A DNA stretch of 64,000 nucleotides from Auricularia sp. M13 (lineage: Eukaryota > Basidiomycota > Agaricomycetes > Auriculariales > Auriculariaceae). The position numbers and the translations under genes were made by a program. Each line of letters starts with the position of its first letter. Position 1 is the first letter of the stretch. The notes beneath the pieces are model-generated. The model searched no databases and had not been told where the DNA came from. It saw only the letters and a list, made by a program, of their open reading frames with translations. Below, piece after piece: positions 1-64,000 of this stretch. The DNA lies in NCBI GenBank assembly GCA_037042915.1, contig CM073193.1, positions 8,122,001 to 8,186,000 of the forward strand. The letters run 5' to 3'.

Positions 1-2152
1 CCCAGGTACCATGGCTCGTATCTCAAGGGCTCCAACCTCTGGATAGTCATGGAGTGCGTCCCCAGACACCGCACTGCGCCGCCCCGCGCTCATGTGATCC
101 CAGATATTGCTCTGGCGGCTCGTGTTCCGACCTGGTGCGCGTGCCTTCCCGCATGAGCACCCAGAACAACGCTAATCCAAAAACGCGCGCTGTGCACGCC
201 ACTCCAACACTCTCCAGATGAAGCCGGGCGTGTTTCGCGAGGAATACATCGCCATCATCGTCCGCGAGCTCCTGAGGGGGCTCGAGTACCTCCACATGGA
301 GGGCAAGCTGCACCGCGACATCAAAGGTCCAGTACTACCCCCCACAGGGGCCTCGCTAGCAGCGCATCCATTAGTGGACTGAAACGCGTTTCTCTGATAG
401 CGGCCAACATTCTGCTCAGCGCTAACGGCGATGGTGAGTCGCGTGCGCAACAACGCGGTCTTGGCTGGAGGGTGGCTCTGTCCCCCTATCTCGTCTTGTT
501 ATCCGGGCGTCCCATTATCCGGCGGGCAGCGTCACGGGCCACCCCGCGCGACATCGCATTTTTGCATGCCGTTTGCTGTCAGCTCGGCCTCCCTGCTGGC
601 CAGCGCAGGCGCCGGGGCGTCTGCTGCGCGCCTGCAGTGCCCGCTTTATGGCCCTTCGTAATATTCCGATTCGTTCGCGGCGGCTGACACGACACTGCAG
701 TGAAGCTCGCGGATTTCGGTGTGTCGGGCCAGCTGTCTGGCACCTTGTCCGCCAAGAAGAACACGTTCGTCGGCACGCCGTACTGGATGAGCCCGGAAGT
801 CATCAAGCAGTCCGGTTACGACCACAAAGCGGACATATGGTCGCTGGGTATTACGGCGATCGAGCTCGCGCGGGGCGAGCCGCCGTACGCGGAGCTGCAT
901 CCCATGAAGGTGCGCGTCGGCTCGATACAGTTATCTAGCCGCTCTCCTGCTCCCTGCTCCCTGAAACGATGCGATATTGCATGCCATCACGAGACAGGCT
1001 CGCGCGCGTGGTCCGGAGCGGACGCTGATGTCATTTGCACAGGTGCTGTTCCTCATCCCGAAGAACCCGCCACCCCAGCTCGACGCGTCGTTCTCGAAGC
1101 CGTTCCGCGAGTTCGTGGCCCTATGCTTGCAGCGCGATCCGAAAGACGTGCGGATCCGGTTTTCCTTTCGAAGCCCTGTCAGACTGCAGCTTCTGACCCG
1201 TGTGTGTTTGCGTTTTTGCAGCGGCCGTCGGCGCGGGACCTGCTGAGGCACAAGTTTGTGCGCATGGCGAAGAAGACGAACTACTTGACGGAGCTCATTG
1301 AGCGGCATGAGCGGTGGAAGGCGGAGGGGCGCGACCAGCGCGACGACGACGATCGGCACCCCGTAAACGACTAGTGCGTTTCCCCTCCTTCCTTCTTTCC
1401 TCCTTTTGGCGTTTGCGAGTCTGATTTCGTTGGAAGCATTCCCGAAGGAGAGGAGGAAGACTTGTGGGACTTTGGCACGGTGCGCCATGTGGGCACGCAA
1501 CGAAACACCATGGGCCGCGTGCCGCACATCCCGCCGCCGATTCCGGAAAACGGCGCGCTGGGGTCGTCGCCGCACCGTGCGGCGCCCGCGCCGCCGTCCC
1601 CGGTGGTGACGAACGGCGTGTACGCGCACGGCGAGCGTGGCTTCCAGGCGTCCGCGAGCTCCGTCGCGACGTCGTCGACGATCACGCTCAAGGCGGACCA
1701 GCCGCAGCAGGCGTACCCGAACAGGAGCATCGACAAGCCGCTGCCGAGCCCGAGCAAGCGCGAGCTCGAGGCGACCGTGCGCCATGCGCCGCCGAATGCG
1801 GGCTTGGTCACGCAGACGAGGAAGGAGCCGAGTTATGACGACGATGAGGGCGAGGACGACTATCCCGAGGATGATGGTGGGGATCCGGAGTACGAGTCGG
1901 CGATGCTCGACTCGGTTATCCTGCCCGCTATTGCTGCTGTGCGTGCTTCCCTCCCCGCGTTGTTCTTAGTGTTGGCTGATGACGTGTGTGTCGATGTAGC
2001 TTGTGCCCCGCGTAAGCACGGCAGAGGGCAAGGCGGCGCTCGCGCAGCTCCAACGAGCATTCACCGACGCTGAGCGGCTGATCCCCGGCCTCGCGAACGA
2101 GTTTGTGAGCGAGATCGTGGACAGCGTCGAGCATGTCGACGAGGAGCCGTGA
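1..2152 (+). CDS. STE20/GCK-type serine/threonine protein kinase (Nak1/Kic1/Sid1-like), 5' end missing
   Basis: The window opens inside the kinase domain ([13 protein letters not shown]). Joining exons gives [10 protein letters not shown], the catalytic loop HRDIKAANILL, the DFG motif in [11 protein letters not shown], the activation segment [12 protein letters not shown] and [13 protein letters not shown]. This pattern is that of germinal-centre kinases of the Nak1/Kic1/Sps1 group, which act upstream of NDR kinases in polarity and septation. Introns I can place are 54-103, 135-217, 327-400, 434-700, 910-1042, 1148-1221, one from 1363 to about 1430, and 1939-1999. After the domain comes a low-complexity linker with LWDFGTVR, a motif I associate with this group, an acidic stretch near 1840-1890, and a C-terminal helical segment ending at the TGA at 2150-2152. 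The ATP-binding N terminus lies outside the window. Family confidence is high; exact orthology is not settled. Confidence 0.9.
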
Positions 2153-2864
2153 TCCAGCTCTATATTTTTGCCCGCGCCCATTTTCAATCCAATCAATCCA
2201 TTGCGCTCTCGCTTTCCCCGGTCAACTTGCATTCCCCCCGCGCTCCGGCCCCATATTCCGTCCCGTCCCGTCCATCCACGGTGCTTCGCCTCCCCTCGCA
2301 TCCACCCCCCCTCATCCCTCATACAGTGCGTAGTGCGTCTCCAGTCTGCCCTTCTGTCTGTCGAACACTGCCGGCCAGATACACACATTGTATCGTTTCT
2401 CCCCTATTGTCACTGTCAACGTTTTCCGGCCTACCACCCCCGCTTCCCTCCTCCGCTCCTCCTCGCCACCTGGTAATTCTTTCGTTTTTGTGCACATCCC
2501 CCTCCCAGTACTTTGCGACCGGTCCCTCCGTTGCGCACATAAGCGCAACAAAGTCTGTTGTCTCGCATAACCGCGACCGAGGTGTCCCGTCCCGTTGCGC
2601 GCATAACCGCAACCCGTCGAACTCTGCCCTGCCCCCCAAACGACTCGAAGCGCATCTTATGTTGTATTAGCACGCGTCTCACGGTTCCCGTTTGTTTTTG
2701 TTTTTTTCGAAAGGCATGAAACGGATAAATCTGCGTTTGGTGGCCTCGAGCGCGTGATGTGTTGTCCTCGAGACGAGGGTTTGTCGTTCTTTGCTTGCAT
2801 AATTTTCTTCGAAGTGCGCGCAAGTGCGGCGCGGTGCAGTAAACTCCGCACGTGTTCCTCAGGT
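2153..2864. other. Gene-free stretch downstream of the kinase
   Basis: Pyrimidine-rich sequence, probably the kinase 3' UTR followed by spacer. Open frames here are short, overlap on both strands and show no recognisable domain. Confidence 0.5.
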
Positions 2865-3153
2865 GTATGGAAAGACGGACTGGACAGCTTCGGATCCGAG
2901 ATGGACAGCTTCGGTGATCGAGCTTCCGAGTCCCGGATCCCGAGTGATCCCATCCGGTGCCAGCATGACGTCCTGCCGTCATCGTCGCTGCCGTCGTCGT
3001 CGCGGCCGTCGCGGCCGTCGTCGCGGCCAGGTCGCCGCCATCGACAGTGATCAGCCGCGGTTCCTTCGCGCCGCCCAGCGTCAGATGCCGGCTGCCACCA
3101 CCAACCCACCGACATCGTCGCTGTGGCCGCCGCCGACATGTTGCCGCCGCCGC
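2865..3153 (+). repeat. Left copy of a 289 bp inverted repeat
   Basis: Near-identical to the reverse complement of 17785-18073. It contains GTCGTC/GCGGCC triplet-like low complexity in the middle. Weaker homology to the right copy continues inward to about 3345, including a shared stretch around GCTTGCTCGACGTCA. The open frames across it on both strands are products of this composition and are not called as genes. Confidence 0.85.
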
Positions 3154-3654
3154 CATCGTCACCGCTAAGTCGCCGCCATACGCATTAGGCTACGGCGTTT
3201 TCACGCATCCAGCGCGGCTGCGCACAGCGTCTGGTGCCGGCTGCCGACAGCCGTGCACAATACACACCTTGACGATGCTGGCTTGTGCTGGCCTGCTTGC
3301 TCGACGTCAGGGGTTGTTCATCGTCTGCCGGCCTCCGCCATCGATAACCGCTCCTGCAGCTGTAGCGGCTGTGCAGTCGGTCCCTCCGCCTAGTGCTCGC
3401 TTGACTATGCTGCCATGGGAAATACGCTACGACCTCGACACCTATGTCGCTGCTCAGAGGGCATATGGATTACAGGACATGCATTCAGCCGCCGCGAGCG
3501 ACGCCCGCCGTCTCATTCTGAGCGGCTCAACTCTTCGGTCGAGTGTTTGAGGTAGCGCGCCGCGCCCGATGCTACTCATCTCAATACCACCCGATCTCTG
3601 GTGTGTGTATGTTGGTTGTGCTCTAAGATCCCCTTGCGCTAACTCACTTTCATT

Positions 3655-4666
3655 GCAGTGTCCTCGTGGGGTGAAGAACGGATGCACACGCGGACATGAC
3701 ATGATGACCATCCACACCCTCAAGACTGCGCGCGCAAGGCCGTGACCCAGGCGCTGCCGCAGCCTGTCCCCCCACCGCTCCTCGGCTATCGCCCAACCAC
3801 ACCCAGCAACACATGCACAGCAACGGCGGCGACAGCTGCGCCTCACAGTACGTCGGCATTTCGAGCCCAATGTCGGTCATTCACTGAGAGAACTCGTACA
3901 CCACCGACGACGACGACCGCCGCACAAGCGCCGACGTACTCTATGACATTCAATGCGGGCTGGGGCCGCAGAGGAGGGCGAGTCAAGCAGTGCTCAGACA
4001 CCCAGTGCGCCGGCGACGCGTGTCATGATGCACGCTCAACCTGCGGCTGGACCGCCCTCGTCGACTCATTCGCCGTATGCGCCGCGCCAACATCGTCGTT
4101 GGGTGATGCGAAGCCCGTGACACCGCAATTTCGGCCTGTTTCTTTGCAGACGCAGGCGAAACGCAGGACTAGCAGGCGTTTGTGGATGCTGCCTGCACGA
4201 CAGCAACGCGAGCAGGCCCACAACACGAGCTGGCCGAGGCTGAGCGCAAGCAGGCCGAGGCGCACAGCCGCGCACAGCAGCGGCGCGAACACGAAGCTGC
4301 CGGCGAGTGCGAGCGGCTGAAGCGCGAGTCCGAGGAACGTGCGCGGCGAAAATGCGAGGCCGAGGAGCGCCAGCGGCTGCCGCGAGGCTGAGAAGAGCGA
4401 GCGGTTGCGGCGCGACGCTGAGCAGAGTCAAAAGCGCGCTGAGCAGAGTCAAAAGCGCGCTGAGCAGACGCGGCGCGCTGAGCTGGAGCGGGTCGAGCGT
4501 GCGCGTCATGAGCAAGAACATATCGACAGTGTTAGGCGTGAAGAGGCCGAGGCCTGCGCGCAGCGGGAGGCGGGCGCGCGCGCGCAGTGCAACCGCTGAG
4601 CAGCTGCAGCGCGATCAGGAGTTTGTGCGGCAGGAGGACGATGTGCTGCGGTGCCAGGACGGTTAA
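3655..4666 (+). pseudogene. Decayed coiled-coil protein gene
   Basis: Protein-like sequence runs through at least three frames. First comes a polar, proline-rich part near 3870-4090. Then from about 4200 a highly charged Ala/Glu/Arg/Gln-rich helix continues in one frame to 4391, in another to 4599, and in a third to 4666 (ending RQEDDVLRCQDG). The frame changes around 4380 and 4600 are not accompanied by convincing splice sites, so I read it as a frameshifted remnant. A perfect 21 bp tandem duplication (4417-4437 and 4438-4458) repeats the heptad AEQSQKR. I do not recognise the family. A living gene with unusual splicing is possible. Confidence 0.4.
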
Positions 4667-4897
4667 ACTGCATTTTGAATAACAAGATGTAACTGCTGGA
4701 AAGGTTTCTCTATTCTGTTTGTGTGATCCTGTCATGCATAACCGGCAGACGGCAAAGTTGAGCGGAGTGCACGCTATTCAAAGCCCGCAATCACGCGTTC
4801 GCGTCCTTCGCGTCCTTCGCTCGTAGTGCCTGCTGCAGGACCAAACTTCTGCGTTGCTCTACCTACAGCTGCTCTAATCCAAGATTATAGAGCCAAC

Positions 4898-7427
4898 ATG
4901 GGCGCAAAGGTGTGTAGCTTTTGACTGTCCTGTCCTGGACCTAACTCTGCTCTCTCCTTTATACTTGCTGCGTACCGCCCGTGTATCTCCCGGCTCCTTC
5001 CCTCGCACTTGCCATACCCAAAATATGGTATGGAAACCTAGTCACCGCTCTCCCAACTTACTATGGCCCTCCTCTTCGTACTCTGCTATCTTCCCCTCGG
5101 TGTTTCTGCTATGCCCGAGATACGGGAGTTGGTTGCGTCTTATCTTCATCTTGTCTATCTCCTACGCGCGGCCCTGTTTTTCACCGACTTTGACCCCGAC
5201 GATCTCTTTGTCCAGAAAAGCTCGACAGAGGGCTGGCCGCTCGAGGCCATCTGGGCAGACCCCATCAAGGAGGAGTCGGCGAAGGCCAAGGCCAGTGCTC
5301 GGGAAAAGGCTCGGTTGCCTGTCCAGATTTCTGCCAGCGACAAACGGGAGCGCGGTGGCTCGAAGCGGAAATCCAAGGGCAACACTTCGCGTCGCAAGAA
5401 GTCAGATGTCGCCAAGGCACCGGTGCGCGGGCCCTTGTGGCCCCCTGGCTTTGCAACTTTGGATTCATTCCGTCTCGTAAATGTTTACTACACGGCCCGG
5501 TCTCTTGTGCTCGACTTCGGTGTCTGCTTCCTGGATGTATGTCTTCCATGTTTGTATAGTGCAGCTACTGATACTTGCAGATGCATTATCTGACGCACAC
5601 ATCGCTGCAGCTGTTCAGCATACAGGAATGGCGTGAATCCGTGCAGGAGGTGAAGGCTGAGGTGAGCCCAACTAGGCCTATCATGCTCAAGAATCATCTT
5701 ACACGCTTTTTGCATAGGTATTGCATAGGTCGTACAAGATTATTATTGCTCTTCAGTTCCCAAAATATGTGCTCGCCTTTCTCACAAAGGACCTTGTTGC
5801 CTTTGTGAGTTGATTGTTTTGAGCCTAGATCAGTTCTCAACCGAGTTGACAGCCTCAATGGGTACGCTCCCGCCCCACGCCGCCGCCAGAGATCTATCCG
5901 GGTCATAATCCGGCTGCACCGGAAGACAACCTCGACTACCTCGCGTTTTTTGCAGACTGGCTTGACAGGGAGTGGGACAAGTTGGCGGCCAACACTCACT
6001 TCGCCCTGGCGTTAGTACGCGAGCTGGTAGAAATGTTTCACGGCGTTGGCCTTTACAGTGCCTCGGAAGTCTTCATCATTGCAGGTTCGGCATGCCAGGT
6101 GATTACGATGAGTACTCACATTTGCCAGGTCTCTGGCCTGGACTTCGCGTATGCGACCTTTTCACCAATCCTTCGCGCGTTGGGCGACTCCTAGAGGCCA
6201 TGTTTGCATTTGTGCACGTTGCCAAGAAGGACTTTTTGGAACAGGTCATCCGGCCTGCGCTTCATGCGGGCACAGTCATTGCCCCGACTCGCGAGCAGCG
6301 CAAGGGATTTGCTAGTCACTATCTCCTTGCCTGGGCCAAGGACCGTATGACTACGCACAAGCGCTTTGCTGCTACTGTCCGAGAATTCGAGGTATGCAAC
6401 AATCTTCTGCTCACTGCTTTTGGCCTTATTATCCCAAGTCTGCACTTCAAAGCGGGGCAGCCATCCGGAACGATCCCTTCGAGCCGACCTATATCGCTGT
6501 CGCATTCACAAAACCCACACACCTCGCGCATCTCATCTTTGGCATGAACGACGAGCAACTGCGCGCTGCTGGCATGTCGCCTTCGGCTACACTCAATGAT
6601 CCAGTCACTGCGGTCTTTCGGAAGCGAGGTATGTGTATTGGAATTTATTCGGCTGCATGATGACCTTCCAAAGGCGTGGTGGATGCTCCGACCTATCTTC
6701 CAGCTTACAGTCCCATGATTCTACCACACGCTCAGTTCTGCGCAATCTCGAATCGCGCTTTCATCAAGACACATCTCTATCGCTGCGCAAACGGGCCCGT
6801 CTGGTCCATCAATAGCCCGCCAGTCGACATAGAGTACGCGGAACATCCATGTGCTGAGCAAACTCTGATATTTCACCCAGGGAAGAAGGCGAGAAAACGC
6901 GAGCGTCCAGTCTCTTCAACCATATTGTAGACAATACCAGGGACGTCGCAATTGGGCCATTGGAGTACAAAGGTTGCGCACAAGTCTTTAGCAATGGGCA
7001 ACAGACCTAGTGCGTATATCTGTATATCTTCTCCCCTATGCAGTCTCTTACGCATCACAGTGTGGCGATCAGTAATGCAGACCGAAAGGCGCTTCGGGGT
7101 AATGCTAGGGCCCACTTCATTCGGCGGCTCCGGGCTGAGATAAGGCGCGGGCTTCATCTGCCCTGCGACCAGGAGGGAAAGCGTAAGCGTGCTCTGACGA
7201 GTTCAGAGGCTGCTCGCGTGGACAAAGCACTCCAAGAACGCGTTGCGGAGCTGGATGCACTGGCCGCTGCCTTTAGCAGTGAGTCCGACGAATCGGATTC
7301 CGAGGCTGACACAGAACCTCGCGTCATCAAAAGGCGACGATGTGTGGATGCCCAGATTATAGATGCTGGCATTGCGCAGCAGGCACGAGTGCTGACGGAA
7401 AGCACGAACACAACAGAATTAGGCTGA
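4898..7427 (+). CDS. Uncharacterised multi-exon protein with basic/acidic C terminus
   Basis: A series of exon-like open segments on one strand: 5063 onwards (LRAALFFTDFDPDD, then a Lys/Arg-rich block with KRKSKG), 5940-6180 (LDREWDKLAANTHFALALVREL), 6190-6400, 6430-6630, 6690-6890 and 7040-7427. They are linked by plausible short GT-AG introns (for example GTATGC at 6392 and GTATGT at 6629). The C terminus has an acidic serine run (near 7285) beside a basic cluster (IKRRRC), suggesting nuclear localisation. The start is uncertain: ATG 4898 gives only four codons before an intron, while ATG 5063 opens the first long exon. I do not recognise the family. It sits inside the candidate 15.2 kb element. 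Confidence 0.45.
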
Positions 7428-7629
7428 AATATAATGCACTTGAGCGCACCGCGCCCTTCCGAGCTGCTTGTTTTCGCTTTTTATCAGTGTAGTTTGCAAT
7501 CCGTAATGTATGAGAGCCCACACAAGCATTTCCCACACCCAATAGCTTTGGATGAGTCACAAAGAAAGCCCGAAGAATGCGAGCCATGACAGTGTGATAT
7601 CACCCACATGACGACAGTAGACTGGCTGT

Positions 7630-7770
7630 CAGCGACGGGGCAGAGCCTACTAAGGCTTAGTATTAAGGGAGTACATTCTTTTCCATAATATACACCATTT
7701 CTGGGCATATGAAGAGTCACGGAAATCCCAAGGCCTCACAATGAATAAAACTTTCCCATGCATGCCAGTC
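7630..7770 (-). repeat. Diverged inverted repeat partner of 16860-16960
   Basis: Read on the minus strand this segment contains GACTCTTCATA and then CTTAGTAGGCTCTGCCCC about 70-80 bases later. The same two blocks occur in the same order on the plus strand at about 16873 and 16935. The match is patchy, so this is an old repeat. Both copies lie inside the 289 bp inverted repeats. Confidence 0.45.
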
Positions 7771-8870
7771 CGGAACAGGCCGATGTGCTGCCCGTCACTC
7801 AGTCCATCTGACTTCATACCTAACGAGACCGTGACCATCAACAGGTGCGTCTAGCTACTATTTCAGCGCCTCGTCGCACGCCCCTGACGCGAATTGCCGT
7901 TGACAGACTCCTTTCGTACTCTACGGCCGACAACTCGCGATCGCCACCGTTACACTTCCAAGGCGCTCAACAATGCCGCTGGACGTTCGCAGGGCCCGCA
8001 TTATGAAGTCCAACCTATCCCAGGGCGCGCTCAAGACGCGGTGCTTTTACAACGGTCTCGTATGCCGAACGTGAGTTCTGAACTTTGAATCACAAAGGAT
8101 GAACACTCACCTTGCCTGCGTGGAACAGCTTGCGCAGCTGTATGCGCAATCCGGGTGCAAAGGGTAGAAAGGGAGTCGAAGGTCGGACCGCGATGGCTAA
8201 CGAACCGCGATCGACAGCACCATCGACGAACGACGGGCTGAGGAGCGTCAGCTGAAGCGAGGATAAACCTCCTTTCATCAAGCAGCTTCCGATGCGGGAG
8301 GTGAGGGCGGAAGGAGAGAGCAAGGTGCGGATGGCGACTGAGCGTCGCTTCCGCACCAACTTTATACCCTCGCGGAGTGCTCGCAAGGCCCGTACCTTTT
8401 TCGGGAAGCAGCTGCGGAGGCTTACGCATGCCGTATTGTACGATGTGTGGTGTGGGAAGCGCGAAGAGTCGGCGCTGAGGCCGCCGGGGGTGCCTGTGTT
8501 GCGCATTTAGCCACCCCGCTCGAGCCGCAACATTGATTTCGCGCCGCCAGTCCGTTCTCACTCGCTGGAATTTTCGCTCACAGAGCTCATTGGACGGCTT
8601 GAGCTCAAACAAGTGCCCGTTCTGCAGAGGGTGGGCACAGGGAGTACCCCTATGCCCTCCGAACGCGAAAAATGGGCTAAGGACTCGGGCGCCGCCCAAA
8701 CGCGTTTCGACAAAGCCCAGGAAATGAAGGGGAATTGGGAAATACGCAGAATGCGTTGCAACCGCGCCACGTACGCAGCGTCTCATTTCTCAGCAAATTC
8801 TTTTGTTCCTAAGCAGATACGGTATGCCGTCATGTGCACTGGGCCGAGAGCATTGGTGTCCTCACATAAG

Positions 8871-8945
8871 TGACGATGGCCAAGTGGTTTACCTACTGAG
8901 GTTACCTGGTGCGCCTTTGAGGCGAGGGTTCGATTCTCTGATCAA
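8871..8945 (+). other. tRNA-like sequence, probable SINE head or tRNA pseudogene
   Basis: An A box (TGGCCAAGTGG, 8877-8887) and a B box (GGTTCGATTC, 8927-8936) lie 50 bases apart, as in tRNA-type RNA polymerase III promoters. Between them CGCCT-TTG-AGGCG forms a perfect 5 bp stem like the long variable arm of serine/leucine tRNAs. The acceptor and anticodon stems do not pair, so this is not a working tRNA. A tRNA-derived SINE or a decayed tRNA fits best. Confidence 0.4.
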
Positions 8946-11411
8946 GTATTTGTTTATTTTATCGAATCCCGGGCACAGGCCTAGTCACAAAACTTCCACT
9001 GGTTGAACAGTTTGCATTTCCGAAGAACTAGCACACGTTGAATATGAGACTGGGAATTATTTAGTAATTTTGTCTGCGAGGTTTGCGGGGGTTACAAGCG
9101 TGGGGTTGTGTTCGGAAATGTAAGAAGCAAGCCAAGCAAGGTGTTTGCTGGCGCAGCCGGCCGTTCTGGAATGGAGGAACCTGAGAGCGTATATTCTGGT
9201 CATTAAGCTCCCGTCAACTTGTAGGTATGGCGAATATATGCACTATCGCCATGTAACTCAACAATTTCCCATTTGAGGAGCTTCCTGCGGCGCTCCGAAG
9301 CCTTTGCACAGCACATCAAGATGCGTAACCCCTGGGATCTGCTTCTTCCGAGAGGCTGAGAGACCACATGGTCAGACTGCGTTGCGTTGCTGCAGTTCTG
9401 TTTGTCCCTCGGAGGTCCCTCCGAATGAATTCTGCATTTGATCCAAAAATCACGCACAGCCATGCAAACAGACTGCTTGTTAACCTGGTCATGAGGTTTT
9501 CTCACATCTGTCATGTTCTGTCATGTTCAGTGCGCGGGCAGGCGGCACAACGGCAAAGTCCGCAACTTGCTCTCCTACTTCAACCATCGCGCGCAGATGC
9601 GATTCTGCCGCCCGCTTTCCCAATGCCCCACCACTTCCATTTCCCCATAACTCACCGCACGGCTTGCACAACGCCACGACGGCGTTGTAGAAGGCCAATA
9701 TCCGGTACGTTTTTCCTGATGTCCTCACGCGTTTGCTTTTCCTAACGGCATTGCACTGCAGACCGCAACAACCGTTCTGACTGGCAAGAGAGACGTTTTG
9801 GAGGTACGTACCTCTGTGTGATGGATGTACAAGGTCACCATCGCGGTGACAGTCACTGACTGACTTTGCAGACCTTGCTCATAACTCGTAATACAACGGC
9901 TTGAAGATTTCGCACAGCTGCTCACAGCTGACTTGGCTCGATATGAGCTATCGATGGGTATGTATTTTACCGCCGTTCGAGCACTCTGCGTTTACTCAGG
10001 AATTAAATTTATGAGACAGCTTTAAACAATGCTCGCGCCCGCTCTCAGAGGCCTCTCCCGTGGAAATAATCCGTTCAAGATCATTATCGGGTACGTATGC
10101 TATACCTCCCATCGTCCAACCGCCAGTGCGGACCATCTGACGCTGTCTGCAGCTCGTTTTACCCGTTCGGCACACTTTTCTCGCGATCTCGACGGCCGGG
10201 TGCAAACGCGCAAAGCCACACGACGAGGAGGTGTCTGCCATCCACGGCAAACTTCTCCGATCGTCAAAATGCGCGGGGCAAGTGATCTACGGAGGGTCGA
10301 GGATGACTCCGCTTGAGACGGCCGACGTCACGCAGACGCACCCGGTGCAATCCACAACTCGTCGCACACGCTTCAAGCACGCACATATGCCCCGACAACG
10401 CAGTCCATGCGCGGAAGCCGTTCCACATCGGCCTGTGAAGCGGCGACGCTATTTGTGCGATGGGGACGACAACGAGCACCGCTCTCGGTGCGCTCGTTAT
10501 TCCGACATTCCGCGCTCATATCTAGGCTTGGGGACGTTAGGGCTACCCCCAGCGAACGCTCCGAGACGATTGAGCTCGAATTGCGGAAGATTGAGCACAA
10601 GTCTGCGCAAGACGCCCAACCTCACGCGGACGTTCCCGATGCGATGCAAAACGCAGTGCGCGACCTGCGTATTCTGTGCGGCGATAGGCCCCACTGACGC
10701 TTCCGACCCACAGAAGCGGTGTTTTATCGATGTGCAAGGTGCAAATCCGGTGCGAGTGCCTGGAAGCATCCATCCGTGCGCCCAAACAAGGGCTCATTAT
10801 CGTGCGATTCCGCGCACAGGATCGAGCTCAGGGACTCCAGGCCCAACACCCACGCGATCGCGGAACGCAGGCAGTGCATAGAGCACGAGTACGTCCCCGG
10901 CTGGTTCACTCGACGGCCGAGTTCGCTCACTCACGCTCGCAGGCGTTCAGCGCGTGTCCTGGTGCACGCATGGCATGCAGCCGATCTCGAGCAACCGAAT
11001 CCTGCCGTGAATTGCATGCGTGGCACCGCGGTTTGGTCAGAATGCCCTTTGGGTGACCGAACATGCTCTGACCCGTACCAGCTGCATGGAGCTCGGGCTC
11101 GCAATATCACGGCCGCCGTACGTGTGCGTGACTATAGTGAGCGGCATGCAGGTGCTTTTGGAGCACGTGGACGATGTGCGGAAAGTGTACGTACCGATTC
11201 TGCACTAGTAAATTGTCAATAAACGTCGGATTTTGCACTACCTCCTCCGATTCCGCGATCATCAACGGCCCCTCTTTCTACATTGCGCACATGCAAGCAA
11301 GACACCTAGGTGTACGGGCTTGCTGCCGAATGCGTGCACACAGTCTAAGGTAGAGCTCTGTGGTAGAACCATCTGTCTCCCAAGGGTATTCTCATGTATC
11401 TATTGCAGTAT

Positions 11412-13499
11412 CTACTCCACATCACTAAATTCTACCTCGCCACCCCCATCGGACTCCTCGCCATCATCACTTTCGCCAAAGACGAGGTACTGCATATCAT
11501 CATTGTCCGAGAACTCGACACTCTGTGCGTCGTCGTCTGAAAACTCGACCTCCTGTGTGTCTGCTTTGACTGGCAGTAATATTAGTTGTTGATTGGTACT
11601 TTGTTGAACTCAAACTCACCTTGGTCGGGCCAGGGAACATAGTTCCCAGGGAGCTCGGGGAGCATTTCGGGTATATCTTCGCCGAGGATGAGTAAACCTT
11701 GTGCTGCAGCCCGCTCGTCTTGATTGAGCTGTCCACGAACGTCTTCGAGCAGAGCAGAGTAGATCGGCCAAAGAGTATCCACCGTAAGAGCAGGTTGACC
11801 AAGACGCTGGTAAGCAGCCACAATGCGAGCGTGAATCCAGGGCGGGACGAGCTGGAAGACCGGATGATCCGGGGGGGCATACTTCGCCTGTATGGCGTCC
11901 AGAAGGGCGGGTTCGACCTTGACCTAGATAGCAATGAGGACAATATATTAAAAAAGATGAAGGCGTACCTTGTAATCAATAGCATTGTATTCGTGTGGAC
12001 GCTCGAAGATCATGTCCGGAATTCCATGCGGCAGAAACTTTTTCTTGTTGCTGCGAGGAAGCTTCTGGTTGGATTTGATGCGGTAGTTGTCCAGCTGCAG
12101 CTGCATCCAAGGAATAACGAGCCAGCGAAATACGAGACTATACAACTGTGAGTGAGCTGTGCCTATGTGGAAGACGGACATACACATGTAGACCGTCGTC
12201 TGGTAGGGGGGAACCAGATTTTGGTGCGTACTGGTGCGCACTGGTGCGCAGGCCATATCTCCCTCAAAACTGCATATTCTTTCTTGATCTAAAGTGATTC
12301 TAGATGGTCTTAGTAATGCCTATTAGACCCCATATTCTTATCTGGATTATTGTCTATAATGGTGGTGACAAGATGCCCATCGTAACACCGTACTCGAGGA
12401 GACCCTCAAAGCCGGGTGAAAACGAGCGACGAAAGACTGACCACTTGATCTCTGGCTTTACGTTGAGGCCTTGACGCATCCATCGATGCTGGATTGTGTC
12501 GACGAGCGAGGAGTCGAGATGCTGGCGTATAACTGTGTGGGGGTTCGCGATGCCGTAGTTCTCAGGGCCTGGGTCACTCTGAGTGACGAGGCAAACACCT
12601 GCACAACGATTAGATTCACTGTATAGTTGATAGATTAAGATACTCGCCCCCATGTTCACGTGCGACTTCAAGGTAGTAACTGGCCAGCAGCGGAGGCTGG
12701 CAATTGCTCCACCAGACCTTCAGCCAGAGTAGCTTGCCACTATATATCTCGACGCCGAGGTGGAGAAGGAGACCGAAACGCTTCCATTTGTCATGCTGAT
12801 CGAATGACCAGACGTCGTTAACGCCAGTCGCCCAAAAACGTCGCCTTTTGAGGCCGTTGCGCTTTCGGGCAGCAACTGCAACGGGGTCCAGGGCCTTGTC
12901 GTGAGCGAGAACAAGATGTCTAAAATGAGCATGTCAGGCGTGAATTGACAATAGGAGCAAAGGATAGTGCGCACTGCGAGGCACGAATGCCATGATCATG
13001 CCACAATGAGGAAACCATATCTCCAGCTCCAATGGCAGGCAGCCGACTGCGTACTTCGGCAATGTAGGGTGCGATGCTCTCGATGGTGTGGCCTTGCTGG
13101 CGAGTGCTGATGAGTCCGTACTTGGCTCTGAGTCGCTTGAGCGTCTTGAGACTGAGATCATTGATTAGAAGAATTCAAGCAGTTAATAAATACCCAACCT
13201 CATTCCATAGACGTTCAGATCAATGGATTCATGTACATACTCGAGGATCTTCGCATCGGAGCACCGCAAATTGAAATATTTCTCGATTATTGGCATGACG
13301 TCCTCCTCCGGAGCTGAGCAGGTCAATATGAGTGCGATCTGGACGGTAGGCACTCACGGCATGGCTTGTGCTGGTTTGCTCTCTTTCCCATGCACGATGT
13401 TTGAGGGGAGGAGGAGTCCGTCTGCAAAATCAGTTGCTTTATCAGACGCGTAATCCCCGATAGCCGGGCCAAGCTATGACGAATCTCATTTGTCATCAT
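11412..13499 (-). CDS. Fungal integrase-core (retroviral-integrase-fold) protein
   Basis: Read from ATG 13499 (MMTNEIRHSLARLSG) the exons give an N-terminal part with IIEKYFNLRCSDAKILEY and LKTLKRLRAKYGLISTRQQGH, the latter helix-turn-helix-like. The catalytic-core sequence follows: NDVWSFDQHDKWKRFGL, LLWLKVWWSN, VTQSDPGPENYG and NVKPEIKWSVFRR. The Asp, Asp and Glu in these blocks are the likely DDE triad of a transposase/integrase. The C-terminal part (PPDHPVFQLVPP, then an acidic Ser/Asp tail) matches the layout I know from Agaricomycete proteins annotated as integrase core domain. Introns are about 45-60 bp. The stop is at 11412-11414. The gene looks intact, and is the only integrase/transposase-type gene inside the inverted repeats. 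Confidence 0.75.
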
Positions 13500-13771
13500 G
13501 GCAATCGTCTGAGACGGAGCTTGTATGGTGGACTATCGGGCCGGACGCCCTGGTGCACGTTTAAACATTGGGATTCAAACCCGACAGGGTAGACAGAGTA
13601 GCAGAACGCGGTTAAAGACAAAACTGTGACGTTTGAAGCTCACGGCAATCCTTCCTTGCGCAGCAACTTTGGGATCATGCTTACAATTGCGTGATTTGCA
13701 CCGGTGACTTAAGCTTCAGTCCGGCGAAGCGCCGCTACTGACGCTCTCCCTCCCCCGCTCAGGATTGGCAA

Positions 13772-16509
13772 ATGTCAGGGCAGCCCTCGGTGCGTTGCGC
13801 AGGAACAGGTCACAGTTCTTGGCTCATCCCCACCATAGCAGTCCGTCCAGTTCACAGAAGTGGCAGGCACTGCGCAGGGTCGCACAGCTGGCCTTCGTCA
13901 ATGCGGACGCGGCAAAAAATGCTTGACTGTGCCGGGTGGTGTTGTCCCTGCCGAAACGCCTATGGTCTCCCGTTACTCCAAAACACCGACCGGGAAAATT
14001 TACAAGGACCTCTGTCCAGCATGCGACCGGTACTACCAGACGAAAAAAGGTTCGTACGCACGCCTTCATACATTTCTTTCTTATATATATTTGCACAGCA
14101 GAGTCAGTGAAGACGCAACCGCAAGTGCAGGTGAACCGTCAGGCGATGCCACCGCCGCCACCCCCAAAGCTTCCACCTCCCACACCGATGAATCTTGTCC
14201 AGTATGGCGTCCCCAGTCCCCAGTCCCATCCTGCGACACCCGTTTATTTATCGCCCGAGATATGCGCGGATGCACGTCAGGGCATTGCTGCTGCTTGGAA
14301 GCAAGGTTTGCTTGGACTCCCTTACAGTGTCAGCCGTCAGCATGACTAAATTTTGGGCCAGGGTCAAACATGCCTGTCCAGGCCGTTGGGGTCTTCCAGG
14401 CCCCGACACCGCCAGCCTTGGTCCCATCGATGCTGTCTACGACGGGCTACAACGCGGCCCACGCCTTTTATAATCAGCAGAAGGGCAATGCCGCACGACA
14501 GGCTCAGCAGGTTGCACCAGCCAACTCTAGCACGGTCACCTGCTCCGTCGCCGTTGTGTATGTTCCGGAGGGCAAGAACTCGCCTTCCAGAGTTGGCGTA
14601 AGTAAATTTTACATATTGTACATGCATCTGAATGTCGTTTCAGGATGTGATAACGGGCATGGATGTTCACGTCTCGCTTGGTCTGCAGCAACTGCGAAAG
14701 CTCGCATTGGCAGCAATCATTCCCAAGTGGGATGAATATACACTGGCATCCTTCCCGTTCCCGGACGAGAAGGCCGAGTTCATCCTCCTGCCGCACCTCA
14801 CCGAGTTGACCGCCCCTGCCGACCCTGCAAATGACGTTGCAGCTCTGGCGCCTCACCTGACGAAGAAGGGCAAGGGCTACAACCCCATTCGTCTGGGTTT
14901 CCGGATTAGCTTTTGGATCGTCAACCTCATGTACAAATGTATGGAAGAGGTGCGTACACCATGTCAACACACGCCTCACTCTGAGACTGAATGAGTCAAA
15001 ATAGCATGGCGTGGCCGATGCCAAGGTCTGTCTGGCTAGTCACTCTGAGATGAAACACCGTTACTCACGCGTCAGCTGATCCAACAGGGGAAAACATCTA
15101 CGTCCTCCGCTATGGTCACACGCTCCTCTGCACGCGAGGTACTCTTCACCGAGGTAGAACCTGCAGCTGGTATTAAGAGGACATACAATGTGAGTCGACT
15201 CATGTACCGCCCATTCCACCCAGCCTGCTCACTATATGTGCAGGCTACGCGCTCCCAAGGACAGCCTGTTACACCACCCCGGCGTCCGCGTGCTCCAGCT
15301 ACGTTCGCATCTCCAGAGCGCCTTGAGCTGCGAGCTGCCCTCGCCGGAACTGCCGAAATTTCAAGGATGAATTCTTCGCAGCTATGTACGTCTCGAGCAT
15401 TGTTCTCTGTATGATAACTGATATTTTATCTCTCTTGCAGTGCAGCATACAATGTCTGGGAAGCTATATCTTGTTCCACACCACGACTCGTTCGCAGACT
15501 GTGTGCGTGCAACCCCACTCGCAGCAGATACGCTGGGCGACCCAATCGATGTCAACCTCGTCATGGACAATACTATGCTGGGCAATGCTGGCGCGTTTAA
15601 GGCAGCGTATGCTGGCAGGCTCACATGTCCCTCTCTCGATGCAAAGATGAAGGAGCGGTTTGACGACTCGGGGCTCACTGGGCCAGTCTGTGTCAAGAAG
15701 GCGATTACGAAGGCCTTGCGGCTGGCCAAACCAGTTGTGATGGCCAACAGGGACGCTCTGGTTGTGCTCTTGAAGGAGATGCGCAACTTGCAGTGGGCCA
15801 ACGCGCTGCAGGACCTGGTGGTTGGGTACGTCGACCGCGAGCTTCGGCGCATGTCTGCGGCAGGCAGGGACACCACACTGTGCCCCAAAATCCCTGATTT
15901 CCGCTTCGTTAACGACGGCCTGTTCGTCGCCGACCAGCAAGACCGCCCTGGCAGCGTTCTTCTCATCGAAACGCGGTTGAACGTGGCCAATTGGTACAAG
16001 TACATCGGCAACGCAAATACTGTACCTTACGAGGATCTGCCTGACAACGCTGCGCTTGAGGCTCGTTTTCTCTCCTTCTCTCAACACGTCCAGTGGGCCA
16101 AGACGGACGGCCAAGTTTTTGTAGCCGATTATCAAGGTTAGCATTCTCCTGGATACGCGACGCGAGACACTAACACGCATTATAGGTGCCGATGGTGTTC
16201 TCACCGACCCACAGATTATTACCTCACCGTGCGTCCCTGAGCATCCCCGTCTATATATCTAATAACACAGTAATCAGTGAATACACAAACAAGTTCGCCG
16301 ATGGCAACGTGCAAGCTGGCTGGGCATCGATGGTCGACCACCATCAATGCAACGAGTATTGCAAGTTCTTTGGTCTACCCCTTCCGCAAGATCAGGCTCC
16401 AGGCCAGTTTATGTTCGCCAAAGTCAATGCTATTGCTGATGGTCAAATCTTTCCAGAGCTCGCACAGAAGCGTGCTGACGCAGCACAACTCGCTGCAGCA
16501 CAAGGTTAG
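13772..16509 (+). CDS. Alpha-type (atypical) protein kinase domain protein
   Basis: The N-terminal exons carry paired cysteines suggesting zinc binding (LRQCGRGKKCL and CPACDRYYQTKK). A proline-rich linker follows (near 14140-14230), then a region with DVITGMDVHVSLGLQQLRK. The C-terminal half shows alpha-kinase features: GPVCVKKAITKA, then GADGVLTDPQIITSP, FADGNVQAGWASM and HHQCNEYCKFFGL, which correspond to the glycine-rich, metal/zinc-binding histidine-cysteine end of the alpha-kinase fold. Such kinases are expanded in Agaricomycetes; substrates are generally unknown. Introns are short (for example 14601-14643 and 16139-16185). The stop TAG is at 16507-16509. The gene appears complete. Start ATG 13772 needs a short first intron to join the cysteine-rich frame, so the N terminus is less certain. 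Confidence 0.75.
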
Positions 16510-16632
16510 CGTCACTGTCACTCCCATGCATTCAACTGCTGCCGCCTCCTTTACTCTGCATAGTCGACAACCGCGTCACTGTCACTCCCATGCATTCAAC
16601 TGCTGCCGCCTCCTTTACTCTGCATAGTCGAC
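16509..16632 (+). repeat. Perfect 60 bp tandem duplication, period 64
   Basis: The bases 16509-16568 are repeated exactly at 16573-16632 with AACC between. It begins at the last base of the alpha-kinase stop codon, so it lies in the 3' UTR. Exact identity suggests a recent event. Confidence 0.9.
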
Positions 16633-17784
16633 CGTTCAACCGGTGAAAATAAATCTGTTTAGTCGGTAGAGCTGCGATATTGTTGTTCTGACGCATATGC
16701 TGTACTCCGTGGCACCTTTAGGTATCCTTATATTGAACCCTGAGCATAGGTAAACTTTCAATCTGCTTAAGCAACAGCTTTCATTGTGTGTGCGAAGTAT
16801 GATGATTGCAGTAATCACGTTGCGTTAGCAAAGCAAAATGTACTCCGTACTGAGGGAAGGAGTTTAGTGTGACTCTTCATACCATCACAATTCATGCTTC
16901 ATATGCACCTGGTGCTAACAACAAAGTTTGGGAGCTTAGTAGGCTCTGCCCCAATGACAGCGGGTTGGTTATTGGAGAGATGTCAGGGGACCGGAAATTT
17001 CCGGACTGCACCAGCAAACCCAGGACGGCTTCTTCCCATGTATGCTGGCCGAGTCCCGCCCATCTTCCTCCATCTTCTGCAGGCACTGAAAGCCACTTAG
17101 CACCAAGGAATATTGATCACACTGAACTACGCAAGAAGGGGGGGGGGGGGTAAATTTAGAAATAGTGGTGCATTGCAAGCCAGCGCACGCGAAGGGAGCA
17201 TCCTGCTAGGTGGCCAACGCCTGGTGCTGCGCACAGGTGTAATTAACGCGTGGGGAAACCGCCATAGCTCATTGTCTACTATTGCAACTTGTGCGACGAT
17301 GGCGGTGGGTTGGTGGCAGCAGCTGGCGCGAGACATGAGATTGGATTCGTGATGCCGAAGCTGCCGTCACCGGCGCGTTCATTATGCGCAGGGTCTGGTG
17401 GGGGGCGACAATGCTGAGCGATGGCGGGGTAGTGTCATCTGGGTGGCGGCAGAGCGCACAGAGGTCATTGTGGCCGCACTGCGCCTGCGTCGCCAGGCGC
17501 CTCGCATCTCCTCCGTAGTCTGAGCACTGCAGTTTTGAAACCCAGTTAGTGCAAGTGAGATATCAAGTGTGGTCACCGTACGCACCAGAAACAGGGCGAA
17601 AGCTAGGCTGCACGAGGCTGCAGTGTCAAATTATTCAAGTGGTCCGGCGACCGGCAGAGAAGAAATAGCTGCACCTGCGTGACGTCGAGCAAGCAAGCCA
17701 GCACCCTCGAAGGAGCATCCTGCACGGCTGGCTGCGCCTTAGCTCAATGTCTACGGCGACGACCTGGCGGCGACGATGGGCACG
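16633..17784. repeat. Repeat-derived spacer with a degraded third copy of the 289 bp repeat
   Basis: No gene. Around 17190-17350 the blocks AGGGAGCATCCTGCTAGG, TTGTCTAC and CGATGGCGGTGGGTTGGTGG follow the order seen in the right repeat copy at about 17711-17840, so this is an older partial copy in direct orientation. A run of G lies at about 17140-17151, and a perfect palindrome CCGGAAATTTCCGG near 16990. The segment near 16873-16950 is the inverted partner of 7630-7770. Confidence 0.5.
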
Positions 17785-18073
17785 GTGGCGGCGGCAACAT
17801 GTCGGCGGCGGCCACAGCGACGATGTCGGTGGGTTGGTGGTGGCAGCCGGCATCTGACGCTGGGCGGCGCGAAGGAACCGCGGCTGATCACTGTCGATGG
17901 CGGCGACCTGGCCGCGACGACGGCCGCGACGGCCGCGACGACGACGGCAGCGACGATGACGGCAGGACGTCATGCTGGCACCGGATGGGATCACTCGGGA
18001 TCCGGGACTCGGAAGCTCGATCACCGAAGCTGTCCATCTCGGATCCGAAGCTGTCCAGTCCGTCTTTCCATAC
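17785..18073 (-). repeat. Right copy of the 289 bp inverted repeat
   Basis: Reverse complement of 2865-3153 with no difference that I could find by eye. Weaker homology to the left copy extends inward to about 17640. Confidence 0.85.
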
Positions 18074-18906
18074 AGGTGTCTACGTGGAAGCTGCTCCGAG
18101 TCCGGCCGCTATCGCATCGCTGCGCGGACGCTTTCTCTCTCGACGTGCGATAAAAGATGCTGAGCGGACCGCGCGCGCTACTGTCAATCCCCCGGGGCGT
18201 CACGGCGTCAGGAAATTGCAATGGCCTGGCATTCATCGCGACGCTTTATACTGCTTTGAAACTTTGGAAAGGGCACTGGGCTGGCCTAGCTCCACCCCTT
18301 GTGTCGCGCTGGGCAAGCTGCGGGACGAGTACATTGCGTTCGTCTTGTTCGTGCTCCCTGCGACTCGTGCGAGTTGCGCAGAACCGGTTCGGCTCCGGGG
18401 TACGATCTCTGTAACGTCGAGTTGCTGGTGCCCGCGGCGTAGGCATCGTCGTCACCAGCTGGACAATATCGTTATGTGAAGATGTGTTGCGAATAACGTT
18501 GCGAGGGCTACCACAAAACTTGCTCGCAACGGCGCCCGCAACGCTGTCGTCGCAACATTTCGTTGCGAGCACCGTTGCGAGCTGTTGCGAGCTCGCTGTG
18601 ATACCCCCTAATGGTCGGTGCGTTCGGAAATGTGAAGTCTGGGCCCTGCGTCCGTGCATGCCTGTCTTGAGTGCGTAAATCCGTATTTGTGGGAGTTGGT
18701 GTACTACTCAAGACTGTATTACTTTCAACACGGAACCGTGGAATGGTTCATGTACAGTATGCACTGCCGCATGAAGTTGATCCCCCTATTTACCGGAGCT
18801 GCTTCTAAGCAGAGGCTCCTGGCTCTCGAGTGCATCGAAGCTATACAAGGCATAGAAAGCTTATCTATTCTAGGTGTCGGCGAAGACCACGAACCGGACA
18901 GATGTG
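18074..18906. other. Spacer with a cluster of GTTGCGA motifs
   Basis: No gene recognised. From 18486 to 18590 the heptamer GTTGCGA occurs five times forward (18486, 18498, 18562, 18574, 18584). Its reverse complement or core occurs three more times (18524, 18537, 18550), so the stretch can fold on itself. Confidence 0.5.
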
Positions 18907-19930
18907 TGTCACGGTGTGCTGCATACACCACCGACCTGGAGGCGTAGCCGACCAGGAAGGGTACTCAGGAGGGGAAGGTCGAACACATAATAGACCAGAT
19001 CCAACCTAGGGTACATCTGAGGGCAATCGCCGGTACATATAGTCCGATCGGAGGCAAACCGGATCCGAACGCTCCGGACAACAAAGGAAGCCAACCAACA
19101 CCAAAGAGAGGTCCGGAAGCGATGGGAAAGGCATCGGGGAAGTCACCGAGGGTAATCTGGAGCCAGTGGAAGCAATGGGGGGTAAAGGGAGTCAAGGGAG
19201 GGTCAAGAAAGAGTGAAGCGTCGCGCCGAAGGCGCAGAACGACTCCGGACGAAGGGGATAAAGGATGTCCGTGCCTATGGAGGGTATTGGGCGGGTATCC
19301 GAGACAGACCGAGGTGTCCTTGCATGTATGCACGCACTGACACCGGGGGCGAAAGGCGCCGATGCAATGGCGAGCGTAGCGGCGAGCGCAACGCGTCGGC
19401 GAGCGAGGTACGAGCGTACCACCCAACAATCAACACTCCCACTCCATCCGGACAGCCTCCGGACCATGGACCATGCCGCGCGCGGACCGAGGAGAGTGTG
19501 GCGGCCGAGGTCCGAGGTGCCGGAGCGGTCGAGCATCCAGGGGACAGAGGGTGAAGGATGTACGTCGGCACGATCGTTGCAGCTTCACCTGTACTCCCAG
19601 CGCACACCGGCCATGCAGGGCAATACCCGAGGTGTGGTGTGCGGCATCTCCGAAGGTGTAGGCCGTAATGTGACACCGAGAAGACGGACCGACGAACAGA
19701 TACACGCCGGGTGGAAACCAGCGCAGCGGTGATCGACAACAATGGCAATAGCGCGTCGCATCCAAGGACCGAGGTTGACAGGGGTCCGGTGACGCCGAGA
19801 GAAGGTAGCCGAGGTGCCAGCGGTCCGGAGAGGCATGCGGAACGGGTATATCGGTCCGACGGAGCGGGTGAAGCGGCGAAAGAGATCCAACGGAAGCGGC
19901 GTATGGGCAAGATCGCCGCGCACCGTAACA
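18907..19930 (-). mobile_element. Solo LTR (1024 bp) with 5 bp target duplication
   Basis: On the minus strand the unit begins TGTTACGGTG and ends CACACCGTGACA, the TG...CA ends of a long terminal repeat. ATGTG lies immediately outside each end (18902-18906 and 19931-19935), a 5 bp target duplication as made by Ty3/Gypsy- or Copia-type integrases. No gag-pol sequence is attached, so it is a solo LTR left by recombination. Its last 130 or so bases match 47200-47330 in the opposite orientation, a related LTR. It sits about 90 bp upstream of the serine hydrolase start codon at 20021 and may affect that promoter. Confidence 0.85.
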
Positions 19931-20020
19931 ATGTGACTCACAGCAGCGCGCACAGATAAAGACTGCGAGTGCAATCTCACGCTGACTTAACCCTTTCCCG
20001 CTCCCTCGTCAAAGGAAAAA

Positions 20021-21883
20021 ATGGCTACTCTTCACACGCAGGTCCAGGACATCCTCACTTCGTTCGTGCAACCTCCTACTGGTGCTGCAGGTCTTGCCTT
20101 CGGTGCAATCGACCGGAATGGCAAAGTCCTTGTCGCAGAGGCGGCTGGGAAGCGTTCGCTGAACAAGCCAGACCCGGTGTGTAAATGGAATTTGCTAGAA
20201 CCGACCGTCACTGACCGCTCGTGACAGTTGACGTTGGACACTATATTCACCATATATTCCATGACCAAGTTTATAACTGGCATTGCGTTCGCACAAACCA
20301 CGTGTCTACGTGCTGATTACCAACTTATATAATCCCCATAGGGCCATGAAGCTGGTTGAAGAGGGAAAGCTCGTCCTGGACAATGCTATCGAGGAAGTTA
20401 TGTGAGTATGAATTGGTCTAAAGATCCTCTCATGGTAGATTCTAATATTCTCAACCCCGAATTTTCAGACATTCAGATTGTGGCAGAGGACGGCAGTCTG
20501 CGCACGCCCAAGACAAAGGTGACGTTACGTATGCTGCTCACACATACTTCTGGCTTTGCGTGAGTGAATCCTGAAGTACCTGAAATAATATATAACGCTC
20601 CTACACAGGTACTCTTTCAACCACCCTACGCTCTTTAACCTCTCAAAGGAGCGTGGCATTGACGAGCTGTCTGGGAGGAAGGAAGATGCTCTCAACTGGC
20701 CGCTCGTCAATGAGGCAAGTCTTCTGTGCATTGTCCGCATCATTTCACTTACAAGTTACAATCTGTAGCCAAATACCGCGTACAACTATGGCATATGTCA
20801 GTTTTCGACCAGTACAGGTTTGAAATCTCAGCTAATGGACGTCGCCAGCTATGGCTTGGGCTGGAGAGGCCATTTCCCGTATTAGTGGACAAACGCTGGG
20901 AGATTACTGTCGCGACAAAATTTTCAAGCCGCTGGGAGTGAGTCATACCGCTCTTGGATACAGTATATTCTATTGACGAGCGAGTAGATCGAAAATTTCA
21001 GCTGGACTCTCACTCCAGAGGGACGTGCAAAACTCGCGGATCTGCACTACCGTCTTCCGGACGGCAGCGCCGCTGCGCGCGGTGCGTACTTGCATAATTT
21101 GGGGCCTTTGCATTGCAGGATTTCTCATAGAACCATAGAGCGTCACCCTATCGACACCGTTCCCGAGCCGTACCACTCAGGCGGTGGCGGCGCGTTCGCG
21201 GACCTGCACTCATACCTGACTGTTGCGGCGATGGTGCTCCGCAACGGCCTGGGCGTGAACGGCGTGCGGGTGCTCAAGGAGGAGACGGTCGACGAAATGT
21301 TTCGTGACCAGCTTGAGCATCTTCCTGGCGCAATGGACAAGCCTATGATGGCGTTACGCCCGGAGCTCGCGCGGGACGATCTTCCCAATATTCCCATGTG
21401 CGCTGACTTCCAAGCTCCAATGCTAATCTGGAATCTCACTCGTACATTAAAAATTATCTTCAGACCGAAGGGACATGGTCTGTCATTCGCGATGTTCAAG
21501 GCGAGTCGCCACCCCGATGCTAACCCTGCCGCTGACGCGGTCGGACAACCTTGTATAGGCACCGCTTCCGACTGGACGCAGCGCCGGAACAGCATTCTGG
21601 TCTGGGTACGTGTTGTGCAATGCCGTCCGACGCACTTGACCGACAAGCTGACTTTCTGACATCCTAGGCTCACTAACGGCCAGTGGATGTCAGTACCAAG
21701 ATTATCTAGAGTTGTCAAACAGTACAAAGATCACTAAATGACCTTCACCTTTCCTTCCGCAGAGTCGATCGCGAGCAGGGTGTTGCGATGGTCATGCTGT
21801 GCTCCATCATGCCGTTCGGCGACCCCGCGGCGTTCAGAGCCTTTGTGGCTCTGGAGACTGCGGTGTACAAGTCTTTGGCATGA
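20021..21883 (+). CDS. Beta-lactamase-fold serine hydrolase (class C/esterase-like)
   Basis: The frame opens MATLHTQVQDILTSFV. It carries the catalytic SxxK as SMTK in IFTIYSMTKFITGIA, then KLVEEGKLVLDN, LRMLLTHTSGFAYSF and NTAYNYG, whose Tyr-x-Asn is the second motif. After short introns come AISRISGQTLGDYCRDKIF, EPYHSGGGGAFADLHSYL (the HSGG block as third motif), GRSAGTAFWSG and a C-terminal VDREQGVAMVM with MPFGDPAAF. This is the layout of fungal beta-lactamase/transpeptidase-like esterases, usually about 400 residues. All exons can be joined in frame, one at a possible GC-AG intron after 21500, so I think it is functional. There is no clear signal peptide, so it is probably cytosolic. Substrate unknown. 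It lies next to the solo LTR. Confidence 0.8.
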
Positions 21884-22327
21884 TTGACTTCGAGTTGAAC
21901 GTCTCAGCGGGATAATTCCAAGCACCTCCCTGTACCTTTGTAGCATCTGGCATAACAAACTAGAGCCCTAATATAACCCCCATCTCAAACTAAAAGTCTC
22001 CAACTGCTTTGGCAGTCCCATGAGCGGCACGGGAGGCTCATGACTATGCGCACATAGCTGTTCGACAAAATCATCGCCCCTGAGAAATCGAAAATTTTGA
22101 AGGAAAGAATAAGTTCATCTTTGGGTGCTTCGACCAGCGATATAACCAATCAGGTGCAAGCCACAATTTCTTATCTAAGGGCGCGACCCGCCCTCAAGAC
22201 TTGCTTTCAATGATCCAAAGAATGCCGCAGTGTCCCGAGGAGTGTACAATTGAACCATCCGACGTCTCTACTGTAATGACAGGAGGAAAACATGCCAGGC
22301 CGAACTTGAAGTGCGCAGCCAAGCTCT
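21884..22327. other. Spacer between convergent genes
   Basis: AT-richer sequence without coding signal; probably the two 3' UTRs. Confidence 0.5.
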
Positions 22328-23204
22328 TTAGATCGTCATGCCCAGCCGTGGCTTGAACACAGGCTTGTTGATCGCCTCCACATGTTGCGCCGTGCGTACT
22401 TCTTCGACATGTGCACGCGTCGTCTCTTCGACAACGATGCGGACCGCAGTAGGTGCGGGCGGCAAGATGCCCGCGAAGCTGGTACGCAGCTGCTGCAGCC
22501 GGTTCTCGATGTCATCCTGCATCTTGTCCTGCTCCTGCGCTGCGGCGTCAGGAGTATGAGCAAGCTCGAGAATCATGCTTACATCTCTAATGAGTCGGGT
22601 GATGCCTTCAGATGCGCCGCCAGCCCACGCATCGATCTCTCGGACGGCACCGTGCAGAAGGGCGCGCTCGGCATCGCTGTCGCCAATGTGCTGCCCCATG
22701 ACAAGCACCTTCTTGACACCGTCGTGGACGTGGCCATCGTACATCTTGAGATAGATCTGTCACGGTCACTGTCAGACGGTGCAGGACGGGCGCAACCGCG
22801 ATGAAATATGCGCACTGTCGCAATCTTTTCCACGAGACGCGCGACTTTCGCAGAGTCAAGCGCCTGTTGATATATGGCCTGTGGAACGTGAAGCTGGCTG
22901 TCAGCGGGAGCTCAATAATCCTTCAACAAATACACACCTGACGAGTCCAGTTGGAAAGAGAGACGCCAGATACCACCCGGTCCGCCGAAATGGTAGGCCC
23001 CCGGCAACTCCCTCCAAGGATTGTCCACAGATTGAAACTCCGCCAGCTGCAAATCTGCAATATCCAGAGGTTCCCAGTATGCTATCGGGACAGGGCCCTG
23101 AGTGGCGGTGCTATGTCACGGAAGCAAATCCGGCGGACCAGCGGTCAAGTAATTGTATCTTTATAGTGCGATAATACATGATTGATAGGCTACAAATTTA
23201 GGAA

Positions 23205-25148
23205 CTACTTTGCCTTCGCCTTAACTTGGCCACCCGGCACAAGAATCTTCTTGAATGCAGGCACCTGAACACCGGTGAAGAGTTGCCAACGAGTGTTGGC
23301 CTGCGATGTGAGATATTTGCCGTCCAATTGCGCGCGTCCAAGATTGTACAAGAGCTGTTTCGCCGGCGCGTGCGTTGAGAGCGTGGTTTTGCCGTACTTG
23401 CACGAGAACTCTACGGCGCTGGACGCTTTATCATCCTCATCCTCGTCGGAACGCTGAAAGTAATTAGCAAATCAGAAGTGGGTCGGCTCTGGGTTCACAT
23501 ACGGTCACCGGGAGATAAACAGTCAGCGATAAGTTCGATAAGCTGGCCAGCGAAGTAGCCTGATCGACGCCGTTGTGTCTCTTGCTCTCGCCGATGGAGT
23601 AAATCTCGTTGACCTTCCCTAAATAAGTCCGCAACTTGGTTTGTATAATCACATAGCAGCCCGATTGTAGCGGGTGCTCTGCTGAGACGTTCTTGGTCTG
23701 GAGATTGGGAAGTAGATCTGGAATCAATCAGCGGAAGACACCAGGAATATGAGAGTGTACGTACGTGGGCGAGGCATAGCCTGTGATAGCTTCTCTGCTG
23801 TTGCCAGCCACCGTAATTGACGTGCGGTTTTGGGCTTTACGATTGTCGGATCCATGTCCTGTGCAAGTCTCACACGATGGGACGCCTCGGACGGCTTCAT
23901 CACGTTTTGCAACGCTCCGGCATATTTTTCGCCCAGAAGAGCGCTCCAGAAAGCTGTTTTCATGTTAGCAAATATCCAATAGCTGGACGGTGCACACGTA
24001 CGGTAGTTGAAGGAGTCTTTCGAGGACCAGTGATGCCATTGCGTGCTTCTCGCAGTCTTTGATGATGTCCTCGGTTCCGAGCGCCACTGCACGCATCGCC
24101 ATCAAGACGAAAAGACCACACGACCAGGCATCGTTCTGAGAGTCCTTTGGCGGCGGCGAAATAGTCAAAACATCGGTCAGGCTGTCGTGTAAAGGTTCCA
24201 TGCCAAATTCGCGATAAATCGCGTCAAGAACGGTAGTAAACAGCTGCAAAACATCAGGGTTAGCTAACAGTGCCATATGAAGCCGGTGGCACACCTGAGG
24301 CGCCCACAACTTAGACCCAGATTCAATGATACTGTCCCGGAGGATTATCCTAGAGCGATCCCGCTGAAATTCCATCAAGACCCAGTGCTCGCTGGGTAGC
24401 TGATGGCTGCAAATAGGCATGACCCAGCGCGGCTTTGATAAAAGTAGGTCCCGAGCAGCTGCATTACTCTTTTGACAATGATTGAGCAAGCCGATCACGC
24501 GCCCAAAAAAGACTACTCATACCGCATCCGGAGAACAGGCAAGTGCAAAAAGCACATGCTCGCGCAGAGTTCCTTGCGCAGCCCAATGACTTTGTCCCCG
24601 AACGATGGGACTAAGCCAAGACGTGAATATCGCGAAGTCTGCGTTGTTGATGTCGTCTTGCAGGGTCGCAGCATACGCGTTGATTGGGCCACTCGCTAGC
24701 CGGATGCCGGTGCTGGCAGATTGCGCCAGGAGCAAGGAGCGCAAGTGGATGACTTCCCGTCGCAGTTTAGGAAAGTTTAGGGAGAGTTTAGGAGGACTCG
24801 TCGATCACTCTCGCTCGGTTATCAATCTGCGACGCCTACATCAAATCCGCGTTCCTCCTCCTGTCTGCAAGAGAATCTCTTACGCCGTTACAGACTGACT
24901 GAGCTCTTCATTTGCTCCTGAACCATGCCCATAACCCCAGGGACTTTTGAGCCCATTTGAGCAGGAATAGAGGTTTAGAAAACCCATCAGTAAGTGATGC
25001 GGAGCATCATCCTCTCCATCACGTTTCCTAAACTCGTCCTAAACTCTCCCTAAACGCGACGGGAAGTCATCCAGTCATGTGTAACATCAAGCTGAATGTT
25101 ACGAATCTGCCGCACCCGCCCATCTGGAAGCGCGGTACGGACTGCCAT
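23205..25148 (-). CDS. ULP1-type cysteine protease (C48-like), N terminus interrupted by a MITE
   Basis: The minus-strand exons give SEHWVLMEFQRDRSRIILRD, where the His-Trp pair is the start of the catalytic core, and NDAWSCGLFVLMAMRAV, where the Cys-Gly is the active-site nucleophile block of ULP1/SENP proteases; Asn-Asp precedes it. Upstream lies GIRLASGPINAYAATLQDD, comparable to the WL.D..I N-terminal part of the fold. A C-terminal tail with an acidic patch (RSDEDEDDK) and a basic end (GGQVKAKAK) finishes at TAG 23205-23207. Introns of about 45-60 bp join in frame. A 326 bp MITE (24747-25072) cuts the N-terminal exon and adds an in-frame TGA, but both sides are in the same frame without it. 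Role: probably desumoylation/deubiquitination linked to the host transposon. Confidence 0.7.
24747..25072. mobile_element. 326 bp MITE with 17 bp perfect inverted repeats
   Basis: The ends GGATGACTTCCCGTCGC (24747-24763) and its reverse complement (25056-25072) are perfect. AGT lies outside both ends (24744-24746 and 25073-25075), a 3 bp target duplication as in PIF/Harbinger or CACTA families. Subterminal GTTTAGG repeats extend the inverted symmetry to about 45 bp. It has no coding capacity. It is inserted in the ULP1 gene, which itself lies in a transposon inside another gene. Confidence 0.85.
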
Positions 25149-26163
25149 GCCCGCCAGATGCCCGCTCAATCGAGAAGCAATGAAAAACGCGCGTTGTTGT
25201 GTGTTATTGACGCGTCAGATCAAGCGCTGGAAGTGTCTCGCCGGCCGACCCGAGGCTCCTCCGGAGCCCGAAAAATCTGCAATCAGGACAGGGTTTTTCA
25301 CTTCTGGGCCTTCAAAAATGCTATATGTGACAGGGATTTCGCGATTTTGGCGGCTCAAGAGTATGCTATCCGGAAGCAAACCGGACAATCCTTGGAGGGA
25401 GTTGCCGGGGGCCTGAAATGGTGCTGTTTGGGTGCGTCGCTGTCGTGTCGCCAATGAGCTGAATGAAGTTCGAGACGGTCTCGTTCATTGTAATGCCAAC
25501 AAGGTTGTTGATCGAGCCGAAAAAGTGGACAAGATCGGCAAGGCAACCCTTCAGCTGGCAGAGAAATGCAATAGCCCGTAGCAGAATGCTGCGAATTTTC
25601 ATCCACTGCGAATCAAACATCAGACTTTTGTCTAGCTACCCCAAAACCCGGAACATGAATATTGGGTGGGGGACGCACATCAACTTTTTGGAAATCGAGC
25701 GATGCCACCTGTCCTAGAACGTCGCCTAGCTGTGCCTGGACGCTGAGGAGCTTGTCGGTCGCGGCATTTGACATCTTTTGTGCCGCCTCAAGCTGCTTTT
25801 GAGCGACCTCGAGTTTGAGTTGCCCACTCTTGACGGCCATTTCGGCAGCCGAACCCGACGTAGGCTTTGGTGGTTGCGAAGGCGCCGCGAATCCCGGAGC
25901 TTGCAGAGCGCTGACGCCGGACTTACTGGCCACTGAGGTGAAGAATTGTGACGCATTGAGCGTAAACTTCTTAATCTCCGAGACCAAATCCGCCACTCGC
26001 TTCTCTGGTCTTGTGGGCGCAATGTCCTGCAGCGCTGCCGCCAGCTAGCGCACGTGCATGGTTGTTAGAACTCCCAATTGCACAAGTCAATCTCGTGCTG
26101 CACACCTTGATCCCCGACTCCAGTAATGTCTTAGCCGTCGTACTCGCCTCACCCGGTCCCCAC

Positions 26164-26683
26164 AGGCCCCCGGCAAAGTCCGATAAGGGTCCCATCTAAA
26201 CGGGACCCGTATCGCCGCGAAAAGCGACCGCTCCATACATCTAAACGGGGCCCGCGGTGGCCGTCAGGTGGGCCCACGCTCCATCTAAACGGGACCCGTG
26301 ACCGCGCTGACAGCCGGTCCCAGCACCACGCCTTTTGATGACCGATGCGGCCGCGTCGCGCCAAAAATTCGGCGCGTCGCGTTAAGCGAGGTTCGTAGAC
26401 CATTCTGCACCACGAATACTCAAGGTGCGTACCACGATTGCCGTTCTGGGCACCTTCTGACGTGATTCTTTGCTGTGCCCGTCGCCCAGAGCATTAATAT
26501 ACATATTGACTATCTGAGAGTGCGCCGGCAGCAGATCTCGGAGGAAGTTTACTTCCGCGGGTACTCGGAGATAGCCGAACCTCCATGTAAACGGGCCCCG
26601 CCAGGGCAGATTTTTGAGGTTCTAAACGGGCCCCGCGGCCGAATTTTGCGGATGGGACCTACAATGACCTATGCCAGGGGCCT
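26164..26683. mobile_element. 520 bp non-autonomous transposon, same end sequence as the ULP1-bearing element
   Basis: The ends share AGGCCCCCGGCA / TGCCAGGGGCCT and continue as imperfect inverted repeats for about 35 bp to GGTCCCATC. The 8 bp GTCCCCAC flanks both sides (26156-26163 and 26684-26691). The first 13 bases equal those of the element at 22995-25414, so both were probably moved by one transposase. Inside are five direct copies of TAAACGGGNCCCG (26197, 26242, 26286, 26588, 26623), three near one end and two near the other, which look like subterminal transposase-binding repeats. It is inserted in a coding exon of the gene at 22328-28041. Confidence 0.8.
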
Positions 26684-28041
26684 GTCCCCACTTGCGATCA
26701 AGAGCTGTTCTCATCACGTTCCGCAACCACGCCGCACCTGAGTCATTCTGCGCTGTGACACCTTCCCAGTTAATGCCGCCGTTGGGACCGTTTTCGGTGA
26801 GCGCGTGCAGAGAGTTTGCGCAGATGAGGATCGTATGAGCCACTTGATACGAAGGGTCGCACTGGTCCGGCTGCACGATGGCTGGCCCAGCCACGGTCGC
26901 CTCCCCGGCAGCTGTATTGATGGCCCCATTCTCACTTGCCGATCTCCCCCGAGAAGCTAGAGTGATCAGATCTGCGGCCGCACGAACTGTTTGGACCACG
27001 GCTTGCTTCCTCAGAGAACTCATGGTCAGAGTGCCAATTCCGCGAGGATCCACTCACAGAAAGACCTTCAACGAACTGCATGCCTATCATTTCCCACCCT
27101 GCATTGCCGTCAGTATCATTTGATGGCAGAAATAGTAAACGGCGAACCTGAGGGAATATCGTCCGCTGCCTGGGTAAACTGCTTCTGGGCATTTTCGACA
27201 GCTTCGCGATTGAGTTTGAGCTGTTCTTCAGCGATTTTCTCGCTCTTGAGCATCGCATCCTTTTGCGCAGCCAGGATCTTTTGGCGCATAGTGGCATCCG
27301 CGAGCTTGGCTTCGGTGGCACCTAGAATGAGATACACCACGAGCAATTAGTGTGCACCATCGGACAATGCGATCGAGATAACGTGCCTCGAGTAGCAGTG
27401 CATGATGCGTTAACCTCCATGGTCAGGTTGAGAAGCGCTTCGAACACTGCCTCGGTCTCTTGAGCCTTGCTGAAGCAGGCCTGCACTGCGCCCTGCAGCC
27501 GAGAGACTTCGCGTGGAAGGTGGCGTCTGATGTCGTTGTTCATCTCTTGCTCAGACGTTGCGTAGCTGCCGGCGAGAAGATTGATAATGGTATTGACGGC
27601 AGGAACTACGCCGGCGCAGCGCTTCTGAATCTCATCGAAGTTGCGGTAGGACTTCTCAAGTGCTATAGCGCCAGTGTCGACGAGCTGGACGACAGTGGCA
27701 CGGAAGCTCTCGGGGTACTTGACGTGCGTGAAGCCATCGGCCGGTTCGACTAGCTTGAAATCGGTCGTAGACGCTACAAGGCTGAGGTTGGCAAGAATGA
27801 GAACGGCCATCGGCGCTGGCTGAAGCAAGTCGCCCCAGTTGTACTTGTACCAATTCCTGTGTGCGAATGCGTCAAATTGCGCCGCAACTTCAAATAAAAC
27901 AAACGCGCACAGATACACGAAGTCATTGAGCTGGCCTGCGGGGGAGTCGAAGACTTCGACCTGTGCTTGAAAGCGGGAAAGAGCCTCAGCGGTGCTGGAC
28001 GACATTGGGTGCAAAGTCCCTTGCCAAGCAGCAAGCGGCAT

Positions 28042-28654
28042 GGCCAGGCCATATATACGAATGACCGGGAGTGCAACGGATGCCGGGCCTGGAGAAGCTG
28101 GGCGACACGTAACGTGAAGCAGAACCTACAGCACATTCAGCGCTAGGAGGGTTGCGCGCGACCTGCGATCTCACCTCGACTACATCCCGCCACCCCTCAT
28201 CCACTGGCCATATTTAGCAGGAAGTTCAATGCATGATCAATGCATGGGACCTGAGAAGCCGGAAGATTGAGATGTTTATCGGAATGCAGTGTCATGAGGT
28301 GTGGCCGCGTGAGGTGATACGCGGCAAGTCCTCACCTCAGATGTACTTCGGTGCAAGATGAGCCATGTCGAGCTGATAGGAGACCTACGTGTAATTAGTT
28401 GCAGGCGAAGCTGCATAATAAAGAAGACAGCAGATTTGAAACAGGTGAGAGCTTTCCGCCCTGCAGGGCCGCAGAGATGAGAGAGAGGAGATAGCAAGTG
28501 AGGCAGGAGGGGGGTGGGAGACAAAGAGGGGCGGACCAGGAGGGGGGCACTGTTCGTGAGCGTTGCGAAATGAAACGAAGCAGGCCTTAAATCATTACCC
28601 AACGCAAGTGGAGGAAACAGGCCCACCTCAACAGAAAGGCTTCTCTCGTCGTCA
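28042..28654. promoter_or_regulatory. Divergent promoter between two coiled-coil genes
   Basis: Shared 0.6 kb upstream region of the minus-strand gene starting at 28041 and the plus-strand gene starting at 28655. A purine-rich stretch lies at 28470-28560. No TATA box is obvious. Confidence 0.35.
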
Positions 28655-29767
28655 ATGGCGTTCCATAACTCTCCAGAGCGCCAGAACATATGCTCCCATG
28701 TCCAAACTGGGATTTTGGCCGTGAACCGCGCCGTGCTCGTTCTACGCGACGGGCACAGCAGGTTGGCAGACTCCATCGGCATCGCCTACTCGCCAGACGC
28801 CATCAGAGACTTTCACACGGCGGCGGACGCAGCAGTCAACGTGAGTACATCTGTTTTAAACGATGCCGCAGGTCTCATCAGTCCATGCTTCGTTGCAGTC
28901 CTTCGCGTCAGCCCAAGAGATAACGTCGACGTGGTTCGACAGAATCAGCGCAGAAATATCCAAGAACCTAGAGATGCAGAATCACCTGCGCGACAGAGAG
29001 CACGACAGCGAGATGCAAGCAAGCCGCCTGCGCGCAGAGAAGGACGCCACTGCAAAGCAGGTGGAGACGAGGTCGGCAAACCTCAATGCCGCCAATCAGA
29101 GTCTCGTCCACGCCGACAACATTTTGAGAAAAGCTCAAAATGAATTGGAGAGCGCGAGAGATCGACGAATTGTTGTGGGGATGGTGAGTTTGGTCGTTCT
29201 GTAGGAGTTGTGCGTACGGGCTTACGCGCAAGCAGGCGAGCATATTTACCGCCTTCATACTACCCGCCACGTTGTTCTTGACGATCCCACTCAACGCAGC
29301 TACCATATCGGCCGTCGATGACGCAAGGTCGGCGAGAAACGTCGTAAGTTGCCGACAGCCGCCGCACGCTTGAAGAGGCACAGCAGCAGCTCGCCCAGCT
29401 GAATACCCAACTTGCCAATGAGGAACGCACGCTCGCTGAGATGACTACAGAGTGTGCGTCTCTCAATGCGCAGAAAAACGACCTGGAGCACATCAAAAGC
29501 CAGCTCGTTCTAGTCAATGTCGAGGTCTACAACAGCCTGCACGTGGTCGACAGTGCGTTGGGAAGCGCGCAGATGATGGGCAGCAATACGTCTTTGACCG
29601 TCATCGTGTCGTCGATTCACGGGCTGGTGGATGCGCTGCAGGGCGGAGCAGAACCGCTCTTTGCGCCGCAGTTGGCCGAGCTGGATGGGGTGGAAGTTGG
29701 CAAGTTGGATGAACGAATCCGCATCCTCAAAGCAGTGCCTTGGCGCGCGAGTTCCTTATGCATCTAA
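28655..29767 (+). CDS. Coiled-coil protein with a central hydrophobic segment, uncharacterised
   Basis: It starts MAFHNSPERQNICSHVQTG, with an intron at about 28840-28899, then SFASAQEITSTWFDRISAEI. A long charged coiled coil follows (AKQVETRSANLNAANQSL...KAQNELESARD) and, after an intron at 29183-29235, the hydrophobic segment ASIFTAFILPATLFLTIPL. A second coiled coil (LEEAQQQLAQLNTQLANEER) leads to the end at TAA 29767. Coil-hydrophobic-coil suggests a helical hairpin that can enter a membrane, a design shared by several unrelated families. Around 29330-29365 the frame changes by one. A 31-base GTCGGC...CAG segment could be spliced out, but that is very short for an intron, so a frameshift mutation is as likely. 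It may be functionally paired with the divergent gene at 22328-28041. Confidence 0.55.
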
Positions 29768-29983
29768 ACTACGCGTAGATAGCTGTTCAGTAGTACGCAC
29801 CCTATGGCCGCCATGGCGATCTCATACTGTCATTGAACTTCCTTCAATTCGACTCGTTGTTGACTTCAAGTTCCGTCCCTGGGGATGTTCGAGTTGCAAG
29901 AAAGCGGGTAAGTACTGCGAATGGATGATGGTACAGATTTGCATCGTGAGGGCATGCGCTCCGAGTCCTAGCTAAAGCGAAGT

Positions 29984-32900
29984 CTACGACTCTAACGTCT
30001 TCTTCTTCGACGACCCTGTCCCCGTCCCAGTCTTCTTTTTCTTCGCACGGACGACCTTAATGGGCTCGATATTCGCCGACGGCGCCTCCGCTTCGACTTC
30101 GGGCGCCGGAAAAGAGGCAGACGTCGACGAGTCGGTGCGCCGCGGTTGGGGCGGCAGGTGGCCCGTCCGGTCGACCACGACGTCTGACGCGCGAATCGCA
30201 GGCACCGGCGTCGTCTGGCGCAGCGGCGGGAGCGAGAAGTCGAGCTTGACGACCGGTATCGAGTCCACGTCAACCTGGGCCGCTGCTGACGCTGAACTGG
30301 ATGCCGCCCGCTTCGGCCGGTCGTCGAAGAGGTAGTAGGGGTCGTCTCGCATGCGTTCTAGACGCTCCTCCTTAATCTGCAAACAACAGCGACGTTGAGA
30401 CGTGCCCAAAGTGAAATATGAGGCAATGAACGCACTCGTTCACGCGCAGCGCGCTCCTCTGCCGTCTCGACCGGCTGCTGCTGTTGTTCAGGCGGTGTTG
30501 CCGCTGCCGCAGGCGCGTCACGCTTCTTCTTCTTGCGCCTCGTCCCGTCCTTATCCTTATCCTTCGCCTTCCCATTTTTGCGCACGCTATTTGCATCATC
30601 ACCGTCCTCGACAACAATGTGTTTCGAAGGCGGCGCGGGTGGTGGCACAATCCATGCGTCAAGGTCGATGCCCGGTGGCAGTGGGACAGCCGCCTGTGCA
30701 GACGGCGCGACGGCACCGAGCTCCGGCGCGGAGAAGAGCGGGTAGAGCAGCATTAGACTCTTGGGGAAGTCCATGTTGGGCGCAGGATCGGGCTCCGGGT
30801 CGGCGAAGGCATGCACATCGGGGTCGTACTCGTCTGCGGGTATGCCAGTGCGGGCCGGCGCCTGCGAGGGCTGGTGCGCCGAGAGGTCTGCGCGGACGAA
30901 CGCGAAGAGTGCGAGGATGTTGGCCGCCTACAGATTACGCATACTGGGTCAATTTCCCGCGCGACGCAAATAAGAGCAAGAAGAGAGGGAACGCGCACCC
31001 GCTCCTGCACTTCGACGTCCTCGCTCGCCGCGAACGGCTCGACGCCCTGCACGACCTCGCCACACACGCGCCTGACGAGCTCCAAATGTGCCTCGTCGTT
31101 CCATTCGCCAGAGAGCTCGGCGACGAAATGCCCAAACACCTTCATCGCGGCCTGCAAGAACACCGCCTGCGTCTCTGGCGCCAGATACTTCACAACGGCC
31201 GGCTGCAGGAGATGGCCCAGCACGCGGGGGGCATCGCGCTGCTCCCTGCCATAGCGTCAGCGGGGCACGCACGGCGGATAGACGGCAACGCACACTTTGT
31301 ACTCGCCGACGATCCACGCCGCAGCCCACAGCACCTCCGCGCACGCATCGGCGTCCTCCCCCGCGTCCCCTCCGACGCTAACAAAGCTGGCGGCATCGGC
31401 GAGCACACGGCTCATGAGCGTCGCGGCATACGCGCGCACGGCACGCACGCGCAGACACACGTCCACAAGGGCATCGCGCAGCTGTGCGCCGACGGACGCG
31501 CGCGCGACGTATGCAAGGTCGATGAGGACCGAGAGCAGCCACGCAAAGTCCGGGATGCGCGCGTACGTCGCGTGCTGCAGGATTGCGAGGATGCGCTGCG
31601 CGAGGACGAGGCGGTAGGCGCGCGACAGCGCGGGCGGCTCGGACTGTGGGGGCGTGGGGGCGTCTGCTGTCAGAGTGCGTTGCAGTGATTGGACAGCCGA
31701 GGAGGAGGAGGACGACGAGGCGTAACGGCCGTCGGCGGGCGCGAGGTGGCTGAGAAGGTGCTGCACTATGGATTGTATGTTGTCTTCCGTGACCTGCGCG
31801 AGGCGGTCAGTATGGGCGACTTGCGGGCGTGGAATGGACGGACCATTTCAGAGACGACGTCTAGCGCGCGCATGCGGATGCTGATATCCGGGTCGTCCAC
31901 GCTCGCAAGGATCGTAGTCTGATACTCGGCGAGCAGGTGCGGATGGCTCGGTACGATCTTGACGAGCGCAAGCAGCGCAATGTATCGCACTGTCGCGGCG
32001 CGTCAGCAACAGGTTCGCCAAGTTCGACGAAAAAATCGCACGATTCTGGTCGGTGTCTTCGAGGAACGCAGCGAGCTTGCGCACGCACGTCTGCGCGAGC
32101 GCATTTCCCGCATTCCCAGAAAACATCTGCCCGATGATGCACGTCCGCACGCACTCGTACAGCAGCGAAATGGCTGGCGTCGTGTTAATGAGGTCCGTTA
32201 TGGGCGGCTGCAGCTTCTTGATCAGGCGCGGCTCGTGCGGCGCAAGCCAGCCAAACTGAGAACGGCTGGTCAGCGACGGCTCGCTATGCACTTGAGAAAG
32301 AGATACGCAACGAGTTTGATGACCTTGATGAGCATCCAGTTGTTCGTGCTTGTCGTTAGGATGTGGAACAGCTGAGGCGCAAGCGGGAGAAACAGCGCAG
32401 GACCGGGCTCCGGCTGGCGCACCAGCTCGCACAGGACGCTCACTGTTGCGCCGATCACACCTATTCTCCGGGTCATGAGCAGGGAGTCAGCGTAACGCTC
32501 TTTAAATTGCGCACCTGGGTCAGGGTCTTCTAGCTTGTCGCGCAGACGAGAGAAGCTGGTCTGCAGGATCTCTGGTTGTACGATGATGATCCTGTAAAGG
32601 ACCAGGATGGCGCGTTTCCGAATGACCGCCCGGCTATGGGTGAGCATCGTGATTATCTCGTGGCTGAGATCACGGCCGAGATCAGGCGTGACGAATTGGG
32701 CAAGACCGTTGAGCGTGACGGCTGTCTCGAGCGGCGTTGAGGTGAGATCCTGAAGGCGCCGGTGAGCAAGTCGAATAAGATGAAATTAAATCATAAATAT
32801 TAACCTTCTTGAGCAGGTTGGTGGTGAGCATGAGCACGTCGGTGTCCTTGTGGAACGACTGGCCGGCTGCGAGGTATCCGACTGCTTTGTGGTGAAATCG

Positions 32901-33169
32901 CTGTGAGGACATGACTTCCAATATATGGAACGAGGCCCAGCTCATGTCGTATCCTAGCATTTCAAGCTATGAAGTTTTAATAAAGATGGTGAAGGCAATG
33001 ACTATGGGCGTACATATGTGAGCTTGAGGATAGCGGCCGTCTTGAGCTCCATATCCTTCGACTTGACCTCCTGCCGTATCTCGTCAATGGCTTGCGCTAT
33101 AAACTTGGATTCATCGTGCTTGTGAGCACGGAGCCCGCGTATGAGGTCCTTGAGCGTGCGCTCCCACAT
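29984..33169 (-). CDS. apl5: AP-3 adaptor complex subunit delta
   Basis: It starts MWERTLKDLIRGLRAHKHDE, the conserved N terminus of AP-3 delta (Apl5), then EIRQEVKSKDMELKTAAILKL and LEMLGYDMSWASFHILEVMS. The adaptin HEAT-like trunk follows: RKRAILVLYRIII, LRDKLEDPDPGVIGATVSVL, NNWMLIKVIKLFGWLAPHEPRL, VRYIALLALVKIVPSHPHLL and VDDPDISIRMRALDVVSEM. The C-terminal hinge is low in complexity (Gln run, Lys-rich blocks) and includes RMRDDPYYLFDD, then ends KKKTLES with the stop at 29984-29986. The protein would help sort cargo from Golgi/endosome to vacuole. The alternative ATG-free extension upstream of 33169 has no initiator, so this start is preferred. Introns are about 50-60 bp. No sign of damage. 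Confidence 0.9.
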
Positions 33170-33971
33170 CCTGGGTAATGGACGCGACGAAGCGCGCACG
33201 ATCGGACTCTGGATCTCGTGCTGCGGCTTGCCTTCATACTCTCAACCGCTCACTCTTTTGCACAAACTTGGATCGCGAACTCTTGCCTATATACCCTCCT
33301 CTTGATACTGGCCTTCGAGATTGTGACTTTCGCATTGGCGCTCCGGTGCTTGCGCGAGGGTACCAGCTGTAATTTTGCTCCATGTTACTTTGGCCGCGTC
33401 ACCACCTGCTGCAGCTCAATGGATTTCCGGCAATTGACTGCTCACACTGCACTTTTTTCCGCTGAGATACTTGCTTCTCGGGGTCCATATACGCGCCGAG
33501 ACGATCAGCACCCACAACACCGACGGTCTTTACACTCACATCATCCTGACGACTATGGCCATTCCTGAGCAGACGCTAGAGGCCGGCAGCTTGCCAGGTT
33601 GGCCTGCACAATCTGCCGGACTCAAGCCACTGGATACTTGGTGCTTCGGATTTCCATCAGGCTCCAGTGTTCTTGCTCTCTTAACCGCGCTCGCCTGTCG
33701 ATTTGCACTGCTCTCTTTCCGGAAAAAACTTGTGGAAGAACGCGGCACGGCTCTTGTTGATCTCTTCGACGCTATGACGGGTTCTCAGGCGACGACAGTT
33801 TCGAGAAAATTCGAAAAGCATCAAAAACAGTTTTCACATTTCGCCAGGCTAATTAGCGAACAGCCTGTCCCAAAACCTAGTTACGCTGCAATAAAACCCT
33901 TCAATGCATCTACAGGGCCGTGGGTCAATATTGGCAACGTGGTTTCGATAGGCAAAACATCCTTACATCGC
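33170..33971. other. Spacer, 5' region of AP-3 delta and 3' region of a small peptide gene
   Basis: A long plus-strand open frame covers 33556-34184 but overlaps the peptide gene on the other strand and has no known domain, so I leave it uncalled. Confidence 0.4.
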
Positions 33972-34112
33972 TTAGCACACGATGGTGCCACTCGGCAGCT
34001 GCGCGCATCCCGCGGGGGGTTGCTCCTTCTCCTTGGCACGAGTGCTGAGGGCGGACGGGGTGGCAGCTACGAAGCTGGCGAGGGCGAGGACGGTAACGGT
34101 GAGGAAGCGCAT
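33972..34112 (-). CDS. Small secreted peptide precursor, C-x9-C family, copy 1
   Basis: A 46-residue single-exon precursor. Residues 1-17 (MRFLTVTVLALASFVAA) form a clear signal peptide with a cleavable TPS-like end. A short charged spacer follows (ALSTRAKEKEQ), then the conserved tail PPAGCAQLPSGTIVC, which ends at the stop (TAA, 33972-33974). The tail holds two cysteines nine residues apart and no others, so a single disulfide ring is possible in the secretory pathway. Four relatives lie at 39944, 40615, 55860 and 56881. It is too short for most gene finders. Upstream are a TATA box (34178-34183) and a 19 bp motif at 34268-34286. I do not know the family; it is not a CaaX pheromone because the last residue is the cysteine. 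Confidence 0.8.
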   Translation of the reverse strand: MRFLTVTVLALASFVAATPSALSTRAKEKEQPPAGCAQLPSGTIVC

Positions 34113-34177
34113 TGTAGCTTGGGCTTGAGCTTGTTCGGCTGGATGCTGGAGACATTCTTCTGCTCTGAAGAGCAGGC

Positions 34178-34183
34178 TTTATA
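34178..34183 (-). promoter_or_regulatory. TATA box of peptide gene copy 1
   Basis: TATAAA read on the minus strand, 66 bases before the ATG. It is followed by a leader block (34128-34148) shared with copy 2. Confidence 0.65.
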
Positions 34184-34267
34184 GCACTCGCTTCAGGTAC
34201 TCAACGGTCTCTGCTTCAGGCACCCTCGAGCGGCATTACTATCCGTTCGCATCGGATACTAGGTGAC

Positions 34268-34286
34268 GTCGCGGATAGTGCGCACC
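34268..34286 (-). promoter_or_regulatory. Shared 19 bp upstream motif, peptide copy 1
   Basis: Minus strand GGTGCGCACTATCCGCGAC, identical to the motif at 56666-56684 upstream of copy 5, and 17/19 to 40226-40244 upstream of copy 2. It lies about 85 bases upstream of the TATA box. Probable transcription-factor site. Confidence 0.6.
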
Positions 34287-34924
34287 GTCCATTGAGCATC
34301 ATCCGTCACCGACTTCAGGCGTGTCAAGTTGACGCAGATGTTCACCCGGAACTGTCCTGGTGATAAAACGCGGAACGCGTGCCTTACGAAGTGCGTTGAA
34401 GGACCTGCGTCTAGGATTGTCGGGTATCCAGGGTTTAATTAGGTATAGTAGGTGCGTCACGGTCATGTTGCAGCTATAAGCCTGCCACAGACTTCGCCAT
34501 TCCCGACAGACCCCGTTGCCATTCCTGTAGCAAAGCATTAAATCGAAAACCTTGCTATATTCTCATGCAGCGAGCCTGAATGCCAAGTCGCACATCAACA
34601 GCTGAGTATCGCCGCACCTTCAGGCGCTGGTCATCCTCGACAGAACAATCCCATGTCAGACCTCAGATCACCGCACTATGCACTTGATACACGAGCACAG
34701 ACGTACAGAGCACAGAATGGCATGTATACTGATCCTTGCGCAGCGCGTGAAAGCCTCAGCTCTTCACACCTAGGTAAACGGTACCTGGTGCTCGGACTCC
34801 ACGCCTCAGATGCGCCCTGGACCACCTCCGTCATGCATGTATGCACCATATTCCACTGGAGGCGTAGGACACACCTTTACTCGCGGAGCCACGACGAGTT
34901 TTTTCATGACGACGAAACTCTCGT
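34287..34924. other. Spacer upstream of peptide copy 1
   Basis: No coding signal recognised; promoter sequence and the 3' side of the next minus-strand gene. Confidence 0.4.
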
Positions 34925-37105
34925 TCAGATAGGGTGCTGGGAGACGAGTGCATATTCGTCCTCGTTCCACGGCCATTCGTCGCGCTCAAACCAGACCTCC
35001 GCCTTCTCCCGCGGTCCGGCGCCTACGGGAGAATGTACGCCCAACCCAGCGCCCCAAATGCCTCCCCAAACCCCGAATCCTTTGACGACGCCTTTGACAA
35101 TCTCGAACTCCGCATCGAAATGCTCGACACCCAGAACAGCGCGGTCTTTTTCCCCCAGCGGCGTGGTATAGCTAGTGAAGGTCGCGTTGAACTTGTTTCC
35201 GGAGAAATGCTGTAGGGCCAGCAAGGAGGGCGTCCCCCCGAGATTGTCCGTCCACGCGCGTAGAATCCCGTCTCCAGTGACGCGGAAGGCGAGCTTGCCG
35301 TATGCCGCGTTGGAATATGTGGCCGAAAGTCTCTCGACTGGAGCATCCGGAAGCGGCGCTTCTGGCGCTGCGGGTAGGCGACCAGCTTCGTCCTCTGCTC
35401 TGCGTTTGAGGATCTCCGTGTTGAGAGCTTTGTATCTGTTGATAGCGATGATTATGAGCTGCAGCAGCACATGAGGACGGAAGAGCTGGATCGAACCTTG
35501 CATTCCAATCAACACGCGCAGGAAGCCTGAGCAAATCCTCTGCAAGGCGCCATTTGATGGCCTCGTATAGATAAACACCATGGGCGTCTTCATTGGTGAG
35601 GACGGCGATGCCTATATTGTCGTTCGGAAACCGGATGATCTGAGAACGGTACCCCTTCGCAGAATCAGTCACGAAGGCTTGTGCGGGGCGAAGCCCGACT
35701 CACCAAGAGCGAGCCTCCATGTTCAACATACTGTGACCGTGGGTCAGTTTCAACAGCATGCATACATGCTGTTGCGTACCTGATGTCCTTGGTACGCAGA
35801 GATCCTGAAGCCCATGCCATACGTTTCGGGCCCGAGCTCGGGGATGTTCTCAGCACGGGGCATGACCGTGATACCCGAGGACATCTTGGCCACTAGCTCT
35901 GGAGGCAAAACTTGAGTACCAGTTTGGGGACTTCTCCCGTTACTGAGAAGGGTCTGAAGCCATATCGCCTTGAAAGAGAAAAGAAGGTACAGTATTAGCG
36001 ACAAGCATTTCGCGACCTTCAGGTTGCTGATGTCCCGCACCAGATCGTTTGCGTTCGATAGAATGCCACCAGCACCCACGTGCGACTTTGTGTCTACGAA
36101 CGTCGCGCGTCGCTTGCCGAGATGATGCAATGTTTCGCCTTCTCTCCAGAAGCCCTCAGCGAGATGACCGGCTGCAATCGCGCCGTCGACGTCGAATGTA
36201 GTAAGCTCGAAGCCAGCTTGCTTGAACATGTTGCGCTTCACGAACTCTTCGAAAGTCGAATTGGATTTTGCGGACACAATCGAGGCCCCGATGTTAAACA
36301 TGTGGTTGTTATACTGGCCAATGGGTAGGACAGCCTGAGCAGCCATTGTATAACCGATGAACTCACCTGCCACACGTCGCGAAACTCCGCGCTAGGACGA
36401 AGATGCTTTACTGATCTCAACTGAAAATTTGGCAGGTATTCAGTGCAAGTCGGTAGTGGAGCAACTGACGCACAGATAGTCCTGCTGGATCATCCAACTC
36501 TGAACGGAAGATGGCGTCGTGTCGCGGAAGGCCAGTACGGTGCGAGAAAGCGTCTACCAGATTGGCACCGCGACTCGCCAAAGGGTCTGCAAGCTCGAAA
36601 TCAGAGATTATATCGTGTATCTTTGTTGTCCAGTCGAATGGGATGGACTCGTTCGCGACGAGCAAGCCGACAGCTGCTACGGTGAACGCTTTAGTATTGC
36701 TTGCAATGGGCACAAGCGTCTACGATAATGTGAATACACAGAGTCTGAGCACTGTAAACGATGACAGCGTACGTCTGGAGTGAATTTGTCGCCCTTGCGG
36801 TTCTTGACGCCGAACGCGCGCGTCTCGACGTCGAAAGCATCTGAGTCTGGCCGCTTACGAACCACAGCAATGGATAGTCCCTGTGCATTCCAAAGCGCCA
36901 TAGTTTCGCGAACGAACTCTTCGACACCGGGCGGAATAAGCTGCCGTGCGTTGTACGCGGTGTGCGATGCCGGCGCGCGAGATGCGCTGATCAGGTCATT
37001 CGGAAGCCATTTGAGTAGCTCGGCCTGTTGAAAGGGAGAGCTAAGCCGCATGGTGTATACCGCGTATACGCTCAATGCTGGGATGAACAGCGTCTGTGGA
37101 CGCAT
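34925..37105 (-). CDS. Beta-lactamase-fold serine hydrolase, probably secreted or membrane-anchored
   Basis: It starts MRPQTLFIPALSVYAVYTM, a likely signal sequence, then FVRETMALWNAQGLSIAVV and AFGVKNRKGDKFTPD. The active-site SxxK is SNTK in MPIASNTKAFTVAAVG. The second motif Tyr-x-Asn is YNNHMFNIGASIV, and the third is HGGSL near 35710. HVGAGGILSNANDLVR and GPETYGMGFRISAYQGH are typical of class C beta-lactamase/PBP4-like hydrolases. The C-terminal domain (LSATYSNAAYGKLAFRV and FNATFTSYTTPLGEKDRAVLG) resembles the lipocalin-like extension of these enzymes. The end is at 34925. Introns are short and in frame. It lies between peptide copies 1 and 2, on the same strand as both, so a role in peptide turnover is conceivable but untested. 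It is distinct from the hydrolase at 20021. Confidence 0.8.
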
Positions 37106-38404
37106 CTAGTCCCGGGCCGCACGTGGGTGGCGGGTGAACGTTATAGATGCGCGGAAAACCAACCAACCAAGCCAACCAAGCCAACCAAGCTAAGGTCGGA
37201 CTATCGGATCAAAGGGCCCGATGATTGGGCCGAGCCGCCGACTCCCCGCATGACCGTCGACCGCGACGGCGGCCGCTCGGAAATTTGCGGCGCGGCACGG
37301 TTGCCTTCCCACCTCATCATTTTTTCTCGTCGTCGCCGCCGCCCGCCGCGCCGCCGCCGCCCGCCCCGCCGCCGCGGCCGTGCCCTCGCCTGCTGCCCTC
37401 GATGCGCCCGGTCCGCGTAGCTGTGGCCGTCGCTGGACTGCCTGCAAGGTCCTGAAGCTGCCGCGCGCCTGCTGCCCACCGCGTTGGCCGCTGTGCTCGG
37501 TGCACATTCTATGGCAGAAGGGCTGTGGATGGCACTTGGCGCCGCCAGGTCTGCCTTCTGTGTTCAGTGTGGCAAGGCATGACCGGTGACCCTGGGTGGG
37601 CGGACGCCGTGAACTTGCCCGTACGCTCCCTACGCACTCCCGCCTATGCACTGCCCTTCCCCACCCGTTATGCGCAATGTTATAGTCTGCTACTGATATA
37701 GCAATATAAGCATTATACCCGTTCTCCCCTACCTCGAGTGACGGCCCTTTTCTCTCCGTGAGCTGGTGGGCTGGTGCAGGGCCCTGGTCGAATTATAACG
37801 CATGCTGCAATGTGCAACACAAAGTCTTCGGTGACATGGGCAAGGGGTCCAGTAGCTCTCGACAGCTGAAGTATGCCTAGGTATCCCGAACTTCAGTCTG
37901 CGAGTCTAGGGTCGACCCGGTCTGTCAGTCTGCATGCACGACGCTGTTGGCGGTCGACTCCTTCGAAAGTTGCTATAGCGTGTACCACGCACAGCCCGGT
38001 GCATGCAGATTGCGCAGACCCGATGGCTCCGCAGACTACATCAGCGGCGCGAGCTGGTAGTGCAGCGTCTCGTTGAGCATTCATTCGGAAATAGGACGAT
38101 GAAGATCTAAATAGTGTAGGGTTGATTTTCTGTGTGATAGATATACTTGTCAAGCATTTGTCTATGATAGTTAGGCTTTATGCCTCCTGAGGCCTGAGGT
38201 GTATCGATAGACATGAGTAAGATCTCAGCGCTCCCGGAGAGTGCTCGGGCGCTTGAGCCCGAGTTCTCGGTGCGGCTTCCGTTTTGCCTCCGAGGCAGTT
38301 AACATCGTCTTAACCATGAGCTGGATGACTTTCATGACTCTCGATTAAGCTCAAAATAGTTATAATAGAAGCTAAAATGCAATGCCGAGAGGTTCCCGAA
38401 CAAT
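37106..38404. other. Gene-free stretch with simple repeats
   Basis: A CCAACCAAG repeat (about 37159-37193) is followed by a very GC-rich block of CGCCGC-type repeats (37320-37385). Open frames across it are composition artefacts. Confidence 0.45.
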
Positions 38405-39595
38405 ATCTTCGTGTTGGTTGGCTTGGTTGGCTCATCAGCAAAGTTGGGTTTTGCTCACGAGGCTCGTCAAGCCTCGTCGAGCCTCGTGAGCACTCAAGCG
38501 ACTCAAGCTCGTACACAAAAGGTCCGCCTAATTTTGTTCGGGCGAGCTCGTCAAGCGTCTCAAGCTTTGCCGAGCTTGACGAGCTTGAGTGCTTGAGCAG
38601 CTTGACGAGCTCAGCCGAGCTCAGCCGAGCTTGACAAACAATCAAAGCTTCGTGAGCTCGCGCGTCTCCGGCCTCTCCTCGCGGTCATTTCTGATTCATT
38701 GGGCCCCGTTATTTGTTCTCCAGGCCATAATGCAGTAGAAATCATAGTTTATAATTCAGTGGTTCAGATTATGCTTCACGATTATAGTATATACAAGCTG
38801 GCAAGGCAAGGACGCTGGAAAGGTGAGAAGCTGGACCTACAAGCGGTCTGGGAACCGACGCGCGTGTACGACGGCGTGCACAGCCTAAATAAGCTCTGGA
38901 GTCAGTGACGTGCAAACTGCGCAGCTGAGCGCCCGCACCTTTGCATCGTGAGTTGTGACACCTATAGACGACGGAAGGGTTAGTAAAGCACCAGCGGAGC
39001 AGATCTAGAACACAGCGCAGAAGCCGGGATAGATAGCAGACAACACAGCAGACCACTGAGCACAGAGTAGACCACAGAGAACAGCCACTGCAGCTAAGAG
39101 CCTAAGACAGAGTCCCCAGAGTAGAGCAAGTCCCGTACGGCCATAATCTAGAGCCAGTGTTCAAGTCCCATATAAGCACTGCGGGAGAGGGGAGGCCAGC
39201 GCGGCGCCAGTGCAAAGAACCGGGCAGCAGATGTTGGGAGAAGGAAGAGACTTAGTGAATTTCGGCGACCGCACACCGCGCTGCAGGAATCACCCGCCAG
39301 CGACCTTTCGAGGTCAAAAAAATCGTACGACCTTTCACAGCGAGACCAGGTGCTTGAGCTGCTTGAGGAGCTTGACCGGCTTGAGCCGTTTGGCAAGCTT
39401 GATCGTGCTTGGTGGAGCTCGACGAAGCTCGGCGAGGATTGCTGAGCTCCGACTTGCTTCTTACCGTTTCCCAAGGAGCTCTTACTCGACGGAGGAGCTC
39501 AAACTTGCTCAAATGCCTTGAGCACGGGAAAGCCAACCCGAGCCAGCTCGAGCAAAAACCAACTTTGCTGATGCTTGGTTGGTTGGTTTTCCGCC
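38405..39595. repeat. Fold-back element of about 1.2 kb
   Basis: The segment 38405-38650 and the reverse complement of 39345-39595 share GGTTGGTT-rich ends, the block CATCAGCAAAGTTGG, and long runs built from GAGCTTGAGC/CTCGTCAAG units. They are imperfect inverted repeats around a 0.7 kb centre that contains an ACAG-rich tract (38990-39090). It looks like a non-autonomous fold-back or MITE-like element, or a hairpin-forming low-complexity locus. No gene inside. Confidence 0.5.
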
Positions 39596-39943
39596 CATCT
39601 CCGACGCATTGGGTGGCGGCAAGTCGCGATTCACGCTCACGCAACTCCGATCCGCATCTTCTCGAACGCATGCGAGAAAATGTCTTCAGTAGATTAACCT
39701 GTGACCACTTCCAGTATTTCAAAGTATAGAATCAGGCTCGTGTATTTGTTCTCTTCGAGCAACATGGCCACTGGCAGTGCAGTTGAACTCTTGAACTCTG
39801 CCGGCACGCTACACTCAGAGACGACAACCCATATACATTGAGCAACATCCTCGTACTCAGTTCTGGACCGAAGAGAGACTTAAATTAGTTCAGGCAGCAA
39901 CCAACCGCGAAGCGAACCGTCCTCACCAGAGCATTAAGCACAT

Positions 39944-40084
39944 TTAGCAGACGATGGTGCCGCTGGGAAGCTGCGCGCATCCGGCGGGGGGCTGCTCCTT
40001 CTCCTGGACGCGAGTCTCGAGAGCGGAAGGAGAGGCAGCGACGAGGCTGGCGAGGGCGAGGACGGCGACGGTGGCAAAGCGCAT
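39944..40084 (-). CDS. Small secreted peptide precursor, C-x9-C family, copy 2
   Basis: A 46-residue single-exon precursor, the same length as copy 1. The signal peptide is MRFATVAVLALASLVAAS, the spacer PSALETRVQEKEQ, and the tail PPAGCAQLPSGTIVC ends at TAA (39944-39946). It differs from copy 1 at only a few residues in the mature part but has its own promoter, so this is a retained duplicate. The leader block GCTTGTTGGGCTGGATGCTG (40089-40108) is nearly the same as in copy 1. It has a TATA box at 40138-40143 and the 19 bp motif at 40226-40244. It is divergent from copy 3. Confidence 0.8.
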   Translation of the reverse strand: MRFATVAVLALASLVAASPSALETRVQEKEQPPAGCAQLPSGTIVC

Positions 40085-40137
40085 TGTTGCTTGTTGGGCT
40101 GGATGCTGAGGAACTCTTCACTCCGAAACCTCTAGGC

Positions 40138-40143
40138 TTTATA
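40138..40143 (-). promoter_or_regulatory. TATA box of peptide gene copy 2
   Basis: TATAAA on the minus strand, 54 bases before the ATG, in the same context (CTATAAAGCCT) as copy 1. Confidence 0.65.
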
Positions 40144-40225
40144 GGCCTTGCGTCAATCCCTGATATTTATCGAGCCTCGGGTACTCATTCTGTTCTCACT
40201 TCCGTCCTGGTCGGATTGCAGCAGC

Positions 40226-40244
40226 GCCGCGGATAATGCGCACC
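40226..40244 (-). promoter_or_regulatory. Shared 19 bp upstream motif, peptide copy 2
   Basis: Minus strand GGTGCGCATTATCCGCGGC, differing at two positions from the motifs of copies 1 and 5. It lies between the divergent copies 2 and 3 and could serve both. Confidence 0.55.
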
Positions 40245-40614
40245 ATCTGTCATGTCATCCATGCCTGGCCAACATCGATATCCGCATCTGCCACACCTGT
40301 TGGCCTTGGCATGTGTTGTTCCATTGCATTTCTCACTTGGGCATTGCGCTGATGAGCAGGACTCTCCGCTCGTCGTGCCTGATAGGTCTTCACGTATCAC
40401 CGGACTCAGGTTCATGAGTCGAGATGCTGTCAAGCATTATCTTCATACCCGCACTACGAACACTGAGCCCCTGCGCAGCTCTGGTCATGGGCAGGGCGTA
40501 CCTTTACACTCCAGCATGCTGATCCGTTTCGGTCGTGCATGAAACGTGTCGCCTTTGTGGAGACACATAAACTTCACCTCGTTGATTCCCTGCCACCTCC
40601 TGCCCATTACCACC

Positions 40615-40785
40615 ATGCGCATCATCGCCAATACCGTCAGCTTCATTCTCGTCGCGCTCTCTGCTGCCAACATGGCCAGTGCTCAGTGCTGGTCTCTCAA
40701 GAGTAGCACGGTCGTGTGCAACCCAGTCAAGGCGAACCTCACTTCGGGATGCGTCGAACTGCTCAGTGGAACCATCGTCTGCTGA
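40615..40785 (+). CDS. Small secreted peptide precursor with two C-x9-C units, copy 3
   Basis: A 56-residue single-exon precursor. The signal peptide is MRIIANTVSFILVALSAANM, ending ASA before Gln, a good cleavage site. The mature part has two units of the same plan: CWSLKSSTVVC (residues 25-35) and CVELLSGTIVC (46-56), joined by NPVKANLTSG, which contains an Asn-Leu-Thr glycosylation sequon. The shared consensus with the other copies is C-x-x-L-x-S-[SG]-T-[IV]-V-C, ending exactly at the stop (TGA 40783-40785). It has the most diverged sequence of the five. No strong TATA box; CATAAA lies at 40566. Confidence 0.75.
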   Translation: MRIIANTVSFILVALSAANMASAQCWSLKSSTVVCNPVKANLTSGCVELLSGTIVC

Positions 40786-41123
40786 AGGTAAAAGCGATGA
40801 TCCCTGACAAGTGTTATACCTGGACTGAACTTGCGTGAAGGATGTCCGGTACTCTTTCAACGGGAACGTAGTGTCGGCCTGAATTTGCTGTAACCTTGCA
40901 CAGGACTCGTCAATCCAGAGTTGTTTCGCGTAATGAGACCCAATGCTACGTACTTTGAACAGTAATACCTTGTGGCTTGAATACATCAAGAAAGTCTCAA
41001 AATGTCCATTCGAAAACGGTGACAATATGTATACGATGCAACCTGTCCCCAAGCGTCAATTCACGCAGGACAACAGCATGCCGAATAGAGCAATGCGCAC
41101 CTAAATTATCTACGCCCGCCTAT

Positions 41124-42314
41124 CTACAGCCGGATAACACCATTGCCATCCATCCCGCCCCCGCCGATTCCATGCCCATTGCCGTGCGTCTGGACGGGTT
41201 CGGGCCCACGCAGGTCGCGCTCGTCGATCTCGTCGTCGTCCAGTGTGAACGGGCCCTCGCTCCCGCCGCCCGCGAGCGGCTGCCGCGCCTCCTCGTCGTC
41301 TGTCGGTAGGCCCACGTATCCGCTACGTCCGCCATTGTTACCCTGCCAGCTGCGAGGTATGCCGCGTCGAAAGCCAGACGATGCGGGTGCCGGACGGTCT
41401 CGACGGAAGAAAGATATGCATGCAGCGGGCAGAGCGAGGAGTGAGGAGATGGGAATGCTGGGGATTATGTCTATCCCGCGGAGCTGGAGGACGTAGTAGT
41501 TGTAGACGACTGCGGCAGCGAGATATGCAACGAAGGCGATGCCGAAGCTGAGCTGCGCATGAGCAACCATTGAAAGCACATTTTGAAGAGCTGGTCGTAC
41601 ATGGATATGAACATTATAAGCATGCTGCCTAAGCTCGAGGCATTCGCAGGACACGCCGCCTGGGCGTTGAAAGATTAAGATCGTCAGTTGAAAGCTTCGG
41701 CGTAATGACCATGGGACGTACGGATGTTCGCCATTCAATGAAGAACGCGCACACCTTTTCATCGTCAGGCGGCAGCTGAGCGAGCATTTTGGGGGTGCCT
41801 GGGATCGAAAGTTAATATAGCTAGCGAGAATCGCGGGATTACTTGCCTACGCCCGCGCCAGTGTCGCATATGAACCGTATCGCAGTGCTGGCCTTGAGCC
41901 CGTTGGACCCGTTGCACTCTGCGCCTTCAGTCATGAACATATACGGCGAGCCGTCGATAAAGTCGAGGGTGCCGTTGGGCGTGCCCATGGACCTGTCGCT
42001 GCTCTTGCCGCGCCAGAACCCGCCGACCTTTTCTTCCCGGCCGCGCTGATTCCAGAGCTCGCTACGCACGGGCCCGCACACGTTGAGCTTGTATTTCTGC
42101 GAGCCCACCGGAGACGTCAGCTCGTAGTCCTTTCTGAGTGTGCGTCCCAGTAAGTATCCTGGTATCACTGCGCACGAGCGACGCACTTGGCTTGTAACGA
42201 GCGTAGGTCATAGCGCAGCCCCTTGTGCTCGAGCGTACAGGCATCGGCGCCGCGGGCTACGCTGGCCGCAGTCGCCGCGAGCGCCAGAGAAAGCGCCGTC
42301 CTCGCAGCCACCAT
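41124..42314 (-). CDS. Atg27/mannose-6-phosphate-receptor-homology type I membrane protein
   Basis: It starts MVAARTALSLALAATAASV, a signal peptide, then DACTLEHKGLRYDLRSL and, after an intron, YKLNVCGPVRSELW, RSMGTPNGTLDFID and FICDTGAGVGK. The spaced cysteines and the Cys-Gly-Pro block fit the Atg27/MRH lumenal domain. A further exon gives VCAFFIEWRTSTACP. The single transmembrane segment is FGIAFVAYLAAAVVYNYYVL, followed by GIDIIPSIPI, which is like the cytosolic start of cation-dependent mannose-6-phosphate receptors and Atg27. An acidic tail ends at 41124. It is expected in Golgi/endosome/vacuole membranes, in autophagy or sorting. Which of the two subfamilies it belongs to is not settled. 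Confidence 0.7.
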
Positions 42315-44474
42315 CTAATCGCGGGAAGAGTTACGGAAGTAAAATTTCCTGGCGTCCGACCTCCATCCCGTGGTCGGCCAACTGTTCTTCAACCAGCCAT
42401 GAACCAGCAGCTTGCGCGCGAAGGAGGTTGTACACCCTATTGAACTGTACAGTGAGTGCGCCATGTCCACTGTAACCCTCGTTCTCCTCGCAAGCGGCTC
42501 GATTTTCAACTATTTGCTGTGCCTTCAGGCTGCATTACTCGAGCCTTTGGGTTACGAGAAGCGCTCTGTAACTCTGACAGTCACTCTGGCTGCAATAAGG
42601 CTCTCAAGTATCGACAAATTCTTCCTCGTCGTTGGCCCGGTTCCACCACTTCGTGTCCTCCGGATGCCCAGATCCCACCTGAAGATCTATTCACCAGCTG
42701 TACGACCCAGAATCGCCTGTGCCATGTGCGACAGGCAATGTCGTAGGCTCGATAAGCCTTCGGGCATCATGTACATCGCGTCATCTTCAGCTCTCGCACA
42801 GGTGGTGCTCCGGCGACTGCGTCGAGCCATGCATGGCACCCCTGACGCCAATCCTGTGTGTCCAGACTCATCTCGCGCTCTATTTTGCCTTGAAACTCGG
42901 GGAATGGCTACACTCGACGCGCTGATCATTCCGGGATTGCACCTAGATTCCCGGGCCTTTCGTCTGGCTACGCTGCCCGGCAATGGACTCGCTGCGCTAT
43001 GGGGTCCTCAATCGTACAGCCATAGTTTGCGTCGTTCGGACTTGGCTTAGAGCCGACATTGGTTGTTCCAGCAGATAGACGTCTATTCTGAACTAGAAGA
43101 CCGCACACAGCGCTGGGAAAGCTCCAACCACCCGCGATTCTAGGCCTTCAGGCGAATGCGCAAGCACTGCTTAGACCTTCTCAGTGCACTGCGCTGTATC
43201 TTGTCTCTGAAGATAATTTCTTCGTTTACCACCTCGCTGGATCCCGGAACTAGCTATGTGCTCCTCGACGTACGCTAGTCGCAGAACATGTCTGGCCTGG
43301 ATCAGTGCCAGCATTGCGAAAACGTGGAACAGAAAGAGGCAAATAACAGCGCGCTTTTGGCCCTCTCAGAGCTTGACCTCATTAGCCGAAAATCTGCTTC
43401 TTTCGGTGACCATGTTACCCGATTTTGCTGATGAGGGAATTACTCATCACAACACATATGAGCTGTGAAGCTATTCTCCCAAGGGACGAGCATTGGAAAT
43501 GGAGTCGACGCCGGCAAACCACCCAATCTGCGTGCGCGGATATTCGATTCCGGTCTTTGAGCGAGTCCCCTGGCGGTGCGTGCTCGACACGGCTCCGAGT
43601 CCCATCTACGACGATGAAGACCCTTGTAGCGCGGATGAGATGTTCTTTATCCGCGCCTGCTACTCTGTCCTCGCAAAACTCCGCACAGTGCCCGCGCTGT
43701 TACCTTGGATCATTCTGCGCCCTGACCGCCTGACAGGACAGCTGCTTCGTCAGACCTCCTAATGACAAGACCTCGTGCTGTGCCCTCGAACTTCGACATC
43801 CGATCCCTGACTGTGTTTTCAAGAAAGGTACCTTGTTTCGTATACATCGACCCCGCCCGTGCCTCCGGAAGAGGGGTCGCTGTATGAACGTCGCTCTGAG
43901 GAAGGCTACTTGTTTCGTGACGCCGTCCTGACATGATCAACACCAGTTCCCAGCAAGTTCAACCTATCCGTAATTCCCCTCTTCTTCAGGCGGGAGTCGC
44001 GAATCCCAGTGCAGTCTTTGAAGCGATCCACATATCAGCTCAAGCGGTCTAGCAGACGCAAGTCCATCAACTGCTGTAGGGTTTGGGATCGCTCAGGGAA
44101 AGCAGCGGGATCAGAACCTTTTGCTTGCTCCTCACCTCAAACGCGTGGCAAGGTTTGTAAGATGAAGATAGTTTATTGGCTTAGTGTAGATCGCGTGGAT
44201 AGCACCGCCCGTAAGTGCATCCTCCAGCGGTTGACGTCAAGCTTAATTGTTTGTTCTTGTTGCACATAAACAAATTGAAATTCATCAACAGACCATGTGC
44301 ACAATTGCTCCGAGACGGGTATTCATTCCTCTATTCTATAGGTTAATAGGGCTACAAGCCTCATAATATCGAGAATATATAGTATGAAATACAAAGGGAA
44401 TTCCAAAAAACTACACAGTGACATCTATGACAAATTTACAACCAGTCTGTCTCTATTCTCCACCTCTACGACTT
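42315..44474. other. Stretch without a confident gene
   Basis: Two plus-strand open frames, 42412-43050 (212 codons) and 43493-43762 (89 codons, ending RLTGQLLRQTS), could be small genes, but neither shows a domain, signal peptide or splicing pattern that I can support. The rest looks like spacer. Confidence 0.35.
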
Positions 44475-45074
44475 CTAGAAGCGACCCGGGTGCGGAATGG
44501 CTGGAACAGAGTCTTCGCACTTGACAAGCTGTCCGTGGACCAGCTTCATGTGCCTGTTTAGGTTTCCCACGCAACTGTATACGCGGTTACAGTCCGCCTC
44601 CGGGCAGCGAAGGATGGCTGACATCATCTCAGCGACCCGTGCGTGGAGCGGCGGTCGCCAAGTTACTCACGTCTACTGATAATGGTGTACTGCACAGGGC
44701 TTTGTGAAGCAGAAGGAGGAGGAGGAAGGGACAGGTCTAGTGGAGCCGGTCCGGCTTCATATCCGGTAGATGAGCTCTGCGAGACGGCATGCTGTGGATG
44801 TCCATGCTGCTGGTAATAATAAGGGGATGCTTGAGGGCTGTGTGTAGCGGGAACCTAAGCGTTGAACATTGATGTCAATGAAAGGACCGCATGTGTGGGC
44901 AGGAAACGACGGACAGGTCGAGGTTTTCCCTGTTTTCCGTTATCGCTCGTATGATGGAATTGGAATTTGGAATCTTGAGGCGCATACATCAGCGTTTCTT
45001 TGGGGAATACTCAGACCTTCACGGACAATTGACCAGGCGCGACGAGAGAAACGGCAAGATAGGTTTGTGCACGT

Positions 45075-45350
45075 TCATCTTCCCTTCCCACACGCTGGCC
45101 AATTACCCATCTCACACGTCTCCAGTTACCCTTCCTGCACGATCTTTAACCCTTCCCACACAATCTTTATGCCTTCCTGCACGTGCAGTATGCCTTCCTA
45201 CACGTCCATTATTACCCTTCCCACACGCTCCAATAACCCTTCTAACACGTCCTTATAACCCTTCCTACACGCTGGTATTACCCTTCTTACACGTTCTTAT
45301 AACCCTTCCTGCACGTTCTAGTATCCCTTCCTGCACGCTCCCAGGGAGAA
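45075..45350 (+). repeat. Minisatellite inside the left inverted repeat
   Basis: About a dozen imperfect units of the type ACCCTTCC[TC][GA]CACG followed by 4-9 variable bases; a matching array in reverse orientation lies at 48240-48560. Confidence 0.75.
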
Positions 45351-46733
45351 CTCTAGTACACATCAAAGGAGTGCTCCAAAAATTCTGAAAACTGGATGAC
45401 AAATATTTAGAATTCAGATGAAAAATATTGGGATACTTATTAGGACCCTGGGCTCTGTGCATGATTTGATATCGAGTTTTCTTTCCTTTTTGGGTGGGTG
45501 CGAGTGATGCTGAACTCTACAGCACCAGAAACAGACTGCCATAAATTCCAGTTATACATTAATAAATCACCATAATACAAATAAAAAATACCTGGCCAGT
45601 TTGCGGAGTTCAATCGCATTTCCAAATCTGGTAACAAATCCTGTTTGAGCTCGCACTACAGCCTACATGGCACAACCATCCTTGAGTGCAAAAATACTGT
45701 TATATTGCAACTCATTCATGAGCATTGCCAGAGAGAGTAAGCAGGACTACATAGGAGCTGCAGACAAAACGGTAGGTGGGTTGAGCATACCCAATACATG
45801 AGAGAAGCGAGGTGGAGATGTTGAGGGAAAGGGGCTTTGAGTGTGTGATCAAAACCCTGAAAGTGAGTTATGGAGACAAGACAGAACCCAAGTTAGTATC
45901 TGAGGTGTTAGCAACTATGGATTGTGTGGGAGAGGAGGTAAGTGAAGCAGGTGTGTGCTTTGCCTTTGTGCCTGCACAGGGGAAGTCTATGACTGCATGA
46001 ACACGGTAAACACATGTATCGCAGATTGCGAGGAAATGACATCGTGGAGAGGGAATGGATAGTATGGAACCATGAGAGTCGGGACCATGCACCAGGGGAG
46101 CAGGAGGAACTGGATTTGAAGCCAACGGAGATGGCTGGGGGAAACTGAGATTTTGGTTTGGTACAAACTAGAATGGAGGACAAGTGCGAGGACAAGAACT
46201 GAGCTCCGGAAACTGTACCACTGGTAAGCTGGATGCTTGTGAGCCACTTTGCTGGGGGAAAACTACCTAACTACCAATTATACAGCAGAATGCCTAGCCA
46301 ACAAAGATCCCATTCTGAGCTGTACCAGAAATGTCCATGCAATAGGAAGAGTGCACGGAAGTCACATACAAGCTGTGATTGCACAAGGGTTGTGCACTTT
46401 GTGTTCATGAGCCAATGAGAATCGTTCTTGAGAGCTGGTGACTCAGCTTATTGCTCCAAGAAAGCCAGCCAATTGTCTATGTGAGTGCTGTGGTTGTATC
46501 TGCTGTTTTGATGACACAATGGACTGTGGGATAGCTTGATGCAATCACGATGACTGGGTTTCCCTAGTATGAGCTTTCGTGTTCTGCATGTCCCCAGTTG
46601 CTCAGGGTGCATATGCTCAGGGATGGTTGATAGGTTGGATTCCCTAGACCCAGGCCATGATATGGTCCACAATTTCAGTTTGTGATGTGTTTGCAAACAC
46701 ACAGATGCTGATAACAAATCACTGAATGAGTCA

Positions 46734-47330
46734 TGTTGCAGTTCACAGCAATGTTCTTCGCCCACGCCACTTTCACATTGTTTTATCGACGCTCAGTCCT
46801 TGCTTGCTGTCCTCAATTCCCGCCACCGCTACGTGCTCAGACCCTAGACCTCGGTCAACATGCTCCAGCAATGCCCTTCGGAGCTGCTCACCAGACGTGC
46901 CCCTCTCTCATTGCCACGCCAGTGCATCCCAGCACCATCAGTGTGCTCCTGCCGCCATTCGGGCCGTCAACTGTGCATGCCTGCTATTGGCCTTTGGCAC
47001 CAGCCTCGGTCTTGGTCTGCGCAGCGCCCACTGCACTCCTAGTCAGTCAGACCCTTTGCTTGGAGTACCCCAATGGTGGATCTTGACCGCTCCGTGCATT
47101 CCTTGGTCTTGGCCATTCGCTGCACAGCTTCTATTCCGCACCTCGGTCCGTTCTGTAGGGTGTTGTGGCTGCGCTTCCTTTGCCTCTGGACCCGCCATAG
47201 TTACCGGCTATTGTCGAGCTGTGTACCCTAGGTTGGATCTGGTCTGTTATGTGCACGACCTTCCCCTCCTGAGTAGCCTTCCTGGTTGGCTATGCCCCCT
47301 GGTCGGTGGTGTATGCAGTACACCGTGACG
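46734..47330 (+). mobile_element. Degraded LTR related to the solo LTR at 18907-19930
   Basis: It begins TGTTGCAG and ends CACCGTGACG. The last 130 bases, including ACCCTAGGTTGGATCTGGTC and GGTCGGTGGTGTATGCAG, match the end of the solo LTR at roughly 80-85 percent by eye, in opposite orientation, and the first 35 bases also align. At 597 bp it is shorter, so internal sequence is lost. GAGTCA occurs just before it and again at 47338, but the right boundary is not exact. Confidence 0.65.
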
Positions 47331-47764
47331 TCTCCTTGAGTCACACACAATCTCCCTCATTTGGTGCATGGTCTCAACTTTTGCAATCACACACTGCTCC
47401 TCTCCCATTTCCTCCGAATCCCCCGATGTTATCAATCATTGTTGTGTTTACACACAGTCATAGACTTTACTCATGAAGTGTCAAAGAGTGATATCATTTC
47501 TTCGTTCACATCCCCACCTTAACTCTCTTGACTCCCTTTGAATTTGCTTGCTTCTGGTTATCCCCATTGACTGTACCTGTGTCATTTCAAAGCATAGCAA
47601 TTATGAGTTCAGAAAGTTTATACTCCCCAAGTGGAGTAATTAGTCCAGCTGTACTGGCAGTCCAACTACCCCATTGGGCAGCTGAGGTTTGACCAAATGT
47701 TCAGAAAGTTCAAGAGTCTGTGCAGTGGTCATTTTTTTCCTATGTCAGCAGTATGTTCTCTAAC

Positions 47765-47782
47765 ATATATATATATATATAT
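47765..47782. repeat. AT dinucleotide microsatellite
   Basis: About nine AT units in the centre of the Mutator-like element. Confidence 0.9.
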
Positions 47783-48647
47783 TCTGTCCTTACTTGTCAT
47801 GCCGTCATTTCAAATCATTCTACATTCCTTTCACATCCCCTTCTTCCGTGCTCCCTCTTTCTGGCAATGCCCATGAATGAGTTGCAATATAACAGTATTT
47901 TTGCACTCAAGGATGGTTGTGCCATGTAGACTGTAGTGCGAGCTCAAACAGCATTTGTTACCAGATTTGGAAATGCGATTGAACTCCGCAAACTGGCCAG
48001 GTATTTTTTATTTATATTATGGTGATTTATGAATGTATAACCGGAATTTTTGGCAGTCTGTTTCTGGTGCTGTAGAGTTCAGCATCACTCGCACCCACCC
48101 GAAAAGGAAAGAAAACTCGATATCAAATCATGCACAGCACCCAGGGTCCTAATAAGTATTCCATTATTTTTTATCTGAATTCTAAATATTTGTCATCCAG
48201 TTTTCAGAATTTTTGGAGCACTCCTTTGATGTGTACTAGAGTTCTCCCTGGGAGCGTGCAGGAAGGGATACTAGAACGTGCAGGAAGGGTTATAAGGACG
48301 TGTAAGAAGGGTAATACCAGCGTGTAGGAAGGGTTATAAGGACGTGTTAGAAGGGTTATTGGAGCGTGTTAGAAGGGTGTTTGGAGCGTGTGGGAAGGGT
48401 AATAATGGACGTGTAGGAAGGCATACTGCACGTGCAGGAAGGCATAAAGATCGTGTGGGAAGGGTTTGTAGAGACGTGTAGGAAGGGTAATTACAAAGAT
48501 CGTGCAGGAAGGGAAAGTCAACGTGTGGGATGGGAAATGGAACGTGAGGAAACAGATTTTTGAGAGAAACGCACCGGGGAATGCTTCGCGGAATGAGGGC
48601 AGAGTCACGCTTTTGTTCAAGTCATTTGTAGCATTGTGGGAGTGCAT

Positions 48648-50507
48648 TTCTTCTTGAGCGAGGTGTGCGACAGTAGGGGAAAGGTGTTGGTCTATCTGCC
48701 CTCGATGTTCTTATAACGCCACGCGATAGGCGCTGTAAGTCCGGCACAGTGACATCTCCGTTAACAGACTTGGGGAGGATACATCCCTCACTGCTCCTCA
48801 GAGTTCGTCATCCACGTGAGGCCGCTCCAATCGGTAGAAAGCGTCATCTACAGTTCACCACCTTGAATCAGTCCATGCTCCTCTATCTCACTCAGCAACA
48901 CCGTTCTCTTCCTTATTCCCAGCAAAATAAAGCCATGTCAAAGGTGTCTGCATACGTGGCAAGTCATCAAACATTTTGGCAACACTGTAAGGCGCGATCG
49001 ACGATCCATCCATGCACCCTCTGTGGAAACGCCTTTGTTGGCCCTTTACGCAGTGTTCATATGACCCTGATGTTCAGGAACAGGACGGGCCTTGGACTCT
49101 TGGCGTCAATGGTTATTGTTTCTGTTCTAATGCTCTCTTCTGCCTGATTTTAAATCTGGTTGGCAGCGGCCGATAGGTCAAACTACATCGACTCTGTAAG
49201 ACAATGAGAGCCCGTCTCTGTGGAGCCCATCGTTCCCACGTATCCCATAGTTGCCTCCAGGGATCTGCCAATGCTGCCGTGTATGGGAGAATACGGCAAA
49301 TGAGACGCGCAGGGAACAATGGGTATAATGCGGTCGACGCGGACGGAGTGCTACCACTCGCATGTTTGGAAGCGTAGAGGACGTCCTTAACAGATCGTCT
49401 TGTCGCCGGCCGCTGTGCCGTCACCGGTAGACCGTCTGGCGGATGTCGGCATAGGATGAGCGCGAGCCCACAGCGGCTTTCTCTGACCAGACCGCATGCA
49501 GATCAGTTCCCCTTCCTCCTGAAGAAGGTGTTTCGTATCGCTGGATAAGCAAGACAAAAGCGGGAAGACGCCATGCTCGGCTAAAATGGTCAACAACTGA
49601 ACTGCATCCCGGGTTGATGTGAGACGACGTGGACGTGTGGTCAGCACGTTCCTGCCACGACGTGTTGCTATCGCTGGGAAGGTGCAAGTAATGTGGCACG
49701 ATGTGGCTCGTCAGCACGCGATGCGGTGCCTGAACGAAGCTTGGTCGCAGTCGACGGGGCCACCGCTACTCCTTACGTCGAGACGCCAGAGCAGCCCCCC
49801 AAGTGCTCGTGTGAATAAAATAACATTCGGCCGCTTTTAATGAGGTAGAGATTCCATCCCGAAGTTAAGATATGATAGGCCAGAGCTCCCGAACGCAGGC
49901 AACGCCACGCCTGTCGACTGTATCGAGTCTGATACAACCTCCGACCTGGATCGGGAACGCCGCATTGCTCTCTCCGTGACGTGACGGTTGAGAAAGGGCT
50001 TCCCAGGCGCACTGTCAAGGAGGAATGCAAGCTTATATGACCTTGACGGTTCCCTCGCGAATGCTGACACCTTTAGCGCCCTTGAGGGTGTTGAGGGCAC
50101 GTGACTTGATAGACTATTGTGGCCTTGCAGAATCTGAGATTTGTCATGTTGGGCATCATTATATCGGGTCAAAATGAACGACGCATCTGTCGCAACGGCT
50201 AGGAAACTATGATTCTGGATCGGAGCGTACACGCTAATATTTGAGGCCGGTTCGGAGTTTACACGCTCGTGCATAACTCCGATTAGCCACTGTTCTCGGG
50301 CTACAAAGTTTGGGTCACAAAGCTACCATGAGAGATTATGAGGTAAATAAGTCTACCAGAAGATATCCACTTATTATTTAGCAATCTTGGTGAGTAATTA
50401 TATCGCACAGTCAACCACACAGCGCGTCCGCCCGCTCGCCGGTTCAAGGACGTGTAAGAGTGGCCTGCTTCAAGGAGACGAAGTCAACCACGGCCTGAAC
50501 CGAAGAA
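48648..50507. other. Stretch without a confident gene
   Basis: Upstream region of the split zinc-finger gene, then spacer. Open frames at 48749-49147 (plus) and 49837-50274 (minus) lack recognisable domains. Confidence 0.35.
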
Positions 50508-51267
50508 CTACTCGGACGGCGGTGGAAGCGGAGTTTGCATTCTGAGCTTCTCGCGTTTCGGGCAGATTCCATGTGCTACCTTCCTATGCCGGTTGAGATT
50601 GCCAACGCAAGTGTAAACGCGACCACAATTTGCTTCGGTGCACTGCAGGGCAGCTGCACTGGAAATTAGAGGGGAGATATACGCAAGTGTACGGTGGCTC
50701 ACGTCGGCCCACAATGGCGCGGTCAATGAGCGTGCTTGATGGTCGTGATATGATAGGTGGGGTAGGAAACCTGGGCGGCGGGTAATGAGGCGCTGGTGAA
50801 GGCTTATGAGGCTTTCCGCATTGATCGTCACGGTCGTGTCGTGGAAGTTGCAAATACGTTCTCGGAGAGGATGCCGAACGCCCGGCTGGGCCTGGTGCAA
50901 ATGACTGCGCCGAAGGCAGGTAGACGGTGCTTGTCGCAAAGCGATCTGTCCTTCTATCGTTGTCTGTGCCCGGCAGAGCTGCTTCTGAGCTCATATGCAA
51001 GTGCTTGTTCTGGTAGGAATGTGTGAGATGGCCGTCCGAAGGTCATGGGGGAAGTCGCATACAAAGCGCAGGCTCTCCTGTATGCGCAGCTGCTTGTGCA
51101 TTATAGAGGTTGATTGCCGACTGGACTGGGGTCTCTCGTATATCAAAGAGTCTAGGAATGAATTGTAAGAGGGAGAAGTGTTATGCAAAGAAACACATGC
51201 CTGGAAACGCCTCGCGAAATGGGGGCAGGGAAACCTGAATGGCAGGACGCTGAGGATGACCCTGCAT
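50508..51267 (-). CDS. C2H2 zinc-finger protein, paralogue of the split gene
   Basis: The start ATG 51267 gives MQGHPQRPAIQVSLPPFREAF, the same first-exon motif as the split gene. Later exons carry a Pro/Tyr/His-rich middle. The last exon (50508 to about 50660, after a CAG acceptor) encodes CTEANCGRVYTCVGNLNRHRKVAH, a C-x4-C-x12-H-x4-H finger. A basic stretch (CPKREKLRM) and a Pro-rich end close the protein at 50508. A single finger with this spacing is common in small Agaricomycete regulators. The middle splice sites are uncertain because several frames are open, so coordinates of internal exons are not given. It gives the reference layout for the interrupted copy. Confidence 0.55.
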
Positions 51268-52706
51268 ACTTGTCGGAGGTGCGATGATAATGAGTTCTAC
51301 TGGAAAGAAGCTGTTATAAAGGACGAGGACTGCTTGACGCGGAGGTCCGACCGGGCCGTCTGCCACCGTAGCTGTGCGATGTCCTGGGAATCCCTACCTC
51401 GCCCTCGGCTCAAACTGACATTCGGATGGCGACTCTGCCACGCTGCGCGGCGCTTATTGCGCGCCCGGAGCTGTCGGCGTCCTGGGCCTAGGTGCGCAGC
51501 GCAGGTCAGTGGAGGGGATTCCTTCGGACAAACGTTTAACTACGAGCCCATGAGAAAGCTGTTGGCACAGGAACATAAGACTTCGGAATTCATGACATAC
51601 ACTGATGATAGCGGCGAGTAGACAAACACGTGCCATAGGCGTCTAGCATTGAACTTCATGTTGACGCGCAACGGCGCCGACTATGAGCGCCATGTTGCGT
51701 GTGGAAATACTGTCCTTGGGAGGCCATCCACGGAAGCGAGGATCCAGCCGCAGCGGCACGAGTCTGCGAGCCTGTTCATGAGCACCATTAGTCGGCGACT
51801 CGGACCGCTGTGACACTTTTCAACTCCGACAGTTGACATTCTTCCTTCGGACTTCCAAGTTCCAGACGCGCGGAAATGCACGGTATCATGCAGACTAGCA
51901 TGTCCAGGAGCTTCATCCCTTTGTTTCGCCGCCCATCTGCCTGTCGTGCAAACGCTAGCTGCCCTGCTGCGGCGTCGCAGCATCTTACAGAGCGCCGGTC
52001 AGCTTGACATCCGCCACAGCAAAGTTGCTTCACGCCAAAATTGGTCTAGGCCAGCTCTTGAGGATGAACGCTCTACGCACTCGCCGTCATGCTGTGCGTG
52101 GGAACCTATGGCGACGAACGGGCACTCTCTGAATGCCCGACAGTACGCTACTTAGCCTAATGCGGATGCTTCTGCCGACCTGCGGCCATGCTCTATACGC
52201 TGCTTTGGACTCTGCGGTGTCTAATATCATCTAAATGTTTTCATTTGGATCTCTGCTCTCCCTTCATGCCCGTTATGAGTTGTGCGCCTCTCATTTTTTT
52301 TTACGACGACGCCATCATACGAGGCCCAGGCTCGAGCAGATCTACGGTTGGGCACCCGTCTCATGTCGTTCCGAGGCATGATGGACCTACCTGAATGAGC
52401 TGTTTGATGAAAAGGCGTCACAGTCTCCGAGGAATGATCCTTCTATGATTACTTATTATGAGCTTCAACGCAGTTCGACCAAGTGGGGCCGCCTATCAAC
52501 TTGGAACATCGATTGGCGGAGAAGACGGAGAACACCAAAGAAGGGATTTTTAACTTTGTGTACTATGCATACAATGATCAAATGAACGAGTTCGGACTAT
52601 GTCGGAATCGAGTGTACATGAGTGAGTGCTCAGTGCATGGGGCGAAAGCAGGTTGCGGGCATGCAAATAAATGTAATGGATGGTAATATATGAGTGCAGA
52701 TTCAGT
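51268..52706. other. Stretch without a confident gene
   Basis: Only short or overlapping open frames; no domains or consistent splicing seen. Confidence 0.35.
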
Positions 52707-54787
52707 TCAGAGTGAGGGGTCGCCTGAGGAACCAGGCCGAGGTTCGGAAACCGTTCCAGGCCAAGGATCCTCCTGATGAGCGGGTAGAGACGCAGTAGGA
52801 AGTTCGAAGAGAGACTCGTTGACAGCACGAAGGCTTTTGGGCTTTGCGTCCTGGTCATAGGAGTACAGTCCCGGAGGTCCTGGGCGTCTGCCACTCCGCG
52901 AGCGTCCGCTGGCGTTGCTGCCGCGCCTCTCGCCTGTGTGAAAGACGGCCGGATCAGGCTGTATCCGCGCAGCCGCGTGCATCTCCACTGCGCTAGGCCG
53001 CGCGTATGACAGGCTGGGACCACGGTGACGGCGACGAGGTCGGGGGAGCGCGACCATGCCCATGAATGCGTGCATCTCGCCGTACATGTAATCCATCGGT
53101 CGACCGTAAAGATGCGTTGATGACGTCGTGCTTATCCTAGAATCCGTCCGTTCAAGGAGGCGCGGAGCATGCGGCAGAGTTGGAGGGAAAGTCTGATTCG
53201 GCGAAGCCGTCCCGCTGCGGCCACTGCGCGCAAAGCTGCCAGACGGACGAGAAAGTGAGGGAGGTTGAACGTCCTGAGACGAATCTTGGCCCGAATTGCG
53301 GCTGTGGGAATGCGCGTCCGATATTGCGCCCGTCGCTGATGCGTCGCGCCGGCCGCCGAGCCCCTCAGAAGCGTGGCCGGACACGTCGCAAGGGTGGATG
53401 TGTATCTCAGGCGGGATCTCCGGTGCTTCCGGGTTGGCGGTCGATACGGGGCGCTGCCACTGGAACAACGACGATTGGCGCTTCCGTTTGCGGCGTCGCT
53501 GAGCCCGTCCGTACGGGTCCTCGTCTGAAGACCACTCCAATTCTTCATCTTCCTCGTCCAACTCATGAAGCTCTTCGGCGCTTGAACGGCTGGAAGCCTT
53601 TTCAATCGGAGGAGCTCGAGGAGGCGTCGGAGTGGATGTCTCCTGCTCTCGTCTAGACCTCTGACATGACGGGAACAGTGATAATACCCACGCGCGCCAG
53701 GTGCGAAGGAATACAGGCTGTGAGGCGAAGAGGATGAACTCAACCGTCGGGGTGAATGCTGGACCGTCAAAAGTGTGAGCGCGGACCAGCCTGGAACGCA
53801 GAGAGTTGTGGATGTACGCACTTGTCCAGTACAGATCAAACTTCCAGACACCGCCAAGCAACCTATCATCGAGGCAGATTTCGCACAAGGTGATGATCGC
53901 GTCGAGGTAGATGATGAGTAACACGATCGAAAACCGCAACATGAGCCCGGCGTCGACGACGCGTCCACGTCTTGGCACTCCAGAATGGGTGGTGTAGAAC
54001 CGTAGGACGAACGCGAAAATGAGGACTGCAAGCACAACGCCGACGACCAGCGGGATGCCTATGAGACAGGCAGCAACGAGCTGATACAGGTAAGAGTCGA
54101 TTGTGCAGTAGCCCATGGGGGTGAAATAGATGGCGGGATGACCGCGCCGTGCAGCGTCAAGCAACACCGGAACGGCTAGGAAAATTGTGGGGAGCGCCCA
54201 GACGAAGGGCGAGACGGATAAGAGATACGGGAAGGGGAGCCTGACACGGGTTTTCGCCTTCCAGAGTTTGGAGCTTTGAATAGCGATCATGAGCATAGGC
54301 TGGCCGTCCCTCAGTGAGATACAGGAGATGACAAAACGGATCCGGTACTCACGACCGTGAAGCATATGGCGAAGAAAGCCTGTGCCGCGAGAAAGTAGTA
54401 CATTCTAGCGAAGAGCATCAGACCCGTGTCCAGACATCGTCTCGCATTACGCACAGCATCCCCTGAGCAGCGCAGAAGCGTGCGAGAGCCGAGCCCTGGA
54501 TTTCAAGTTGGCGGTCCTCAGTCTTCCATGGGAGGTGCGTGCGCATTTCGTGATATTGGAACGCGGGCAAGGCAGCGACAAGAGAGCGCGGGATGGCGGT
54601 CCATAGAATCGTGCTCACGACCGGATGGCGCGGGATTTTGCGCAGACTTCAACGCGAATGGCAACGTCAGACAGAGTTTAAGCAGATATATAGATCTGCG
54701 CACGCACTGTGCTGTAACGAATAGCAGGCTAATCAACGCGATGTTGAGCACATTAACCGCGACCAGCAGCGCCGCGCCGACATACAT
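52707..54787 (-). CDS. Multi-span membrane protein, possible 7TM receptor-like, with long cytosolic tail
   Basis: It starts MYVGAALLVAVNVLNIALIS (ATG 54787; an alternative ATG at 54863 is in another frame). Hydrophobic segments follow at RMYYFLAAQAFFAICFTVV, SPFVWALPTIFLAVPVLL, LVAACLIGIPLVVGVVLAVL and MLRFSIVLLIIYLDAIITL, with one or two more around 53690-53740, about six or seven in all. The C-terminal 330 residues are hydrophilic, with an acidic run (HELDEEDEELEWSSDED) next to a basic one (RRRKRKRQ), and many Ser, Pro and Arg, ending at 52707. This layout is seen in Agaricomycete 7TM proteins of unknown ligand. It is not an obvious STE3 pheromone receptor. It lies between peptide copies 3 and 4, which makes a ligand-receptor link worth testing but unproven. 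Confidence 0.6.
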
Positions 54788-55859
54788 CGGTCAGCGGGAG
54801 CAGCCACCCGGTCGGAGGAGTTGGGAAGAGGGAGAAGGTCAAGAGACGGCATCATCGTCAATCCTCCAGGAACCGGATATGGGCGTCTGAGGCTGTGCTC
54901 GCAATGATGATCAGACATTTACCGCCGCGCATCCCAAGCCGGGGAGTGTCAGGCACTGCAACTGCAACTCACTGCCCAGACCGCCCCGATGAGAAAAGAG
55001 AAGACGTCACGGTGGTCTCGAAAGAGGCTTCCCGGCGCTAACTTTGTTCCGCGAAACCAAGAAATAGGAGCCAGGGGGCCTCCGGAGTATTCGAGGCCCG
55101 CGTAAAATTTCAAAATGAGCTGAAACGCCTGCTGCCTGACTGTTGCTCATTCCAATGCTATTGTTACGTTTCGGATGGTGATTGGTTAAGCAGTAAGCGA
55201 CCAGGGTCCAGTGACGGCGGAAACACCATAAGAGGTTGTGGTAGTCTTCAAGCGAACGATGACCCCGCGAACGATGACCCCGCGAACAGTTGTGTCTGTA
55301 CCGATGTGAGCCCCGGCGTCCACTTTGCTCTGTCTTCGTCATTGCTTTCATACTGTGTATACTTTCGTGCCGAACCGAATAGTCGGAGGCAAAGATAAAT
55401 GCGGGTTGACAGTTTGACAGCTTCCCAAATGGAAACGCTTGCCAAATGTCTGTTTATATAATACACATCTTGGTAAGCGGCATGCGGGTCCCGTGCACAA
55501 AGGTTGGTGTACAGGGTGGGAGGGTCGGTCCGATGTTCTGCAGGTCGAGCTCATGTGGAACATTGAAGCGGGATGTGTCTTTGTAGGCCCATGATCCTGT
55601 ACTAACCTACTGTGCATGCCTTTGTGCTCATTTTGACGAGAACTTCGAATCAATGCATCCTCAACACGAGCTAGATACGGAAACAGACATTGGATGGCGG
55701 AAAAACGAGGATAACATGCAACTAGACTTCTGCGTACACAGTATTGCACAATACGTTCCCAATGTTCTGTGCTCCGCAGGAGAAGCTAAAACGAGGAAAG
55801 TCAGATACCAACGTTGCAGAAAGAGCATTCAGTATCGAACGGACCTTGCGACGCGACTT
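54788..55859. other. Spacer with a short tandem repeat
   Basis: GCGAACGATGACCCC is repeated head to tail at about 55252-55285. No gene recognised. Confidence 0.4.
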
Positions 55860-56006
55860 TCAGCACACAATGGTGCCGCTCGGGAGCTGAGCACACCCCG
55901 CGGGAGGATCGACCTTCGGGGGGTCAAGCCTGGCGGTGAGCTTTGCCGGAACGCTACTGGCGACAGCGAAGGCGGAGAGCGCAGAGAGGACGAGGAGGAA
56001 ACGCAT
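55860..56006 (-). CDS. Small secreted peptide precursor, C-x9-C family, copy 4
   Basis: A 48-residue single-exon precursor. The signal peptide is MRFLLVLSALSAFAVASS, the spacer VPAKLTARLDPPKVD, and the tail PPAGCAQLPSGTIVC is identical to copies 1 and 2, ending at TGA (55860-55862). The spacer has diverged in sequence while the last 15 residues have not, which suggests selection on the tail. A TATA box lies at 56056-56061. The 19 bp motif was not found upstream. It is divergent from copy 5, 0.9 kb away. Confidence 0.8.
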   Translation of the reverse strand: MRFLLVLSALSAFAVASSVPAKLTARLDPPKVDPPAGCAQLPSGTIVC

Positions 56007-56055
56007 ATTGTACTGTAGGTGCAGTGGTGAGATTGCGAACGTCTCTCCGCTCGTC

Positions 56056-56061
56056 TTTATA
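56056..56061 (-). promoter_or_regulatory. TATA box of peptide gene copy 4
   Basis: TATAAA on the minus strand, 50 bases before the ATG. Confidence 0.6.
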
Positions 56062-56880
56062 CTCTGCAGCGGTCTAATCGTAAGGCACAGAGAGGATGCC
56101 TGAGTTCTCTCAGGCTCCGAGCTGCACGCATCTCCTGTCAGGCGTCGATGTCACCTAGGCGCGAGTACGGGATCATGTCGGTGTAAGTCAGCGTGGTTGT
56201 ACAGCGGACCTTTCACTGACCCCAACAGTCTCAGTTGCGTGCTGGAGTTTTCACGTGAGACTATGGGGGTAACTGTCATTCTACCCTAAAGGAACGACAG
56301 ATGCGACCTGAGAAGGGCGAAGAGGTGACCCATGCATGTATCTCTAAGAGTATCAGTCCACTAGGGGATGGCCGGTCCTCGACCTCTCTCAGACCTGGAT
56401 GTCACGCGTTCAGACCGGATCATCCTAGCAGGTAGGATCTCCGGTTGCCCTCAAGATATCGTAGGACGTCGAAAGAACGGTGTTTGAGAGGATCGCATTT
56501 GCTCGATCCTGAGGTATCGTCAGAATTTCGCTGAAGTAGCTTGACGAGACAGAGAGGCAAGACCGCCCATAACCCAAGTCCTTAAGAAAAAGACTACCTA
56601 AGCAATAGCTCAGTGTTGCTCGACGAGGGAGAGTCGAGCTTGGACACGAGTGTCACTGGCAGATGGGTGCGCACTATCCGCGACCTGTCAGTGTTGCGCC
56701 CCCCACCTGTCAGTGTTGCGCCCCCCGCCAGCCGATATCCTGACATGTATCGCAGATCCGCTGGAGGCGGGAGGGTGCAGGGAGTACGAATTCAATTACA
56801 TGAGGAAAGAGGTATAAAAGCCTCAGCTCGTGCGGGGCGGTGGACAGTATCGAACAGCTTCACCGCAAGTCGAAAGCATC
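56062..56880. promoter_or_regulatory. Divergent region between peptide copies 4 and 5
   Basis: Contains the 19 bp motif GGTGCGCACTATCCGCGAC at 56666-56684, immediately followed by a direct duplication of CCTGTCAGTGTTGCGCCCCC (about 56684-56726), then a TATA box TATAAA at 56813-56818, 63 bases before the start of copy 5. No gene inside. Confidence 0.6.
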
Positions 56881-57027
56881 ATGCGCTTCATCACTGCCGC
56901 CGTCCTCGCCCTCGCCAGCCTCGTCGCGGCCACGCCGGCCTCCATTATTTCACGTGTCGCGGATAAAGACCTGGAGCAGCCGCCTGCTGGGTGTGCGCAG
57001 CTTCCTAGCGGCACGGTCGTTTGTTGA
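56881..57027 (+). CDS. Small secreted peptide precursor, C-x9-C family, copy 5
   Basis: A 48-residue single-exon precursor. The signal peptide is MRFITAAVLALASLVAAT, the spacer PASIISRVADKDLEQ, and the tail PPAGCAQLPSGTVVC has one conservative change (Ile to Val) from the other copies. It ends at TGA 57025-57027. A longer frame opens upstream at 56830 with no ATG in a better context, and ATG 56881 is the one that gives the signal peptide shared by the family. Promoter elements lie in the region before it. The Arg at the end of the spacer motif (SR, TR or AR in copies 1, 2, 4 and 5) may be a processing site. Confidence 0.8.
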   Translation: MRFITAAVLALASLVAATPASIISRVADKDLEQPPAGCAQLPSGTVVC

Positions 57028-57465
57028 GCACGCGCGCTCAACGAATGTAAGTGAAGCTGGCTCGTCCGAGTGTGCAAGTCGTCCGCTAAGGCCCGCTCCA
57101 CAGAATAAGAGCCGCTGCCGGTGAAAGACAGGATGATTTGGATGAGGAAAGGGTCACGCAGACAGGGCTGAGGATTCGCGCTGGATTGTGTTCCCAAACA
57201 GTCGGAGAGGAATATACGAGCTCCTGATCTCCCGATTGAAGCACGCAAACATTCCAGAGAGAAATGACAATGGTCTACCCAGGAGGAAAGCAGCTGTTCT
57301 GAATCTTCGACGATAGTGTTGCAATGAGCATGGAAGGATCGTGTACTCGGCGGAACAGTTGCAAGAGCCCAGAGTCGATGTCCAGAAGACGCGCAACTAG
57401 GTATCTGATACACTTCCAGTGACCAAGCCATGTTATACAGTGAGACGTACAGGTGACGGTGGCGG
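57028..57465. other. Spacer between convergent genes
   Basis: No coding signal recognised. Confidence 0.4.
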
Positions 57466-58143
57466 TTACAGCAACGGCGGCGGTGGTGACGGCTGGTCAG
57501 ATTTGCTCGACGTGTCGAGTGCAGCAAGGTGGTCGACCAAGTCATCAAGGACAGAGCGCGTCCTGGCATGACCGGCTTGAGACGTGCCAGTGGACGTACC
57601 GCCAGCGTCGGGTTTACCAGACATCTTGGTAGGGACGAGCTGAGCGTTGGGTTCGAAGCCGGGCGCGACACGGCGCAGCGCCTCACGTCGCCTGCGTTCC
57701 TTGTCTTCTTCCCGCGCTTTCAAGTAGGCTTCGCGCCGGGCGGCGTGCGCAGCTATGGTCGCGCGTCGAGCAGATTCCATCGTGATCACGTGCGGCTCGA
57801 GCGTGAATGGGTATACAAACTAAAGGTCTATTCAGCGTCCAACTCTGGGTTCGGTTCGGAATCCAGACCCACATAGTCTGCGAGCGTGTCAGGCAATGGG
57901 TGAATATCCGGCGGCAAGGTTGCCTATGACAAATGGTCAGTAGTCACTCCAAGATATCTCAGAAAATTTAGATAAATTCACAGGAGGCGGGACACGAAGG
58001 CTGGGCGACTTGATGAGCGGCGCATGTGCAGCAGCAGCGTACTGGGAGCTCTCCGCGGTCATGGTAGTGGCAGCCTTCCGGCCAATGAGACGGCGTCTGT
58101 TGAGTGAACGGGCGGAATCAAACTCCGTCTTCGTCACGGTCAT
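57466..58143 (-). CDS. Conserved hypothetical basidiomycete protein, charged helical
   Basis: It starts MTVTKTEFDSARSLNRRRL, continues AAAAHAPLIKSPSLRVPPP, and after an intron near 57930-57980 gives ATLPPDIHPLPDTLADYVGL. A second intron leads to VITMESARRATIAAHAARRE and EEDKERRRREALRRVAPGFEP, then a Thr/Ser-rich end with VLDDLVDHLAAL and a poly-Pro tail stopping at 57466. The basic helix and the GFEP motif recur in unnamed basidiomycete proteins I have seen, but no function is known to me. Its start codon is only 39 bp from the complex I gene, so both share one promoter region. Confidence 0.6.
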
Positions 58144-58182
58144 CTCGTACTCTATATTTCCCGGTAGCGCCAGCGTCCAGCC

Positions 58183-60791
58183 ATGGCCTCGTCGCTGCTC
58201 AGGCGCGCAGCGCTCTCGCGCCTGGCTCCCTTAAGCCGGCGCGCAATATCTACTACTGCTGGGCGCCGTGCGGAGCTGGGCCCGCAGCAGCACCAGTCTC
58301 CGCGAGATTTCGACCCGGAGGCCATCCTCGCCCAACTGAGAAATGCTGAGCGGGTTACTATTTCTCTTAACTCCAGTGCGCAATTAAACCAAAGATGCTA
58401 CTTACAGTTACTCACTTCTGTGTAGGTGGAGAATTGTAAGTCCCGCGTGTCGAATCGCACCTGCCTTCGTACTCTTTCCTGGCCAGCCCAAGTGGCATAT
58501 AATCTTGACTTCTGCGGCTGCATATGAGCTATGCCCTCGTTGACCTTTCGCTTTGCTCGAATATTGACGCACAGTCCTATAACCCTGGCTGTCCCATGAA
58601 TTTGTGCTCACTTCTACGACAGGGCATCCAACGCCAAACCGGAGGTCTCTAGACACCCACTAGATGCTGTCACTACCGCCGACCTCCAGCATCTGAGCGC
58701 TGAGCAAATATTAGCGGAGACTGGCACCCGCAAGGAGGCCACTTTGCGTCACTTTACAGGCGAGTCTTGCACCCAGCATTACATCTTTGTCTAATCATCT
58801 TGCACCAGTGAACTTTGGGTTCGTTGCCTTCATGTACTCCAAGGCAACTCTTGACGTTCGCGCAGCCCCCAGCATCCTGCCGCGCACGGCGTGTTGCGTC
58901 TAATTCTCGAACTCAACGGCGAAGAAATCCTGCGCGCAGACCCACACATCGGCCTGCTCCATCGCGGCACGGAAAAGCTCATCGAGTACAAGACCTACAC
59001 CCAGGCGCTGCCGTACTTTGACCGTCTCGACTACGTTTCCATGAGTATGTTGTACACGTTCAGCTTGACAGCGAGCAGGTTTATAAAGATGCCCACAGTG
59101 ACGAACGAGCTGGTGTACTCTCTCGCGGTCGAGAAGCTGCTCAACATCGAGGTGCCCGACCGCGCAAAGTGGATTCGCACGCTGTTCGGCGAGCTGACGC
59201 GCATTCTGAACCGTGAGTCGCCTGTCAAGAATACCCGTATCTGTTTCTGCCGTACCATCGCACTCCGAGACCCATCCCCGAGAGTGCACGCGTCTCTGGT
59301 AGTCGTATCCACACCGAAATGACTGCAGAATGGTCGACGTTCTGTCCAGTCACAGCTGCGTTGCTTCTTGCGACCACATGGCAACCTTCGAAGTGTTGGC
59401 GCTGCTGCAGCCAGAACCGCTAGGATCCTTAGTGTTGCAGCCGTGAGCCGCTGCACGTCTCGCACTAGCACCAATGACACGACCCATGTCTCCCGTCGCG
59501 CTGTTCAACATTCCTCTCCAACCTCTCGCATTATCTCCTGCGTTTGCGTTTATGCTGACTACGACATGCACAGACCTGATGGCGGTTCTGACGCACGTCA
59601 TGGATGTTGGCGGTCTGACGCCCTTCCTGTGGGGTTTCGAGGAGCGCGAGAAGCTCATGGAGTTCTACGAGCGCGTTAGTGGCGCGCGCATGCACGCTGC
59701 GTACGTGCGTCCCGGCGGCGTGGCGTTCGACCTGCCGCACGGGCTGCTGGACGACATCTTCCAGTGGGCGACGCAGTTCAGCTCGCGGATCGACGAGGTC
59801 GAGGAGGTTGTGACGGGCAACCGCATCTGGAAGGAGCGCACGATCGGCGTGGGCAAGGTGACGGCCAAGGAGGCGCTCGACTACTCGTTCACCGGCGTCA
59901 TGCTGCGCGGCTCGGGCGTGCCGTGGGACCTGCGCAAGGTCGCACCGTACGACGCGTACGACAAGGTCGAGTTCGACGTCCCCGTCGGCCAGAACGGCGA
60001 CTGCTACGACCGCTATCTGTGCCGCGTGCAGGAGTTCCGGGAGAGCCTGCGCATCGTGGGCCAGTGCCTGAACAAGATGCCGCTCGGCGCGGTCAAGGTC
60101 GACGACCACAAGCTCGTTCCGCCGCCGCGTGCGTCGATGAAGGAGAGCATGGAGAGCCTCATCCACCACTTCAAGATCTTCTCCGAGGGCTACTCCGTCC
60201 CGCCCGGTGCGTCTGGACGCTGGCGCTGGCGCTGATAACAGACGGTCTAATCTTGTTATCGGCCAGGTGAGACGTACACGGCGATCGAGGCGCCTAAGGG
60301 CGAGATGGGTGTTTATCTCGTGTCGTACGTGGCGCGCCGCCCGCGGTGGGCGCTTCTTGTCATTCTTATACCTCCACAGCGACGGCTCGAACCGGCCGTA
60401 CCGCTGCCGCATCCGCGCGCCCGGCTTTGCGCACCTCGCTGGTGCGGACTTCATGATGCGCCGTACGTCCTGCCCATCGCGACGTGTGCGGGCACTGCTG
60501 ATGGAGAGATCCTTCCCTTTGCAGATGTATGGAGATCTTGTTTGCGTGATTTCTGTGTGATGCTCACCGATGATCAACTATTCTTTGCAGCACTTCCTGG
60601 CAGATGCAGTGGCCATCATCGGCACCATGGTGCGTTCCTATTCCCTTTTTCCCACCGTGAGAGCAATGCTGATGATGAATCTACCGGCCGCGTAGGATCT
60701 GGTGTTCGGGTGCGTCGTGGTTCTTGGGTCTCTTGCATTCGCTTTATCCTGACGAACGTCTCTTCCTTCCTGCAGCGAAGTCGACCGGTAG
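58183..60791 (+). CDS. nuo49: NADH:ubiquinone oxidoreductase 49 kDa subunit (complex I)
   Basis: The start [20 protein letters not shown] is an Arg/Ser/Leu-rich mitochondrial targeting sequence. After several short introns comes [19 protein letters not shown], the signature of the family, then [18 protein letters not shown] and [12 protein letters not shown]. Next are [59 protein letters not shown] and [13 protein letters not shown], followed by [29 protein letters not shown] and [19 protein letters not shown]. The C-terminal exons give [16 protein letters not shown] and DLVFGEVDR before TAG 60789-60791. The protein sits in the peripheral arm next to the quinone site. All landmarks are present and in frame, so the gene is intact. 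An opposite-strand open frame of 348 codons (59531-60577) is a shadow of it. Confidence 0.95.
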
Positions 60792-62387
60792 AGCCCCCGA
60801 AGACAACCGACGAAGCTGTGGCCATTCTTGTACATCCAACGTCAAATGTCTTTCAATATCATTCTCTCGCAAAGTTCGACAGATGGGGCTTCATGGCAAA
60901 CTGCGGCTTGAAGCTTGAAGATTCAACCTTGCGAAGTGCTCTACATGCGAGGCAATTCGCACTCACACGATCACCGCGCCTGACTGACCCTATTGACCAT
61001 CGACCAGTGCGCTTGTCATGACACAAAATAGATCACAGCGAGCATGGCCACGTTGCTGACGTCTGTCGCGAAGCTTCGGGATCTCATTGCAGACATCGGT
61101 TGACGTTGGAGCTGATTGTTATGCCCCTCAGAACGCCAGTGCGGTGTGCCGTACTTATTCGTCTTCATCTCGCAGTCGTTGCACCGTGACCAGCCTAAGC
61201 TCCACCAGCCAGCGTCGAAGGTGGCGAGTCATGTGGGAAGCTACCGTATCATGCGCACTGCGCGAGTGGCATGCGCTCGCATGCACCCAGCACGATGCCT
61301 GTCGCGTGCACGGCTGCTGGCAGCATGTGGTCGCCCCACGATTGTCGTATCGGTGATTCCAGTCCTCATGTCCGCTGAATGGGATTCTCAGGGGGACGGA
61401 GAAGCCGGCCGTGGGCGCGGCCGAGACTCGGATAACGCCGCGCTGCTGCTCGTGCTCGTGTGGTTCTCTTCGATGCTCGGCCACCTGACCAGGAACAGCC
61501 GCGTATGCGTCCATGCTCCAGCGCCAGGCACTATTACTTACTTGGTCCTGCCATTGGCCGCATAACGGCCTCTATCGCGCGCTTGGAAGGTCAGCAGCAC
61601 GCTGTTCATATCGCGATATGGCTGCGCCAAGATATGATCATAAACCCAGAGGGAACACGGCGCTGCTCACACACATGCGCTCGTTGGACTGCAGGCAAAG
61701 AATTATCGTATTTTCTCACGATCAGAATGCAGTGGCAAGATTGTTGATGGATCATTAGACTCTGCGACCCGGAACATAGAAACGCTGAGACGTTGGCGCA
61801 AATTTACCAAGTATCAGGCTGGGTCATGTGCTCCCCCAGGACTGTTCTACAGCTCAGACTCTTGACGGGCACCAGCAGGGACCATTGACGACGTTCCACA
61901 GTATCGCGTTCAACTTCCCGAGCGAGCTTTCCGAGGGCTTTACTGTGAGCGACACAGCATATACGTCTGTTTGAAATTCATGTCATCGTTTGTATGCAGC
62001 CCCTAGGCTCCAAAGTGTGCTGGAATGCCACGATACTGATCTGGTGATCACCATCAATATTTGGGACTAGCCCCGGGAGCTGTCGGTTCTGCGTCCTCGG
62101 GGTCAGTGGCTAGCGATTCCTCAGGAGAAAATGCAAGATAGCAACAGGCCAGTTGGTGGGCGTTGCGGGTGCCTAAGTAAGGCCTGCCGGGCGCCACAGC
62201 GGTGTGGGTACGTACAGATGGGACTATCACCGAGCCGACCATACGGTGCGATGCGGATGGTTGCATGTGCTCACTCCTGTCATCTGCGCAGCGCGGGGCT
62301 TCTGAATCCGTATTTGACGCGGGATGCGGTTGCGCGCCGCCCTTTCTTCTTCTTCTTCCCCACACCCGGCCTTTCCTCCCTGCGACC
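60792..62387. other. Stretch without a confident gene
   Basis: Several medium open frames on both strands (for example 61116-61565) lack domains and overlap each other. Probably the 3' UTR of the complex I gene, spacer, and the pyrimidine-rich promoter of the transporter (CTTCTTCTTC at 62346-62358). Confidence 0.4.
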
Positions 62388-64000
62388 ATGTCCACCGTCC
62401 AGAGCGAGAAGAACGTCGAGCAGCCCGCCGCGCTCGCTACTGAGCCGACGCCGCTCCAAGGAGAGCCCCCCCGGTTTGGTTACCGCCACCCGCTCTTCCA
62501 GGTCCGTTCCCCATCTCTCTCAACTGGGACAGCTCGCTGACGGGCTGCCTAGGTCCTGCTCGTTTCGTTTATCTGCTTCACATGCCCGGGAATGTCAGTC
62601 TTGCGCGCGCTTGCTGCTGCCAGCATGCTCATCATCCTCCCGCTGCCAACAGGTTCAACGCCCTCTCGGGCCTGGGCGGTGCTGGCCAGATCGACCCGAC
62701 GACCGCTGACCACGGTGTGTTTCGTTGATTCCGGTGCTTCAGGTGGAGTGGAGTGCTGACGCCCGTGCAGCCAATACTGCGCTCAACAGCACATTCGCAG
62801 TGATGGCCTTCTTCGGTGGGTCCACATTGGCACGTAGCACATGGTCTCGCCCCTGACACCCGCGCCAGGTGGAAGCTTCGTCAACAAGCTCGGGCCCAAC
62901 CTTGCCCTCAGCATCGGTGCGAGAGGATCCGCGTCTTCTGTCGATTGACGCTTATCGGTCTCGCCACCGGACAGGCACTGCTGGCTACGTCCTCTACATC
63001 GGCTCCTTCCTCTCGTACAACATCAACGGCAACGGGTCAGTTTGTTGTGCATATCGTGCTTCAAATTCGCTATCTAACCATCCCACGTGTCCGACAGCAA
63101 ATTCAACATTGCCGCCGGTGCTATTCTGGGTATCTGCGCCGGTCTCCTGTGGACGGCGCAGGGCGTGCTCATGCTGGCCTACTCGACCGAGGCGTCTAAG
63201 GGCCGCTACATCGCCATCTTCTGGGGCATCTTCAACGTAGGCGCCGTCATTGGCGCAGCCGTCCCGCTCGGCCACTACATCCACTCCACCGAGAAGACGT
63301 CGGTCGATAACAGCGTCTACATCGCCTTCATCGTCCTGACCGGCCTCGGTGTCGCAATCACCTTTGTGCTCGCGAAACCGTCCACCATCCGCCGTACCGA
63401 TGGTACTCAGGCCGTGGTCCCCGTCAGCCAGAGCTGGACCGTTGAGCTCATCAACATCGGCCGCACCATCGTCGCCGACCCGTACATCATCCTCCTCTTC
63501 CCTTTCTTCGTTGCGTAGGTATTTTTCTCGCGTGTCTTGGTGATCCAGGTTTGACAGTCTTCTTTCTTTGCCTTTAGCTCCAACTGGTTCTACACCTGGC
63601 AGTTCAACGGCTACAACGGCGCCCTCTTCAACACCCGCGCCGGCGCCCTCAACAACTTGCTTTACTGGCTGTCGCAGATCATTGGCGCTGGTGTTATGGG
63701 CCTTTTCCTTGACTCGAAGGGCGTGCGCCGCCGCACTCGTGCCTTCGGCGGGTGGATCATCCTGTTCGCGCTCATCATGGCCGTCTGGGGTGGTAACTAC
63801 GCGGTCCAGAAGAACTACACGCGCGAGACCGTCAACCCCAACCCGCCCGTCAACTATAAGGCCGAGGACATCCATGACTCCGGATACGCTGGCCATGCCA
63901 TCCTGTACATCTTCAACGGTATCGCCGACGCCGCCTGGCAGACGTATGCCTACTGTGCGCCCCACTCCTTCCTCTTCTTGCGGTCCTCCAGACTGATGCC
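62388..64000 (+). CDS. UNC93-like major facilitator superfamily transporter, 3' end missing
   Basis: It starts MSTVQSEKNVEQPAALATEP, continues PPRFGYRHPLFQ, and after an intron gives VLLVSFICFTCPGMFNALSG. Then follow AVMAFFGGSFVNKLGPNLAL, LYIGSFLSYNINGN, FNIAAGAILGICAGLLWTAQ and EASKGRYIAIFWGIFNVGAV. Next are YIAFIVLTGLGVAITFVLA, DPYIILLFPFFVASNWFYT and LLYWLSQIIGAGVMGLFLDS, and finally GGWIILFALIMAVWGGNYA. The early Gly-Leu-Gly-Gly block and the LWTAQG stretch are typical of fungal DUF895/UNC93-like carriers. About nine membrane spans are visible before the window ends at a splice or coding position near 63950. Substrate unknown. Promoter sequence is CT-rich. No damage seen. Confidence 0.85.

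What the first reader, a model, noticed from the sequence alone, without database searches (positions are those of the whole stretch)
33972..57027. Cluster of five tiny secreted peptides that all end in a C-x9-C ring-like unit
Five single-exon genes (33972-34112 -, 39944-40084 -, 40615-40785 +, 55860-56006 -, 56881-57027 +) encode 46-56 residue precursors. Each has a signal peptide and a tail of the form C-x-x-L-x-S-[SG]-T-[IV]-V-C that stops at the last cysteine. In four of them the final 15 residues are PPAGCAQLPSGT[IV]VC, with Arg before a variable charged spacer. Signal and spacer vary while the tail is fixed, the pattern of a processed secreted peptide. The two cysteines could form an 11-residue disulfide ring. 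I know of no named family with this tail. I infer a secreted signal, effector or defence peptide; the function is open.
Basis: partly seen in the sequence, partly recalled or inferred. Interest (0 to 1): 0.88.

Follow-up and report, generated by a model that had tools for sequence, protein, structure and literature searches.

The report
Fungal secreted two-cysteine ring peptide family
A fungus, probably a wood decayer, carries a small family of tiny, probably secreted peptides whose last eleven residues, bounded by two cysteines, are held almost constant while the rest drifts; they look like precursors of a ring-shaped signal peptide, but no function has been shown.

Summary
The five reported genes are real and correctly placed. 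They belong to a family of at least 12 genes in this 52 Mb fungal genome: 8 'A' genes (signal peptide, Arg, spacer, one C-terminal ring CAQLPSGT[IV]VC) and 4 'B' genes with two such rings. A and B stand head to head at 3 loci plus a near-identical copy of one. The A tail is under strong purifying selection among the paralogues (pN/pS 0.08, against 0.84 in the signal and 0.70 in the spacer), with synonymous sites heavily changed, so the pattern is neither chance nor recent copying. A TATA or TATA-like box lies 55-87 bases before every A start. Rare promoter words mark the genes: a 17-mer found 3 times and a 21-mer found twice in the genome, each time upstream of these genes. No Pfam or PDB match of weight. 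Relatives in other fungi could not be searched. Best reading: a secreted, probably disulfide-closed peptide signal with a two-ring partner. Secretion, processing, ring closure and function are inferred. It is not a CaaX mating pheromone.

The parts
33972..34112 (-). A-type precursor A1, 46 aa: signal peptide, ...STR, spacer AKEKEQ, tail PPAGCAQLPSGTIVC
39944..40084 (-). A-type precursor A2, 46 aa; head to head with B1 (530 bases between the two reading frames)
40615..40785 (+). B-type precursor B1, 56 aa: signal peptide, then two ring units CWSLKSSTVVC and CVELLSGTIVC
55860..56006 (-). A-type precursor A3, 48 aa; head to head with A4 (874 bases between the two reading frames)
56881..57027 (+). 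A-type precursor A4, 48 aa, tail PPAGCAQLPSGTVVC
34270..34286 (-). shared promoter word GGTGCGCACTATCCGCG, 174 bases before the A1 ATG
40228..40244 (-). shared promoter word GGTGCGCATTATCCGCG in the A2/B1 common intergenic region, 160 bases before the A2 ATG
56666..56682 (+). shared promoter word GGTGCGCACTATCCGCG in the A3/A4 common intergenic region, 215 bases before the A4 ATG
34178..34183 (-). TATAAA of A1, 71 bases before ATG
40138..40143 (-). TATAAA of A2, 59 bases before ATG
56056..56061 (-). TATAAA of A3, 55 bases before ATG
56813..56818 (+). TATAAA of A4, 68 bases before ATG

Best explanation
These are genes for a family of secreted peptide signals of a basidiomycete fungus. A-type: the signal peptide is removed; the precursor is then most likely cut after the single invariant Arg ([STA]R | [AVL]), freeing a 20-23 residue peptide whose last 11 residues close into a disulfide ring (C-AQLPSGT[IV]V-C, with the last Cys at the C-terminus). 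The constant ring is the part that meets a receptor, transporter or other fixed partner; the N-terminal spacer is free to drift. B-type: no Arg step; the secreted product carries two rings in tandem and acts with or against the A peptide. Several A and B genes share a promoter region and rare promoter words, so they are probably switched on together. Shown: the genes, the paralogue family, selection on the ring among paralogues, the head-to-head pairing, the TATA boxes and the shared promoter words. Inferred: secretion, Arg cleavage, disulfide, signalling role, co-expression and A/B partnership.
For: All 16 ring units (8 in A, 8 in B) fit C-x2-L-x-S-[GS]-[ST]-[IV]-V-C. A tail pN/pS 0.083 with pS 0.61, against 0.84 (signal) and 0.70 (spacer), on 7 of 8 A genes; the eighth, A8, encodes the same protein as A7 and was left out. 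B ring 1 ratio 0.30, ring 2 0.10, on 3 of 4 B genes, the copy B4 left out. Arg kept in 8 of 8 A precursors, each before A, V or L. TATAAA in 6 of 8 A genes and GATAAAA in the other 2, which are copies of one locus. Exact 17-mer 3 times in 52 Mb, all upstream of these genes; reversed-pattern control 0. Exact 21-mer twice in 52 Mb, upstream of A5 and A6, none further with up to 2 mismatches, control 0. Head-to-head A/B pairs at 3 loci plus one copy. Short strands at the ring ends in both AlphaFold2 models. Net charge of predicted mature A peptides 0 to -3, not lytic-type.
Against: No transcript, peptide or phenotype data. Conservation was seen only among paralogues of one genome. No receptor identified. 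AlphaFold2 confidence is moderate (mean pLDDT 68 and 67, pTM 0.25 and 0.36; alignments of 7 and 3 sequences). The A7, A8, B3 and B4 promoters hold neither promoter word, and the 4 B genes show no TATA box in the same scan. The 15-base core of the 17-mer also occurs at 3 places away from these genes. No dibasic site in any of the 12 precursors, so cleavage after a single Arg is a guess. A fixed ring would suit an enzyme inhibitor or a structural role too.
Confidence: 0.5

Rival explanations
1. Small secreted inhibitor or ligand of an extracellular enzyme: the constant ring is a rigid loop that plugs a protease or another secreted enzyme of the fungus or its rivals.
For: A short disulfide-braced loop with a fixed sequence is a usual inhibitor design (recalled). 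An M28-type peptidase piece lies between the A5 and A6 genes (L011:3049-3630) and a beta-lactamase-like piece between A1 and A2.
Against: No match of weight in Pfam for A1 and B1 or in solved structures for B1 and the A alignment. The neighbouring enzymes that were identified differ from locus to locus.
Confidence: 0.15
2. Secreted effector acting on a plant or microbial partner.
For: Short, probably secreted, cysteine-bearing, orphan, multi-copy: the usual profile of small secreted proteins.
Against: The tail is under purifying, not diversifying, selection among paralogues. The genome has 16 matching places of the fungal peroxidase extension domain, which suits a wood decayer more than a biotroph; that does not exclude an effector aimed at other microbes.
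Confidence: 0.15
3. Membrane-active antimicrobial peptide.
For: Tiny secreted cystine peptides are often antimicrobial (recalled).
Against: Predicted mature A peptides are neutral or acidic (0 to -3); the 15-residue tail holds no charged residue.
Confidence: 0.08
4. Wall or surface component: the ring units are cross-linked or assembled in the hyphal wall, in the manner of the Ustilago Rep1 peptides, which control hyphal wall properties (passage of PMC6339444).
For: B has a repeated unit; the tail is uncharged.
Against: Only one or two units per precursor; very small.
Confidence: 0.09
5. Chance open frames or a low-value repeat.
For: The loose C-x9-C-stop form is common by chance.
Against: The tail pN/pS of 0.083 at pS 0.61, the absence of the strict motif in 30 simulated windows, the boxes before the A genes and the promoter words.
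Confidence: 0.01

Closest known systems
Qsp1 quorum-sensing peptide of Cryptococcus neoformans
   Same: Basidiomycete peptide, secreted as a pro-peptide, matured outside the cell by a protease and acting as a signal (passages of PMC7537855).
   Different: I recall Qsp1 as a linear 11-residue peptide without cysteines from one gene; here a two-cysteine ring unit from many paralogues. Sequence relation not tested.
Ascomycete alpha-type pheromones and KEX2-processed repeat proteins (KEPs)
   Same: Secreted precursor, proteolytic release; one alpha-pheromone subgroup has two conserved cysteines, and the motif RFCHLPGQGCSK is given for one species (passages of PMC6339444), with a proline between the cysteines as here.
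   Different: That survey required at least four fragments after cutting at KR/RR (or KK); the precursors here hold one or two units and no dibasic site. It also left out the C-terminal part of each protein, so it would have missed these.
Basidiomycete mating pheromones (CaaX, STE3 ligands; features recalled)
   Same: Short precursors, several per genome.
   Different: No CaaX box (the residue at -4 is T or S), a signal peptide is present, and the STE3 matches lie on another contig.
Orphan small secreted proteins of Agaricomycetes
   Same: Signal peptide, very short, cysteines, no Pfam domain, multi-copy.
   Different: A very short, fixed C-terminal ring unit, head-to-head A/B pairing and family-specific promoter words.
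Somatostatin-like C-terminal ring hormones (comparison recalled)
   Same: A cysteine ring closed by the very last residue of a secreted precursor.
   Different: Animal family; no sequence relation claimed or tested.

Membership tests
Basidiomycete CaaX mating pheromone | C-terminal CaaX box (definition recalled) | tested here: not met
   12 of 12 precursors end [TS]-[IV]-V-C
Basidiomycete CaaX mating pheromone | Linkage to STE3 receptor genes | tested here: not met
   5 of 5 STE3 matches lie on C7 at about 1.49-1.54 Mb; the peptides are on C1, C9 and C12
KEX2-processed repeat protein / alpha-pheromone | Several repeats separated by dibasic sites | tested here: not met
   No KR, RR, KK or RK in 12 of 12 precursors; one or two units only
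KEX2-processed repeat protein / alpha-pheromone | STE2-type receptor in the genome | tested here: inconclusive
   No PF02116 match, but the control genomes did not ring either, so absence is not shown
Qsp1-type quorum peptide | Short precursor with a signal peptide in a basidiomycete | tested here: met
   Translations with a hydrophobic N-terminus (hydrophobicity for 4 of the 5 window genes); secretion itself not shown
Qsp1-type quorum peptide | Sequence homology to Qsp1 | not tested
   No Qsp1 sequence was fetched
Qsp1-type quorum peptide | Extracellular maturation and import through an oligopeptide transporter | not testable with these tools
   Needs experiment
Cationic antimicrobial peptide / defensin | Net positive charge | tested here: not met
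   Predicted mature A peptides 0 to -3; B not computed
Hydrophobin | Eight cysteines in a set order (recalled) | tested here: not met
   Two (A) or four (B) cysteines in the translations; Pfam scan of A1 empty, of B1 only an unrelated match below cut-off (2 of 12 proteins scanned)
Orphan small secreted protein | Signal peptide, short, no known domain | tested here: met
   signal peptide judged by eye and hydrophobicity, no SignalP available

The most novel reading that the evidence does not exclude
A previously undescribed peptide-hormone system of mushroom-type fungi: a single-ring disulfide hormone (A) and a co-regulated two-ring partner (B), encoded as divergent gene pairs under dedicated promoter elements. 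The putative multi-pass membrane protein gene beside the A3/A4 pair (about 52.7-54.9 kb) is a candidate, though so far unsupported, receptor.
Probability: 0.3. Interest if true: 0.8.

Novelty: new variant of a known kind. Interest (0 to 1): 0.55.

Why it matters
As far as I recall, secreted peptide signals other than mating pheromones are almost unknown in mushroom-forming fungi. A family with a fixed 11-residue core can be tested directly: the ring is easy to synthesise, the 12 genes are mapped, and the promoter words give a handle on the regulator. It also shows a class that a repeat-based survey for fungal signalling peptides would miss, because the constant part is single and C-terminal (survey design: passages).

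Tried and rejected
Mating-type locus: rejected, all 5 STE3 matches are on contig C7. Peptide-receptor linkage: a search with 288 residues of the putative membrane protein (window 53500-54365) finds only itself in the genome, so no paralogue of it stands at the other peptide loci; its Pfam and PDB matches are weak and unrelated (E 0.71 and 0.61); kept only as part of the bold reading. Ninth A hit, C1:8361250 (L009): weak (E 0.08); the DNA around it looks like an intron-bearing gene of another kind (read by eye); dropped. A weak hit of B1 to A6 (E 1.07) is the known A6. Bacterial hits from the prokaryote scan (2 of 21 pattern stretches): taken as chance, neither keeps the SGT[IV]VC end. Viral contigs: 0 of 3 stretches confirmed. 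Wider regulon of the 17-mer: the 5 one-mismatch sites (frames starting within 600 bases) and the 3 extra 15-mer sites (only 30-120 aa frames with a hydrophobic start, within 700 bases) showed no similar peptide; the reversed control of the 15-mer gave 1 match. Looser forms of the word near A5/B2 and A6 were found after loosening the pattern, so they carry less weight; the loose form also occurs once in the window away from these genes and once in 35,059 other bases, at a site that had itself been fetched as a one-mismatch match. Literature: 8 full-text searches, for four fragments of the tail, found 0 papers. No paper describing this family was seen in those listings.
Full report
WHAT IS THERE. 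The five reported frames exist where stated, and a six-frame scan finds the strict tail before a stop nowhere else in the window. Thirty simulated windows with the same neighbour-base frequencies hold none, while the loose form C-x9-C-stop occurs about six times per simulated window (187 in 30; 16 in the real window); so it is the sequence of the tail, not the cysteine spacing, that is beyond chance.

THE FAMILY. The window is C1:8122001-8186000 of a 52.1 Mb genome in 14 contigs. Whole-genome searches with one window A protein, the window B protein, an outside B protein and an outside A protein converge on the same set: 8 A genes (4 in the window; C1:8857008 = A5, C1:8860064 = A6, C12:866751 = A7, C9:292742 = A8) and 4 B genes (40615 in the window = B1; C1:8856143 = B2, C12:865835 = B3, C9:293600 = B4). 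One further weak hit (L009, E 0.08) was dropped. The C9 and C12 loci lie in stretches 97.0 and 98.3% identical over 9.3 and 4.3 kb, a recent duplication or the second haplotype of the strain, so the independent count may be 7 A and 3 B. The search tool calls its counts of large families lower bounds.

ANATOMY. A: M-R-F, hydrophobic signal, short stretch ending in [STA]-R, variable spacer of 5-8 residues, then PP[AS]GCAQLPSGT[IV]VC-stop. The Arg is kept in 8 of 8 and followed by A, V or L. B: signal peptide, then C[WF]xLxS[SG]TVVC, a linker, and CVEL[LF]SG[TS][IV]VC-stop, with no Arg step. All 16 ring units fit C-x2-L-x-S-[GS]-[ST]-[IV]-V-C, and none of the 12 precursors has a dibasic site. AlphaFold2 puts two-residue strands at both ends of the A2 ring (pLDDT 77 and 83 for the last two blocks) and strand residues at the ends of both B1 rings (68-82 by block); global scores are low (pTM 0.25 and 0.36) and the alignments hold 7 and 3 sequences. 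This fits hairpin rings but does not prove them.

SELECTION. On 7 of the 8 A genes (A8 encodes the same protein as A7), pN/pS is 0.083 in the 15-codon tail, against 0.84 in the signal and 0.70 in the spacer; pS in the tail is 0.61. So the tail has been kept for a long time by selection on the protein, and is not a recent or converted copy. B rings: 0.30 and 0.10 on 3 of 4 genes. A1 and A2 form an ungapped 150-base repeat of 84% identity that covers the gene plus 9 bases upstream of its start; a further near-match of 20 bases lies just before it in the leader.

PROMOTERS AND ARRANGEMENT. Within 200 bases before the ATG, 6 of 8 A genes have TATAAA and the other 2 (copies of one locus) GATAAAA, 55-87 bases before the ATG; none of the 4 B genes has either. 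A and B stand head to head at window 39944/40615 (530 bases between the frames), at C1:8.856 Mb (718) and at C12 with its C9 copy (724); A3 and A4 stand head to head as well (874). Pairwise ungapped comparison of 500 bases upstream of 10 of the 12 genes (the C9 copies left out), apart from the pairs that share one region, brings out three stronger matches (scores 21, 19 and 17.5; six shuffled trials, one strand only, reached at most 13): a 21-mer shared by A5 and A6, a word shared by A1, A4 and, with one difference, A2/B1, and the leader match of A1 and A2. Over the whole genome GGTGCGCAYTATCCGCG has 3 exact matches, all in the intergenic regions of A1, A2/B1 and A3/A4, with none for the reversed control; about 0.01 would be expected by simple base counting (my estimate). 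Five one-mismatch sites lie elsewhere without such a gene. Its 15-base core has 6 matches, 3 of them elsewhere, and 1 control match. The 21-mer AATAATCGCCGCCATCCGTCA has 2 matches with up to 2 mismatches, both exact and upstream of A5 and A6, control 0; the A2/B1 site read on the other strand agrees with it at 15 of 21 places, so the two words may be one old element, which is my inference. A looser form of the 17-mer occurs in the A5/B2 region and as three tandem 26-base units before A6, but not at the C9 and C12 loci, and once in the window away from these genes (22809).

SETTING. STE3 matches (5, all on C7) point to a basidiomycete and show that the window is not the pheromone-receptor locus. 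Sixteen places match the fungal class-II peroxidase extension domain (places, not genes), which suits a white-rot wood decayer. The organism itself was not identified. The neighbours that I identified differ between the loci: beta-lactamase-like piece, complex I 49 kDa subunit, M28 peptidase, ubiquitin hydrolase, dienelactone hydrolase, F-box protein; only selected frames were scanned (20 proteins in two calls), so a shared neighbour could have been missed.

MECHANISM. The pattern fits a secreted peptide whose ring must fit an unchanging partner. I rank a signalling peptide first (about 0.5), then enzyme inhibitor and effector, wall component and antimicrobial. The likely wood-decay setting and the lack of diversification speak against an arms-race effector; neutral to acidic charge speaks against a lytic peptide. 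Secretion, cleavage after Arg, ring closure and receptor are inferred.

KNOWN OR NEW. No Pfam match for A1 and only an unrelated one below cut-off for B1; no solved structure for B1 and only E 7.4-7.5 matches to a signal-peptide-like start for the A alignment; no text hit for four tail fragments. The large protein database was switched off, so absence from other fungi is not claimed. The survey of 250 fungal secretomes (PMC6339444, passages seen) required four or more fragments after cutting at dibasic sites and excluded the C-terminal part, so it would not have listed these genes. Qsp1 (PMC7537855, start of the abstract and passages seen) is the nearest known case of how such a peptide could work. 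PMC10949477 and PMC4649063 were seen in the start of the abstract and in passages only; all other papers only in search listings.

Noticed in passing
window 52707-54890, minus strand: Putative multi-pass membrane protein (strong hydrophobic segments, long Ser/Arg-rich tail), found once in the genome, no Pfam family of weight; its 3' exon frame ends about 3 kb and its upstream part about 1 kb from the A3 gene. Candidate orphan receptor.
   Followed up: partly
window 2864-3154 and 17784-18074: 291-base inverted repeat, 100% complementary, 14.6 kb apart; looks like a mobile or recently duplicated piece.
   Followed up: no
window 45214-45743 and 47849-48378: 530-base inverted repeat, 96% complementary, 2.1 kb apart: a possible transposon with long terminal inverted repeats.
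   Followed up: no
window 15440-16141, plus strand: Weak alpha-kinase domain match (PF02816, E 7.9e-4, 20 bits against a cut-off of 21.3).
   Followed up: no
L011:4645-4719: About three tandem 26-base units GCGGCGAGAGTGCGCATTTCCGATGC upstream of the A6 gene, resembling the window's promoter word.
   Followed up: partly
C9:283-303 kb and C12:856-876 kb (L013-L016): Two pieces of 9.3 and 4.3 kb, 97.0 and 98.3% identical, in opposite orientation: segmental duplication or second haplotype in the assembly.
   Followed up: no
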